From Trebouxia sp. TZW2008 (taxonomy: Eukaryota; Chlorophyta; Trebouxiophyceae; Trebouxiales; Trebouxiaceae), in assembly GCA_002118135.1 (NCBI GenBank), contig BDIU01000215.1, forward strand, positions 241,027 to 305,026: a DNA stretch of 64,000 nt, given 5' to 3'. The notes under the pieces are model-generated. The model saw nothing but the letters and a program-made list of their open reading frames with translations. It did no database searches and had not been told where the DNA came from. Position numbers and translations under genes: made by a program. Shown in pieces: positions 1 through 64,000 of the stretch (positions within the stretch are counted from its first letter, which is position 1; each line of letters starts with the position of its first letter).

Positions 1-600
1 TTCTGTCCTGACAGAACCAAATGATCTCTCTTTCTTGGTGACAAATGCCGCTGCTGCAGAGGTGCTTCTGACAGGTTTGACATTTCTGACAATATAGTGC
101 CAGCGTCGCTCTGTGTAGACGTCTGCATCAGGCATTTCAGCATCGGTGACAGTTGCTGTGTTGCAGCAACACGCAAACAGAAGTGCAAGACCATGTCGCA
201 GGTCAACGCAGGTTGCGCTGGACAACTGACAGCAACTGACCAAACGTGCTGGGTTGATAGAATAGCCCTTGTGCAGTAAGTTTGTAAAGCATGAAGTCAG
301 CTTGTCATACTTGATCTCTGCTTGAGCAGACGCTCATGACATCGTTGGAGATTGGACAGCATTGCACAGCACATGGACAATTTGGTGCAGATTTACGCAA
401 CTGCATTGGTCATGCTGCTGGGCCACTTTGCACACACCACATGACAGACTGGAGCATATAACAATATAACGTAATTAAGTTGCAGAGCAGGCACAATTTA
501 CAGACAACCTTACGGACATTTCACAGTTGTCAATTGTCAGAGAAGGGTAACTATAGGGCTGTGGGCATCGGGGCTTTCTTACAGATCACATCAACAGGAT
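1..600. other. Left-edge sequence without a clear gene
   Basis: I see no conserved coding segment here. It follows the last recognisable coiled-coil exon of the kinesin gene, so it may hold that gene's final exon(s) or 3' UTR, or an intron leading out of the window. Only short ORFs without domain features are present. Confidence 0.4.
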
Positions 601-639
601 GTTAGATGCAGACTTGTGAAAAAATGCTACGGCAAAGAC

Positions 640-3600
640 TCACCTCTGCTTTGAGCTTGCGTTTGAGGTCCTTACAGCTCTGCTTGTAGTAAAGCACATC
701 CTTGCTCAGCTGCTCCCGTTCTTCCTTGTACATCTTCAGCAGCTGGTGTAAATCAGGCCCGGCCTCGGCCTGACGTTCACCAGGACTCTGTGATCTTTGC
801 GCTGAGGTGTTAACATCTGAATGCAGCACAGGCCTTGAGTAATGTGAGATGATGCCGGCAAACACCTGTTACATCCTCAGGGTTTGCTAGACGTTGCTGT
901 GTGCATGCCTTATCTGATTTGTGCTGAGACATAAAGCTAGAGCTTTTGTTGTAAGGCAGATGCATGCTGCACGCTTTCGCTTGTCACAGTCCTCTGTGGA
1001 GACAAGCTTGTTGCAAACACAGCACAGGCAACGTATGGCATCCAAGGGCAAAGCCTTGGCTGATCATTGCTATCAATTGCAGCGAGTGGCGTGTGATGCC
1101 CAGAAAGAGTCTAAACAGCATGCCAAGCACGGCATAGAATCCAGCTAAGTTCAGAAGCTTTGGCATAAGCAAGCACAAGCACTACATAGAAATGCTGCTC
1201 TGCACCTCTGAGTCAAGTCACAGGACCATTGCAAATTATTGATGTATATGTTTTGCTGTGAGCACCAGACCTGACAATTGCAAGAGGCACAAGCATCACC
1301 TTGAAAGCCAGATTGCTGAGAGGTGGCAGCAGGCGCCACAGCTGTGGCCTGGTCCAGGATGGTGGCGACTCGAGAGGCATGCTCCTTCTGCAGGCTTGTG
1401 ACTCGGCGTTCAAACTCCATCTCCTTGAGCTTGAGTGTGGTCTCTGCCTGACTCATCTGCTGAGTGCGCTCGGCCAAAGCTGTCTCAAGCTCAGCTGCCT
1501 GTATTGCATGAGGTAAGCATAAGTCATCTCATCAGGAAACTGCAAGCTGCCTCCAAGTTCAAGAAGAGCATTTCATCAAAAAGATGGAGTTTACAGCTTG
1601 ACTTGTAGACTGGGCTCAGATTGCATCAAGCACAACTGTCTGATCACTAGGCCTGGTTTGCAGCAAATTGCACAGTTGCTGACTGCTTTCAGCAACAATA
1701 TTGCACATGGCATTTCATCTGCTGGCCATCCGCTTATCATGCGCAGTGATAACTGCATGTAGAGGCCCAACTGAGTCATGAACAGCACACTCCCATAAAC
1801 AAGCTTCAGCAATGCAGGCAGAATGTGCAAAATCTAGGAGTCAGAGATCCATGCACAGGACATAGTGAGAACAAAGGAGACAGCAATGAGGAAGAAGAAG
1901 ATGCATGCCTTGTGACTGGCTCGCCTTTCCTTGTCCTTCTCTGAAACCACACTAGTCACCATGTGCTTCAGCATAGCACGTGCCTCTTCTTCCTTAACAG
2001 CGTCTGACTGCTGTTGCAGCCGGGAGGCTGCTGCATCAGCTTCTGCGCACCTCTGCGCACACACACAATGTGATTTCAACTGCAACTTGTTTTTGGCAAG
2101 CTGTTGAGGAGCAGGATGGTTATAGCAGCTAGCTGATTGCGGTGCGATGTTCAAAAACACAGCTTTGAATGCACATTGGCCACTAGTGAAGACACTTCTG
2201 TCTTCAGTCACATGTTATGCCTCAGCTCTTTGACAAAAGCAGCTGATGTGCGCTGTAAGAAAGTAAATGGCGATTTTGTATGTGTGTTGTTGCTTGTAGT
2301 TCAGGTGTGAGCTTGGCTACCAGGATGAAGGCATAAGATGGTAAAGCACCAGCAGCAGCTAAGTGCACTGCCCGTATCTGCATGTGACATTGATGATGTT
2401 GGCAAAACCACACCTGCAACAAAAGCATGCAACTGCACGGCAACATCTTTCAGGCTTACCGCTTTACACTTGGCAATAGAAGAATCTATATATGACATCT
2501 GCGCCTCACAGGTGTCCACAGCATCATCCAGCGCTGCTGCCTGTCTCTGTACTTCTTCTTCCTGCTGACTCAGCTGCTGAGTTGCTGGATCACACCTGGC
2601 TGTTGCTCCTGACTCAGCCTGCTGATGTGACATCTGCACTTCCGCTTCTTGGACATTCCCAGAGCTGCACTGCACTGTGTCCTGCCCCTGTGCTTGCTGA
2701 GCAGTCTCAGTTTGAGGCTGAGTCACTGACTGAGACTTAGTGAGCTCTGAGGTGTGAGGCCGCTGAGCGACTCTGATGAGCTGGCTTCGCTGCAGCTTCT
2801 TGTCATCCCTCTCTGCATGCAGGGCTTCTCTCCTCTGCTGCAGGCAGGCCAGCTGCTTCTCAGCTTCCTTCTTGCTCAGCAGATGACTCACCTCCTTGTC
2901 AAGCATAGCCTGCAACAAAGCAATTCTTGAGTTGCACAATTAGACAGAGCAAGCTTCCAGACACAATCCTTATGCAAGCTTTTGCATTCATGGCCTCAAC
3001 TTTCGCTTTTGTGCACCGTACTGTTAATGGTGCTGTGGATCAACTTGTGAGCTTGTTTGTTATGTCATGGCAATGGCCTTAAGTGAGTGCATCTCATCCA
3101 GTGAGCAGTTGTACCCCTGAGAAAGTAGCAGACTTCATGTTGAATGCGTTAGCAAATTGTCATGGCCAAGAACCCTGAGCATGCAGCTTGAATATGCATT
3201 TGCATCTTCTGTCGGAAGCACCCTGTCACCAGCAGTGTCTTCAGTGTACGCAATGATACGGTACAAGCATATAGAGCATTGTTAGCATTGCAAATATGCC
3301 ATAAGCACTGACAGAGTCAACAACAAAGTTGAGGTGCATAGACACAAGGTGACATGTGATCACCTGAACATCTGCCAGGTGGTTTTGCCAACCCTTGGAC
3401 TCCTTCCTAGCAACCCTAGGAGCACCCGCCATAGCACCTGGGGATGTGACAACTTTGTCTGGCACACCGTTCTTCTTCGCTGAAGCAGGGGGTGTGGCAT
3501 TCTCCTGATCCTCCAACCCCAAGGGGGTCCCAGGGATGCTCATCCTGCTCTTCTTCCTCCCTGTACCAGGGGTCCTGTACCCAGTTGGGGTACTGGGGGG

Positions 3601-6600
3601 TCTGCCTTTGGATCCTCCTGGGGTGAGGCTGTTGCCATAGGCCTGGGCCTTTTCTCTGCCGCTTTCAGATTCCAGGGCTACATGATGCAGCCTCTTTTGG
3701 AGCACAGATGCCTCATCTGTCTTCCTCTGCAGCAGAGAAAAATCTTTGTCACTTCAATAGAAGCAGAACAAAATGTGTGCAACGGCACACAATTATTCCC
3801 GTGGTGTTTTGCGTTGACTGCACCCCCTCTGAAGCAACCACATTCTAAATTACTGCAGTAGAAATGTGTGTTGGGCAAACCATCAGCCTGTGAAGGTGAG
3901 TTCATCAAGATTTTGCGTCCAGGCTCATATAGTAAAGCCCCTTCTGAAGCCCTGAAGCTTTATCTGTCGTCCTCTGCAACCCAGGAGCAGTCTGTTGTCA
4001 TGACTACCATCAGAGATTGCTTTGCAGTTTGCTGACTGTCACAGTTGCTGTAGTCAAAAATTCCATTGACATTCCGTTTGTAGTGCTACTGCACTATCAT
4101 CAGCATAAGAAAAGGACGGGCACCTTGGCTGTGATGCGCAGGGTAGAGAGCTACCATACCTCAATAACCATGTGTTGCACATCATGCATGCAGTGTCAGC
4201 AAAAGAAACGGAGAGGAATTGCAGGAGAGCTTGACTATGGTGTCTCTGGATGAACAGCTTCTGTTTAAGGGTCTTCAGCAAAGACAGTTCATGGCATACA
4301 TATTTGCAACAGACAATAGTAGAGAAATGAAAAAAAGGCACCTTGGCTATGATGCGCTGGGTGGACAGCTCCTGCTCCAGGGCTTTCACCCGCCTGCGGT
4401 ACGCTTCCCCTGCTTTCTTTAGCTGCCCCACCTCCTGCTGGCGTGCGCTGGCCTCCCTCTCATAGGACTGCACAGACGGAATATGACATCAAATCATGTT
4501 TTTGGACAAGTGAGGCTTTGGTCCACAAGAAAGAAGAAGATGAAGCGGACCCTAGGGCAGTGCGACTTGCCCGCTTTCCTAAGCTGCCCCACCTCCTGCT
4601 GGCGTGCACTGGCCTCCCTCTCATATGACTGCAGGCAAAGCAGAATAAACAGACATGGCAAACACTGTGAGAAGAGAAAGAAGAACACATCAGGCTACAG
4701 GTTTGGAAAAAAAAAAACAGAGTGACTCTGCAGCGGTGCGCCTCGCCTGCTTTCCTGAGCTGCCCAACCTCTTGCTGCCGTAATTTGGCCTCTCTCTCAT
4801 ATGACTTCAACGAAGCAGAAGAACAGGTCAGGCTACAGTCTTGAAAGAGGAACAAGACAGGAAAACCATCCTACAAAGTGCTTCGCCTGATTTCCTTAAC
4901 TGCCCCACCTCCTTCTGCCGCGCGTTAGCTTCCCTTTCATAAGACTGCAGAAGAAGAAACTGAGATGAGAACGAAGAAGCAAGTTGAGATACAAAGCTCC
5001 CTTGTTGCTGCCTCAGATCTGCTTCTTCTTCAAAGACGTGTGTGACTCAAGAGAACAGTGAAGATTGATCCAGACCAGGCGTACCATGACATGTCAACAC
5101 AGAATAAGGCATCAACCATGACAAGTGATGGCAAATACAACTGACTGCAAGTACTTGATGCATGCCGTTCTTCAGCAACAACACTCTCGAGGGCATTGTC
5201 AAGCGTATGCGACACACTGTGCCCTGATTGTGAAACAAGGGCACAAAGAAACTAAACTTGCTTGTACAGGCTTTGCGCAATGCTGCAATGATGACATGAA
5301 ACACTCCTCGGCATTGGTCCTCATCTTCCTGCTGACTGAGTGTGAGATCAAAAGTTGTCTGCCCAAAGCGTGCTTGTCCCTATCAGACCTGTTCATGGGC
5401 AGTCTGTCTTGACATTGCACTGTGCACTATGACAGAGCAGAATTCACCTCAGCCTTGGTCATCATCTTCCTGTTGAGTGAGTATTGTCTGTTTCAGTCAT
5501 TGTTGTATTCATTGTAAACGTGGGCTAGGCAGGCTCAGCAGGCCTATCTAGGTATGTACAGAAGCAATCAACTGTCTCCAACCAGTTCGATCATGTGCTA
5601 ACCTAGACCATTTATATTGGACATGGACCGCGGAGAGGTCCTTGTACATAGTTGACTGCCAAGTATCTGTGGGTTGTCCCTTGGCCTGAGTGCCTGATAA
5701 CCGCCCAAACATACACTGACAAGGCAGTCTGTCCTGTGGCATACGTGCCATATGACCAAGCCATGTAAGCCTCCTAGGGGCAACAACCTGATCAAGGCTA
5801 GGTAGCTTGCAATTGTCTGTTTGACTGGCACGCGCTTGTCTTGAAAGCTGTCTGAGTTCTGGGCATCAAGTACAGCCTGTGCATTGTGAGCCGGTGATGA
5901 AGTAAGACGCACTCCGCGTTGGTCTTCATCTTTCTGTTGAGGGCAGGGCATCCTGATTTTGTTTGTTTGTCTGGCATGTTTCAAAAGCAGAATTTACTCA
6001 GGATCTTCAACACATGCAATGCACTGTGCTGTGATGATGAAGGAAGACATGCCTCGGCATTGGTCTTCATCTTCCTGTTGAGAGCGTCCTGCATGACCCT
6101 CATGCGCCCTAGCTCCTCTTCCAAACCTTTCATGCGATGCTTGCTTTGCACCCTCTCTTTCTGCAACCCAAGCAAACTTTGAAATGGAAAACATGTGCAC
6201 CCATTCCTTCTGCACCAGACTTGATGGATGTCAGACTGCACAAGCAGGGCCGCTGAGCACACAGCTCAATGGTTTTCTAGCTTCCTTCTGTGACCAAAGA
6301 CAATCACACAATTACACCCTGTGCTGAAACTCCAAGAGACAGGTACAAACCACTGAGCGGATTGCCTTGCACGCTATCTTGCTGCCTTCAAGCAATTATT
6401 GAGCTTGTCTGTGTTTTGCATGCCACTCATTGCATCCTCTTGTTGTGCATCAGAGCAAATTTCAAGAAGACAGGAGAATCACTGAGCTGCTTGATCTGCG
6501 CTCCTCAGTTCTGCAGTCAAGCAATATTAAAGACTGACTGAAGACATTTGCATGATAATTTTCTGCACCAAAGCAGAAGGGACATCGAGCAAAGTATCAA

Positions 6601-9600
6601 TCATGGAAATGCTTTGCGCCTCTTTCTGCAGTCATGCAAGCATTCAGGTTGAACAGGTTTGCACCCTGGCCATCTGCATAAGAAGCAGACATTCGAAGAA
6701 TGATGGGAAACCATTGAGCTGTTTGCAAATACAGTATTGCAACCTCAGGCTCACCTTAGCTGCTTCGCCATCCTTCAGCTGCTTCTGCAAATGCAGCATT
6801 TGTCTCTGCACAGCTTCAGCCTTCTCCTCAAACGCCGCCCGCATCTTCTTCTTCTCTTCTTCCGTCCGTGCCCTGTCTGAGTCAATGGTCCCCAACTCCG
6901 TCTTAAGTCTCTGTAACTCTTTTTCTTTGAGGGCCATGTGACCCTCCAGCTCTTGAAGCCGCTCCTGCAGAACAGAAAGTGACTGAAACAAGTTCAAAAT
7001 TTGTTTGGCTGAAGAAGAGCAAAACTTCTTTTGCTGCCTCACAGCCAAGGAAAGACATACAAGTCAATCTGTATACACTTAATTCTCTTTGTAACAACTG
7101 CTTTGGTTACCAAGAAATTTGAGATCAAACTATCCTTACTCAGTGGAACCACTGCAGTCAGAATGCAGTGTTTGGTTACCAATGGCGCTGTCCTTACACC
7201 GAGATTGTCCTTGAATCGAGTGTCCTTACAAAGAGAGTTGACTGTACTGTCTGAAGCACACTCAGCCAGACGTTGTACTTGACCACTCACCAGAAAGCGC
7301 AAGCATAAGAACCTATGCCAGACACCCAAGCTGCAGTGGCCATTCTTTGCTTGTGTTATGCATCGCCTAAGACACAGCTGGATTTGGGGTCATAGCATTT
7401 ACAACAGGGGAAAAGACACCATGATCATTGCGCCAGACAGCACTTCAGGCATGCTTACCAAGTACTGCTGTGAAAGCTGCTTGGCTTGAGAGTCATTTCT
7501 GTTGAGCGCTGCAATGAGGTCCTCCTTGTTGCGGATGTTGTACACGCATTCCCTTAGCTGCTTATCCAACGACTGCTGCTGTGCTGAGTAGTGCTGACTC
7601 TCCCGTAGCGCCTGTCACAAAATCAAACAAACTTTCAACAACAAGATAAAGCATCACGTGGTATTGTGCTGTCTGTTGTACATACACTCGCTCAGCATCA
7701 TGTCCAACAACTGCTGCTGCGCCGAGTAGTGCTGACTCTCTCGCAACACCTGTGACAGCATAGCAACAACCTTACTTATCAATTTCAGTGAATGCAAGAA
7801 AGCTCCTGGCGAGATTGTATGGCTGCAAATGCTATGCGCTGAGCATTTTACACACATGCCCTTCAGTGCTTGTCCTGTGACTGCTGCTGCGTTGGGTACT
7901 GCTGGCTTTCTTGCAAAGCCCAACACAACAACACAACAGCACAGTGCAAAGATCTGAGCTTGCTTCAGCAGGCATTTCAGAAGAATGGGCAACCAAGTAT
8001 GCTGTGCAGTGAACAGATAGCCACAAGTACATGTCTCAATGATGTATCTGATTCTCCAGTGCTTTGCAGCCCTTCTCAATGCAGCGATGCTCTGACAGCT
8101 GAATGACTGGATTAGACGATGAGTGCAAAAAACCAATCAGATTCCACACCAAAGCAATTAAGTATACAGAAGACGAAAGATGTAACTTGCATCAGGACAT
8201 CAAGAGTCATGCGACTGACTCTCCAGTGCTTTGCTGCTCTTCTCAGTCAGAGCAGCACATGCTCAAGGTTTAAATCTAGGCTGAAATCTCGATAAAATTG
8301 GTCATGCTGTATGACTGGGTGAGACATGAGAACGACAATGAAGAAGAACAGTCATGTACCTGACTCTCCAGTGCTTTGCGGCCCTTCTCGATACGGCGAT
8401 GCTCTGACAGCAGCTGCACATGCTCAGGGTTCCGGCCTGCCCTGGCCACTGAATCAGTCATGCTTGCGCCGGCAGAGTCGACCTGTAGCTACAGGCAGAC
8501 TTGAGTGGTTCTGCTGGACCCTCGCTGAGCTCAGCGAATGTGTGCAGCGTGTGGGGTGGCAGAAAACCTGTGTGCTGTGACTTATGCTTGTGGTGTTAGC
8601 CTTGCTGGAAAAGCTGCAGACGCTAGCCATTCCAATGCAGATGCGGCTCGATATTGAGCGGAGCCCACTGTTACACATTCAGCATGTGTACCTTCACGTT
8701 GTGTACAACAGCAATGGTGCTACTCGGCGTAGTGCCCGTGTTTGGCAGCATTCACAGCATAGCGACATAAGCAACAATGCTGTTTGGCAAGACCAGTGTC
8801 CTCGTGGTGCAGTGCAACGTCAGTCGCTAGCATGAGTATGTGGGGCATTCTGTTGTGTTTGGCTGTGATTCAGCAACAGTTTTGCATCAACTTTGCAGAG
8901 CAGAAAACAGCAAAAAGCATGTGCAATTCATGCAGTGCATGTGGATCAGTCCATGTAGCAACCAGACCAGATGCTTACCCATCATTCAGTCCTGTCCAGA
9001 CTTGCGGCACTGAACAGGACATGACGAGAAGAAATTTAGACTGTGTGCGGAGCAATCAGAGTGTACTATACTGCTTGCATGGTGATGACTGTATCAAATG
9101 CTCACCTCCCATGCACTGCTGCGTCCAGACGTGCTTGCAGAGCTGGGGCGGGTGAGTACCCCACCATATACCACCTGGTCCCCCTCCTCAACCCCCCTGG
9201 CCACCCCCAACACATCCAACCTCATGGCTTTCTGACTCCCTGCAACCACCCAATGCGTTGGTCACAACGTGTGGAAAACTCTGAACACCTTATGAGCTGT
9301 ATAGATCCTGGAGACATCATTTTGCAGAGCCAGAACTGATCCCGTGTAATTAATTTTGAGGCGTGTGTCAATGAGCATTTTCAAGTTCACTGAGTGACTA
9401 TGACAGCAGTTGCCTTTCATAAACTCTGGGGTTTTGTCATAGCCAGACTTTGACATGGTGATGGTTTACTCAGATGCTCAAGCATGCAGCAAGTCTTCTT
9501 TTTCAGGTAAGGTAAAGTCTTACCCCATCGGAACATGCTGCTGAGTCTTGTAGGCCTGATTGAGTCATCTTGAGTCTGACTCACAGCTGACGGGTCAGGT

Positions 9601-12600
9601 CTCAGGGCAGGTGACCCACTCTCAAGGGGCCCCGGGGCAGAGGGTGTGTTGGATCCCCCTGACGGCCCCTTAAGGTAGGTGTGGGGTTGCCTTGTTGGAG
9701 AGGCAGGGGTGGTCACACGAAGAGGAGGGGTCTTGCAGGGGTCCTCTTCTTTTGAGGCGGCTCCAGGATTGCCCTGCAGGGCTGTTTGGTGCTGCCCTTG
9801 TGCCGCAGCATGCTGCTTGCTGAGCTCCAGCAGGAGTTCTTCAACTTCTTGGGCATGTCTGGCTACCTGCTTTGCATTTGCTGCCTGTAGACACACAAGG
9901 TCAACCATAAGCTGCACGGCATCAGCAATGGATAGCGGAATGCATTGACAGTACCAGACCTAAAAACTATCACAGGCTGCACAACATCACTTTCAAATTG
10001 CATGCCAGTCCAAGACTTTGGGTCATTCTGGGGTGCATGACCACAGCAAACTTTGCATGCGCAGAGTTTTAGTAATCACCTGCTGAGATGAGGGTGTTAG
10101 AGGGCTATGTGCTGCCATGTCATGCAAGATCACACAGTTGAGGCTGTTGCACAGACAGAGCCGACCAATACAGTGACTAACACACCCATGACTGTTTTAC
10201 ACATGACCGTTGAGACATAAGTGATTGGGTAAACTGAATAATCCATGACTGACTGATACATGACTAACCTGCAGCTGGTCATTTGTGTCCCTCAGCTCAT
10301 GCAGCTCCTTTATTTTGCCGGCAAAAATGACCTCATCCCGCGCCAAGTCCTCCTGAGCTTCCCTCAGCGAGTCTTGAGTGCTGAGCAGCTGCTGGTGTTT
10401 GGCGCGTAGATCTCCCTCCAGTTCACTGCAACATGCATATGCCCATGTGACACACTTGAGTCAGGAGTGACATGACCATACACGGCAACAGATGCAGCAG
10501 AACGCTTCAGAACGCATTGGAGAAAGAAGTGACTGACAAATAACTATAGCCATGTCATCAAAATGTTTGGCTGAGATGATGGCAATGTCTTGCTAAAGCA
10601 TGCAGTGCACAGCAGACATGTATAACGGTACAGAATCAGGACCCGTGTGAAGGCCCACAGGGGCTTGGTGGGGCTGAGGCGTCAGGGCTGGTGTGATGTA
10701 GACCTAAACTGCTTGCTGATCTTGGGCAAACAGGCCAACTTACTATCAAAACAGCCCAGATGCCCTGGCACTCTTTCCATGACAGCATCCTGATGCGTGA
10801 TGACGTGTGAAGCAACATCTGGGAAGCGCACCAGACTGACTGGCCAATGGTGAGTTTCCATACAGCTTTTGTACTGCATGGAATCCGCATGATGACTCAC
10901 GTGATTGCAGGTTGACATGCCGACCTAAGTCGCATTTGCGCGGGCACAGGTGTCACTCAATCGATTGATCAATCAATCAATCATTCAGATCGTCATGAAA
11001 TTAGTTGTCTCATGGTGTATCAGCAGCTGACCTGATGTGGGCTTGCATGTCTTGAAGCTTGATATCAGTATTGGGGACCCCTGCCCAACCCCTGCTGCCC
11101 CCCCTCACTCCACCAAAGCTTCCTGCAAACATCCGCTTATTTGTAATTTCAATTTTTTAGTACAAAAAAAAGATATAATGATATTATGCAGAGTCAAAAT
11201 GAGAAGCTACTGCTTTTGCATTCAGCGCTTGAAAAAGCTCCACACAAACGCGTGCTGCCAACTGCTCCTTCTCCTGCAAACGTCCTCTATCTCATGTCCA
11301 TGCATATGCAACAAGAGCTGAACATTCTTTAGATGACTGCTTCATGCTCGGAACCAAACCTGATAATCTGCTGCTCTGACGGATCATCCCTGAGGCTCTC
11401 AACATAGAGCTGGCCCGCAAAGGCTGTTGCACAGAAACGCCCTGCAAAGGGGCTGTCAGCGAGGGCTGTTGCGCTGAAAAGCCCTCCAGAGGGGCTGTTA
11501 GAATCCCCCGCAGCCGGCCCCTGGCACTGTCTGACACCTCCCTACGCTCCTGTAACTCGTCTAACGCAGACATTACGGCCGTAATGCGGCGACTGGTCTG
11601 ACTGGCCATTGCCTGCTGGCTGTCAATTTGCTCTGTCAACCTGCATCAAACAGCTTCAAACACTCCACAGAATCCAGATCCAAATGATAAACTGAGGCAT
11701 ACGATTGTTAGCAGACTGTGTCGTCAGGTATTTTCAGACCCACTGCAGGATGGCAGCAAACCCTTGATTTTGGCTTGCAACGCAAGTGCACGCCATGCAT
11801 GACAACAAGAGCAGATGTCTGGCAGAAAACATGGTTCAGGGATTGTGGTCTGCTTTCAGGCTGAATTGTATTGCAAGAACAATGTGCTGTTGACATCAAC
11901 AAGCCAGGCATGCCAAAATGTTGCCTGCATTCTTTCAATGTATCAGGATGCGTTTATGTTTCTGCTGTGATAAGCTGTAAAAATCGCCTTCAAACAGATT
12001 TGCCACAGCCAAATGAAGCAGCCATAAAAAGCACAGTGACCAGTGTACATGCAATTCTGGTGTCACGAGTCCAGATCTCACCTTTGAATGTGGAGCTGGT
12101 GGTCTAGACTCTGCTCCTGAGTGTGAGTGAGCTGCTGCCTGAGCACTGAGTCACCTGCTGTGGCCACGCCCAGCTCCTCAGCAGCCACTGTGAGCATCAC
12201 ACTCCGAGTCAGACATTTGGGTCACGAGTCTCAGTGCATGCTGCTGTTCACAGAGTCAGTCAGCTGGGGCTTTGAATTCTGCTCTGACTCTGAGCGAGCT
12301 GCTGACTGAGTGCTGAGTCACATGTTGTGACTTCAATCAGCCCCTCAGCAGCCACTGTGAGCATCAGAGCCGGAGTCAGAGAAACTAAGTCATGAGATTC
12401 AGTGTATGCTGCTGTTTGTAAAGTCGACCAGCTGGTGATTTACACAATGCTCCTGAGTCTGGGTGAGCTGCTGCTTGAGTACTGAGTTGCCTGCTGTGGC
12501 TTCACTCAGCTCCTCAGCAGCCACTGCACTCAACTCAGCATCACAGTCAGCAGTGTTGTGATAGCTCTGTTCATCCAAGCCACATCAAGTTCAGCATCAC

Positions 12601-15600
12601 ATTGACAAGTCAGGTCCAGCATCACTGTCAGCGTCAGGTTTGGCTTATCAGATCAAGTGCATTTTACTGGTCACATTGTATATCAGTCTGAAGAGCACAG
12701 GAAGAAAAAGTTAAGTTGATGTGAGAAGGCAGTTTAGCGCTTGCCTCTGCCTTCAGAAACGTCCTTTAGAAGCCCCAAGATTTCAGGATCTGCAGCCCAA
12801 GGGCTCAAATCCCCAAACAGCAGGGCAGGGCTGAGGGCCATTCCTGGCTCTGCCAGCTGGCGCTGCACCAGCTTCATCTGCAGCTGCTGTAGCTCGTCCT
12901 GCAAAAGAAGAAGAGTAAGATAATGCTGTAACATTATCATGTATGATGCTGACCACAGACAACAGGTACAGGAACAGGACAGAAGCACAAAGGGGAACAG
13001 AACAAGGAAGATGAAGCGGAACAGAAAGAAATGCAGACAGCAGCAGCAGCACGCGACATGTGAAGCAAAGTAGCCAAGCCCAAGAGAAGAGTAACACACC
13101 TGCAGCGCTTGCATATGACCACCCCTGTCTCTGTTGATCTTGGGCTTGTTCTTGATATCCCTTGCGCGGTTGGCGTACTTGAGCGTGTTTAGTGACTCCT
13201 CTAGGTAGGTGTCAGCAGTTGTGACACAGGCAATCATCAGCGTCTTGCTGTTACCACCAAGTGAATCCTGCCACACAGCAAAGCAGGTCAACGCTCTGTA
13301 TGTGTGGCGTGGTAAGCTACAGCTTGACAAGTAGCCATGTAAAGGTTGCAACTGCTGCAAACAGATTTGACAGGGCTGCTTCTGGTATGTGCGCACTGCA
13401 ACGTTGTGCATGTATCCATTGCACTTCAGTGTTTGGTCAACTGACCAAGACAATCACAACAGGCACATCTGACTTGGTCTGACTCATATCAAAAGTAGCT
13501 GGAATTGATGTCAGAACTCTATAGTATTAATATTGTGTTCCTGTGCCATGCAGCCCACATGGTGAAGTGCCTTGATTGAGAAGTAACGGAATGCCATTGC
13601 CGAGACGATGCCTTCCGAGCAGGCCCAACAACAACAAAATTTGCTTTGTCTTCCATATTACAACATGTGTGGTGTGTGTGAAGCAAATACCTGAAGCAGG
13701 CGCGTAAGTTTGGAGTCTCTGTAGGGGATGTGGGAAGGGCGCTTCTTGGGGTCCCCCAGAGCTGAAATGACATTGCCCAAGGCCAACAGACCTGAGTTGA
13801 TGCCCACACTCTCCTTCAGCTGCTTCCCAGCAGCACCTACAAAAATAAAGCCAGAGAGTGAGATTGCGACTCTTCAACGCAGATATGGGTTGTGAGGTTC
13901 AGTGTCAGGTTGTGAACAAGATGACATTGCCCAGTGCCAAAAGGCCTGAATTGATGCCCATACTCTCCTTCAGCTGCTTGTCAGTAGCACCTGCAACATC
14001 ACAGCCATAATTTTACAGACATGAACAGATACTGCGGTGGCTGTGTGTTGTAGTCATGCAGTGGCGGTGACTGTGAGGTCCTGTGAAGGGTGAACACGCA
14101 ACGATGCCCAAAGTCTGCAGTTGATGCCCATGCTCTCTTTCAGCTTCTTCTCAGCACCACTTGCAGAAAATTGCTGAACTCTTCAAAGCAGGCATGAGTT
14201 GAATGATTGTGTTGACATTGCCGCAGTGCCAGTAGGCCAGAGTTAATGCCTACAGTTCCTGCACCTGCAACAATCTCAAAAAAAGTCTTGCTGAGATAAG
14301 GACAGGCTATGATCAAGTTGCGACAAGCATGCATGGCTCAGGCAATCAGGCATGATTTTATGGCTTAGGCCAGCAAGGAGCTGTTTTCTTGGCTTGTTCA
14401 CTGCCAGCAAGGTCGATCAGGGGGAATTTGGCTGTCAGGCAACTGCTGTGCAGGCCTTGCCCAGGCTGCTGCTCCAACACCAAGGCAAACTAGCATATTC
14501 AACACCTGTGCTTTCAGCAGGCAAAATCACAGACCTGTTGTCTTGGCTCTTCCACTGCCGGCTAGACCCACCAAATGGAACTTTGCAGTCAAGCAATCGC
14601 CATGCAGGCCTTGCAGAGGCTGCTGCTCCAGCACCAGCGTGATGTCATTGCCAACTTATGTGCATAAAGAGGTGGGGTTTGGACATGAACTTACGGTTGT
14701 GGCAATCAGGCATCTTTTCATGGCTCAGGCAAAGACAAACCTGTTTTCTTGGCTCGTTCGCTGCCAGCAAGGTCCACTAAATGGAATTTGGCTGTCAAGC
14801 AATCACCATGCAAGCCTTGAAGGGGCTGCTGCTCCAGAACTAGCGTGAAGATGGCATGTGACCTGCTGGACTGCTCATTCATCAGTGTACTGCCTGAAGA
14901 CAGACAGCAAATGGTCAACATTCTGACAAACGCAGGCATGCTGGTGGACTGCATGTTCCTGTTGTGCAGCGACAAGCAAAGGTCCAAGGTCAAGATCGCA
15001 TGCAACCTGCTGACTGCTCATGCATCAATGTGCTTCCTGCAAGTAGCAGAGTAGGCAAGCGCCAATGAATGCAAACAAAGGTCATGCGTGGCTGTTGCGT
15101 CAGCTGCGGTGCTTGTCAATTGGTTTCCTCATGGCGCTTTGCTCAACGACATGGCACATACATGACTGCTGACAGGGTCATGCCATGTCAGTAACAAGCG
15201 TCAAGTCGCGATGGCAATCAGATGGTGATGACAATGGTGATGATGAGATCATGGGAATTACCAGTAGATCTGGACAGTGATCCGATCTCGAGCAGTCTAA
15301 TCGCCTCTTGATATGACTCAGCTGGCTCATCTTTGGCTCCAGCCACAATAATCTGGCCATCAGATGCCTCCCTGATAGCAATGCTCTGCATGCAAGGCGG
15401 ATGCAGTCAGTTTTGCGCTTTTCACCCGGCGTGATTCAGTCAGCACAATTCAGTCAGCATGCTTTGGTCAGCACGATTCAGTCAGCATGCTTCAGTCTGT
15501 AACTCGTACTCAGCATGTTGCAGTCAGTGCATTTCTGTCAGTGCCTTTCAGTCAGCATGTTTTGGTCAGCATGATTCAGCCAGCATAATTCAGCCGGCAT

Positions 15601-18479
15601 GATTCAGTCAGTATGATCCAGGCAGTAAGTTGCAGTCAGCATGTTCAGCAACTTATGCCATGTGCCTTACCCTAGCAGGTGTGTCAGGGTGCAGCAAATC
15701 CTTGACCTCTTCGTTATGGATCTCCAGGAACATGACATGCACGCTGCAGATAGCTGACTCCTGGACTGCTTGCACGCCCTCAAACAGCTGCCTGCATGAT
15801 GAAGCACCTTGACTTCAAGACAACAGCCTGTTGCTCTTCATCAGCTGCTGTTGCCTAGCTCCTGAGATGTACAGTATGTGTCCTGCTACACTATGTCTGT
15901 CCGTGTGCATATGATACTCTGCAAATGATGCCAATATGCAACACTGTGGCACTGTTCTTCACATGCAGCGCAACCGATGACTGTTGGGGGCAATGTCCTG
16001 TCTCTTCTTCAGCAACCGCCATGGTCTGCTTGTGCCCATGGTGTGGGTCTTGCCAGACCCTGTCTGTCCGTATGCGTGTAACAATTTGGCAACATCACCA
16101 TGCTACCATGCATATGACATAGCATAGCAGTATTGCCGAAACGCCATACCGCTTTTTCACATGGAACGTGCCTGATGACGCCTGGAGCAGTACCCTGTCG
16201 CTCTTCTTCAGCAGCTGCTATTTCCGCGCTAGTGCCCATGGTGTGTGTCTTGCCAGATCGTGTCTGGCTGTATGCATTTGACAATTTGGCAAGTACAGCC
16301 ATGTTGCTGTTTCCTACATGGAGTGCACGTGATGACTCATGGGGCAATGCCTTACGGCTGTTTTTCAGCAGCCGCCACTTCCCCGCTGGCGACTATGGTA
16401 TGGGTCCTGCCAGATTCAGTCTGTTTGCATGGACGCAACAATTGGCAACACTACCATGCCTGCGCACGAACTCTTTCCATATGCAAATTTCAAAGCAATG
16501 TTGTGGACCTGTTCTTCACATGTTCATTACACAATGCCCTATTGCTCTCCTTCAGCAGCCGCCATCTCTCCGCTGGTCCCCATTGTGTGAGTCTTGCTAG
16601 ACCCTGTCTGTCCATGCACATGTGCCATTACCCGACTCAAGTTGTCAATGAGTTTGCTGTGGTGTTCCACTGCAAATACAACATACCTGATGACTCGTGG
16701 GGTAATGCCCTGGTGCTCCTCTTCAGCAGCCGCCATTTCCCCGCTGGTGCCCATAGTATGAGTCTTGCCAGAGCCTGTCTGTCCGTATGCAAACACTGTA
16801 GCATTGTAGCCGGCAAAGCAGCCCTCCACTAGCTGACGCACACAATGGTCATACACAGAAGCCTGCATCACATTGACAGATGCTTGAGTCTCCACCATGC
16901 TTGCAACGGGGGGGAGAGGGGTCGGGGTTTGGGAGAATGGGGGGCTTCAGCAATGAGACTAGACTGTACCATTGTAGCCGGCAAAGCAGCCATCCACTAG
17001 CTGACGCACACAGTGATCATACATGCAAGCCTGTATGACAATGACGAATGTCATGATGTTTTGTCTTGCTGAACTATGCATCCATCTGTCCGTCTGTCTG
17101 TCTGTCTCTGTTTGTCTGTCTGGTTGTCTATCTGTCTGTCTGTCTGGTTGTCTATCTGTCTGTCTGTCTGCCTGCCTGCTTGCCTGTCTGTCTGTCTGCC
17201 TGTCTGTCTGCCTGCCTGCCTGCCTGCCTACCTTGCCTGCTGCCCTGATTGTTTGCTTGCATGATATTTCCTGTGCATTTGCATGCCTTTGTATGCAGCC
17301 TGGATTCTGCTTACCAGCTACAATAGCCATATCTTTTTAGGCATGCAAGTGTTATCAAAACCTGGAGCAACTGTGTGCTATACAAGTCTGAGTCTTGGCA
17401 GCCTGTGCACTGCTGTGTTCTAGGTTTGGGAATGTATGAGGCACACACCTTGACTTGGGTGAAAGCGTACCTGTCTTGTGCTGGGACCAAAGACATGGTC
17501 AAAGGTAAATACACGGTCTTGTCCCACAGTGATGCGCGCCCTTGCATCCTCTGCATAACAAATAGCAACAAATGTTGACACATACATATCATGATGCCAT
17601 TTGCAACACCGTGCAGCAACAAACTGACACAACTGCACTGTGAGCTGCTCTTTCTTCTAAGTGACCTGACTTTGCGATTGAACCAGTTTGTACACATTGC
17701 TGGCAGAAAGTGCCATTTTGCGATTCAAGTCAGTAAATGCTTAGCAGCACCTGCCTGATTCGGCATAGTTGTATCCCACACAGTTGTTTGAAAGGTGCTA
17801 AGTCAAATGCTTCTGATGGGTGTGATTGGCTCGTTGACACATTCGACAGTCAGGACATGCAGAAGGCCTTGAAGTGCAGTGTAGGCAACTGGTGTGTGTT
17901 GCTGCATGGCTGTTATATTGCATTTTGTCTTGAGAATGCACAGGCAGTCAAAAGAATCACGTTGCGCTAGTTATGCATGACACCCATTTGCATGGTTCGT
18001 GTTGAGCTGGCTGTTATTGTGGATGCCATACCTGTTGAGATGCATGCTCTGGCGCCTGACACACGCTCCTTGGCCACCAGCGGGCGAGCTCTGCATGGCA
18101 CAGCATGTTTCATTGCATTCTTTCTGGACTGAGTGCATAGCTTCCACAGCATCTGTGCAGCCAGTGCGGTGAAAGCAAGAACAAGGGACACAATGCCAAT
18201 GTTTCACCATTGCAATACAGGCTACTGCAGCATACGGCTAACAGCACTGGGCCTCAACCCTACCTGACTGCCACTCTGACAGAGGTGTCCGAGTCAATCT
18301 GCCCTGCTTGTACTGCATTCTCGCCTGGAAGCGTAAGTCTCAGAGTCAATGCTGGCCTTGATATGATACGGCTTGGTCTGTGTGTGACCAGGTTTGGGGC
18401 TGTCACAAGGGCGCAACAGTGCAGAAAACTCACCAAGCAGCTCGCTTTTGCGCAAGGAGCTCTTGAGGCGAGCCCACAT
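640..18479 (-). CDS. Kinesin-4 / chromokinesin-like motor protein, multi-exon
   Basis: N-terminal kinesin motor (microtubule-stimulated ATPase) followed by a long coiled-coil tail, the layout of kinesin-4 (KIF4/FRA1-like). Motor exons with continuous phase: 18434-18479 ([11 protein letters not shown]), 18264-18324, 18032-18090, 17471-17550 (FTFDHVFGP), 16687-16862 (P-loop GQTGSGKT), 15671-15791 ([13 protein letters not shown]), 15262-15385, 14741-14893 (switch [10 protein letters not shown], switch II DLAGSER), 13691-13836 ([14 protein letters not shown]), 13100-13267 ([18 protein letters not shown], neck), 12745-12898 with a GC donor; without that donor the frame stops at 12734. Tail exons are approximate: 12081-12190, 11360-11640, 11230-11278, 10269-10425, 9524-9884, 8358-8470, 7480-7612, 6768-6965, 6045-6160, 4362-4467, 3364-3725 (SP/TP-rich, possible CDK sites), 2450-2912, 1910-2055, 1290-1500, 645-780. 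All are Glu/Gln/Arg-rich heptad-like. The C-terminus may lie outside the window. The motor assignment is firm; the subfamily is inferred. Confidence 0.9.
4555..4955 (-). repeat. Acceptor-side fossils of a kinesin coiled-coil exon (three copies)
   Basis: Three tandem copies around 4560-4640, 4740-4810 and 4880-4950 read [15 protein letters not shown]. They repeat the 5' part of the exon at about 4362-4467 together with its acceptor. They lie upstream of it in the transcript. Copies diverge and lose frame after 20-25 codons. Confidence 0.75.
5305..5945 (-). repeat. Donor-side fossils of a kinesin coiled-coil exon
   Basis: Copies near 5306-5345, 5448-5480 and 5912-5945 repeat the [10 protein letters not shown] end of the exon at about 6045-6160. 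All lie downstream of it in the transcript. A LINE remnant has inserted among them. Confidence 0.7.
5505..5800 (-). mobile_element. 5'-truncated non-LTR (LINE) retrotransposon remnant, family A
   Basis: The minus strand encodes [18 protein letters not shown] near its start and [16 protein letters not shown] near its end, about 45 residues apart. This is the typical C-terminal tail after the reverse transcriptase of many non-LTR elements. No RT core is present, so this is a 3' fragment, sitting in a kinesin intron. The last ~110 bp recur at about 33893-33995 in the same orientation, ending in the same TTTACAATGAATA sequence. Confidence 0.8.
7076..7244. mobile_element. MITE, Tc1/mariner-like, copy 1
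   Basis: A 169-bp non-coding element flanked by TA on both sides. Its right end reads TTACAAAGAGAGTTGACTG and its left end is a degenerate inverted copy. It is homologous in inverted orientation to the better preserved element at 34232-34406, including internal AAGGACA motifs. It lies in a kinesin intron. Confidence 0.8.
7690..8250 (-). repeat. Exon-edge fossils in kinesin tail introns
   Basis: Copies at about 7690-7750 and 7876-7925 repeat the [11 protein letters not shown] start of the exon at 7480-7612 and lie upstream of it (acceptor side). Copies near 8045-8100 and 8215-8250 repeat the KGRKALESQ end of the exon at 8358-8470 and lie downstream of it (donor side). Confidence 0.65.
12195..12545 (-). 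repeat. Acceptor-side fossils of the kinesin neck-distal exon
   Basis: Two further copies of a ~175-bp unit repeat the AAEEL..ATAG.SVL.QQLT segment of the exon at 12081-12190. They lie upstream of it in the transcript and carry stops or frame breaks. Confidence 0.65.
13922..14275 (-). repeat. Acceptor-side fossils of kinesin motor exon 9 (three copies)
   Basis: Copies at about 13922-13995, 14100-14165 and 14215-14275 repeat the start of exon 9 ([16 protein letters not shown]), each with a preceding AG. They sit between exons 8 and 9 and decay progressively, for example GINCRLW in one copy. Confidence 0.85.
14375..14645 (-). repeat. Donor-side fossils of kinesin switch II exon 8 (two copies)
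   Basis: Two copies repeat the 3' end of exon 8 from LVLEQQP through the switch II motif to the donor. The near copy has DLAGSER changed to GLAGSGR. The far copy keeps DLAGSE but has lost the GT donor. Neither could replace the functional exon at 14741-14893. Confidence 0.85.
15415..15650. repeat. Degenerate ~14-bp tandem repeat
   Basis: Roughly 15 units related to TTCAGTCAGCATGA lie in the kinesin intron between exons 6 and 7. Units vary at several positions. No coding or promoter role is visible. Confidence 0.75.
15995..16622 (-). repeat. Donor-side fossils of the kinesin P-loop exon (four copies)
   Basis: Four decayed copies of the 3' half of exon 5 follow it in the transcript at about 15996-16080, 16190-16275, 16345-16440 and 16545-16622. 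One still reads SGKTHTMGT but has GQTGSGKT altered to SQTRSGKT. Confidence 0.85.
16963..17036 (-). repeat. Acceptor-side fossil of the kinesin P-loop exon
   Basis: Repeats the beginning of exon 5 ([17 protein letters not shown]) just upstream of it in the transcript, then runs out of homology before the P-loop. Confidence 0.8.
17083..17235. repeat. (CTGT)n/(CTGC)n microsatellite
   Basis: About 150 bp of tetranucleotide repeat in a kinesin intron, grading from CTGT to CTGC units on the plus strand. It gives long spurious Ser/Val/Cys/Leu ORFs in several frames. Confidence 0.95.
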
Positions 18480-19194
18480 GCTCACTGATCAGCTCCTCTG
18501 TTGATGGGTGTTCCGTTCTGCTCGGTCCAGAGCATCCAATAGCATCGTTACGCCCATACGTCAAGCAAACTGCTGCAGGAGCGTCATGTTCTCGACGCTA
18601 GACCAGCCTCATTGCAACGGCATCTTTGGTCAACGGCCCCTTGTCGCGCGTAGCAGTTGCTGACGACTCAATTGCAGGCACAAGACGCGAGGCAAAGCGC
18701 AAAGTGATGGCAGATGCTGTAGTCGATTGACGCGGCGGTCTTGACTGCTGCGCAGACGTGCAGAAACTTGCTGCGCACTGACCAGAGCAGCTTGTGACGT
18801 GATGAGCCGATTCTAAATTCTCGGGTCACAGAGTTGATTTCGTCACCTGCCACAACAGAACGAAGCGCTGCTGTCGCGCATCTCGCTGGTTTCGACGAAT
18901 CTGTTTCGTCACGCATTGGATTCACTTGTGGGACCCGGTACCATCTACGGTTTCGCGAGTTAGAAGGGTGTCAGAGCGTGCGTCTAGTTGCAGGGTCGAC
19001 AACAGGTGAAGCTGGTCAGAAATTTTGCATTCTGAACCGACGCATGTTATGCTTTGGCATTGCCTGTACACCAACGGTCCATTGCTTTCTGTATACATTC
19101 CCAGAGGAGCACGGAGCATACAGAGCCACAAGGAGCAGTGTGACGTGCTGTTAGGTCAACAATCCTGATGACAGCATCCTCACTGCAGGTCTAG
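18480..19194. promoter_or_regulatory. Divergent intergenic region between kinesin and PhoD-like genes
   Basis: This 715-bp spacer separates two head-to-head start codons, so it should contain both promoters and 5' UTRs. I see no convincing TATA box or known operator. Short ORFs here show no domain features. Confidence 0.5.
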
Positions 19195-22100
19195 ATGGAG
19201 GGTTTTCTGCGGCACGATCTGAACGCCAATCGCGGCAGACCAGGCGCAGCACTAGCACATGGCACCACGGATAATCCCGACACGCCTGTGTCCAAAGCAG
19301 CTGCATTGCTGCTGAGCCAGGACTTGCAACCTGTTTTTGGACCATTCCTCAGGTTCAATAACTGGGACATCAACACCAGCCTATGGACTGGCTCAGTGCT
19401 GGTTGTTGCGCACCACTCTGTCACAACAAGGCCATTCCTGACGTACACCAGCGCCACAGCTGGTCAGCAATCCTCAGAAGGCATCTTGCTGGACACCTAT
19501 GGCCAGCACAACTTCTGGCGCTTCAGCATAGCCATCCCGCTTGGAGCGCAGCCTCAGACCTTCCAGTACTCCATAGAATACGGCCAAGGCACCAACTTCA
19601 ACCCATCGCCCCCTGCGCGCACCTTCACTGTGCATCTGCCAAGCAGGGATCAGCCATGGCACTGGGCGTTCCATTCTTGCAGTGGCTTCTCCCTCAGCGT
19701 GCATCAGCCTGACTGGGGCGGCGTTGCCCCTCTCTGGAGGGACCTGTTGCAGCAGCATCAGGCATCCCCACTGCATCTGGTAGTTGGCGGAGGGGATCAG
19801 CTATACAATGATGCGCTTTTCAAGGTACAGTACCCTGATAGCAAGGACACACAATATAGAGACATTCTTGCTGTAGAGACAATGCAATTGCAAATCGATC
19901 ACTGCATTCCGGCTGCAGCGGTACTTCTGAAAGAGGATAATCCAAGCAGATATAGATGCAATTGTTACAGCAAGAAGTTATACAGCCTGTCAGCTATTGA
20001 CAAAATTGTGCCTTCATGCAGCTGCCAACAACAAAGGTGTGGCTGGCAATCAAAGATGCCAAGCAACGTGATCTTGCGCCCTTTGACCCTCAGATGACTC
20101 ATGAGGTGTACGAGTACTACTTCCGCAATTACGCCGTCCACTTCTCTGCTGAGGCTATGAGCGAGGCGTTTGCCACTATCCCTCAGGTGTGCTTTTGCTT
20201 CTCTTCTTCTTTTGTCATACAGGCTGAATTTGAGGGAATTTCATCACTAATTAAGGCGTGTCAATGAGCATGCATGATGTCTTGACATGACAGGTCTGGT
20301 TTGGAAAAGTCCAAAAGAACATTGTCCACGCATTGTTGGTCGGTAGTGTTTACACCCCTGATATACTTCTGTGGCTTGGGCTTGACTGACTCTTTTTTGT
20401 GTGCTGACATCTCATGTGCCATGCAGACAATGACATGGGATGACCATGACATCTTTGATGGCTGGGGCAGTTACCCAGAGGGCTTGCAGAACTGCCCCGT
20501 CTTCCAGGGCTGCTTTCAGGCTGCCAAGCGCTTCTACCTGCTGTTCCAGCAGCACACCAATCAGGCTGGAGTCTCTCAGCTCACTGACATGTTTGGTCAC
20601 AGGTCAGAACCTTGTGTCGTGACTTGTCCAAGTGTTACTTGAAGGCTTTTTACCTGCCGTTCCAGTAGCACAAGAGTGAAGTGTGAGTCTCTCAGCTTTC
20701 AGCCACAGGCAACGCTATACTCATGGTGACAATATTCGCATGTTTCACAAACCCAGTATAAGACTCACTGACTTTGGGGTCTGTCAGCTCACTGACATGT
20801 TTGGCCACAGGTGACAGCCCGCTGTCCCAATCAACTGCCCAAAGGCTAGAGTATCACGTGATTGACCAGAGGATTGTAGTGCTGCATTCAGGATTCCACC
20901 TAAAAGGCCTTCTGTATTTGAGGTGCAAGTGCAAGCCCCTACCTGTGCGTTAGATGCAGTTGAGCACAAGCGTTTGGTGTTTGTTGCTGATGGCTGACTT
21001 GTTCAGATTCACAGCTGCAATGGGGTTGTGTTACAAGCTTGCCATGCATGGCAATTGAGTTTCCACTATCTAGGGCCCTGTTGCATTGCCATGGGATCAA
21101 GCATTGCTCATGCACCTGCCAGGGTCTTTAACAATTAGTTGAATCATGAGTAGACAGATACCCGGTGGAATGAATCAGCGACTGAACAAAGAATCCCACA
21201 TATGGCTGTTTGTTCTGCAGGGGCTATAGTATGCTGAAGCAGTGCGGTCCCAAGCTGGCCTTGGTCATCCCTGATGCTAGACTGGAACGCACCAAAGCAC
21301 AGGTAATGCTTTGCGCCTGTGGTTAAGACTCTATGGACATGCTTGTCAACGTACCGTCATGTGCAATCTTGAGTTCATTCCCAGCAAGCTGAGGAACCCA
21401 GATCTTGTCTGCTGATATACACTCACAATGTTGCTACATGCTTCTAGCTTTTGAAGCTTTTGTGTAGTGAACTTTTGGGTCTGAGGGCAGCACATAATTG
21501 TCCAGTTGTGCCTCTTTGCATGACTCTTCTGCAGCTTCAATCTATGCTCTGACTAGTCTCCTTGCATTTGAACTGCTGAAGCTTTCGTGTAGTCAGCTTC
21601 TCAGCCTGAAGGCAGCAAGTATGTGTGAAGTTGTGCCTCATTGCAGGAGTTCTCTACAGCTTGAGTCTAGGCTCTGACTAGTCTCTTTGGCCCTGGCCTG
21701 CTGAAGCTTTTGTCTAGTGAGCTTCTGGGCCTGAGGGCAGGGGTCTTGCAGCTTGAAAATATGCTCTCGCTCCTGTCTTTGCCCCTGTCTTTGTCCCTGA
21801 CCTGCTGATTTTGCTATATTTTTGGATCTAGCACTAGCACAGGTGGTTACAAACTCGCATCTTGCCACTTCTGCTGTGACTCAAGCATGTAGCAAAAACA
21901 TCAGTGCAGTGGGAAAGCTAGTAGCAGCAGTGGATATGCATCCATAGTTTTTCATCTAAGTTGACTTGTCAAGCCCTTGCCACAGTCTTGTTTGCAAGGG
22001 CTGCAACCTGTCTGCTAAGTTTTGCAAATGCAGCATACCAGCACTGCACTTTCTGACTCACACTTGGCTGCGCTTTCAAGCATAGTTGCACAATCAAGAG

Positions 22101-25100
22101 CATTGCAGCACAGACATGTCAGCACATCAGCTGCATCTATTTTGCTGATGCTGGGACTGTTGCATCTGAGACATTGCATCAGCTGTCTGGGCTATTGCCA
22201 TGTCAAAGGAGCAGCAGTCTCAGCTTGGCTCGGTGCTGCAGACATGTGGTGGCTGAAAATGGAGTTGCATTTGATCGAACTTTGTAATGAGACGCTGGCT
22301 ACAGCTGTTGCCAACAATGAGCAGTCTCAGCTTGGCTCAGTGCTGCAGAAATGTGTTGGCTGAAATTGAAGTTGCATCTGAGTTGAAGTCCAAAAGACAT
22401 TGATGTCTACAGCTGATCTCAGCCAGGATCAGCTAGCTACTGGCTGCAGATCAATTTGATTTTATTACATGGAAGTAAATTGTTAGCTACAGGAGGAGCG
22501 GTCTCATGTTGGATCAGTGCTTAGTAGCGGCTGAGATGAGTTTGGACCTGACCAAATTCCAAAATAAGTTGTCAGCTACAGCTGTTGCTGGTGTGCAGGT
22601 GATTGACCCTGAGACTTGGGAGATGGTGTTCAGCAGGATGCGTGCATTGCCTCCTAGCACGCGACATGTAGTCATGGTGACCACTGTCCCTGTCGTCTAT
22701 CCTCAGGTAAGCCCAATCTTCACCAAAGTTGCTGTTGGTCACTGCAAAATCAAGCTTAGGCATGCTTTTTTCCTGCCTCCTGGAAGTGCTATAAGATGTT
22801 TGTTTGTGTGTAGTCATGGTCACAATCGTCCCTTGGACTACCCTCACTTGAGCTCAAAGCCCAAGGCACTTGCATTCATAAGAATGCAGCTCAAGAGCAA
22901 CCACGCATATCTACCCACGTCTGAAGGCTTGGTCCAATGACCATGTGATGCAGCCCAGAGCACCACTTACATAGGCTCAGCTGTCTTAGCAGGTCAGATG
23001 CAACCTTGCAGTTCACAGATAGGGTTCAGCGCGGGGCTCCTGCCTATGCATCAAGTTGCAACATGCTTGTTCTGGTCCAAAGTTGTATTAGACTGCAGCC
23101 CTGAATATGTATGTTCTCCCTTGTGCACCACACAATGCTGCTGAAAGCTTGTCACAGCTGCTTGTTGCAGATACCAGGCTCAGAAAAGATTCTTGAGACA
23201 GTTTCAGGGGCAGACAGAGGCAACAAATTTGCAAATATCTTGAAAAAGACAGGGCTCACCAAAGCAGCCATGAGCAGCTTTGGCGAGCCTGAGCTGTTGG
23301 ACGATTTGGTGGACCACTGGAACGCGGGCAATCACAAGGAGGTAAGGTCCGGGTCATCATCGGAAAATTGCGCAACGCAAGCTAGTGCAACGCAAACGCA
23401 ATCTGGTTGACACGATTTACAAGGTTGACACCATCACGATCAAGTTGATCCGTGTTCGTCTAGCTGGTTAGGATACGCGGCTCTCACCCGCGAGACCCGG
23501 GTTCAAGTCCCGGGCACGGAAACGTGCCACCAAATCTTTTTTCAACTTCCGGCTTTTTTCTTTCTATTGTTTGGTCTCTTTGCTTCTCTCCTCTCGTCTT
23601 TTGCCTCTTTGCTTCTCAATGGACTTCTGCTTTTGCTTATGCGGAGTACGGGTGCTTGACTTTTTCTTGTTTTGCGTGTTATTTCTTGCTCATGTGTTGG
23701 AGCTCAGCTCTTGTTCCAACGATGTAAAGCAAGCTCAAGCAATAAAAGCTTCATGCTGCACAATGACAGCTGGCACCATCAGACCGTCTGTTTGACAGGT
23801 TTTCCAGTTGCTCAGGACTGGATTATGTGCACAACATGCTTTGTTGTTTGATGTGCATGAAGTTGTAGTCCATCATCGCTATAGCTGCAGCAAAGGCACT
23901 ATGCCATTGCTGCTGCTTCTGACACTGTGATGTGCTACAATTCTGCAGGAGCGCCGAATGCTGGTTGAGAAGTGCCAGGAGATCTCAGCTGCTCACTGCC
24001 TGCGCATCAGCTTCCTGTCAGGCGATGTGCACGTGTGCGGAGCTGGCAGGATGTACAGCGACCCAAAGGTAGGGCTGTGACTCAACCCCTCATGCTGCAT
24101 GCAGCTGTCATGTTGTTCTGTGCTTTGTTGACCAGAATTTTTCAGAAACCCAACGTGGCAGAGCTGACAGCACTTCAAAGCTGTATACGTACTGGCAGAA
24201 ATCACAGCAGCACGCCTCCCCATGATTATTGTGCCTGCCAAGTACTCTTAAGGTGCACCTGCACTATGTAGTTGTCTAAGTACTTGACTGTTTGCTTGAC
24301 TGAGTCCTGGTGTTCACAGGTAAATTTGGCCAATGACCACAGATACATGCCCCAGATTGTGAGTAGCGCCATTGTAAATGCCCCTCCACCCGAGGGGGTC
24401 ATCAAAACCCTGCACCTCTGCTCTCAAGCCCACAAGAACGTTGACAAATCTACCAAGGTATGCTTGGCCTGGGTTTGTGCTGTCAAAAGCCTGGTTTTGT
24501 GCTGTCAAAAGCCTGCTGGCATGTTGACAAATGCATTGAGGCATGCTTCCTTGCACAGCCAGCAACTCTGTCAAATATGTGCTTGCAAAAGGCCGCAGCC
24601 TTGATGGTGTCAATGGCATTTGAAAATTGGTAGTGTTTTTGGTGTGGCATGTGGCACCACAGCAGCACTGTCCATGCAGATGTCAGGGCATGCTGTTGGC
24701 AAGAACATGTCTGCAGCTTGGAGGATCCCGAATCTGGCCTGTCTGCACTCGTTGCTTTCAGTCCTACCCAACTTAGGTCCAGACTGCACTGGAACCCTAG
24801 AACCAACATGACCCCAGATCAGTTGGCAGTGTTAGAGAAGTTGATGCGGCTGTATGAGCGGCAGGTTCCTGAAGGCGCAGCATGGTGTCTGCAGGAGAAG
24901 ATGCTGAGGCTATTCAAGAATGAGAAGGACCTTGGCGACAAGCTGGCGGGAAGGCGCAACTGGTGTGAGATTTGGGAGGCAAACCAGTCTATTCCTGCCA
25001 GAAACCAGTCCCTGCCTGAATACCAGCTGGCCGCTCAAGGCAGCCTTGTCTTCACTCTGCGCTTGGAGGTAGGCATGCTCACTTTTGGACGCTCAAATTC

Positions 25101-26571
25101 CATGCTGCATCTATCCTACCAGTGTGCAACCTTTCCAAAGTTTGGTTTATGTGTCAATGCCAGCTGGCAGTCTAGTCCTAGGCAATCACCTGCAAAGGCA
25201 TTCATCTTGTCGTTCAATGAATTGTATAGTGTCATGTATACATCACAGCGCTACACGCATCCAATGTTCTCTCGCATCTCATTGTTTCCAACAGCATATG
25301 TTAGGTGCCTGCGGCATACATGCATTCGCCTGCCAATCTGACTGGCAAAGTCAAGTCTGAGGCATGAGTTGTCAACTCTGCCTGTGCAGATGGACAAGAA
25401 TCATCCAGGCGTGTCAATGAAGCCTTTTGACATTCCAGTCGTACCCCTCATGACTCAATCTGGCTCCTTCGCAACCAATGGCCCTGGACTATCATCCCCT
25501 ACTTCCTCTTCAGCAGCTGGCCTTAGTCAAGGCATGGGTAGCATGTCCCTCAACAGCTCTAACCCTGCCAGTCAGGGGCAGTATGGCCAGCCTAACCCTC
25601 AGACAGGGGTTTACCCGCCCATTAACCAGGGTGCTGGCGGGTACTCACCACTTGGACAGGGCCAGCATGGGCAGCTGAACCAGCCCGGGCAGAATGGATC
25701 AGCAGGGCAGGGCCAGTATGGACAGACAGGGCAGAATGGATCAGCAGGGCAGGGCCAGTATGGGCAGACAGGGCAGGGCTATTATGACCAGGCAGGGCAG
25801 GGTCAATATGGACAGCCTAATCAGGCAGGGCAGATTAACACTGCAGGACAGGGCCAGTATGGACAGTCCCAGGCAGGGCAGGGCCAATATGGACAGCCCC
25901 AGCAGGGAGGGCAGGGCCAGCATGGGCAGCCTAACCAGGCAGGGCAGACTGGTACTGCAGGGCAGGGCCAGTATGGACAGCCTAATCAGGCAGGGCATCA
26001 GGGACAGAGCACAGGAGGGTTTCAGACATACCCTGAGATGTCCAGCAACAGTCAGCCATTCAGTGGCAACACCCCATACAATGGCAATACAAATGGTGCC
26101 AGTCAGTACCCTAGCTCACCACATGCGCAGCAGCAGCAGCCCTATTCAGGTCAGCAGGGTAACAACAGCACTTATGCCCCATACCCTGACCTGGGTAACA
26201 GTAACAATGGTGCATACGGCCAGGGCAATGCATCACAGGGCTACCAGAACGGCCCTGGCTCGAACAACTACACTGGTGGCAGTAATGACTACAGTACATA
26301 CGGTCAGAGCAACAATTACAGTGGTGGGGTTCAGAGCCAGGGTTCCAATGCATCTCAATATGGTCAAGGCAGCGCTCAGCAGAATCAGCAGTATGGCCAG
26401 GGTGGTAACTACGGTGGTAATCAGTACAGTCAGGGCGGCGTTACGGGTCAGCAAGGGGTGAGTTGGCCAAATGCCCCTCAGTGGAACAGCCAGGCTCCTC
26501 AGAGTCAGAGCTCAACTGGCGGTGCTCAGTACTCACAGCATCCTTACGGCAATATTCCACCTGCCATGTGA
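19195..26571 (+). CDS. PhoD-like metallophosphatase with prion-like C-terminal tail
   Basis: Homologous to the eukaryotic PhoD-like phosphatase family found in fungi and algae. Exons: 19195-19824, 20022-20186, 20427-20602, 21221-21302, 22599-22706, 23171-23341, 23949-24068, 24320-24457, about 24724-25068 (start uncertain), 25390-26571. Phases agree through exon 8. Diagnostic motifs are GGGDQLYND (end of exon 1), MTWDDHDIFDGWGSYP (exon 3, metal ligands), LSGDVHVCG (exon 7) and SSAIVNAPPPEG (exon 8), followed by GRRNWCEIWEA, all in the family order. The final exon begins MDKNHPGVSMKPFDIPVVPL and then carries about 350 residues rich in Gly, Gln, Tyr, Asn and Ser with GQGQYGQ repeats. No signal peptide or membrane segment is evident, so a cytosolic enzyme is likely. 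The substrate is unknown. A tRNA gene lies in intron 6. Confidence 0.88.
20640..20815 (+). repeat. Donor-side fossils of PhoD-like exon 3
   Basis: Two copies of the exon 3 end follow it at about 20645-20710 and 20776-20812. The second keeps the QLTDMFGH codons and the CACAG/GT donor. Confidence 0.75.
21400..22560. repeat. Two intronic degenerate tandem repeat arrays
   Basis: In the 1.3-kb intron between exons 4 and 5, about 21400-21760 holds three ~128-bp units containing CTGAAGCTTTTGT-like sequence. About 22040-22560 holds diverged units with GCTACAGCTGTTGC and CAGTCTCAGCTTGG. They do not resemble the neighbouring exons and I see no coding function. Confidence 0.55.
22800..22860 (+). repeat. 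Donor-side fossil of PhoD-like exon 5
   Basis: A decayed copy of the VVMVTTVPVVYPQ end of exon 5, starting with the same TGTAGTCATGGT string, about 100 bp after the functional donor. A similar short fossil of the exon 8 end (GTTGACAAA) lies near 24515-24545. Confidence 0.6.
23449..23520 (+). tRNA. tRNA-Glu (anticodon CTC)
   Basis: A 72-nt cloverleaf. The acceptor stem TCCGTGT pairs with GCACGGA, with one G-T pair. The D arm contains TAGCTGGTTA, the anticodon stem CGCGG/CCGCG encloses loop CTCTCAC with anticodon CTC at 23483-23485, and the T arm CCGGG/CCCGG carries TTCAAGT. There is no intron and no encoded CCA. It sits inside a PhoD-like gene intron in the same orientation and has its own Pol III A and B boxes. 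Confidence 0.97.
23537..23542 (+). terminator. Pol III terminator of tRNA-Glu
   Basis: Six consecutive T residues begin 17 nt after the tRNA 3' end, a canonical RNA polymerase III stop. Confidence 0.85.
25560..26015 (+). repeat. In-frame GQGQYGQ minisatellite coding repeat
   Basis: Degenerate tandem units of about 24-45 bp encode GQGQYGQxxQAGQ-type repeats within the last exon of the phosphatase. All units stay in frame despite variable length. The same DNA gives spurious open frames on both strands (for example 25694-26461 plus and 25741-25998 minus), which I did not annotate. Confidence 0.9.
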
Positions 26572-26601
26572 AGATAAGTGCAGGATTGTAGCAACATGCA
26601 T

Positions 26602-26701
26602 GGAAAAAGAAAAGAGACGAACAGCTTACAGCATTAGGCGTCATAACGGGCGCCTCTTTTTATAGACGCAGCCCAAGATTGCTGCTTTCAAAGCAGCAAT
26701 C
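26602..26701 (-). mobile_element. Three-hairpin T-tailed repeat, copy 1
   Basis: Homologous to copies at 36790-36878 and 48418-48508. Read on the minus strand it opens with the perfect hairpin ATTGCTGCTTTGAAAGCAGC followed by AAT, then GGGCTGCGTCT...AGAGGCGCCC, then TGACGCCTAATG, and ends in a TCTCTTTTCTTTTTCC tract. It lies in the 3' UTR region 30 bp after the phosphatase stop codon. It is the most diverged copy, and I could not find its target-site duplication. Confidence 0.7.
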
Positions 26702-27459
26702 AGCCAGATGTTGATCCGTGAGAGGTCAGCATGGCACTAGTTGCAAATGCTTGTAGATACTTGTATACGCTGTGCACAAGCAGAAGTTTTGCTGTGCATG
26801 TTTCTGATACATCACATGATTTAGGAAGACCTGCTGTTGTTGTACTGATGGCTTTCAGCGTGAAATGCGTTTTGCATGCGGTTTACTAATAAGTTATCGG
26901 CAGCAACCTGACCAGCAATCGGCCCTCGTGGTTGGCTTATTGCCGTGATTCTGCCAGAGTCGTTATGCACTTTGATACCACGTTTTCATGCTGTAACAAT
27001 CAAGTCTAGCCTTGTACAACGTTGTGCAAATTTTATCGTGCAAATGTTAAAGAAACATTGTGACAGTGCACAAGTTGCTCCTGGGAGAAGGTCGTTGGTC
27101 TTACTTCCTGCAGCGTGCTATAAGTTGGAGCCTTGTCTCATAGCTACAAGGCATCAGTTGCAGGAGTGACAGGGGGGTTGCAGTCCTAGCCCTAGCCCCC
27201 GTACGACCTGCCTCGGCAGATGAAACGCTCGAGCGTTATGGCGTTTTACGGAAGGCACAAGCTTCGCGTGCTTTGCACGCAACCTGCGTGCGCTCGCCCA
27301 GCAGCTCGGGAACAACGCCAACATGGACCGACTATCTGTACTCGGGCGTGCACTGCACTGGCATCGCAGATTGCTTGAACTCCTGCTCGGTCTCAACGTT
27401 TGGGGAAGGGCAACCCTTTACATCCATCCTACGCTTGAACAAGTCGGGACCAAGCCACC
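26702..27459. other. Intergenic region upstream of the lumen-protein gene
   Basis: No conserved coding segment is seen. The right part (about 27160-27459) is more GC-rich and likely holds the promoter and 5' UTR of the next gene. The left part holds the 3' UTR of the phosphatase. Confidence 0.4.
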
Positions 27460-28073
27460 ATGATGCAGCTTTGCCAGCGCACTGTCGTGAATCCTGTCAC
27501 AGTCCAATCCCGTGTCAGTGCCAACCACAGGTCAGTGACCGTCTGTCAGCAGCGGCAGTCGACCGATGCAGGCAAGAGGTCACTGCGTCGTGAGCTTTTG
27601 GCTGTGGTTGCTGGCGTCTCAATGAGTTTTCAGCCTCTGCAAGCATGGGCGTTCGACAGCTCCAGCCTACCGGTGAGGCATCCATGCATGAGCTGCCCGT
27701 CAGCCTGCGCATTTCCACGATCATCGTCTGCTTTGCGTGTCAGCGGACTACGATACAACATTACGCTCCTGTATCGAAGCATAGTTGATGACGGTCCTGT
27801 ACATCACAAGCCATGTGTTTTGATAAGACGCAAAGTGCTTCCGAGATATTGTATGAAGCGGCTGTCAGCCCTGTCATCAGGCATCAGCAGCGAGAGTATG
27901 CTGTGCAGGGTGGACAAGCAGCAGGAGAGCTTGCAGCAGCTCCTCTGGATGGTGTAGACAGGACGCCTTTGGTCCTGATGGGTCTGGGATGGATTGCAAT
28001 TGCCTCGGCTGTGGCTGCCAGAGAATCAATGCCTGCCAAAGCTGACAGCAACAAAGCCTCTGACGCCAACTGA
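27460..28073 (+). CDS. Small protein with thylakoid-lumen (Tat) targeting signal, unknown function
   Basis: Two exons, 27460-27672 and about 27828-28073, give about 152 residues. The N-terminus is Ser/Thr/Gln/Arg-rich and lacks acidic residues for about 35 residues, like a chloroplast transit peptide. It is followed by KRSLRRELLAVVAGVS, a twin-arginine hydrophobic core, and LQAWA-FD, a lumen processing site of the AxA type. The mature part contains one hydrophobic segment (PLVLMGLGWIAIASAVAA) and ends in a Lys/Asp/Asn/Ser-rich tail. I do not recognise the family. A small photosystem or thylakoid membrane subunit is possible but not shown. The intron acceptor (GATAAG) is weaker than its neighbours, so the second exon start could differ. 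Confidence 0.65.
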
Positions 28074-28803
28074 ATTGAAGCAAGCATTGGTGTCACATTA
28101 CAACCTGCAGTGTTTAGCGCACATCAGCTTGCAACACTTGAGGTGCTTTGTCTATCAAGTCAACAGGGCAGCAACATGCACTTGAGTCAATCTGTAGCCC
28201 TTGCACTGTGAGTAGCTTCAAGTAGTTTCAGAATACGATCTGCTGTAAGTTCTAGCGTGCTGGTTTTGACCTCAAAAGCTGATGTACACTGCTGCTTATC
28301 TGCTCTCAAGGAGTTCACAGTCATCAATGGATTGGAGCTGCGTCTGACAATCTTGTAACATAGCTGTAGATCCTGACTCCTGCAACATCAATGCAAGTGC
28401 TTATTAAAATTGCACACTATCATGATGCTACCTACAGCATAGCACCTAGCCAGTATACCGTAGTGGCCCTTGCTGTCTGCAGCATGACCCAGCTACCAGC
28501 AACAGGTCGTGTCGCGCACGGTCCACGTCTTTACAGCACCTGATTCCTGCCAGTTGTATGCAAGGACTATTGAGTTCATCAATGCGCTCAATGTCAATTG
28601 TGCAGCATGCCTGGCGTGAGCTTGAAAATGACTATGTGCTGAGCCAGAGCAAGCTTCATCAATGTAACAGTCATATATCAATCAGACAAATGTTGTCAGC
28701 TGGGCAACGTCAACGAATCAATCACTTGTTGGCATGATGTATATCACATCAGCAGTCCGATGCACAACATGCGCACTCATGAATTCTCTCAATGTTCACA
28801 AGC
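28074..28803. other. Convergent intergenic region
   Basis: Spacer between the 3' ends of the lumen-protein gene (plus) and the acyltransferase gene (minus). No conserved ORF, RNA gene or repeat is recognised. Confidence 0.4.
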
Positions 28804-31800
28804 TCACGAGACGAAGGCTGCATGGCTATCACCATTGTTGCCTGCATTGCTCCCTGGTTTAGTATCTGGTCCTGCTTGCTTACTTTGCGAAGTGCTGACA
28901 CCATTACTGCCCTTATCACTGACAGGGGGCATGTACGGCAGGGGCTGAACAGGTCTGAATGCCCTGGCAAGAGTTGCACCCAGATAGACTGCTACCACAG
29001 CTGTGGCATGGGGTCGAAACCCTCCAAAGAAGCTCAACAGCCACCAGGCAAATCTCACAGACCAATACGTAGTCGCCCAGAAAAGCACTAAACTGGCGCT
29101 TCCAACCACCAGCATCAGTGCTTTTGTGACACGTGTGTAATGCCGGTCATCAATTTCTGGCGGCGCTTGCACTCTAGCATCTGCAGTCAGTGCAAGCTAG
29201 ATCATCAGCAAGGAGCCTTGTCACAAGATACTGACAAGTCATCAAGGGATGAGGCCACCCCTCGCTTGCTTGGTCAGACACAATAACGTCACTGCATCGT
29301 AATACAAACACACTACTGCTACACAATGACTGAAAGAGAAAATCAACACAACAAAGATCACTCGCACTCGCACTCGCGCTCACACATGCCTGATTCCAAC
29401 AGGAAAGACTCATGCACATAGGATCAAGCAGGCATGCTACAGCATATGCAGCATGCAGTCATTGACTGCAGCTGCCTCTGTTGTGCATACAGTTTGCACA
29501 AGCAAGCATAGCAGCTACACGCCTGATTTTGACACTCTGCATATTGTCTGCTTGATGTGTAATGGTGCCTTAGGCCGGCACCTAACAGAAATGCATGCTC
29601 ACGCTGTGTGTGGCATAAGCTAGGCGCTGTGCGCAGTATACAATACAAGCGCAAGCTCAAGAGGCTGAACTAATGTGGACAGATTCTGCCAATGATCCTG
29701 ACCAAGAAACGACTGGGAAGTTCACTCATGTAACTCCAGATTTGAAGGGTAGATGGGCTTCTACTGGTCATAACACTCCTGATGCACCTGGCTGGCCAAT
29801 TATTGAAGAAACAGAAAACTCTTAAAAAATGTGCCAAAAGGCCGTTACCTCCAGGTTTTGACGAATAGACGCGCTTCCACTGGTGATCCCATTCTTGTTG
29901 CACTTTGCTGGCAAAGCCCTCAAAGTCAGGAAATTGGGTGGAATGGATTGGCTCTGAATAGCCCACAACTATGGTCTGACCAAATCCAGCTGTCATGACC
30001 TTTTCTGACAAGACTGCTTCCTTGTTTGCTGACATGACAATCTGCAGCACAAGATACTAATGTTTGCCAACAATCTTGCGGAAGAGGTGCATTGTCATGA
30101 GCTTTCATGATAGCTGCAAAGAGCTGCAACTTCAGCTCGTGACCTTTCCCAACAGGACTGGCCCCCCTGTTCCCTGACATAAAATTATGCAGAACAAGAT
30201 GAGCTTTCATAAAAGATGCGTTTGTGCTGCACAAGGCTCCAAGACAGATTGCATGACAGTGCATCTGCGAATCCAGACATGAAAGCGCTGCCAGCTGTCA
30301 GTCATGATGTTCTGTGACAAACTCTATGCACTGCCATGCACTGGGGAGGTTTGTATGCATGGCATACCTGGACAGGGTATTTCCGATCATACGCAAAGTG
30401 CAGCATCCCTCGCTTCAACGGCAGGGACTGCTGTTTGGTGCTTCTGTGACCTGCAAAATAACAGCAGTCCATGTCAGCCATACTCCAGCATTTGTGTGGA
30501 AATGCGTTCGTGAGGCTGCATATGCCCGCCATCAGGTGTTCTGATTGGATTGATGTCTGACACACTGGATGAGCCATGGAAGTGCAACATCCCTCGCTTC
30601 AACGGCAGAGATTGCTGATTGGTGCTTCTGTGACCTGCAAAATAACAGCAGGCCATGTCAGCCATAATCCAGCATTTGTGTGTAAATGCGTTCGTGAGGC
30701 TGCATATGCCCGCCATCAGGTGTTCTGATTGGATTGATGTCTGACACACTGGATGAGCCATGAAAGTGCACCATCCCTCGCTTCAGTGGCAGAGACTGTT
30801 GCTTGGTGCTCCTGTGACCCGCAAAACAACAGCAGTTCATGTCAGCAATAATGAACAGTCCGAACGTGAGTCTATATGTGAGTCCGCGTATAAGGGCAGC
30901 ATCTCTTGTTTCAGATGCAGAAATTGCTGCCTGGTGCTCCTGTGACCTGCCAAGCAATAGTATGTATGCTTGTATGTGTGTCAGTGATAGCCCCGACGTT
31001 GCTTCTACAGCTGCATTTGAGTCTGCAAGTGGCTGTCATCAGCTTGTTGGCCTCAGTGATTGTTGGAAACGCTGTCAGGAACAATGTTGTCCGCACAATG
31101 TTGCCTGGAACAATGTTGCCTGTGTAACAATGTTGCCTGGAACAATGATGCCTGTGAAACAATGTTGCCTGTGGAACAATGTTGCCTGGAACAATGTTGC
31201 CTGTGTAACAAGATTGCCTGGAACAATGTTGCCTGGATTGCTGCCTAGATCGTTTCACTTGTCTGTGCCAGGTGCCTTGATGCCCCGGCTGATGGCAGTT
31301 GACATCACACGTGAAAATTTTTTCTGGATGGAAGCTCTAGGTCATGTTATGTTTCGATAGGAACTTGAGTAATTATATCTTGTGCAAATTCGTTCAAAAA
31401 CCACCTATTGTGCAGTCAAGCTTGTGTGTCATACTATGGCACTGCTCTGTTGCTCATGTCTGTCATTTCGTCACTGTGCCTAAACAAAAATTGAGAATGC
31501 GCAAGTATCACATGATGGCAGGTGCTTTCACTGCCACAGCTGAATGTATCATGCACATGACTTTCATCTGCAGCAGAAATGCAGCTGCCAGCATCTGATA
31601 GCATGTACAGGGCCAATCCTTGCCCAACACAAACTGGTGTTTGAGCAAAGAAGAATTTGACATTCGCATAACTTTGAAATGTAGCTAGCAGAAGCAACTG
31701 CCAACATGTGACAGCATATACACATTCAAACCTTGCCCAGAACTGACTGTTGGGGTCAAGCAAAGACGCAGCTGTCAGCTTGTTTGAAGTCTGGTCAATG

Positions 31801-34800
31801 GACATCCCTGTAAATTTGCATTCTCATCTTTGGCAAACAAAAAGCGGCTGCCAACATGTGATAGCATGTACGCGCTCAAACCTTGCCCAAAACTGATTGG
31901 TGTTTCAGCAAAGAAGAAGCAGGCAGCTTGTTGGAAGTCTGGTCACTGGACATCCTTATGAGTCCGTTCTTGACAAGTCTGTTGGCAGCTGCTTTAGTCC
32001 AGCTACATTGTATTCTTGTGGTAGTGACAGGCGATGTAGTGACATTGTTGATGTAACAACAGTGAAAGTGGAAATCAAGTACTGCATTCTAACTGTAGCG
32101 GGTCAAGAACTCAAAGTAGTGACAAGATTTCTTGTCAAACGACGGAGTTGTTGTGAGGAGGAAGCACTGCAGCTGGCACAGCAGTTGACCTTACCTTACC
32201 ATACAGAATGAGGAGGGATGCATGATATGAAAGCTGGATTATATGAGAAATACGGTTATAAGGAGAAATCAATGCAGCTGGCTGTTGGTGAGGTAGAATT
32301 TGGCTACACACCTAGCGCCTATGCTACGATGCATTATCTGGCGTTGTTGCTACTGTTGTGACCATGGCTTTGATGACTACTTTGATGCTCATTATTGTGA
32401 TGACCATGGTTATTACTTTCATGTCATTGTGATTACTGTTGTTCAGTATTAGACAGCAGCTTAGACAGCAGCTTAGGCAGCAGCTTAGGCAGCAGCTTAA
32501 GCAGCAGCTCAGGCAGCAGATCAGGTAGCAGCTTAGGCAGCAGCGCAAGCAGCAGATCAGGTAGCTGCTACAGCACTTGATCCCACCTTCAGGGTACACA
32601 ATGAGGCTCTTGATGGGGCTAGCTTGAAGCTTGCGGTCTATGAAGTCATTCAATGCCTGCAATAACAGAGCAAACTTCTGCCTGAAACAGATGCAATGCA
32701 TCAAGAGGAGACACAAGGTGACGTGCAGGCATGTCGGTGATGACATTCTATGCTTAACAACAGAGTCTCGCACATTCTCGACATGTGAGGACAGCTGCAG
32801 AGCCTGTGCAAGCTTGTGTTGGCTTCAACTGATGCTATTGCCAAGGTGACAGCCGCGCATGCGAGCCAGGCTTGACACACAGCCTTAATCAAAGTGAGAC
32901 GCCGTTGAGTACAACAGCATGCAGTATCGTCTCTCATGTGATCCGCGTACAAGCACGGGAAACCATGCCCGCGCAACATGTGCCATGGTATGCAGCAGGC
33001 GACAATAACAGCATGCAGACTGAGAGGACTACGTGAGACACAGGCCATGCTTTACTGAAACCTGACAGAGAGAGACATGATCATGTCTGACATGACCAGC
33101 TCAGCAGAAGCAAGCTTGACTTAATATGCAGCAACAACTAAACAGACATCGCTACGTGTACAAGCAAGAGGACTATGTTGGGCACAGGCCATGATGTACT
33201 GAAGTCTGACAGGGCGGCTTGAGCATGTTTGCAATGACAGGATAAGTAAGAGCAAACTTACATTCCTGTCTCTGACGGCTCCCCGCTTGAACAGAACCAC
33301 ACTCCTCACAATGATGACAGCTGTCATGAAGACTGGAAAGACAAAGAAGACTGCCCATCTGCAGTATGCAGGAACAAGATTGTCAACACAAACCTGCACA
33401 CAGACTTGCATGTATAGCAGGCTGGACTTGAAAGACAATGAGGTGTTGCGACTATGCCAGTAATCTGCAGTGTGCAGGAACAGGTTGCCTAGCGCAATAT
33501 TGCAAGGACAGCATGCTGCACAAAACGACAATCAGTTGTTATAACTGGGTCAGGGATTAGCATTGAGAAGGAACAAGCTTGCGACCAGACAATTGCAAAC
33601 ACAGCAGGCTAGACTTGAATGACAATCAGAAGTTGTGGCCCAGTCAGAGAGGATCAAGAATGTTTTGGCCAGGCCTGCTGAATACACAAGGCTTGTACTG
33701 ATGCCCTGCATACTATTTAGTGCAGCATAGTGATTGCTACCAATATACAGCATGCCTCATACAGGTGCAATGCAGAAGCAGCATTGCAACATTGGAGCAA
33801 GGTCCTGGGCTGCCTCTATGCACATAAACTCCGTGTACAGTGCTCACTTTCCTTGTTCTTGTTAAGAGCAGGCAGTTGCTCCAGACATTCATTCCATTTA
33901 TTCATTGTAAATGTGGGCTAGGCAGGCTCAGCAGGCCCATCTAGGTACGTACAGAAGCAATCAACTGTCTCCAACCAATTTGATCATGCCCTTATTGTGT
34001 CCTGATCCAGTCGTCCACACGGGTCATATTGAATGCCTCACCTGCTAAGCATCTGTGCATAGCCCTCTGTTGCAACAACATCCAGGAAGAAGTCGCCCCA
34101 AGACCTATGGTTGCTCTGCGACATGAAAAGAGTAGCTTTGGAGTTGCACAGGGTGATGTATGTATTATTGAGAGGGGCGAAGCTGTGGCGGTGGGATTTG
34201 CCGATGCGGGGATCAAAGGGAGAGAGATGTACAGTAAACTCTCTTTGTAAGGACATTCAATGTAAGGACAATCTCGATGTAAGGACAACGCCATTGGTAA
34301 CCCATTACTGCATTCTGACTGCACTGGTCCCTCTAAGTAGGGACAATTTGATGCAAGGACAAACTGTCTTGGTGACCAAAGTAGTCGTTACAAAGAGAGT
34401 TTACTGTAGCTGTTGCGTTGGTTTAAGGGACAGGCAGATGTAGAGATAGACGTCATGACAGACATGGGCATAGGCGCAATCATAGACAAGGACGTAGACA
34501 TATAGATAGCAACAGAATGTGGCAGGGACCGGGCAACCTGCATAGTGCAAGCAGTACATTGAAACGTAGGAGGCAAAGCACAGTTGACATACCAAGAAGA
34601 TGCAAGTGCTATATTTGCCACCAGTGTAAAGCTCCGGCCCATCAAGATATAAGAAGGTGCACTGGAACATCTGCTTCAGTGCAATAGCCCTGCAGGTGTC
34701 ATTGGAGTGTTGCTGCATGCGCACAATGGCAGCACAACAAAGCTGAGATGCACTCACCAGCCATATGCATCATTGCGAGGGCCTTGCAGCTTCCAGAATC

Positions 34801-34888
34801 TGATTTTGCCCAGCATAGCGCCCACGGGCAGGCTCCAATACAGTATGAACACCCCCAGCAAAAACGGCGGCAAATTGAGCAGCAACAT
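28804..34888 (-). CDS. Membrane lysophospholipid / 1-acyl-glycerol-3-phosphate acyltransferase-like (PlsC family)
   Basis: Eight exons with continuous phase encode 373 residues: 34758-34888, 34593-34689, 34042-34115, 33262-33358, 32587-32656, 30368-30450, 29849-30041, 28804-29180. The start ATG follows an in-frame stop. The N-terminal segment LNLPPFLLGVFILYWSLP is a membrane anchor. Exon 3 encodes SNHRSWGDFFLD, the catalytic HX4D motif of PlsC acyltransferases. Exon 5 encodes KSLIVYPEG, the acceptor-binding motif, continued by GHRSTKQQSLPLKRGM in exon 6. Hydrophobic stretches lie in exon 4 (VFFVFPVFMTAVIIV) and in the last exon (ALMLVVGSASLVLFWAT and AWWLLSFFGG). The tail is Ser/Gly/Asn-rich. 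It probably transfers acyl chains to lysophosphatidic acid or another lysophospholipid in an internal membrane. The exact substrate is not deducible. Confidence 0.9.
29700..29780 (-). repeat. Donor-side fossil of acyltransferase exon 7
   Basis: Repeats the 3' end of exon 7 (sequence encoding the DHQWKRVYSSKPG region) about 75 bp downstream in the transcript. The donor has mutated to TTACAT. Confidence 0.65.
30130..30955 (-). repeat. Acceptor-side fossils of acyltransferase exons 6 and 7
   Basis: Two nearly perfect 184-bp period copies and a third, more decayed one repeat the exon 6 start GHRSTKQQSLPLKRGM at about 30577-30640, 30765-30835 and 30890-30955, all upstream of the functional exon 30368-30450. 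At about 30130-30195 there is a diverged copy of the exon 7 start. Confidence 0.85.
31076..31245. repeat. ACAATGTTGCCTGGA minisatellite
   Basis: About nine units of 15-19 bp in an acyltransferase intron. They are non-coding with respect to the gene. Confidence 0.85.
32450..32570. repeat. 15-bp minisatellite (AGGCAGCAGCTTAGG-type)
   Basis: About eight units directly after acyltransferase exon 5 in the transcript. Unit length is a multiple of three, so it produces an open frame rich in Leu/Ser/Cys on the minus strand, but it lies beyond the donor. Confidence 0.85.
33893..33995 (-). mobile_element. LINE family A 3' fragment, copy 2
   Basis: Shares the 3' ~100 bp with the element at 5505-5800, including WRQLIASV then a stop, CCTAGCCCAC and TTTACAATGAATA. 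It is strongly 5'-truncated and lies in an acyltransferase intron. Confidence 0.8.
34232..34406. mobile_element. MITE, Tc1/mariner-like, copy 2
   Basis: A 175-bp element with perfect 19-bp terminal inverted repeats, CAGTAAACTCTCTTTGTAA, flanked by TA duplications at 34230-34231 and 34407-34408. Internal TGTAAGGACA motifs repeat three times after the left end. There is no transposase. It lies in an acyltransferase intron. Confidence 0.93.
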
Positions 34889-35989
34889 GTTGCTGTACTG
34901 CTGGGTTCAGGAACGCTGACCCACTCTGCGCACCAAACCTCCGCCCTTCGGTGTAGATCACATGCAGCTGAAGGGCGTACGCTCTTGCGCCCAGCTACTC
35001 AGACCAGCAGCTCGCAGGGTTACTGTATCACAAAATCACATAATCAGGGGTGCTGCGCACGCAAATCAGCCTGAGCTTGCACAATCCACTGCTTCTGTGC
35101 GATTATAGTTCCTACGGTGCAATCGCGCGATTGAGCATGCTAGCGCAATGCGCTACCCACAGCACAACAGTGCATGTAGTGCGGCTCTGTTTCAATCGGT
35201 CACAAGTGTGTTGCTGGGCGCAACAGATGCGGTCATGCCATTTGACCTGGCCGAATTAGTTGGTCAACCGACCAAGTTATGAAGAAGAAGACCGGAGCTC
35301 TGCTGCTCATGCAGAACTTGCATGATGACAACAGGAAAAGAACACTCAAGGCCTCAAAAAAGGATGCTGGCATGACATTAAAGGTGCATGTTTCAGCAGC
35401 GTCATCACACTTCAAGCTGTAGTGTATGATAGTTCCGGAAGCAGCTGTAGCTCAGCAGAATCTGCTGAGCAGATCTGCAGCTCTGCTGATGTACCGATCG
35501 AACTTCTAAGTTGAAGCGGATTAGGCTCTACATGTCTGACACATGGTTGTTCTGCAGTATTAGCTAACTAGCAAAGCTATAGCAGAGGTAAGTCTCTGAA
35601 AGCTGTTGAAATGACTCATGCTCCAACTGTAAATGTATTGCACATTAGCATGAAAAGCTGGAGCACTATCGTGGTTACTGGTATGGCCAGAGCCTACCTC
35701 AAGCAGCAGCCCCTACAACCAGGATGCAGCTGTACAATAGGCAAACGAGCAAACAATGTGTTGAGCAAGAATTTGCAAGTCGTGCAATGAATGACACAGC
35801 ATATATATTGGACAAGCAGGCGACCAGGGAAATGTGTGTTCAGTCAACAGGACTGCAACTCAATACAAAGTCACACAACTGGCAGTTTTGCCAATTGTTG
35901 CTCAGTAAGCACTCCTCCTGGACCCAGAGTGAGAACCAACGGCTCCAGATCACCTCAGTACTGTTACAGTATGCAGTAGTGCAGTCAAG
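34889..35989. other. Intergenic region between FMO 3' end and acyltransferase start
   Basis: Contains the acyltransferase promoter and 5' UTR and the 3' UTR of the monooxygenase gene. The ORF at 35724-36074 (plus) is antisense to the last monooxygenase exon at its right end and shows no family features. No RNA gene was recognised. Confidence 0.4.
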
Positions 35990-38900
35990 TCAACTTGCTG
36001 ACACACCGTTGCTTGGGCCAGTGTGTGATAGTTCCTTTGCAAGGATGTCCTCACAAAATTTGTCTGCTGCTTGATAGGCAGTCAATTCCTCCGGTCCCCA
36101 CTTATCTCTGAAAGTATCTGGACTGCCCAGAATGTGTTTGTTCACTTTGCCATACATGGTTTCCAGAAACTTTGGCTGCAAAGGAACATCTGGGCCGCAC
36201 ATCTGGGCTAGCTTGGCGTTGTAGACCCACTGATTGACTGGCATAATGTCTGACTGCATGGACCAGAAAACCTGTCAGTGTATAATGAAAATCAATGAAC
36301 TTCCTGGCAAAAGAGTTAGCTGTCATGCTCAAAATGCATTTGTTCACTTTGCCATAGTCTTAAGAAAGCTTGGCTGCAAAGGAACATCTGGACCGCACAT
36401 TTGAGCTAGCTTGGCGTTGTAGACCCACTGATTGACTGGCATGATGTCTGACTGCATGAACCAGAAAATATGTCAGTGTATATTGGTAACAGATGACACT
36501 TCCTGGCAAAAAAGGTAGGTGTCATGTCCAGAATGTGTTTGTTCACTTTGCCGTGAACGATGTGAAGGAAGCTCGGCTGTAAAGGCACATCTGGGCTGCA
36601 CACTTGGGCTAGCTTGGCGTTGTAGACCCACTGGTTGACTGCATAATGTCTGACTGCATGGACCAGAACATGTGTCAGTGCATGACTGCAGCCTTGTGCA
36701 TGTGCTGTAGAGCCAATTTTGTCATACAGGACAATACAATTGGAAAGCACTCACTGCATGCCAGTTGCAGCAGTGTTTTGGAGCGAGGAGAAAAAAAGAA
36801 AAAAAAGGGGGGAAAAAAGCGTCTACGCCGTTAGGCGTCATGACGGGAGCCTCTGTCTAAAGAGGCAGCCCGAGATTCGGAGCGAGGACTAGCTGACATC
36901 AGGGTATTCTTCCAACTACCGTTTGCAGTCGTTCTACAGCAAAATCATTGTACCAATGTAAGTCTCTCACCTGATTGTGTGTGTATCTCACTGGCACTCC
37001 GTTGTCTATCAGTAGCTGGTAAAACTCAGCAATGTCTTGAGTCATCTGCTGCTTGCTAGGAAGCTGCACTCGCCCTGACAAAACCCTAGCCACCAGCTTG
37101 CTCTGCACCCATGAGCATCATGATGTCATGTCACACTTATCATTTGCACACTTTTTGTGATAAGGGCTCTCAAGTTTTGACAGTTGCAAAACAGGTCAAT
37201 TGCTTTGGGCGCAAGACGTGCTAGCAAGCCACGCTCTGAATCAGCATGATGATGTCTGACCATACTTGACATCTGCAAATGGTTTGTAACAAAAACATGA
37301 TCTTTGACAAAATTTTGCCACCAGCTTGCTCTGCAACCATCACCATGATTGCTGTCTGACCTTGCTGAACATGAGCAAATGGTTTGTAATATTGGTGTCC
37401 ATCTGTGACAAAACTCTAGCCTTCAGCTTGCTCTGCACCCATCAGCATCATCCAACATTGCCAATGTTTAGATTCATGATGTTAACAATTACGCATCGCA
37501 GTACATGTGCTAGGTGACTGTGGCCCAAGTCCTGTCTCGCCAGGCAGGCTTGTTCTGAGCGTCTGTGTACCGACGTCTGATATTTGACTTTTGAAAGTAA
37601 GACAAGGCATAGCCATTCCGGATCACATTTGCACACTGCTGATTTTGAAAGCTGCCATGCTTTGATGGCTGTGCTGCAATAGCTTTATTTGCTTCAGCTG
37701 ACCACATGCTAGAAGGCATATTCAAAGACAAGTCACTGCCAAGACTGGTACAAGAAAGATGACAGACAAGTGTGTCAGCAGATATCAGATGTGCATGACT
37801 CAGTTACCAGGCTTTGTCTATCACATGCATGATACAAGTACTTCTTGTTGTAGTGAAGTACAAAGCAGGCACAAGTGAATCATGAACCCGGTCCTTGGCA
37901 AACATCACAGTCAGAATGAAGCAGGAAAAAATGACGCTGAAAATGCAGCTGACAATCTTGTAGGCTGAGTGGGCTCCACAGCTGAATGCCAAACACTTTC
38001 AAGCTTACACGTGATGCATGCTGTCATATCCTTGTTGACACTTGTCCATGACTTGAATGGACTGTCAGCAGGGTACATGCACAGCTAACTGATGCCATCC
38101 TGATTGAGCTGACTGCTAACACATGCAGTCAAGTGCCCCCTGTCAGTTGAACACTGGTTGGATTACAACATCAGCAGTGGACCATGACCTTCAGTGCTGT
38201 TGCACGTAGCGTTTTCTTACCAAATCTTGCGCTATGGTGTTTATTGGCTTTGAAGGTTCCATTGAATACTTTCTTGAATGCTGAAACATACCTGCAGCTC
38301 AAACTGTGGGTTTCTGAGAGATTTCCACAGCAGCCCAATAAAGGCCAGAGAGGGGGCTACTGAAGGAGGGTAGATGTGCTGCCAAAGGGGGGTCACCCTC
38401 ATGTTGTGAGATTCGATGATGCCTGTGCCTTGCAAGAAGGGATAGGCGTACTGGTACCCGGTGCAGTATATTACAGCGTCAATGTTGGCAAGTTCTGTTC
38501 CATCCTGTATAATCAGACCATGTTGAAGAAGCAGGCAACCTGAAACAACCTCAAGTTTGCAATGACGTCTGTGCCTTGCAAGAAGGGATAGGCGTATTGG
38601 TACCCGGTGCAGTAGATTACAGCGTCAATGTTGGCGAGTTGTGTGTCATCCTGTATCAACAGTTGAAAATGAAAAAGCAGAACATTGAGACAGATTTCCT
38701 TTGTGAGTGAACCTGTTTATCTGCTTGCAGTGGTGCAACCAGTGTACTGAGGCAGTTTAAAGTAGCCAATGCATGAACAGAGCATTGTGCAGGAGATGAG
38801 TATGACTTTGCTTGTCAGATCATGATGCAGAAGCAGGCGCACGGGATTATGCACGCTAAACAAGCAAACCAATGGAAACAAGGCTTAAGCCAGACATTGT

Positions 38901-41622
38901 GACAACACAGGAAGATCAGGCAAGCATTAGACGTTCCACGCACAAAAGCTGGGTACAGCAACTTGCCAGAAGTGTTGCAGTGGCGTCTGGTCCCAGGCTG
39001 GTCAACATTGATACCCTTGTGATGGTGTCTCTTGGGGTACTTTCTTGGAATGACCTGCAGCCAATATAGGACTCAGAACCTCGTGTACAACACCTTATCA
39101 TGCGCTTCATACTTGGTAACCTAGTGTACCACACATTGCGTCGTTTTCACAGCATGGACCGCCTGCCTTTGGATGTGGCACATGCGAATGCGGCTTGCTG
39201 CCTGCATTTCAGAGCTAGAATTTGAGCTCTTTCTCACGTCAAAGGAAAAGTTCAGGTCCTCCAACTGTTGCATTTCAATACGGGACTGAGAGAAGGATGC
39301 GTTACAGTCTAGACAAGCAAACAGTCAATAAAAGGCTACTGACCTGGCACAGTGGAAGACATGAGCAGCAACATCAGCCACTGCACGTGCCAGCTCCTCT
39401 CCTGCAATCACAAAAACAAAAGAGCTGAGGCTCAGAACAGAAGAAGAAGGAGAAGAAGAAGGAGGATAAATGAGCCAGGGCACAAAAGCGGCATCAGCCA
39501 CTGCACGAGCCAGCTCCTCTCCTGCAGTACAAATGAAGAAGAACTGTTGCAAGATCACCCTCAGTAATGACGATAAAACATTGTGAACTCCAGCAAGACC
39601 AGGCATCAGATTGAGGTAAAAGGCGCAGAACCGGCATCAGCAGGCCCTTAACATACCAGCTCCAATCTCATGCAGATCCACCAAGGACGCGCATTAGAAA
39701 TTGAAGCTCAAAGTGATTGACAAATGGAGCAACAGGAAGAAGACATGGCACAGCAGAGCAGAGCAGAACACAGCACAGCACAGCACAGCACAGCACAGCA
39801 CAGCACAGCACAGCACAGCACAGCACAGCACAGCACAGCACAGCACAGCACAGCAGAGCAGAGCACAGCAGAGCACAGCACAGCAGAGCAGAGCAGAGCA
39901 GAGCAGAGCAGAGCAGAGCAGAGCAGAGCAGAGCAGAGCACAGCACAGCACAGCACCTAAGCCAGAAAACATGTCAACCACAGCTACCTGAGGAACAAGA
40001 TGCAATGCTTGCACTGAGCCACACCATGATAGTCAACAAAAAAAGAATTATCACACCTGAAAAGGAAGATCCAACAACAATGACCCGCATGCCAGCAAAC
40101 ATTGAGCTGTGGCGATAGTTGTGTGCGTGCATCTGAAGCCCAGGGAAATCATCTATGCCCTTGACCTCTGGTAGATTCGGCTGGTGATAATTGCCAACAC
40201 AAACCACCACTGCATCAAACTCCAAATCTGATGTCCCAGCATTGCTTGGACCAGACTGTAGTAGATCCTCGCTTGCAGCATCAAAGGATGGTTCTGTAGA
40301 TCTTCCATTCGTGTCAAGCTGAGGTGTTTGGTGAACGCTAGAATACTGCTCAGACGCTGTGCTGAGATCTGTTGCTCGCTGAGCTGCTGAGCTCTGAGTA
40401 AGACTTGGCTGAGCTGATGGCGCTGAGTCACCACCATGCGTGAATGGGTCGGGCGCAACACCATTGGACTGGGCATTGTCATCAAGAACGCCATTTGTGC
40501 CTTGTTTCTGAGAACTTTGCTGATGCACAATGCCATTCTGTGAGTCATGCAGCCTTGACTCATGTAACGACAAACCATTGAGCTGCTGTCCTGCTGCCTC
40601 AGACATTGCAGACGTTGATTGTGATGCTGTGGCACTTCCTCCTGAAGCATCTGGAGCAGCTGCATTGAGAGCTGCTGGATCAGTCGCTGAGCCATTCCCT
40701 GCTGCATGTGCAGCATGCTTTGCATGCTGTGGCTGTTGCCCATTTTGAAGCTGATTTGATTTGACTGTCAGCTTCCACCTAGGTGCAGCGCTGACTGATG
40801 AGTCCAGATTTGAACCTTGGCTCATCTTTGAAAGTGGTTGTAGTGATACAACCTCTGTGTTGAATTTGATGTGTTGCCTCAGATCAAATCTGGCGGCAAA
40901 ACATTCAAGCCAAGCCTGAATTTCTGTATGTACTGGAAAGCGACGGGGGTCATGTGACTTTTCTCCCATGACCGCTGGAGTGCATGGGAAATCTGAGAAA
41001 CTCATAATCTGGCGTGGTAGGTTTGTACGTAAACTGCTGTACCTGCATGCAGATAGCAGGTGAAGTAGTAAGTTCAGTCAAATTATCAGCCTTGTTGAGT
41101 CAACATCGTTGCACAAATGCACGCCTTTTGATGTTGCTGCGCTGTTGAGAAAGTCAAGATTAGACTATGCACACAAGAACTGTCAACATCAAAATGCATT
41201 TTGGCTGAATTTTAAAGCTAGCATCAAGATGTGCTTGCGCTTAGAGGCATGGCTGCACTCCTTGCTGACATGACAATCAAATAAAGCAATTGCAATGATT
41301 TGAATGTGTCACATGAAGCAGCTGCAACTTACATGCTGCTGTGCACATGGCGTCTGTTTGGGTTCCTGCCCAGAAGGTCCTCAGTCTCGCACTCTTCCTG
41401 GTAATCCCAAATGCCGCCAACGTTGCCATTCTGCTCGAAGACAAGCACACGATGCCCTTCTCGCAGGAGCTCGCGTGTCGCGACTAGGCCAGCAGCTCCC
41501 GCTCCAATGACCGCCTGTATATCAAGTCAGCGCAATTTACAACTGTCGCAGACTACTGAATTTTCCCGAGAGGGTTTGTACGCCAGAACGCTTACCACAG
41601 AAAGGCCTGGCACTGGCGGCAT
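35990..41622 (-). CDS. Flavin-containing monooxygenase with large low-complexity insertion
   Basis: Eight exons with continuous phase give about 649 residues: 41596-41622, 41333-41514, 40057-41042, 39344-39401, 38967-39054, 38292-38504, 36971-37102, 35990-36253. Exon 2 has the FAD-binding motif [16 protein letters not shown], followed by [10 protein letters not shown]. Exon 3 ends with the FMO fingerprint [11 protein letters not shown] and the NADPH-binding GSSFSG. Exon 6 has [11 protein letters not shown]. The last exons match the usual FMO C-terminus ([28 protein letters not shown]). Family members are about 450-530 residues; the excess is a ~170-residue Ser/Gln/Ala/Asn-rich insert in exon 3. 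The 88-bp exon 5 is placed by phase and homology (CARSF to ATATLLDGTEL) and needs a GC donor (CTG/GCAAGT). It likely oxygenates a soft nucleophile (S or N); the substrate is unknown. Confidence 0.9.
36355..36670 (-). repeat. Acceptor-side fossils of the last FMO exon (two copies)
   Basis: Copies at about 36355-36460 and 36545-36665 repeat the start of the last exon ([20 protein letters not shown]), each preceded by the same GACTGCAT acceptor context. Both lie upstream of it. One carries a frameshift before VNQ. Confidence 0.85.
36790..36878 (-). mobile_element. Three-hairpin T-tailed repeat, copy 2 (5'-truncated)
   Basis: An 89-bp element flanked by a perfect 10-bp target-site duplication, GGAGCGAGGA, at 36780-36789 and 36879-36888. 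On the minus strand it begins GAATCTCGGGCTGCC, so the first hairpin is missing. It keeps the GCCTCT/AGAGGC and ACGCC/GGCGT hairpins and ends in a long C/T tract. It sits in the last FMO intron in the same orientation as the gene. Confidence 0.88.
37295..37445 (-). repeat. Acceptor-side fossils of FMO exon 7
   Basis: Two short copies, near 37300-37345 and 37400-37440, repeat TGCAG/AGCAAGCTG and the next 20-25 bp of exon 7. They lie upstream of the functional exon at 36971-37102. Confidence 0.75.
37495..37610 (-). mobile_element. Dispersed repeat family B, copy 1
   Basis: Shares AGCCTGCCTGGCGAGACAG and flanking sequence with 55250-55350 (minus) and, more diverged, 52085-52205 (plus). The minus strand reads [17 protein letters not shown] then a stop. 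It resembles the tail of a non-LTR element, but no RT core is present, so the class is inferred. Confidence 0.6.
38560..38660 (-). repeat. Acceptor-side fossil of FMO exon 6
   Basis: Repeats the exon 6 start ([19 protein letters not shown]) with its TACAG acceptor, about 60 bp upstream of the functional exon. It remains open until GT.VI, where the homology ends. Confidence 0.85.
39485..39530 (-). repeat. Acceptor-side fossil of FMO exon 4
   Basis: Repeats TGCAG/GAGAGGAGCTGGC and the codons for [10 protein letters not shown] just upstream of the functional exon at 39344-39401. Confidence 0.8.
39748..39957. repeat. (CAGCA)n/(GAGCA)n pentanucleotide microsatellite
   Basis: About 40 units of CACAG or CAGAG in an FMO intron. 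The unit lacks stops in every register on both strands, so it creates long spurious STAQH/LLCCAV open frames. Confidence 0.97.
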
Positions 41623-42745
41623 TGCTTAGGGCTGCGGAACCTTACTTTATCCAAGACAAATAGTTGTTAGCACCTGCCGGCTTTCCCTGACCGATTGCCG
41701 TCGAGAAACCCGCGCAGACACGTCCTTCGCATGGAATGTGATCAGATAGACAGGCGAGATCAGCTCAATAGCAAGCACGGTTGCGGCAAGCGCTTGCCAG
41801 TCAAAAGCATGGCACATGCATGCACGTGCAGTTCCTTGGATATCAGCTGCATGACTAAATGTTGATCCATTTCTCTTGCACCAAAACTTGCACCCCTTGC
41901 CCCCAGGCTGCAAAAGCTGACAAAACCAAAGCCTTTGCATCTGCATCACTGTTACACAGCTACATTGAACCTAGTTGCAGAACACCCCTGGCTGTAGATG
42001 GTCAAGGGTGAGCCCCCGTGCCTTTGTCTGAAACACAGACAAGAATTGTACAATTCTAAAGCAACTGCAGTCAGCTGAAACAAAGACAAGATGAAAACCA
42101 CAGCCTTTAAAATAGCAACTGCATATGCACGCAGGAAAACATTACCACTACATCAGCCTTGGCAGTTGCTAAAGTATCTCTCATTGCTTGAAGCTGAAAG
42201 GGCACAGCAGCGCGTTTATTTTGCAAGACAGCAATTGCTCAGCCGAAAGAATGTCAAGCAGGATGGGCTATGTCACTTGCTGCATGCAACAACTACCACA
42301 CATCACACAAGTCACACTCCTGATCAACACACTGTCAGCATTGAATCAATGACAATGGACCAAAGCTCATTCTGTTGTTATTGTCTTTGGTCTTCTATGC
42401 TTGACTCAAGACGCAAGGGCTCAAGTACAGTCACTCAAAGCACTTATTTTTAATATGCCATCAGCAACTCAAATTCTGCAGCTCCTCTTGCTGCTCCATG
42501 CCAGGCAAACCCAGAACAGTGAACTCTGGGAAGCATAGCAGGACATGCCAGGCAGAACCAGGACAGTGGACTGTGGGGAGTACTGGTTGAGGAGTTATTA
42601 GTAGAGCAGGACAGCAGAGCATTCAAAAACTGGCACCACAGACTAAGGTAACAAAGGCTGTACTGGTTGGACAGTCGATTGCTTCTGTATGACTCTAGCT
42701 GGAGCTACTTTGCCTGCTCTCAAGTGCTTTTCAGGAATGGAAAAA
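41623..42745. other. Intergenic region upstream of FMO
   Basis: Contains the monooxygenase promoter and the 3' UTR of the MYND gene. A 120-codon plus-strand ORF at 42091-42453 starts with MKTTAFKIATAYARRK but shows no recognisable domain; I treat it as unsupported. Two diverged ~55-bp units (CAGGCA.A.CCAG.ACAGTG) lie at about 42500-42590. Confidence 0.4.
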
Positions 42746-43330
42746 TCATGCTGTGGCTACTGCTGGCCTTCGGCAACCGCGCTTGTGCTGAGGCCAGTGA
42801 CTAACTTGACAGTCTTTGCTACAGTATGATGCCACCAGACACTTTGAGCACTTCTGAACTGCCACACTGTGCACATAAACCTGGAGTTTCCCTGTCTGCA
42901 AAGGCGCTGGCGCTTGCATTCTGACGCTGATGAGATCGTGTCTCGTATGATGGCCTGTCACAGATCGGACATGCTGCATCATAAACGTGCGGCAGATGTG
43001 TTTGCAGGTACAGTTTTGGCTGGCTGACACACTTCCGTGCTCTGCTCTTGCAGATTACACGTTCGAACTCTGCTTGTTGCAAAACCTCATGAGCGCGCTG
43101 ATTCACAACTGATCGCAAAAATTGTGAAGTTGCTCTTGCATCGCCTGCAAAAACAGCTGCAGGCGCTTGATGCACGAAGGTGCCTTGTCAGCTGTGTCCG
43201 GAATCATCTGGAACCTCCACAGCGTAAGGAATTTCGGGCATGCTTAGTTCAGTGTGCTGTAAAGCCCTGTAAGCCTCAGGAGCTGCAGCCTACAAGAGAA
43301 ATATATGTGGTGCTCACGGGCCTTTGAAAC
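42746..43330 (-). CDS. MYND-type zinc finger protein, partial model, apparently frameshifted
   Basis: The last exon encodes KCSKCLVASYCSKDCQVSHW then PQHKRGC, a canonical second half of a MYND zinc finger (protein interaction). The expected first pair, LCAQCGSSEV, is present just before it (Cys codons within 42864-42875) but in another reading frame. Upstream exon candidates are 43059-43144 (DARATSQFLRSVVNQRAHEV, helical) and about 43220-43330 (APEAYRALQHTELSMPEIPY). I could not fix the start codon. It may be a damaged gene, or the assembly may lack a few bases. Confidence 0.6.
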
Positions 43331-44301
43331 TTTGCAATGCCACGGCCCTCTGGTGTGCAAAGAGCCAGCATAATAGCACCTCACCGCAAGACGTTGACCT
43401 GGCTGCAGAACAGCACAGAGCACATATTCACGCTCACCTGACGAGACACAGCAATCGAGGCTCGACCTGAACAATGCCGTAATACACAAGTCTGCTGACT
43501 CGCGCAACGCAGGATTCGATGGAGTCAGGCGTCGTTCAACAGCTTTGCCGTTCAACGCTTGCAGTAAACTTGAGCGAGGGGCGTTGAGTCAATGAGTCAA
43601 ACGCCGTTGACTAGTCTGCCGAGGGCGCTAGTATGAATGAATCAATCAAACAAGCAATGGATTGTGTACGTAATCATGACTGCTTGGCGCCACGTGAGGG
43701 CGAAATGAAGCTACTATCTCTGCAATTTCTTGCAGGTACTCAGCCCCTTGCCAACGTGACAGGTGGCTTCCGCCGGCAACTTCCTCCTACTGCAACAGTT
43801 TGTCATTGGTGAAGAATCCTTATTGTAGGAGGGAAAGCCTGAGATAGCGACGGTAGCTGGGCCTACGCCGGCGAATAGTCGACGACACAAGCAGTACGCA
43901 GGATCAACAGTATTAGGCTGCACAGCCCTTTGGCCGCTGTCAGAATCTCAGCTTGATAGCTTTAAAGTGACTGCTGAACGAGACGAGGTATGTTGCGGGC
44001 CGTGCGCAAGCACGACCGCTTTGTCACCGATCAGCACTGCAAGCCTTCTGACTTCACGCCTGTAGTAGCTGATGCATACAGCGCTATCCGCATTGGCAAG
44101 CTGCCGCAACAACATTTCCGCAGCAGTACAGCGTGAGCATGCACAGCGAACTCAAGCGCGCACACCGTCCGCAGGCACAAATTCGCGTAAGGGCTACCTG
44201 ACCTAAGCTTCGGTCCGCAACAAGAGAATAGACCTTTCGCCGTGCAACAGGCAGACCTTCGCCTGAGCAGTAACACAACGCACTCCCAACCTACAGGAGC
44301 C
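43331..44301. promoter_or_regulatory. Divergent region upstream of the MYND and expansin-like genes
   Basis: Separates a minus-strand and a plus-strand gene. The left part may contain a first MYND exon (open frame to about 43550 without an ATG). No TATA box or repeat was recognised. Confidence 0.4.
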
Positions 44302-47300
44302 ATGTTGCAACGAGTAGCAATCTTACTGCTGGCAGTTGGCTTTGCTGCTGCACAGTACCCTCTAGAGCAAGGCATTGTTCCCAACGACCAATACACTGCG
44401 GCTCCAGCTCCTGCACCTTTGGCCAGTGAGGGTTGGCGTACTGGACGCAGCACCTTTTTTGACGGTGCTCCTGCCTTTGTCAACGCCTACATTGCTAGGT
44501 AAGCATGCGACCTTGACCTTCCTTATCACCATCAAACCTGCTCACTACCCTCGAATTTCACTCCATGTGCTGGTCCTCCAAACATGACACATTGATGCAA
44601 TTATCAATGACAAGGCGTTATGCTCGAGCCATCCTCACACATGGAGCTCAGTAGCGACTTGAGCTCAAGTCCATGCACGTGTGATGAGGGGTGCAAGCGC
44701 TCTTGGTGACATCCTGTACAGCAGCTGTAAAAAGCAGTCGTAGACCTTCTTGTAACGAGGAGCATGTTTATATAAATGCATCCTGGAGGCAAGTCAACTT
44801 CAATGTGTGTGCCTGTATATAGGGGTGCAGGCGCCTTTGGTGACCTCCTGTACTGCAGCTGTGAATATGCTCCAGTCAGACGCGCGTTCCAAGCGACGAC
44901 TCAGATGTGCCCTTTTCCAGAAGCAAAGTGGCTGTTCCTGCGTAGAAGAACTCAAAATGAGATGCAATTCAAGCTGAGTTCATGTGCACGTACGCAGGGG
45001 CGCAGGCGCCTTTGGTGACATCCTGTATGGCAGCTGTGAATACGCATCAGTGAGGGATGGTGTTCCAAGGGACTACTCAGACCTGCCCTTCTTCAGAAAT
45101 GAAGTGGCCGCTCTCGCACAGAAGAACCCTGACTACCCTGGCAGTTGTGGCAGATGCTACGAGATCAGGTGAGCCGACAGCCACAACGTGTGATCTGTCA
45201 TGTTTTGTAGGAGTTGCTCACATGCATATGCATCATGCGCACCTTTGGCTTGCATAGGAAAACTAGCAGATGCTGCGAGATGACGTGATTTGTCAGTCAC
45301 CATGCATGCTCTGTCATGTTTTGTAGAAACGCATTATGAGCGCCTTAGTCTTGCACAGAGAACCCCTGGCTACCCTGGCAGTTGTGGCAGATGCTATGAG
45401 ATCAGATGAGCTCATGGCATGGCTTGTCATGCTTCAACGAGTCAGTTAAGTAAAACAAATCACTGACATCGCACATGTCATGTGAGATGGCAAGGATCTG
45501 AACATCTGCACATCTGTTGCTATGCTAGCTGAGTCAGTTGCTTTTTTGACTGGTTTTGTTGCCTTCCTTGTTGCATGAAACAGTCTGCGACACAGCATCA
45601 ATCATTGTGTTTCACGCACAAAACAGTCTGCGGCACAGCATCGATCATCGTGTTTCATGCAAATGTTAAGGCATACACTTTGTATATAGTTTGGCAAATG
45701 CTATTGAATTAGGTCCTTGCAAGATAATTGTTGGCGACATGAATAGCCACCTGAAAAGTGCATGCATTGCAGGTGTCAGAATGGACTGGTGATTGGTAAT
45801 GGCACAACTCCAGTCAGCATTGATGACTTCTACTACCTAGCGACAGTGAACGACACTGTGCCTGATGACTTTGGCAGAAGCTTCCCAGGAAACTCAGCAG
45901 AAGCTCAGAGGGAGCAGAATGTGCAATGCTGGAATGAGAGCAACTCCGTATTTGTCCATATTATTGACTCATGTCCGGCCTATCAGGTGATTTCAACAGT
46001 CTCTTTGTATTTCGTTCCCAGCTTGGCTGCGGTCGTTGCATGAAGCTCAGAGAAACCAGAGTGTGCCAGCACATCATTGACTCATGTCCAGCTTACCAGG
46101 TACGTATTGTCGTAACTTCCTGCTGTTGCGTACCGGCCCTGCAAATGTACTGGACTGTCGACACATGTTTCCGTCATGGTGCCTGGTTGATCTCTCCTGC
46201 TCCATCTTGGACAGCTTTCGTAACATGTTGGATTTGAACCCGTGCCAAATCATGGTGAGGACCCAAACTAAAAGTCTTACCAATTCTCTACATGGCTAAA
46301 GTCCAAATTTGAGCACCAACACATTCTCTGGATCTTAGACGTACTTCTGTTACAGCTTTATCTCACCTTGGCACAACCAACACATAAAAGTGGTTGCGCA
46401 TAACACTTCGCTGACTAATGCCATTCATCATCTCTGTATTGATTTTTCACAACATTCACTGAAGCTCAACCTGCTGATTGCCTGCTTTGGTGTGCTGCTT
46501 ACATCTGCCTGTGACTGCAAGTCCCATTGACAGATTGTGCTTCTTGCAGGTGAAGAACGGGACAGAAGTGCAGCAGCTATGGTGTAACAGTGACATCTAC
46601 CACTTTGACCTGTCCTATTACGCCTTTGAGCTGCTGGCACACCCAACATACGGCGTCATGATGGTTGACTTCAGGTAAATCCTCTAGCCAGTCCCTGAGT
46701 CTTGACATTTTGCTGACAGGACCTTAGGTATGCTGTCTCACCAGTGACTTCAACCAAGTTGGTTTGTCCTGTTACGCCTTTGAGCTCTGGCGCACCCAAC
46801 ATACGGCGTCATGATGGTCGACTTCAGGTGGATCCTCTAGCCAGTCCTGGAATCTTGACAATTTGCTGACAGGACCTTAGGTATGCTGTCTCATCAGTGA
46901 CTTCAACTAAGTTGATTTGTCCTCTTACGCCTTTGAGCTGCTGGCGCACCCAACATACGGCGTCATGATGGTCGACTTCAGGTACAGCCCTTCGACACAG
47001 TCGTTTTGCAATGGCTGAACTGGCTCTGAACTCTTGACAGACAGCTGGTATGCTGTTGGGACACCCCACATAAAGCGTCATGATATTGGACTTCAGGCAC
47101 AATACTTGGTCCCATTCAGTCCATTGTTTGCATCAACTTCTGCTACACTAGAGTGGCTTCACTGATACTGGATTCCAATGAGTTAGTTCCACCACTGTCA
47201 GCATGTGAGGATATGTCATCATATATGTGGTGATGTCCCAAGCTTTTGCTCCTGCCTAACCTGGTCTGCCTGTCACACCCTGCTTAAATGCTGCAGGTAT

Positions 47301-49749
47301 GTCGACTGCTACACTCTTAAGCCTCTGGTACTCACCCCTGGCTTCTTAAACTTGACTACCATTCACATTGAGCATTTGCTTGGTCTGGGGCTTTTGTGCT
47401 GTGACTGCAGACCTGTTGACTGCTACACTCATGAGCCTTTGGTGTTCACTCCTGGTTTCATCAACTCCACAAACTTTCGAATCAGTCTTGACCTGTATTG
47501 CCATTGTCATCATCAATAAGGTTATGGGTCAAGTTTTGCCCATGCGTCACTTGTCTGCACAGTAGTAAAAAATGCTTTGGTGTCTGCAGGCCTGTGGATT
47601 GCTACACTCATGAGCCTTTGGTATTCACCCCTGGTTTCATCAACTCCACCATCTACAACAACCAAGTCGAGACGGGATGGACCTTTGCCCCCTACTTCCT
47701 ACATGCTGCCGACTTCTGGCGACCAGGTATGTCAAGATCCTTGTGTTTCACTACAATTTGTTGTTTGATATAGAACTGTGCTCTGGACTGCAGCCCTCTC
47801 AAAGCTGTAGCTGATCATTGCTAATACGCATTTGAAGACTGCACAGTTTCTGCATGCTGTCAACTTCTGACAGTCAGATGCTGGCCAGTCATTTGTATCA
47901 AATTCGTAATTGTGGACAAGGTCTCCATCCATTACCATTAAAGAATTGTGGATTGAATCGACCCTTGACTTCCTGCATGCTGCTGACTTCTGGCGCCCAG
48001 GTATGTCAAGTAGCCAAAGCATGAGGGGCATAATGTTCGGCCTGTAGCACGTATGCTGTTCTGTACTTTTTGCCAAGTATACTCAGACCAGAGCACCACT
48101 TCATTGGAGGCTGGATGGACCTTTGCGCCTTACTTCTGCATGCTACTGAGTTCTTGCAGCCGGGTGTGTCCATCTTCTCACTTCTTGCGCAAGAAAAGCC
48201 TGCTGACAGCTTTCATCGGACAGACGTGACCTGTCGAAATACTGCATACAGACCAAATTGGGACACAGGACCGACCTCAGTCAAACAAGCATATCCGCTG
48301 CTGCTGCTGCTGCTCAGTAAAAATAAGCTGCTGTGTCTCGTTCCTGCTTGCATTCTTAGCTCCTCATGTTATGGGCTGAAAAGCACGGCAGGTGACCAGC
48401 AACCACATGCAGTCATTTGTTGCTTTGAAGGCAGCAATCCCGGGCTGCCTCTTTAGACAGAGGCTCCCGCTATGACGCCTAACGGCGTAGACTTTTCTTT
48501 TCTTTTCTTGCAGTCATTGCTGAGCCTTCTCATTCAGGCTGTGGGATCTTTGATCCTTTCTAAGCATAGAGTGTTCTGTCAGCTACTTTGTGGAAATGCT
48601 GCAAGTGAAGAGCTTTGTGCCACTGGTTCAAGGCGATTTAGACAGCAGGCAGGGCACTTCAGTTTGCAAACTAGTGCACAACGGCATTCAATACGGCAAT
48701 AATGCTGCTGCTGGCTATTTGAAAGCCAATCGAGCAAACTGCACAAAGTTTCAGTTTGAGGGTATGTGTCAGTCAGGCAGGCAATGCGTGCTTCAACAAA
48801 GAAGCAAATGTTGCAAAGCATTGCGACCTGGTGCTGACACAGCGGGCGCGTACTGTTATCAGCGTTGGCCCCAGGTTGTCAACGCTTTGTGACATTTGCA
48901 TCTTGCATCAAGACTGTACCTCCCTGCCTGATTGTCATTGCCCGTTTTGATGGCTTTTCAAGTGAGATTCGCCATGTACAAGCCAGCCAAAGCTGTCTGG
49001 TTGCATATCGGTCGTGTCAGGGTCTGTACAACCCATCTTTGCCTACAGCTGTTGGCATCTGGAGGCAGCAAGGTTGAGGTTGTCATGTCCGGTCAGAAAT
49101 GTGTGGCTGCATTTAGGTCATTTCAGGGTTTACCAACCCATATTTATCCGCAGGTGCTGGTGTTGGTGGCAGCAACGCCACCTGTGTCAATGTGGCCACC
49201 AAGGTTAGATATGGTGGAATGTAGGTCATGTCAGAGTTTCCTGACCCATATTTGCTTGCAGGCGCTGGAGTTGGCGGCAGCAACGCTACCTGCGTAAACG
49301 TGGCCACCAAGGTTAGCTATGGCCAAACTGGTTCTGGCGGTGGTGGTTTGGGCTTCACCGCAGTTAATGGCACAGATGCAGGTTACCAACCATTTGCCGG
49401 CAAAACCACCCTGGACTTCTGGGTTAAGTCCAACAGCACTGGCCCTGGTGACGAGAGCGAAGCGGGTTTTCCTAAGGGTTCAGTTCCTGACCTAAATGTG
49501 TACCTAGGAAACGCTGAGAGCAGTGTTTACTGCGGACAGTCTTTGCAGTTGACCAGTCAAACGCCTGTTGGCACACAAGCAACAGCCAATGGTGGAACAT
49601 ATTACCACTACCAGATCCCATTTGCCAGCTTCAACTGTGCTGGAGGTTCTGCTGGCAGTCTGGCCAACATTGACAGTGTTGGCTTTGGCAGCAACAGCAA
49701 TGCAGACTATGCCTCTTTCTGCATTGATGATTTGGTGCTTGTGTCCTGA
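44302..49749 (+). CDS. Expansin-like secreted protein (double-psi beta-barrel with HFD motif)
   Basis: Seven exons with continuous phase encode 507 residues: 44302-44498, 44998-45168, 45773-45986, 46550-46674, 47590-47726, 48570-48761, 49262-49749. MLQRVAILLLAVGFAAAQ is a signal peptide. The family is shown by GRSTFFDG near residue 45, the Cys pattern GSCEYA, GSCGRCYEIRCQNG and VHIIDSCPAYQ, and above all the active-site HFDLSYYAF (HFD motif of expansins), followed by YGVMMVDFRPVDCY. Plant expansins are about 250 residues. Here long inserts (DDFYYLATVNDTVPDD..) and a different C-terminus replace the usual pollen-allergen domain: GAGVGGSNATC, a Gly-rich segment and TTLDFWVKSNS, ending with FCIDDLVLVS, suggesting a beta-sandwich that might bind carbohydrate. 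Many N-glycosylation sites are present. The likely role is non-hydrolytic loosening of the algal wall. Confidence 0.88.
44690..45412 (+). repeat. Edge fossils of expansin-like exon 2
   Basis: Before exon 2, copies at about 44695-44730 and 44821-44955 repeat its start (RGAGAFGD.LY.SCEYA). After it, 45345-45410 repeats its end (PGSCGRCYEI), where the donor has become ATGAGC. Confidence 0.85.
46020..47105 (+). repeat. Donor-side fossils of expansin-like exons 3 and 4
   Basis: 46060-46105 repeats the HIIDSCPAYQ end of exon 3 with a GTACGT donor. Copies ending near 46828, 46980 and 47098 repeat the end of exon 4 (AFELLAHPTYGVMMVDF plus donor). The first two are almost identical to the exon. Confidence 0.88.
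47295..48170 (+). repeat. Edge fossils on both sides of expansin-like exon 5
   Basis: Before exon 5, copies at about 47297-47365 and 47409-47475 repeat CTGCAG plus its start (VDCYT.EPLVFTPGFINST). After it, copies at about 47825-47875, 47955-48002 and 48100-48165 repeat its end (GWTFAPYF.HA.DFWRP plus donor). Confidence 0.88.
48418..48508 (+). mobile_element. Three-hairpin T-tailed repeat, copy 3 (best full-length)
   Basis: A 91-bp element flanked by a perfect 10-bp duplication, TGCAGTCATT, at 48408-48417 and 48509-48518. It contains an imperfect first hairpin (TTGCTTTGAAGGCAGCAA), a strong second one (GGGCTGCCTCT, loop TTAGAC, AGAGGCTCCC) and a third (ACGCC, loop TAAC or similar, GGCGT). 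It ends in TTTTCTTTTCTTTTCT. It lies in an expansin-like gene intron, on the gene's strand. Confidence 0.9.
49045..49215 (+). repeat. Acceptor-side fossils of the last expansin-like exon
   Basis: Copies at about 49045-49085 and 49152-49205 repeat GCAG plus GCTGG.GTTGG.GGCAGCAACGC upstream of the functional exon at 49262. The nearer copy is nearly identical through NATCVNVATK. Confidence 0.85.
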
Positions 49750-50734
49750 TTTTGAGGTGTTGCAGCACTGATGATTTGGTGCTTGTTTCCTGATTGCAAT
49801 GTGATGCAGCCATGTAACGTGATCTAGACCTGCCTCATAGATAGATGGAATGGTATGAGTTGTGCAGTTGTTGCTTTCAGCAGTAGCTCTTGTGAGCTGA
49901 TTGGCATCATAGATCAGAACGATTTAGCCTTCCTATGATTGCTGAAGTAGACCATCAGGTTTTGAATGCATGAAGTCAGCTCAAGGATCGTGTGTTACAC
50001 GGATGGCTCTGGCATTTCAGAGACTGTGTAGTGATACAAGCTTATGTAAGGCTAGTCTTCATAAAGCACCATCATGTACTCATGTTACTGTCCTCAAGAC
50101 GTTGCACGAGTCTGTTCTTGACCTTGCCAACTGACCTTGCAAACATTTTTTGATTAATGCTGATCTCTCGCAACGACATTTTGGCGTGCACAGTGCTGGG
50201 ACAGAGGTGTCCGAAATTGACAGGACCCAACTCTTGTTATGCCAAACAAATCACAGCCTTACAATTGGAACATTTATGCTAAGCATGCTCCCAGAGCGAA
50301 CAGCATGCGGTCACGCTTGATTTGCATTAACCATGAATACAAGACATTTGGCTGTTGTTAGCAAAACGCAGTTGCAAGTAAGCGTCAGTAGAATGACATC
50401 GACCTGTTGCTGATTGCAAAACACCTCTGAGAAAATTGCGATCGTCAGACATCCACCACACTCAGAGCTATGCTAGTCCACAGTGACAAGGGGAACAACG
50501 GACTTGTATAAGGGGAGGAAGTAGGCATCTGAAACAGGAAACTTGGTTATCTGTGGCATATGCATTTCTTTATTGGAAAGCTGTCTGCACCACCACCAGC
50601 CGGCATTATTGGGCTTATTAGTTTCAGCTGATTCAGGCAGCAGAGCTACACAACAGGTCCTACAGCAAACGATGAATGCATGGCAGTCAAGCAGCAAGCA
50701 TAACATGTGATACACAATGAGGTAAGAGCTATGT

Positions 50735-51230
50735 GAGCTCTTTCTCGCACACATAGCACACGCTTTTATTGATGCCAAGTGTGACTTGTGGTGCTACATC
50801 AACTGCAAGCTGGCAAGTCTTTCCTCAAATGTAGCTCCAACTTCAGTCAATGCCAAGTGTGACATATGCTGCTTCAGGAAATGAAAGCCCTTGAAGTCGT
50901 CTCTCACACATAGCAAGAGCTTTTGTTGAAACTGCCGCTGTCACTTGAGCTGCTGCATTGAGTGCAAGGCTTGTGATGCTTAGCTCACACATAGCACGAG
51001 CTTTTGTTGATGCTGCCGGTGTCATCAACCTGGATGCACCCAACTGCGCTGCAGTTATATCATGAGTCCAGCATAGGTTGGTCTGCAGTCAATGCTCATC
51101 CTGACGCATAGCAAGAGGTTTTGTTGATGCTGCCGCTGTCATCAACTTGGATGCACCCAACTGCGCTGTAGTCATACCATGAATCCAGCATAGGCAGGTC
51201 TGCAGTCAATGCTTTGGTACAGCTGGGATC
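50735..51230. repeat. Four-copy degenerate repeat, possibly coding
   Basis: Units near 50750, 50910, 50990 and 51105 share CACATAGCACGAGCTTTTGT. The last two are full 117-bp tandem copies. On the plus strand all four keep a common frame of the type HIARAFVDA with mostly synonymous or conservative differences; the minus strand also stays largely open. Strand and function are unresolved. Confidence 0.6.
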
Positions 51231-52084
51231 TGAATGTAGCTTTGCAATTGTGGTCTCTGCATGACAGAGGCCATTGCAACTCCCAGTCAACACTGCAGCA
51301 CCAAGCACAGACTTTCAATACGCATACTGCGTCTCAGCTGGAGCTTGCTAGTTACTATGTTGCCTTCACTATTGTTTGCTGCCAGTGCTTCACATCTCAG
51401 GCATGCTTGATTGTAGTGCTTTACACGCAAAGTGAAAGATGTGATTGGCGGTTGAGCAAGCCCTGAAAGAATCAGCACACGGGCTCCAGATTCTGAACAG
51501 CTGCGCATCTATGCTGCTGCAGAATGCATTTGCAGAGCATGTGATAGCATGCGTTGTTCCCTTGCGTGCATGCAATGCCTGGAAGCAGCTGAGGCAATGC
51601 AGTGAGGCACACAAGGTATCAAAGCTCTGGCAGATTGCGCGCACAGCACAAAGACAGCAGAGCGCAGGAGAACCCGATGTAGCAACTCATCAAGACCCTG
51701 TCGTCACTAACGGCAGTAGGAATGCTGCATCATAACAGCTGCCTTGAAATTTTGCAATGCTAAGGACATTTGAGTTGTCCCATGCAGGGCAGCTGATCGA
51801 AAACCACAAATTAATTTTCTAACTCAATAAATTTTGTTGTCGATTATCACAATTATAATATCCTTTCCAGAATTTTGGTGCAAAAACCGTTTCCTTCTCT
51901 CTCGCATCAAATTTCAATTATTATGACTTATGACAGCTGACATGCTACTCAGTTGCAGATCCTTGCAACTGTACTTTGTTGCAGGGAAGACGTGAGTGCA
52001 GCCATGGGAAAATCATCCTCTACAGTGCAGCATGACAAACTTGTATGCTTGGCCATGCAAGTCATTGCACTACAGCTTTCAGCT

Positions 52085-52205
52085 CTTCTGGGTTGTTTGC
52101 ACTTCAACATCAGTCTTCTCTACCGTGACGCTCAAAATCAGCGTGCCTGGCAAGACAAGACTTGTGCCACACACACCTAGCACCTCTGTTAGAACGTGTA
52201 ATCAA
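52085..52205 (+). mobile_element. Dispersed repeat family B, copy 2
   Basis: The plus strand reads NISLLYRDAQNQRAWQDKT then a stop, matching the minus-strand copies at 37495-37610 and 55250-55350 ([11 protein letters not shown]). It is a truncated fragment without a catalytic domain. Confidence 0.6.
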
Positions 52206-52220
52206 ATGTGATTGTCATCA

Positions 52221-53784
52221 TCAGGGTTGCTTACCAATGAAGTCATCAGGGCAGGGTGCCTCTTCATTGTACACCATTCCCAGTCTCCTGTCATCCAAGT
52301 ATGGGATGTTATACGCCATCACCCAAAGCCCTATGGAGGTGTCATCACCACCTCCGGACAGACGCCGCTGACTCAGCGGCACTTGAGTGAGAAGCTGTAC
52401 TGCTTCTGCTGACAGGGCGTACATGCCTCCACTGGCGTACATGTAATACTTGTGGTTGTGTAGTACACCTAAAGGCTCGTACCATGGACTGTTTGTCATG
52501 GAATGCGCTTCTGTGCCAGCACGCATTACGCCTATGTAGCCACTTCCTTTGGCTTGCCATTGTGGTATGGCTTGTGTCAGTCTGTCTGGCCTGCAGTTGA
52601 TGCAGTTCAGATTTGGCAAGCTAAAAGAGCTGGTGCTCTTGAGAGCCAAAATTGCTGCTGCATTTGACTGTAAGCAATGATAATGCTGCATGGGTGCAGG
52701 TGCACATCGCATGAACTGCAAGGGTCTAAACGTCTCGAGCCAACAGCAACTGCTGACACATCAAACAAACCTCCATCAAAAGTGAGTATGGCCTACAAAA
52801 CTTACAAGCACAGGGTGTATGTGCTTGGATCATAGGCAACATGTGCAAGCAACAGTGCATCAGGTCACGGCAAGCTACCTGATGTACAGGTCATCATCTG
52901 TCTTTATGATGAAGTCAGGGTCATATGTAGCTTGCACATGTTGCAAAAAGGTGTAGACCTGCATACAAAGCCGCATAAGACTTGTGCTAGTGCTGCGTGG
53001 TCATCAGGCTAGGTTCACTTCTTGTTGAAACAGGGTGAAGATGTCGGCTCAATGGCTGACATGCTGTGCACATTCGGCTTTCAAGAGTGTCAGTGCAATG
53101 GGCAGCTATCCTCAGCGCTGTTGACATGCTTGCGCACTCACCAAGGTATGCAAGCATTTGCACAGGCAGCAGAAGTAAGCACATATTGCAGCGTGGTTTG
53201 AGCACCTGCGCTGCATAGGTGTGCAGGCGCACGCAGACTGCTGTGATCATGCAGTGTGTACCTTCAGTACCAAGTTTGCGTATGTTTCTGGCACATCGAC
53301 CACCTCAAAGTCCTGGTGAACAAGTTGCTCCTGCTGCAGGGCTGCTTGGGCTGTGGAGTCTTCAAGCATCCCAACGACAAAACGCATTCTGATGCCTGCG
53401 TCTGATTCAAACCTGCAAGGAGGGGCTGTGGTTAGCGCTCATGAATTAAGTGAGGAGATGAACAGTCGCTTCACCGCGCGAAGCGGCCTGTACGCACTTT
53501 TGCAAGTCTGGTGGAAGCCAAGTTTCCCGCACCACACGTCGCCGTTCGGGCTTTGTGGCCGTCATGATGCCGACAAACGCTGACAGCGGCGGCAGCTGAT
53601 CAGCTGCCTTTTGGTCTGCACTGATGTCCCTTCCCAGTATACGTCTGCTGGACTCTGAGCGAGACCGAGTGGGCGCAGTCCCGATGTCTGCGATGCCTCC
53701 ATATGTGTCGGTCGCAAACAAAAGGACCGCACAGGCGATAGCCAACAGCACGCACGCATACAGCACTGGCGGAAGCTGCGCCAT
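52221..53784 (-). CDS. GT31 beta-1,3-galactosyltransferase-like glycosyltransferase
   Basis: Four exons with continuous phase encode 295 residues: 53498-53784, 53262-53412, 52879-52958, 52221-52590. A short N-terminal cytosolic stretch followed by LYACVLLAIACAVLLFATDT is a type II signal anchor, so the enzyme should sit in the Golgi membrane facing the lumen. GT31 motifs appear in order: VGIMTATKPERRRVVRETW (with the conserved R..TW), FVVGMLED, the metal-binding DxD in IIKTDDDLYIR, YASGGMYALSAEAVQLL, and GGGDDTSIGLWV, the counterpart of the usual EDV.xG motif. It is slightly short for the family. It likely adds galactose or a related sugar to glycoproteins or glycolipids. Unlike its neighbours its introns carry no clear exon-edge fossils. 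Confidence 0.92.
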
Positions 53785-54262
53785 CGGGACGCTGCCCGGT
53801 GCCAGTCGTGAACGGCTGTCAACGATGCGCAGATGAGTCGGTCATCTTCCGGTGCCACGATGCACAGACAGCCTAAAATTACTCTGTACGACACAGCGCA
53901 AGGCCATTTGGCCGCTCCGAGGACATCGAGGACACGGACTGTCGTTACGCCCTCCGGTTTTCCGTCGTTCCGTAAGGTTTACTGCTGAAGAAGTAGACTC
54001 ATGACTCAAGAGACACTTCAAGTTGCCGAGCTGCATTGCAAGCTATAAACGGGTCGTATCAGGCAGGAAGTCCTACGACATTGCTTGTCTATGGCAATGT
54101 GAGGTCAGTGAGGGACGCCCTCGCGAGTCTGTAGCCGCGTGCTGCAATTTTGAAGTGGGCGACGCGTCGATCGCAGCTCAGCACATGTCGATACACCTCG
54201 TCTAGCCCCGGAGAAGCGGCAAATTGGGTTGGAGTAATAGTACTGCGCTTTCAGACGGACAA
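53785..54262. promoter_or_regulatory. Divergent promoter region between GT31 and histone deacetylase genes
   Basis: Only 478 bp separate the two head-to-head start codons, so promoters and 5' UTRs must overlap or abut. GC content is higher than in flanking introns. I see no specific motif I would name. Confidence 0.5.
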
Positions 54263-57200
54263 ATGGGCAAATCTCGCAAGGTATGAAGGGGGTGGCGTCG
54301 ACTGATACCTCAAGCACCCGCGCTCCTCGCTTACGTTGCGTGCAGGCCCACACCGCCGTTGCTCTCACCTGCGATTAGCATGCTTTGCTTAGTCAGACAA
54401 ACCTGTTATGTGAAGGCTGACCTCCCTCATGCCTTTGGTGCGACTGGCCTTGCAGGTAGCATACTTCTATGATCCCGACATCGGCAACTACCACTACAGC
54501 AACCAGCATCCGATGAAGCCTCATCGGATCAAAATGACGCATGCACTGATTTTGCACTACGGCCTCTACAACGATATGGAGGTGAGACCACATTCATGGG
54601 CAATTGCTTGCTTTCATGCATAGGTAGTTATGCATAACGGTAACACCATGTAAAGCAGTACATGCCAATGCCATGCAGCCAAAGATTTTGGCCATGAGAG
54701 GTACCAAAAATACATTCAGCACATTCCTGTTTGCAGTGTTTCAAGCCCCTCCCAGCTGAGAAAAGGGATTTGCTCAAGTTCCACGGTAGTGACTACCTGA
54801 ACTTTCTTCAGACTGTGACGACTGACAACCAGGCATGTCTGCAACACATAACCACGACCATGCCACCCTCTATTGCATGAGGGGCCTGTTATGAAGCTTG
54901 ATGGCGCAGACTTGTATGTGTTCATTTGCCCCAAGCATGCAATCTTACCAGGCATATCATGCATTGTACTTGTCTCCCTAAGCATGCAATCACACAAAGC
55001 AAAACATGCACTGTAGCCCTCTCCCTAAGCATGCAATCACATAAAGCAAAACATGCACTGTAACCCTCTCCCTAAGCATGTGATAATACCATGCAAAACA
55101 TGAACTGTAGCCCTCTCCCTAAGCATGTGATCATACCGTGTAAAACATGAACTGTAGCCCTCTCCCTAAGCATGCGATCATACCACGCAAATATGCATTG
55201 TAGGCCAACACAAAAGGCATCAGCAAGAAAGGCTGGTAATGATATTTATTGTCTTTGCACATTACAGCACATGTGCTAGGTGTGTGTGGGCCAAGTTCTG
55301 TCTCGCCAGGCAGGCTTGTTCTGAGCGTCTAAGTGGTAACCTAGCCTTGTCACAGCTCACTGGCCAAGTGCATTCTATCATCCTCTATGCAACATCAGGT
55401 GATCTGGATACAGCCATTGCACGTGTGTTATGTATGCCAGCCATGCATTTTGGGCACCGCTGAGACATCTTCATGACATTGTTTGCACAACGCTCCTGTG
55501 GGGCTCCTTAAGCATGATTGCAAACTGAGTATTGCTTTAACATTGGCTGTATAGCCTCTTGTCGGGTCTCACACACAGTATGTGTAATTGATGGATGCAT
55601 GGATTGATCAATCAACTGAGTACAATGACCATCCTTTGTCAGCATCTGGTTGCAGTCTTCTGTACGGCCTACAGGAACAGGGTGAGGCAGACCTGCTGCC
55701 TACCTTGCGTTTGCGCAGGCACAGGTGTCAAATTCATCAGTCAGTGTTTTGACGTGAGCATGCATTCCCTTCTTCAGGATCAGTTTGAAGACGAGATGCA
55801 GACCTTCCTGGGAGGCGAGGACTGCCCTGTGTTCAACAACTTGTACCAATATTGCCAGGTAATCAAATGTGTGTATTTGCCATATTACCATCAGGCCTGA
55901 AGGCAGCTCATGTGCCTTCCAGTTGCACAAGTCAACCGTGCTGATTGTCAAGACGTCTTCAAGCACATTGCATGCCCACAAGGAAGCCTTGCTATCTGCT
56001 GCAATGTGCAGACACTATGCCTTGCATCACATGTCTCACTGAAGCATTACATTAACGTCGAGCTCATGGACAGTCACGCTGCATTTTGATGACCACAGGA
56101 GAACCGTCAGAAGGGCATGTACAAGTCACACCTGGTGCTATGGCTGAATGCTTGTTCCATGCGTTCTGATTGACAGCTGTTGAATAACAACTTGTGGCTC
56201 TATCACAAAGCAAGACAGCACATTGGCGGTGACACTGTTATGTGATGACTGCAGAGATACGCAGGAGCGTCCACTGCAGCAGCAGTGAAGCTGAATCACA
56301 TGGCTAATGAAATAGTCGTCATTGTTTTGCCCTTGACTGCTTCTTTTGGGCTGTACTCACAAAGCAAGACAGAACAGGCAGTGATGATGTTCTGTGATGG
56401 CATGCAGAAGTATGCAGGAGCATCCATTGCAGGAGCAGTGAAGCTGAATCACATGGCCAATGAAATCGTGATCAACTGGTCTGGCGGCCTACATCATGCC
56501 AAAAAGTTTGAGGTACGTTGGCTCAACTGTGCACACCAAAAACTGAGTGCCCAGCTGCTATTCTGCTGCAGCCTTGAGTGCATTGCATATATGCTCATGC
56601 TGCTTGAGCATTGCCATGCCATCACAACTCGTGCAGAGATTCTTGTATTGTCTTGTATCAATCATGGCCAATGAAGTAGTGATGAACTGGTCTGGAGACC
56701 TACAGCATGCCAAAAAGTCTGAGGTGGGTTGGCAAGATCAAAAGACGTTCACCCATGGGCTTCTTGTTCTGCATGTGCTTGTGCTACTTGGGCATTGTGA
56801 TAAGAACCTGGCCCATGCACCAACATGTCATGCAACACATAGTAGCAACACTGCCCTGCTGCATGGGCAGGTCACAGATGTCTTGCAGTTGTTACAGCTG
56901 TAAAAGAGGATGCTCATAGAAAATGTTCAGCGTTCTGGGCTGTTTATATGACAGAGTTCACAAACATGCGTAGGCTGCAAGAAACCTGCTATGGAATGCA
57001 GGCGTCTGGCTTCTGCTATGTCAATGACATTGTTCTGGCCATCTTGGAGCTACTCAAGTATCACAACAGGGTGTTGTACGTGGACATTGACATACACCAT
57101 GGCGACGGGGTTGAAGAGGCCTTTCTTACCACCAACAGGGTCATGACGGTGTCTTTTCACAAGTATGGGGACAACTTCTTCCCTGGGACTGGTGACCTGG

Positions 57201-60200
57201 AAAGCATAGGCAAACAAGAGTAAGCTGTCCATCATCACATCCATCATATACACATTCTTAGTCATCATTCTGACACGCATCACCATATTCATCATCTATG
57301 TGAGGGCTTGTGAGGTTGCATGACCCAGATTGGACTGTCCAGAAGCAGTGAAGCACCTTGACATGATTTCATCTGGCTATCTTGTACCTATGCAGATCAA
57401 GTCTGATGCAAACTGCCAAGTGAAGTGTCTCTGCTAGCAAGCCTAGAGGGCACAACTTTCTGCTGCTGTGGACTCTTTGACAGAGCAGACTGCACTAATG
57501 ATGTGTGCTTTTCATGGCAGCAGTTTGCTGATGGCTGATCTAGCCCCACGCATGACATTGTGTAATGCAGCTGATTGCTTCTGAAGCTGCAAAGCAGGAG
57601 GCATGCAAGCAGGCTCACTGACGATGATGGCATTCGGTGAATGTCTTGAATTGCAGAAACCTGTATGGACCAGTGCTTATGGCGTAGTGCAGGGGCAAGT
57701 ACTACGCCATGAACGTGCCACTGAAGGATGGGATCGATGATGAATCCTATAAGTCCCTCTTCAAGCCTATCATGCAGAAGCTAATAGAAGTGTACATGCC
57801 CACAGCTGTGGTCTTTCAGAGTGGTATGTCATTCTTGTTTGCAAGCATGTCATAGTCGCTGCTTGATCGCATTTGCTGGGTCTACAATCTCAGAACGAAC
57901 AGCATCCAATCAAGCCAAGCATGCGTAGCCTGATCTGCCTCCCAATAGCTGTAGTCTTTCAGAGAGGTACGACATCATCATCAGCTGTTGCATGCATACA
58001 TGTCATGACTGCTGCTGGATTGTATGTAGCCATGAATGGTCCAATCAAGGACAAAACTGATGATGACTTGTACAAGTCCCTGTTGAAGCCTATCATGCAG
58101 AAACTGATTGGAATGTACATGCCCCTTGTCTGTTCTCAGCTGAGTACGTCATCCCTTTCTGGGTGTTTTGACAGATGACTTCATGAAGCAGCTGATGCCT
58201 ATTGTAAATACCTGATTAGGTCTTTAACAATTGTCTGCATCAAGACTGCGTGCTTTGGCACAGCGATTGCGACTCACACATAATAGCAGGTGCAGTTTCA
58301 ACACTGCCAGTCCTTGCTGCTGTTGATGACAGCCGATTGACACTATAGTCGAGCTTCTGGTGTTTCACCATAGATGAAATGTCTCTTCCTGACTTGATGC
58401 AGGGGCTGATTCATTGGCTGGCGATAAGCTGGGCGCCTTCAACTTGTCCATGAAAGGTCATGCTGAGTGCCTCAAGTTCGTACAGTCCTTCGGGCTGCCC
58501 ATGCTGGTTTTGGGGGGTGGGGGATACAGGATCAGCAATGTCTCCAGGTGTTGGGCCTACGAGACAGGCGTCATCCTTGGTAAGCATTCCCACATCTGTG
58601 GCCTTTGACTTGAGCTCACATGCATTCTGAGCTGTTGATTGTCTTTGAGCACATGATGTGTTCTGCCCTGAACTTGCACACAAGTTTGGGCTGCCCATGC
58701 TAGTGCTAGGGGGCGGGGGATATAGGATCAGCACTGTCGTCAGATGTTGGGCCTATGAGACAGGCGTCATCTTTGGTAAGCATTCACATGGCTGTTGCCT
58801 TTGTCTTGAGCTCACACACCTTATGAGCTGTCGATTGTCTCTGAGCACATGGTTGGTTCTGCCCTGAACTTCGACACAAATTTTGGCTGCCCATGCTTGT
58901 GCTAGGGGGCGCAGGATGCAGAATTGGCCTTGTCTACAGATGTTAAACCTATGAGCAGGCGTCATTCTTGGTAGATGCACACCAAGGCTGTCTTGAGCGC
59001 ATGCACTTGAACAAATCATGCTGCTGTGTCGAGGCAGTATATGGTGAGCGCCTGCGTGTCATGCACACTGTCATAACTAATTTGTGTGGCTGAACGTGAT
59101 GAGTGCCTTTCTGTCACGTAGACCCAAAATCGACAGTGCTGCCATCTGTACACCCATACACATCATCTGAAACAACAGTCCATGGCAACTATTTTGTCAT
59201 CACACAAACAGGAATATGGACTGCCACCGTATGCCTGCGCCACTGATCACTGCTCAAGCTTCACACGGGAAATATACATGCGCACAGGCAAACTCATGCT
59301 CAGTGACTCTTGTCATGCAGATAGAAGTTGACAATGAGCTGCCGCCGCATGCCCACACATCTTCAAGACAGGCGCTCATGGGTGTCTCAGTTTCCTGCAT
59401 GGAGGGAAGTACACCAGTCATGCACACAATAGCACAAAAACATTTTCTGATTGTCATGCAGACAGGGAATTTAACAATGAGTTGCCCAATCCTGCCTACA
59501 CCAGCAACTACGGCCCAGATTTCAGGCTGCACAGTGTAGTGCAAACAAGCAATGTGCGCACAAGCAACTTTTGTGATAGTGCACGACTCAACATTGTTGT
59601 CATGCAGATAGAGAAATGAACAATGAGCTGCTGCCTCACGCGTACATCATCTTCAGGGCAGGTTCTGATGGGTGTCTCAGTTGCATGCACAGAGGGAAGT
59701 GCGCAAGTCATGTTCACAATAGCACATCAATAGTGTCTGATTGTCATGCAGACAGGGAAACAGACAATGAGCTGCCACAACAGCTTTACACCACCAAATG
59801 TGCTGTCTTTGAGACAGTCAGCAGGGTGTCTGGTTCATACAGACATGCCTGTCCTTTCTCCATGGCATGCAGATAGGGAAATGGACAACGAGTTGCCGCC
59901 CCATGCCTACACAAACAACTACGGCCCAGATTTCAGGCTGCACATACCGGTCCGCACCGGCAAGGAGAATCTGAACTCCCCAGAGCGCATTGCCAAACTG
60001 AGGGAAGCTCTCCTGCAGAATATCAGCAGGTAAAGCTTGATGCATTTGTGCCGAAGTGTAAAAACCTAAGACCAGCAAGGAGACTGTCAACTCTCTAGAT
60101 CGTATTGCCAAAATCAGAGACACTCTCCTGCAAAATATCAGCAGGTACCTGAAATTCAGAGTAGTAGCAATGAGTGACAATTAACGAAGCCATCCCAATG

Positions 60201-61024
60201 TGTGACAGGATGTCCTGCAGAACATTGCTGGTAACAGCCTCAATGCAGCATTCTGCTGCAGAGCATGTTGCCAATCCAAGGAAAGATTTCTTGAAAATAT
60301 AGTCAGATGACAACTTCCTTGCAGTCATGCTAAACCAAGAAAAGCTCTCCTGCAGAATGTTAGCAGGTGTCAAGCACAATGCACCAAAGCATTACTCATG
60401 CTCACATGCCTCATTGCCAGGCCTTGACAGCCCCCGCTCAGCCCAGGGGGGATGACCCCAAAACCGCACAGGCACCTCACAGAAATTTGCCCCGATATCA
60501 ATTTATCACTAATGCAGCCCATGTAAATTGCTCTGCGACTCCTGCAAACTTGCACATGTAGTGTGAGCAATCCCCGGCCTTTCAGAGCCCCTGCCGACCC
60601 CTGGTCATTGCACCTCACTGCTGCTGCAGGAGTAGAGCTGCTCTGTTTTTATGAACACCATGAGCGTTGCATTGCTGATGCTGGTGCTTGAATAGCATTA
60701 CATGATATTCTCCAAGCAGTGACACAGAACTCTTCGTTCTGAGTATTGTCAAGAGCCATGACTCAAATGCAGTATTGTTGCAGGATGGAAGCTGCTCCCA
60801 GCGTTTCCTTTCATGAACGAGCGCCAGACCTCATGACTACCGATGACATACAAGATGGTAGGCTGGAAGCTGAAGAGTCCATGACTAAGACACATGGCAT
60901 GGCAAGGCAGCATCCCACAGAGACAAAGCATGTGGACCTTGTTGGTGTGAAGCCTGAACAAGAGGCAAAGCCGGATGTGCCGGTCAAAGTGGAGGGCGAA
61001 CGGCAGGCTGCTGTAGGTGAGTAA
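54263..61024 (+). CDS. Class I (RPD3/HDAC1-type) histone deacetylase
   Basis: Zn-dependent lysine deacetylase. Exons: 54263-54280 (MGKSRK only), 54456-54581, 54737-54832, 55778-55858, 56408-56512, 57002-57219, 57693-57823, 58403-58579, 59873-60029, 60784-61024. Phases agree throughout; about 449 residues with a stop just after a potential donor. Catalytic features are present: GGLHHAKK (charge-relay His pair), [14 protein letters not shown] and GADSLAGD (Zn ligands), [14 protein letters not shown] (transition-state Tyr). [20 protein letters not shown] near the N-terminus and [11 protein letters not shown] after the catalytic domain are also family features. Exon 3 uses a GC donor (CAG/GCATGT). 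The exon 10 donor GTGAGT could be used to add C-terminal exons from 61-63 kb, where edge copies continue. It acts in nuclear repressor complexes. Confidence 0.93.
54965..55200. repeat. ~59-bp tandem repeat in HDAC intron
   Basis: About four units containing CTCTCCCTAAGCATGC..TCA and AAAACATG.ACTGTA in the intron between exons 3 and 4. They are not related to the exons. Confidence 0.85.
55250..55350 (-). mobile_element. Dispersed repeat family B, copy 3
   Basis: Shares GCCTGCCTGGCGAGACAG and the surrounding ~90 bp with 37495-37610. Minus strand [18 protein letters not shown] then a stop. It is followed on that strand by GACAATAAATA, perhaps its 3' end. It lies in an HDAC intron. Confidence 0.6.
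56250..56723 (+). repeat. Edge fossils flanking HDAC exon 5
   Basis: 56255-56325 repeats the start of exon 5 ([19 protein letters not shown]) before it. 56662-56723 repeats its end ([20 protein letters not shown] plus donor) after it; there the catalytic LHH is replaced by LQH. Confidence 0.88.
58670..58975 (+). repeat. Donor-side fossils of HDAC exon 8 (two copies)
   Basis: 58682-58774 repeats [16 protein letters not shown] through the GTAAGC donor almost intact. 58877-58972 is a more decayed second copy (GGAGCRI, donor intact). Neither contains the Zn-binding GADSLAGD half, so they cannot act as alternative exons. Confidence 0.88.
59210..60370 (+). repeat. Edge fossils on both sides of HDAC exon 9
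   Basis: Before exon 9, five copies (about 59215, 59325, 59457, 59602, 59748) repeat CATGCAG plus the [11 protein letters not shown] start; the third extends through NYGPDFRLH. After it, about 60065-60145, 60208-60235 and 60335-60366 repeat its end (RIAK.R..LLQNISR plus donor). Confidence 0.9.
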
Positions 61025-61074
61025 AAGTCGATCCACTGCATAACAAGACTGTTAGTCTTGGCTGTTGAGTTTTG

Positions 61075-61290
61075 CTGAAGTCAAGCCTGAAGAGGAAAGG
61101 GCAAAGCAGAATTTGCCAATCAAGAGGGTAGGCTTTAGGCAGGCTGCTATAGGTGGGTAAAAGTTGTGTTACTCTGTAATCAAAGTATAAACGTTGGCTG
61201 TTGGGTCTTGCTATTACACAGTCTGAAAAGGAAGAGGCAAAGCAGGATCTGCCCAGCAAGATGAGAAGCGAAAGGCAGGCTGCAGCAGGT
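61075..61290 (+). repeat. Donor-side fossils of HDAC exon 10
   Basis: Two copies (about 61078-61152 and 61219-61287) repeat the E..AK..LP.K...RQAA.G end of exon 10, each followed by a GT donor-like site. Confidence 0.8.
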
Positions 61291-61379
61291 CAGTTGACAT
61301 CAACCACTGCGTTTGGGGACTGTGATGTTTTGCACAACTTCTGGACATTGCTCTGTGACGACAAAGGCGCAATCGCCAT

Positions 61380-62195
61380 CTTGTCAGTCATCACTTCACT
61401 AATCACACCAACTGCTGCTGCAGCACAGGCGATAGTAAGGCTGATGACCATGCAGACCGCCCAGCGCTGCAGAGCTGTAAAGTCAGTGATCAGAAGCACT
61501 CAATAATCAGTAATCAATGCAAATACTGCTGCAGCACAGGTGATAGTAAGTCTGATGAACATGCAGACCGCCCAGCGCTGCAGAGCTGTAAAGTCAGAAT
61601 CACTCAACAATCAGTAATCGATGCAACTGCTGCTGCTGCACAGATGACAGCAAGCGCGATGAACATGCAGGTCGCCCAGCGCTGCAGAGCTGTCAAGTCA
61701 GTAATCAGCACCAATCAATAATCAGTAGTCAATGCAACCGCTGCTGCAGCACAGACAACAGTAAGGCTAGTGGACAATGCAATGAGTCACTGAACCAAGC
61801 ACAGATGTCAAGTCAGTGGTCAGAGGCAATCAATATTTAGTAAACAATGCAACTGCTGCTGCAGCACAGACGATAGTAAGTCTGATGAACATGCGAATCG
61901 CCCAGCGCTGCAGAGCTGTAAAGTCAGGTATCAGAACCAGTACATAATCAGTAATCAATGCAACCGCTGCTGCAGCACAGAAGATAGTAAAGCTGATGGA
62001 CATGCAGATGACCTAGTATCATCAAGCAAAAGTGTCCCAGAGAGCTAAGGCTCAGCTGAACGTAAATGTCACCGCAACACAGATAATTGTAAGACTGATT
62101 ACCTAGTGAGGCAAAGCATACTTCCAAACTCAGTAATCACCACAACTGCTGCTGCAGCACAGACGATAGTAAGGCTGATGGACATGCAGATCGCC
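61380..62195. repeat. ~110-bp tandem array downstream of HDAC (7-8 units)
   Basis: Units start near 61383, 61505, 61609, 61720, 61837, 61947, 62061 (short) and 62130. Each has CAACTGCTGCTGCAGCACAG, then GATAGTAAG..TGATG.ACATGCAG and, in most, GCCCAGCGCTGCAGAGC. The first and last units stay open in one frame (AAAAQ.IVRLM.MQ.AQ); middle ones have stops. Each unit contains an acceptor-like CAGCACAG and a donor-like GTAAG, consistent with an amplified splice junction. Confidence 0.85.
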
Positions 62196-64000
62196 CAGCA
62201 ATGCACAGCCTGGACCCTTCAGGACCCAGCCCTAGTGAACAAGAAGAAGTACGAGTCCCCAGAGCGCTTGCCAAAGACACATGGGCGGCCACACACGGAG
62301 GCACCCAACCTCTCTGGGCTAAAATCCAGCAGCCCTCTGGAGCCCTAGTGAGCTAAACCACTGTGTATATCATGTTTTGTATGTATATGTTGCACAGGTG
62401 CAGTTTGATACTCTTGTCGTTTGTGAAATTTCAACCCTGGGCAGCCGCACATGGAGGCACGCAATCCCTCTGGGCCAAAACACAGCAGCTCTTCAGAGCC
62501 CCAGTAAGCTGAATGCATTTTGTGACAACATCAGCCCGTTTTGTATATGCAGCAAGATGTGTTGTAGCATGTGCCCACTGACATTGTTGCTGATGAGGTT
62601 CATGACCCTACAAGGTGCATACAGCAGCTTTGACCTGCTTTCCAACCTTCTGCCAAAATCCGTTCTGGACCAGTGGGCAAAGTCATCAGGAAACCAATCA
62701 TGCCGTTATAAACAAAGTTTTGAGGATGCTGTTGCTGTGTGCATATTCTTTCGAAGAGGAGGCAAGCGTTCAAACTTGCACAACAACATAAGCTCATGTC
62801 ATGTGCTGTAAGTGCTGCGCAGTTACAGTGCATGAGCTAGCAGCAAAAGCTGCCTTGTTGCTGTCTTGATTGTTTGAGACCTTTCTGATAGCATCATAGG
62901 GCATTCAAGGCTGCTCATCGTGTTTCAGGTGTTCCCGCGAAATCAGGAGAGCTCCTCACTCATGAAGGACTTCGACCCAGAATCACATGCCATGTAGCCA
63001 CAGGAGAATCCCATCTCCTTCTGTCAGCAGTGGTATGACTTCACCTTTCATGCTGGCAACAGCAAAGTCGAACAGGGCAGCAATGGTGAACGCATGAGGC
63101 GTAGCAGAACTGTGGGTAGATCAGAGAGGCTTTGGCTGAGTTGAAATGGGACCATAATCGCTGCTCACAGGCCTGTGGCAGCATAGCTCACCTGGAACGT
63201 GCAGCAGCGCATGACAATCAATGCAGCATTGCAGAAACCAGAGAGCTTCGCTGCTGATACCAGTACTAGTCAGGCAGGACTCCTAGAGTCTCTGTGGATT
63301 CTACCGAGCCGTTCTCAATTTGAAAGTCATTCAATGAATTCAACTCAATGACAGTTTTTATGCACCAGAATGTCATCTCAAGATGACATGCCACGATACA
63401 CATTGCTTGGCTCAGAACTGCCCAGTGTATACTATGAAATGCAAGTTGTCGCGTACTTCTGCAGCTCACGCAAGAAGCATCGCCATTGCAGGCTGTGAGG
63501 TCAAGCGTTGGTATTGGCACTGTCAGGAATGCCATATTGAACTGTCTGATGCGTGCCGATGTCAGAAAAGCTGCTGCTGAGGCAGGACAAGTACGATCCT
63601 GGTGCTGCCTGGCCAACGGATGCGACGAGTGCCGTTTCTGCTGTCGCATACAGTATCGCAGCTTAAATATGGTGCATTTGCTGGCCTTGAAACGGTGTAG
63701 AGCGCATAGGATAGGGGTCTGCCTGCTATTGATCACGTTGATCAGAACCAGATGCAGCCGAAAAGCGCCACAACGACATCATCTTGCAACTCACGCACGG
63801 GCGCGCCGCTCAGCATGCAGCAGTGCATGCTGCAGCATAGACGCTGTGTCGCCGCGCAGACATCGCTTTGTCGTTTACTCATTGCTAGCCTGCAACCTAG
63901 GGTTTTCTGAGAGCCATAGCTGCTGCCTGAATTGATTTGATACAATTTCTTCAATCACTCACAACCATTGGATCAGCCAGCTAAGCTTGCCTGGTCATTG
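62196..64000. other. Right-edge region with unassigned exon-like fragments
   Basis: A frame ending at 62348 (ALVNKKKYESPERLPKTHGR.., stop after SSSPLEP) may be a terminal exon; its 3' part recurs at 62443-62513. About 62929-62993 looks like a short terminal exon (TTTCAG acceptor, VFPRNQESSSLMKDFD.., TAG). Open frames at 63486-63935 (plus) and 63266-63736 (minus) overlap and neither shows a known domain. I assign no function. Confidence 0.35.

Follow-up and report, generated by a model that had tools for sequence, protein, structure and literature searches.

Decayed exon-edge copies in Trebouxia introns, probably derived from small tandem duplications that spanned splice junctions

The DNA considered here is a 64,000-nucleotide stretch from Trebouxia sp. 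TZW2008 (GCA_002118135.1, contig BDIU01000215.1, positions 241,027-305,026 of the forward strand), referred to as the window. It was analyzed together with 250 kb from three other contigs (314 kb in four blocks) using a self-trained gene finder and local self-alignment of exons against adjacent introns. Among the 535 exons called in the 314 kb, 104 resemble another called exon and are termed ambiguous. Window models were curated by removing or re-edging called exons that copy their neighbours, an editing that favours the polarity rule described below; the kinesin and HDAC models are supported by PDB alignments, the remaining window models by continuity alone. Window proteins match the PhoD and FMO families and an acyltransferase domain, and the kinesin motor and stalk models may represent a single gene. 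Self-alignment revealed junctions with exon-end copies in 7 of the 8 window gene models (window coordinates and strand are given; the kinesin intron was additionally read by eye):

3936-3978, minus: acceptor-side copy before stalk exon 3364-3726
4119-4152, minus: donor-side copy after stalk exon 4342-4467 (ambiguous exon)
4740-4820, minus: whole-exon copy after predicted stalk exon 4909-4944
7674-7910, minus: two acceptor-side copies before stalk exon 7459-7611
8042-8244, minus: two donor-edge copies after stalk exon 8360-8482
13836-14740, minus: kinesin intron with both fossil types; the first copy supplies the predicted functional donor (14740) and the last one the predicted functional acceptor (13835), and between them lie donor-edge copies at 14518-14642 and 14341-14476 and acceptor-edge ones at 14119-14169 and 13921-14007
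14989-15039, minus: acceptor-side copy before kinesin exon 14741-14893
15961-16618, minus: donor-side copies, one with stop codons, after kinesin exon 16687-16862
16963-17045, minus: acceptor-edge copy (88% identity) before kinesin exon 16687-16862
20648-20812, plus: two donor-side copies after PhoD-like exon 20427-20602 (PhoD family match)
22809-22857, plus: donor-edge copy after PhoD-like exon 22599-22706
29731-29799, minus: donor-side copy after acyltransferase exon 29849-30041
30127-30200, minus: acceptor-edge copy before acyltransferase exon 29849-30041
30580-30953, minus: acceptor-edge copies (184-bp period, best 93%) before acyltransferase exon 30368-30450
36326-36683, minus: contiguous acceptor-edge copies (202-bp period) before FMO exon 36007-36253 (FMO family)
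37240-37349, minus: copy flanked by FMO exons 36971-37102 and 37361-37432; it matches the former at its acceptor edge and the latter over its whole length
38562-38680, minus: acceptor-edge copy before FMO exon 38292-38504
39492-39546, minus: acceptor-edge copy before an FMO exon with a putative edge at about 39401
44687-44951, plus: acceptor-side copies before expansin-like exon 44998-45168
45266-45411, plus: donor-edge copies after expansin-like exon 44998-45168
46070-46101, plus: donor-side copy after expansin-like exon 45773-45986 (5/5 coding differences synonymous)
46742-47097, plus: donor-side copies (154-bp period, best 91%) after expansin-like exon 46550-46674
47214-47470, plus: acceptor-edge copies before expansin-like exon 47590-47726
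47968-48170, plus: donor-edge copies after expansin-like exon 47590-47726
48994-49214, plus: acceptor-edge array (106-108 bp) before exon 49262-49749
56196-56316, plus: acceptor-edge copy before HDAC exon 56408-56512
56663-56733, plus: donor-edge copy after HDAC exon 56408-56512
57947-58124, plus: copies after HDAC exon 57693-57823
58720-58973, plus: donor-edge copies after HDAC exon 58403-58579
59311-59776, plus: four acceptor-edge copies before HDAC exon 59873-60029
60071-60368, plus: donor-side copies after HDAC exon 59873-60029
61072-61294, plus: donor-edge copies after predicted HDAC exon 60784-61016
61396-61916, plus: acceptor-edge array (111-bp period) before predicted-only exon 62190-62347
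62438-62513, plus: donor-edge copy after predicted exon 62190-62347

In the curated window, 63 matches between an exon and an adjacent intron occur at 36 junctions (19 donors, 17 acceptors), close to the roughly 30 junctions in six genes of an earlier note on this DNA. Downstream copies spanning the exon 3' edge plus donor (18) and upstream copies spanning acceptor plus 5' edge (26) prevail; 2 matches cover the whole exon, 16 are exon-internal but closest to the expected edge, one (58029-58124, HDAC) is closest to the other edge, and none of the 63 spans the wrong edge. The earlier note had claimed strict polarity and proposed a self-alignment of introns against their flanking exons, which upheld the claim for the unambiguous exons of the 314 kb. 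In the unedited count, restricted to exons of the window and the 250 kb that resemble no other called exon, 39 downstream copies with the 3' edge, 37 upstream copies with the 5' edge, 2 whole-exon and 32 internal matches were found, i.e. 76 correct against 0 reversed edge copies, all 76 carrying an existing donor or acceptor with its own exon side. When ambiguous exons are included, the 146 matches comprise 43 plus 50 correct, 5 whole-exon, 45 internal and 3 reversed cases, the latter all from ambiguous exons. Whole-exon copying with both splice sites, as expected of tandem exon duplication, is hence confined to 5/146 matches.

Chance is excluded because direct matches far outnumber inverted ones, both locally (408 vs 37) and by exon-side (109/968 vs 2/968) in the 314 kb, and direct orientation with proximity is what small tandem duplication should produce. 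Mobile or introner-like elements inserted in introns could likewise explain splice sites within the copies, but only 32 distant direct matches stand against the 408 local ones within blocks (at a stricter cut-off in three blocks, local direct matches number 284, distant ones 28 direct and 37 inverted), which leaves this origin practically negligible. The 174 repeat clusters of the 314 kb comprise 84 exon-noncoding, 60 exon-exon and 29-30 intron-only cases, and each of the four blocks contains exon-edge copies. Exon-intron offsets are not multiples of three (53/66/59 modulo 3). Several in-frame fossils, including two of the copies at 30580-30953, were called as exons by the gene finder; the acyltransferase domain is detected in the protein without the copies at this site.

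The further claim that the first donor and the last acceptor are the functional ones agrees with single-copy joins at the outermost sites: the kinesin exons joined over intron 13836-14740 align with KIF7, and the HDAC join at exon 59873-60029 with HDAC1, both without insert. GT is intact in 27/39 and AG in 30/37 copies (AG being somewhat better preserved than neighbouring bases), and copies score at least as high as the used site at 13/39 donors and 7/36 acceptors. Since the used sites are those nearest each other across the exon, site choice probably follows exon rather than intron definition; because inner sites of equal strength adjoin the used ones, these introns offer many natural tests of splice-site choice.

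The reading that we favour, with a probability of roughly 0.7, is that small tandem duplications across splice junctions left the outermost sites in use and the inner copies as decaying intron sequence. Small head-to-tail duplications, mostly of 90-200 bp, would arise throughout the genome, plausibly from staggered breaks followed by fill-in and end-joining. Where one spans a junction, an intact protein would require use of the copy still joined to the remainder of its exon, i.e. the first donor or the last acceptor, and its counterpart would, in any single event, become intron and decay. Such duplications are apparently tolerated because splicing can keep using the outer sites, and repeated events would produce the arrangement D d d a a A, from first donor to last acceptor. 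Intron-only copies would fade, both members being open to substitution and deletion, whereas exon-edge copies stay recognizable because the functional exon remains a fixed reference. At one locus, intron-like sequence already precedes exon 49262 in a relative (P0001) that seemingly lacks the duplication, and this relative's flank resembles the outer flank of the array 48994-49214 in 11/18 residues but that of the functional copy in 5/18, as a lineage-specific tandem duplication would predict. An HDAC paralogue on another contig, read from coordinates, has its own copies before different exons.

As to whether this constitutes a distinct mechanism, as the earlier note had suggested, tandem duplication at junctions is supported, but polarity is no independent evidence, because tandem geometry and an intact frame generate it: random tandem duplication simulated with an intact protein gave the right polarity in 1049/1070 cases (98%), and in 92% under heavy deletion. 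Nor are the duplications limited to junctions, given the intron-only and exon-exon clusters, although exon-overlapping ones exceed a uniform model. A plain model of uniform tandem duplication, in which all indels are small, was rejected as the whole explanation, since it would leave copies contiguous and make intron-only pairs about four times as numerous. Contiguity (alignment/offset of at least 0.8) was found in 18/84 exon-intron and 11/30 intron-only clusters against 0.88-0.98 in the plain simulation. Most exon copies are separated by unalignable spacer, and the spacers of non-contiguous clusters retain a faint similarity of z 0.80 +/- 0.24 (median 0.13, n=52) compared with 1.6-1.7 for simulated decayed tandems.

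These misfits could mean that exon edges are preferred duplication sites, through a process tied to exons or junctions (chromatin, breakage, transcription) rather than random. Upon circular shift, 84 exon-noncoding clusters compare with 60 expected and 29 intron-intron clusters with 57; intron-only pairs number 30 against an age-matched prediction of 113, and contiguous pairs 18 exon-intron versus 11 intron-only where simulation gave about 85 versus 119 (p 0.046). Copy offsets are also close to the size of exons and of nucleosomes. Yet the durable reference provided by exons is enough alone to favour detection, and in the two simulations with the strongest deletion turnover the exon-intron/intron-only ratio rises to 2.4-2.8. 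Such a preference appears unlikely. With 0.15 deletions per substitution the ratio was 1.4-1.6 (real 2.8); at 0.3 it fits, but exon parts become too short (36 vs 61 bp). In the shift test under heavy deletion, intron-only observed/expected values were 1.5-1.7 in simulations versus 0.23-0.53 in the real data, and heavy deletion yields 8% reversed edges, making 0/76 unlikely (p 0.002). Heavy intron deletion mends contiguity and much of the misfit, but none of the runs reproduces all features at once. Net intron growth does not follow from the greater length of repeat-bearing introns (median 475 vs 310), since this difference is partly a detection effect and strong deletion is also needed.

Decay is evident for the set as a whole from stops, frame-free offsets and codon-position divergence. 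Copies contain 25 stops against 30 expected, in a test biased towards broken copies because open copies are more readily called exons; exon-exon pairs contain 14 against 39. Within that bias, strong coding constraint on every copy is ruled out. The 18 contiguous copies have diverged by 0.109 at 0-fold and 0.214 at 4-fold sites and by 0.208 over their intron part, which is near the ratio of 1:2:2 to be expected with one free and one constrained partner. Many copies might nevertheless be past or present functional exon ends (alternative, mutually exclusive or missed by the gene finder) that are under coding selection and die late. This would suit a d0/d4 of 0.39 (0.31-0.48) in the 56 non-contiguous copies (0.42, 0.36-0.49, over all 74) and a pN/pS of 0.41 overall, 0.43 in contiguous and 0.38 in the 48/74 open copies, where the floor for a fully free copy is 0.5 and simulation gave 0.65-0.69. 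Moreover, nonsynonymous changes are too scarce in 7/72 events at the p<0.05 level and in four of these at p<0.01 (simulation 0/189); one example is a copy of kinesin exon 14741-14893, where 3 nonsynonymous differences stand against 15 synonymous ones. Similarity often stops just beyond the splice site, reaching a median of 14 bp into the intron, and the intact GT and AG counts fit as well. Against this, stops are about as frequent as in free sequence, 26/74 best copies have a stop or gap codon (simulations 47/107 and 49/99), whole exons are rarely covered, offsets disregard the frame and extra copies would break into the kinesin and HDAC domains, and we regard a functional role for many copies as improbable. 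Most copies look free of selection, but a slight nonsynonymous deficit persists.

Exon copies are detected down to 70% identity. Matches number 56 at 82.5-85%, whereas the classes over 90% hold 11, 5 and 2; steady birth and loss was discarded as a cause of this lack of young copies, because counts should then fall with age. Either duplication has slowed or near-identical copies were collapsed in the assembly. An assembly artefact, with reads from another strain or haplotype set in tandem at contig joins, would account for the few matches (7/305) at 92.5% identity or above, for short two-N joins with repeated ends, for a copy size near short-read length and for exon parts being more similar than introns. 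It is very improbable, since copies hold stops and frame breaks, two-N joins number 3 per 314 kb against the 174 clusters, several arrays have three to five copies, and none of three exons searched has a second full copy in the assembly (the search gave one exon's local copy and an 80% partial paralogue of another).

Under tandem duplication across junctions, intron lengthening would gain a readable record, in which the fossil marks an event, the copied edge its direction and divergence its age. Annotations of comparable genomes may likewise call in-frame fossils exons. A bolder version, which we consider rather doubtful, holds that exon edges are preferred for duplication or that selection temporarily kept their copies as alternative exon ends. 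In that case a burst, since slowed, would have built introns largely of former exon edges, and splicing by exon definition would choose the outermost pair despite inner sites of equal strength.

Junction-crossing tandem duplication is already in print as single cases or small sets. In one such case, as described, duplication over an intron-exon boundary likewise turned an exonic segment into intron with inherited splice signals in use, but it is a single recent event creating a new intron, whereas Trebouxia introns hold ordered decayed copies at many junctions per block. The Rogers model of intron gain, in which a duplicated exonic AGGT provides both new sites, differs from the 76/76 copies of existing edges. 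Human segmental-duplication genes reportedly carry internal tandem repeats at exon-intron boundaries with 27 intron changes and similar unit size (62-126 bp in one intron-change group), the boundary repeats altering introns; these are described as recent, paralogue-variable and often accompanied by a repeat-retaining alternative transcript (PMC2812944), in contrast to the old, diverged Trebouxia copies. Novel Drosophila introns were similarly attributed to coding tandem duplication with loss of one copy into the intron, but through exonic proto-splice sites at new positions, and reportedly with no sequence footprint of duplication detected (PMC2891723); in Trebouxia, copies appear as additions within introns. 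Small head-to-tail duplications, called abundant in genomes, have been traced to breaks with complementary overhangs, fill-in by CST and Pol alpha-primase and end joining in mouse cells with 43-bp overhangs (PMC8355091); the Trebouxia copies share the head-to-tail form, and their breakpoints are old. What is new here is the presence of exon-edge fossils in every sampled stretch of a genome.

Junction-spanning tandem duplications are a real and general layer in the sampled sequence, and the resulting copies are polar largely by necessity and mostly free of selection. The window lies at the end of its contig in a genome of 68.5 Mb (527 contigs) that contains a RuBisCO small-subunit match and CCCTAAA repeats on three contigs, on one of them at positions 7–96; GC content is about 49–50% in the sequence examined. 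A published Trebouxia assembly has 69.1 Mb, 49.7% GC and a CCCTAAA telomere repeat (PMC12712428). Agreement in size, GC content and telomere repeat points to a Trebouxia-like lichen alga, the genus being assigned on this basis. The window was analyzed together with three blocks, C23:100–200 kb (B1), C251:60–160 kb (B2) and C178:60–110 kb (B3), 314 kb in total. The block contigs were picked as long enough, with block content unseen at choice, and the HDAC-family genes on them fall outside the sampled stretches.

A self-trained gene finder called 34 genes, 501 introns and 535 exons in the 314 kb, with median lengths of 134 bp for exons and 339 bp for introns and the splice consensus CAG|GTRAG (donor) and TGCAG|G (acceptor). 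The B1–B3 models were inspected by eye alone. Since the finder fuses adjacent genes and takes some in-frame copies for exons, the 104 of 535 exons that are similar to some other called exon were set apart as ambiguous. Window proteins match the families Kinesin, PhoD, Acyltransferase, FMO-like, DPBB and Galactosyl_T, with PDB matches to HDAC1 and KIF7. Further features of the window are:

7074–7247, 19825–19939 and 34229–34408: dispersed repeat of about 100–180 bp, in both orientations, 70–82% identical
23449–23521 (+): tRNA gene (Rfam RF00005) within the called PhoD-like gene, between predicted exons 23171–23341 and 23949–24068
25687–25997: in-frame minisatellite, 42-bp unit at 97%, in a Q/G-rich predicted protein
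39748–39956: about 42 tandem units of the pentanucleotide GCACA within the FMO gene region
48994–49214 (+): acceptor-edge array before exon 49262–49749

Local self-alignment of the 314 kb at distances of up to 2 kb yielded 408 direct compared with 37 inverted matches. These group into 174 clusters (4.8–6.9 per 10 kb, spanning 16–28% of the sequence), 124 of which have their best offset at 90–199 bp. The 512 exons with a length of 30 nt or more have 968 sides adjoining an intron; that intron contains a direct copy at 109 of these exon-sides and an inverted one at 2. The earlier note had counted about 30 window junctions with exon-edge copies; the curated models contain 36. Its strict polarity, with the 3' end plus donor after an exon and the acceptor plus 5' end before it, is borne out by the unambiguous exons: 39 downstream copies bear the 3' edge and donor, 37 upstream copies the acceptor and 5' edge, and none of these 76 edge copies is reversed, the remainder being whole-exon (2) or internal to the exon (32). 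Self-alignment of introns against flanking exons over the 314 kb upholds polarity, with 3 reversed copies once ambiguous exons are included (93 right, 5 whole, 45 inside).

The same note had suggested that the pattern, if genome-wide, would be a distinct mechanism of intron growth; according to simulation, polarity does not by itself demonstrate one. When tandem duplications were placed randomly and the protein was required to remain whole, edge matches in four runs were right in 1049 cases and reversed in 21; with strong deletion, three runs gave 255 and 22. The observed 0 of 76 is compatible with the former rate (p 0.22), not with the latter (p 0.002). Hence, strict polarity is a sign of tandem origin rather than of a separate mechanism.

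The plain tandem model misfits in other respects. With ages fitted to exon–intron pairs, 113 detectable intron-only pairs were predicted compared with 30 observed, and the alignment covers a median 0.57–0.58 of the offset in real exon–intron pairs as against 0.96–1.0 in simulated ones. Collinear similarity of the spacers is weak (mean z 0.80, standard error 0.24, median 0.13, n=52) and below that of simulated decayed tandem spacers (1.6–1.7), so the spacers appear to be partly decayed homologues and partly unrecognizable. Four simulations with deletions averaging about 30–50 bp, at 0.15–0.3 per substitution and with duplication stopped, gave exon–intron to intron-only cluster ratios of 1.5–2.8 (real 2.8), coverage of 0.47–0.72 (0.57), intron parts of 2–21 bp (14) and exon parts of 36–59 bp (61), while the simulated sequence lost one quarter to one third. 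No single run among the four matched all measures and, as the parameters were tuned by hand, the runs show what deletion is capable of, not that it occurred. Duplication might instead have struck preferentially at exons, which we regard as improbable; in its favor, contiguous pairs (alignment/offset of at least 0.8) still lean toward exons, with 18 exon–intron compared with 11 intron-only.

Young copies are scarce. A best match of at least 95% identity occurs in 0 of 84 exon–intron, 0 of 60 exon–exon and 2 of 30 intron-only clusters, compared with 33 of 141 exon–intron and 20 of 102 intron-only clusters in a simulation with continuing birth. Across the window and the three blocks, 7 of 305 local matches reach 92.5% identity, the bulk lying at 70–90%. 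Either duplication slowed or young copies collapsed in the assembly. Two-base N joins, probably unmerged contig ends, are present in the sampled sequences L027 (at about 7738) and L033 (about 3205 and 3403). Two of the three share the same short sequence on either side, one of them inside a tandem cluster, and such repeated ends point to short-read scaffolding; exact repeats of up to 79 bp were nevertheless assembled.

Offsets spread over the three frames in exon–intron (53, 66, 59) and intron–intron pairs (31, 28, 34), while exon–exon offsets favor the frame (75, 33, 29) because the gene finder requires it. Across the 110 matches that involve unambiguous exons, 25 stops were counted in the copies compared with 30 expected under free change (simulated 33/37, 42/46 and 38/48), a test biased in that called exons, with 14 stops compared with 39 expected in exon–exon pairs, can hardly hold any, which draws open copies out of the exon–intron set. 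Among best copies, one per exon-side, 26 of 74 carry a stop or gap codon (simulated 47/107 and 49/99). In the 18 contiguous copies, 0-fold sites diverge by 0.109, 4-fold sites by 0.214 and intron sites by 0.208, as when one partner is constrained and its counterpart evolves freely; for the remaining 56, the 0-fold and 4-fold values are 0.115 and 0.294. Yet pN/pS is 0.41 for all copies and 0.43 for contiguous ones compared with 0.65–0.69 in simulation, and deviation at p<0.05 was seen in 7 of the 72 events open to the test (simulated 0/96 and 0/93). Hence, a minority of copies may have served as coding sequence for some time, real exons may have been missed by the models, or the mutation rate modelled for third positions may be too low.

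The claim that the first donor and last acceptor are the functional ones fits both genes compared with known structures. Kinesin intron 13836–14740 reads donor, two donor-edge copies, two acceptor-edge copies, acceptor; when its outermost sites are joined, the resulting motor domain aligns to KIF7 via DLAGSER and NVISALGDP, insert-free at the join. Likewise, the single-copy HDAC join aligns to HDAC1 without insert, while four further copies of the edge of exon 59873 sit in the preceding intron. An HDAC paralogue on another contig, C319, has repeated copies ahead of its own exons (from coordinates, unclassified). Copies keep their splice dinucleotides at 27 of 39 donors and 30 of 37 acceptors, GT at nearly the rate of neighboring bases and AG somewhat above it. 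Thus, loss of inner sites is not generally why the outer site wins. Exon definition and intron definition are understood here as in a review (PMC3488318).

The closest relative of exon 49262–49749 is the protein P0001 (94% identical). Over the 18 codons preceding its exon, the flank of the outer copy in the acceptor-edge array matches at 11 and that of the functional copy at 5, as tandem duplication in this lineage predicts for this one locus. The protein P0019, a relative of a B1 exon at 86% identity, lies on a 3.59-Mb contig (source ncbi), so the genome of a relative is publicly available at close to chromosome level. A full-text literature search, in which subscription journals were mostly outside and which is thus little proof, found no genome-wide account of such copies; the Trebouxia A48 paper does not use 'tandem' in its main text and uses 'intron' a single time. 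Isolated examples and small collections of this kind have been published. The principle is known, but the scale makes intron growth and splice-site choice testable.
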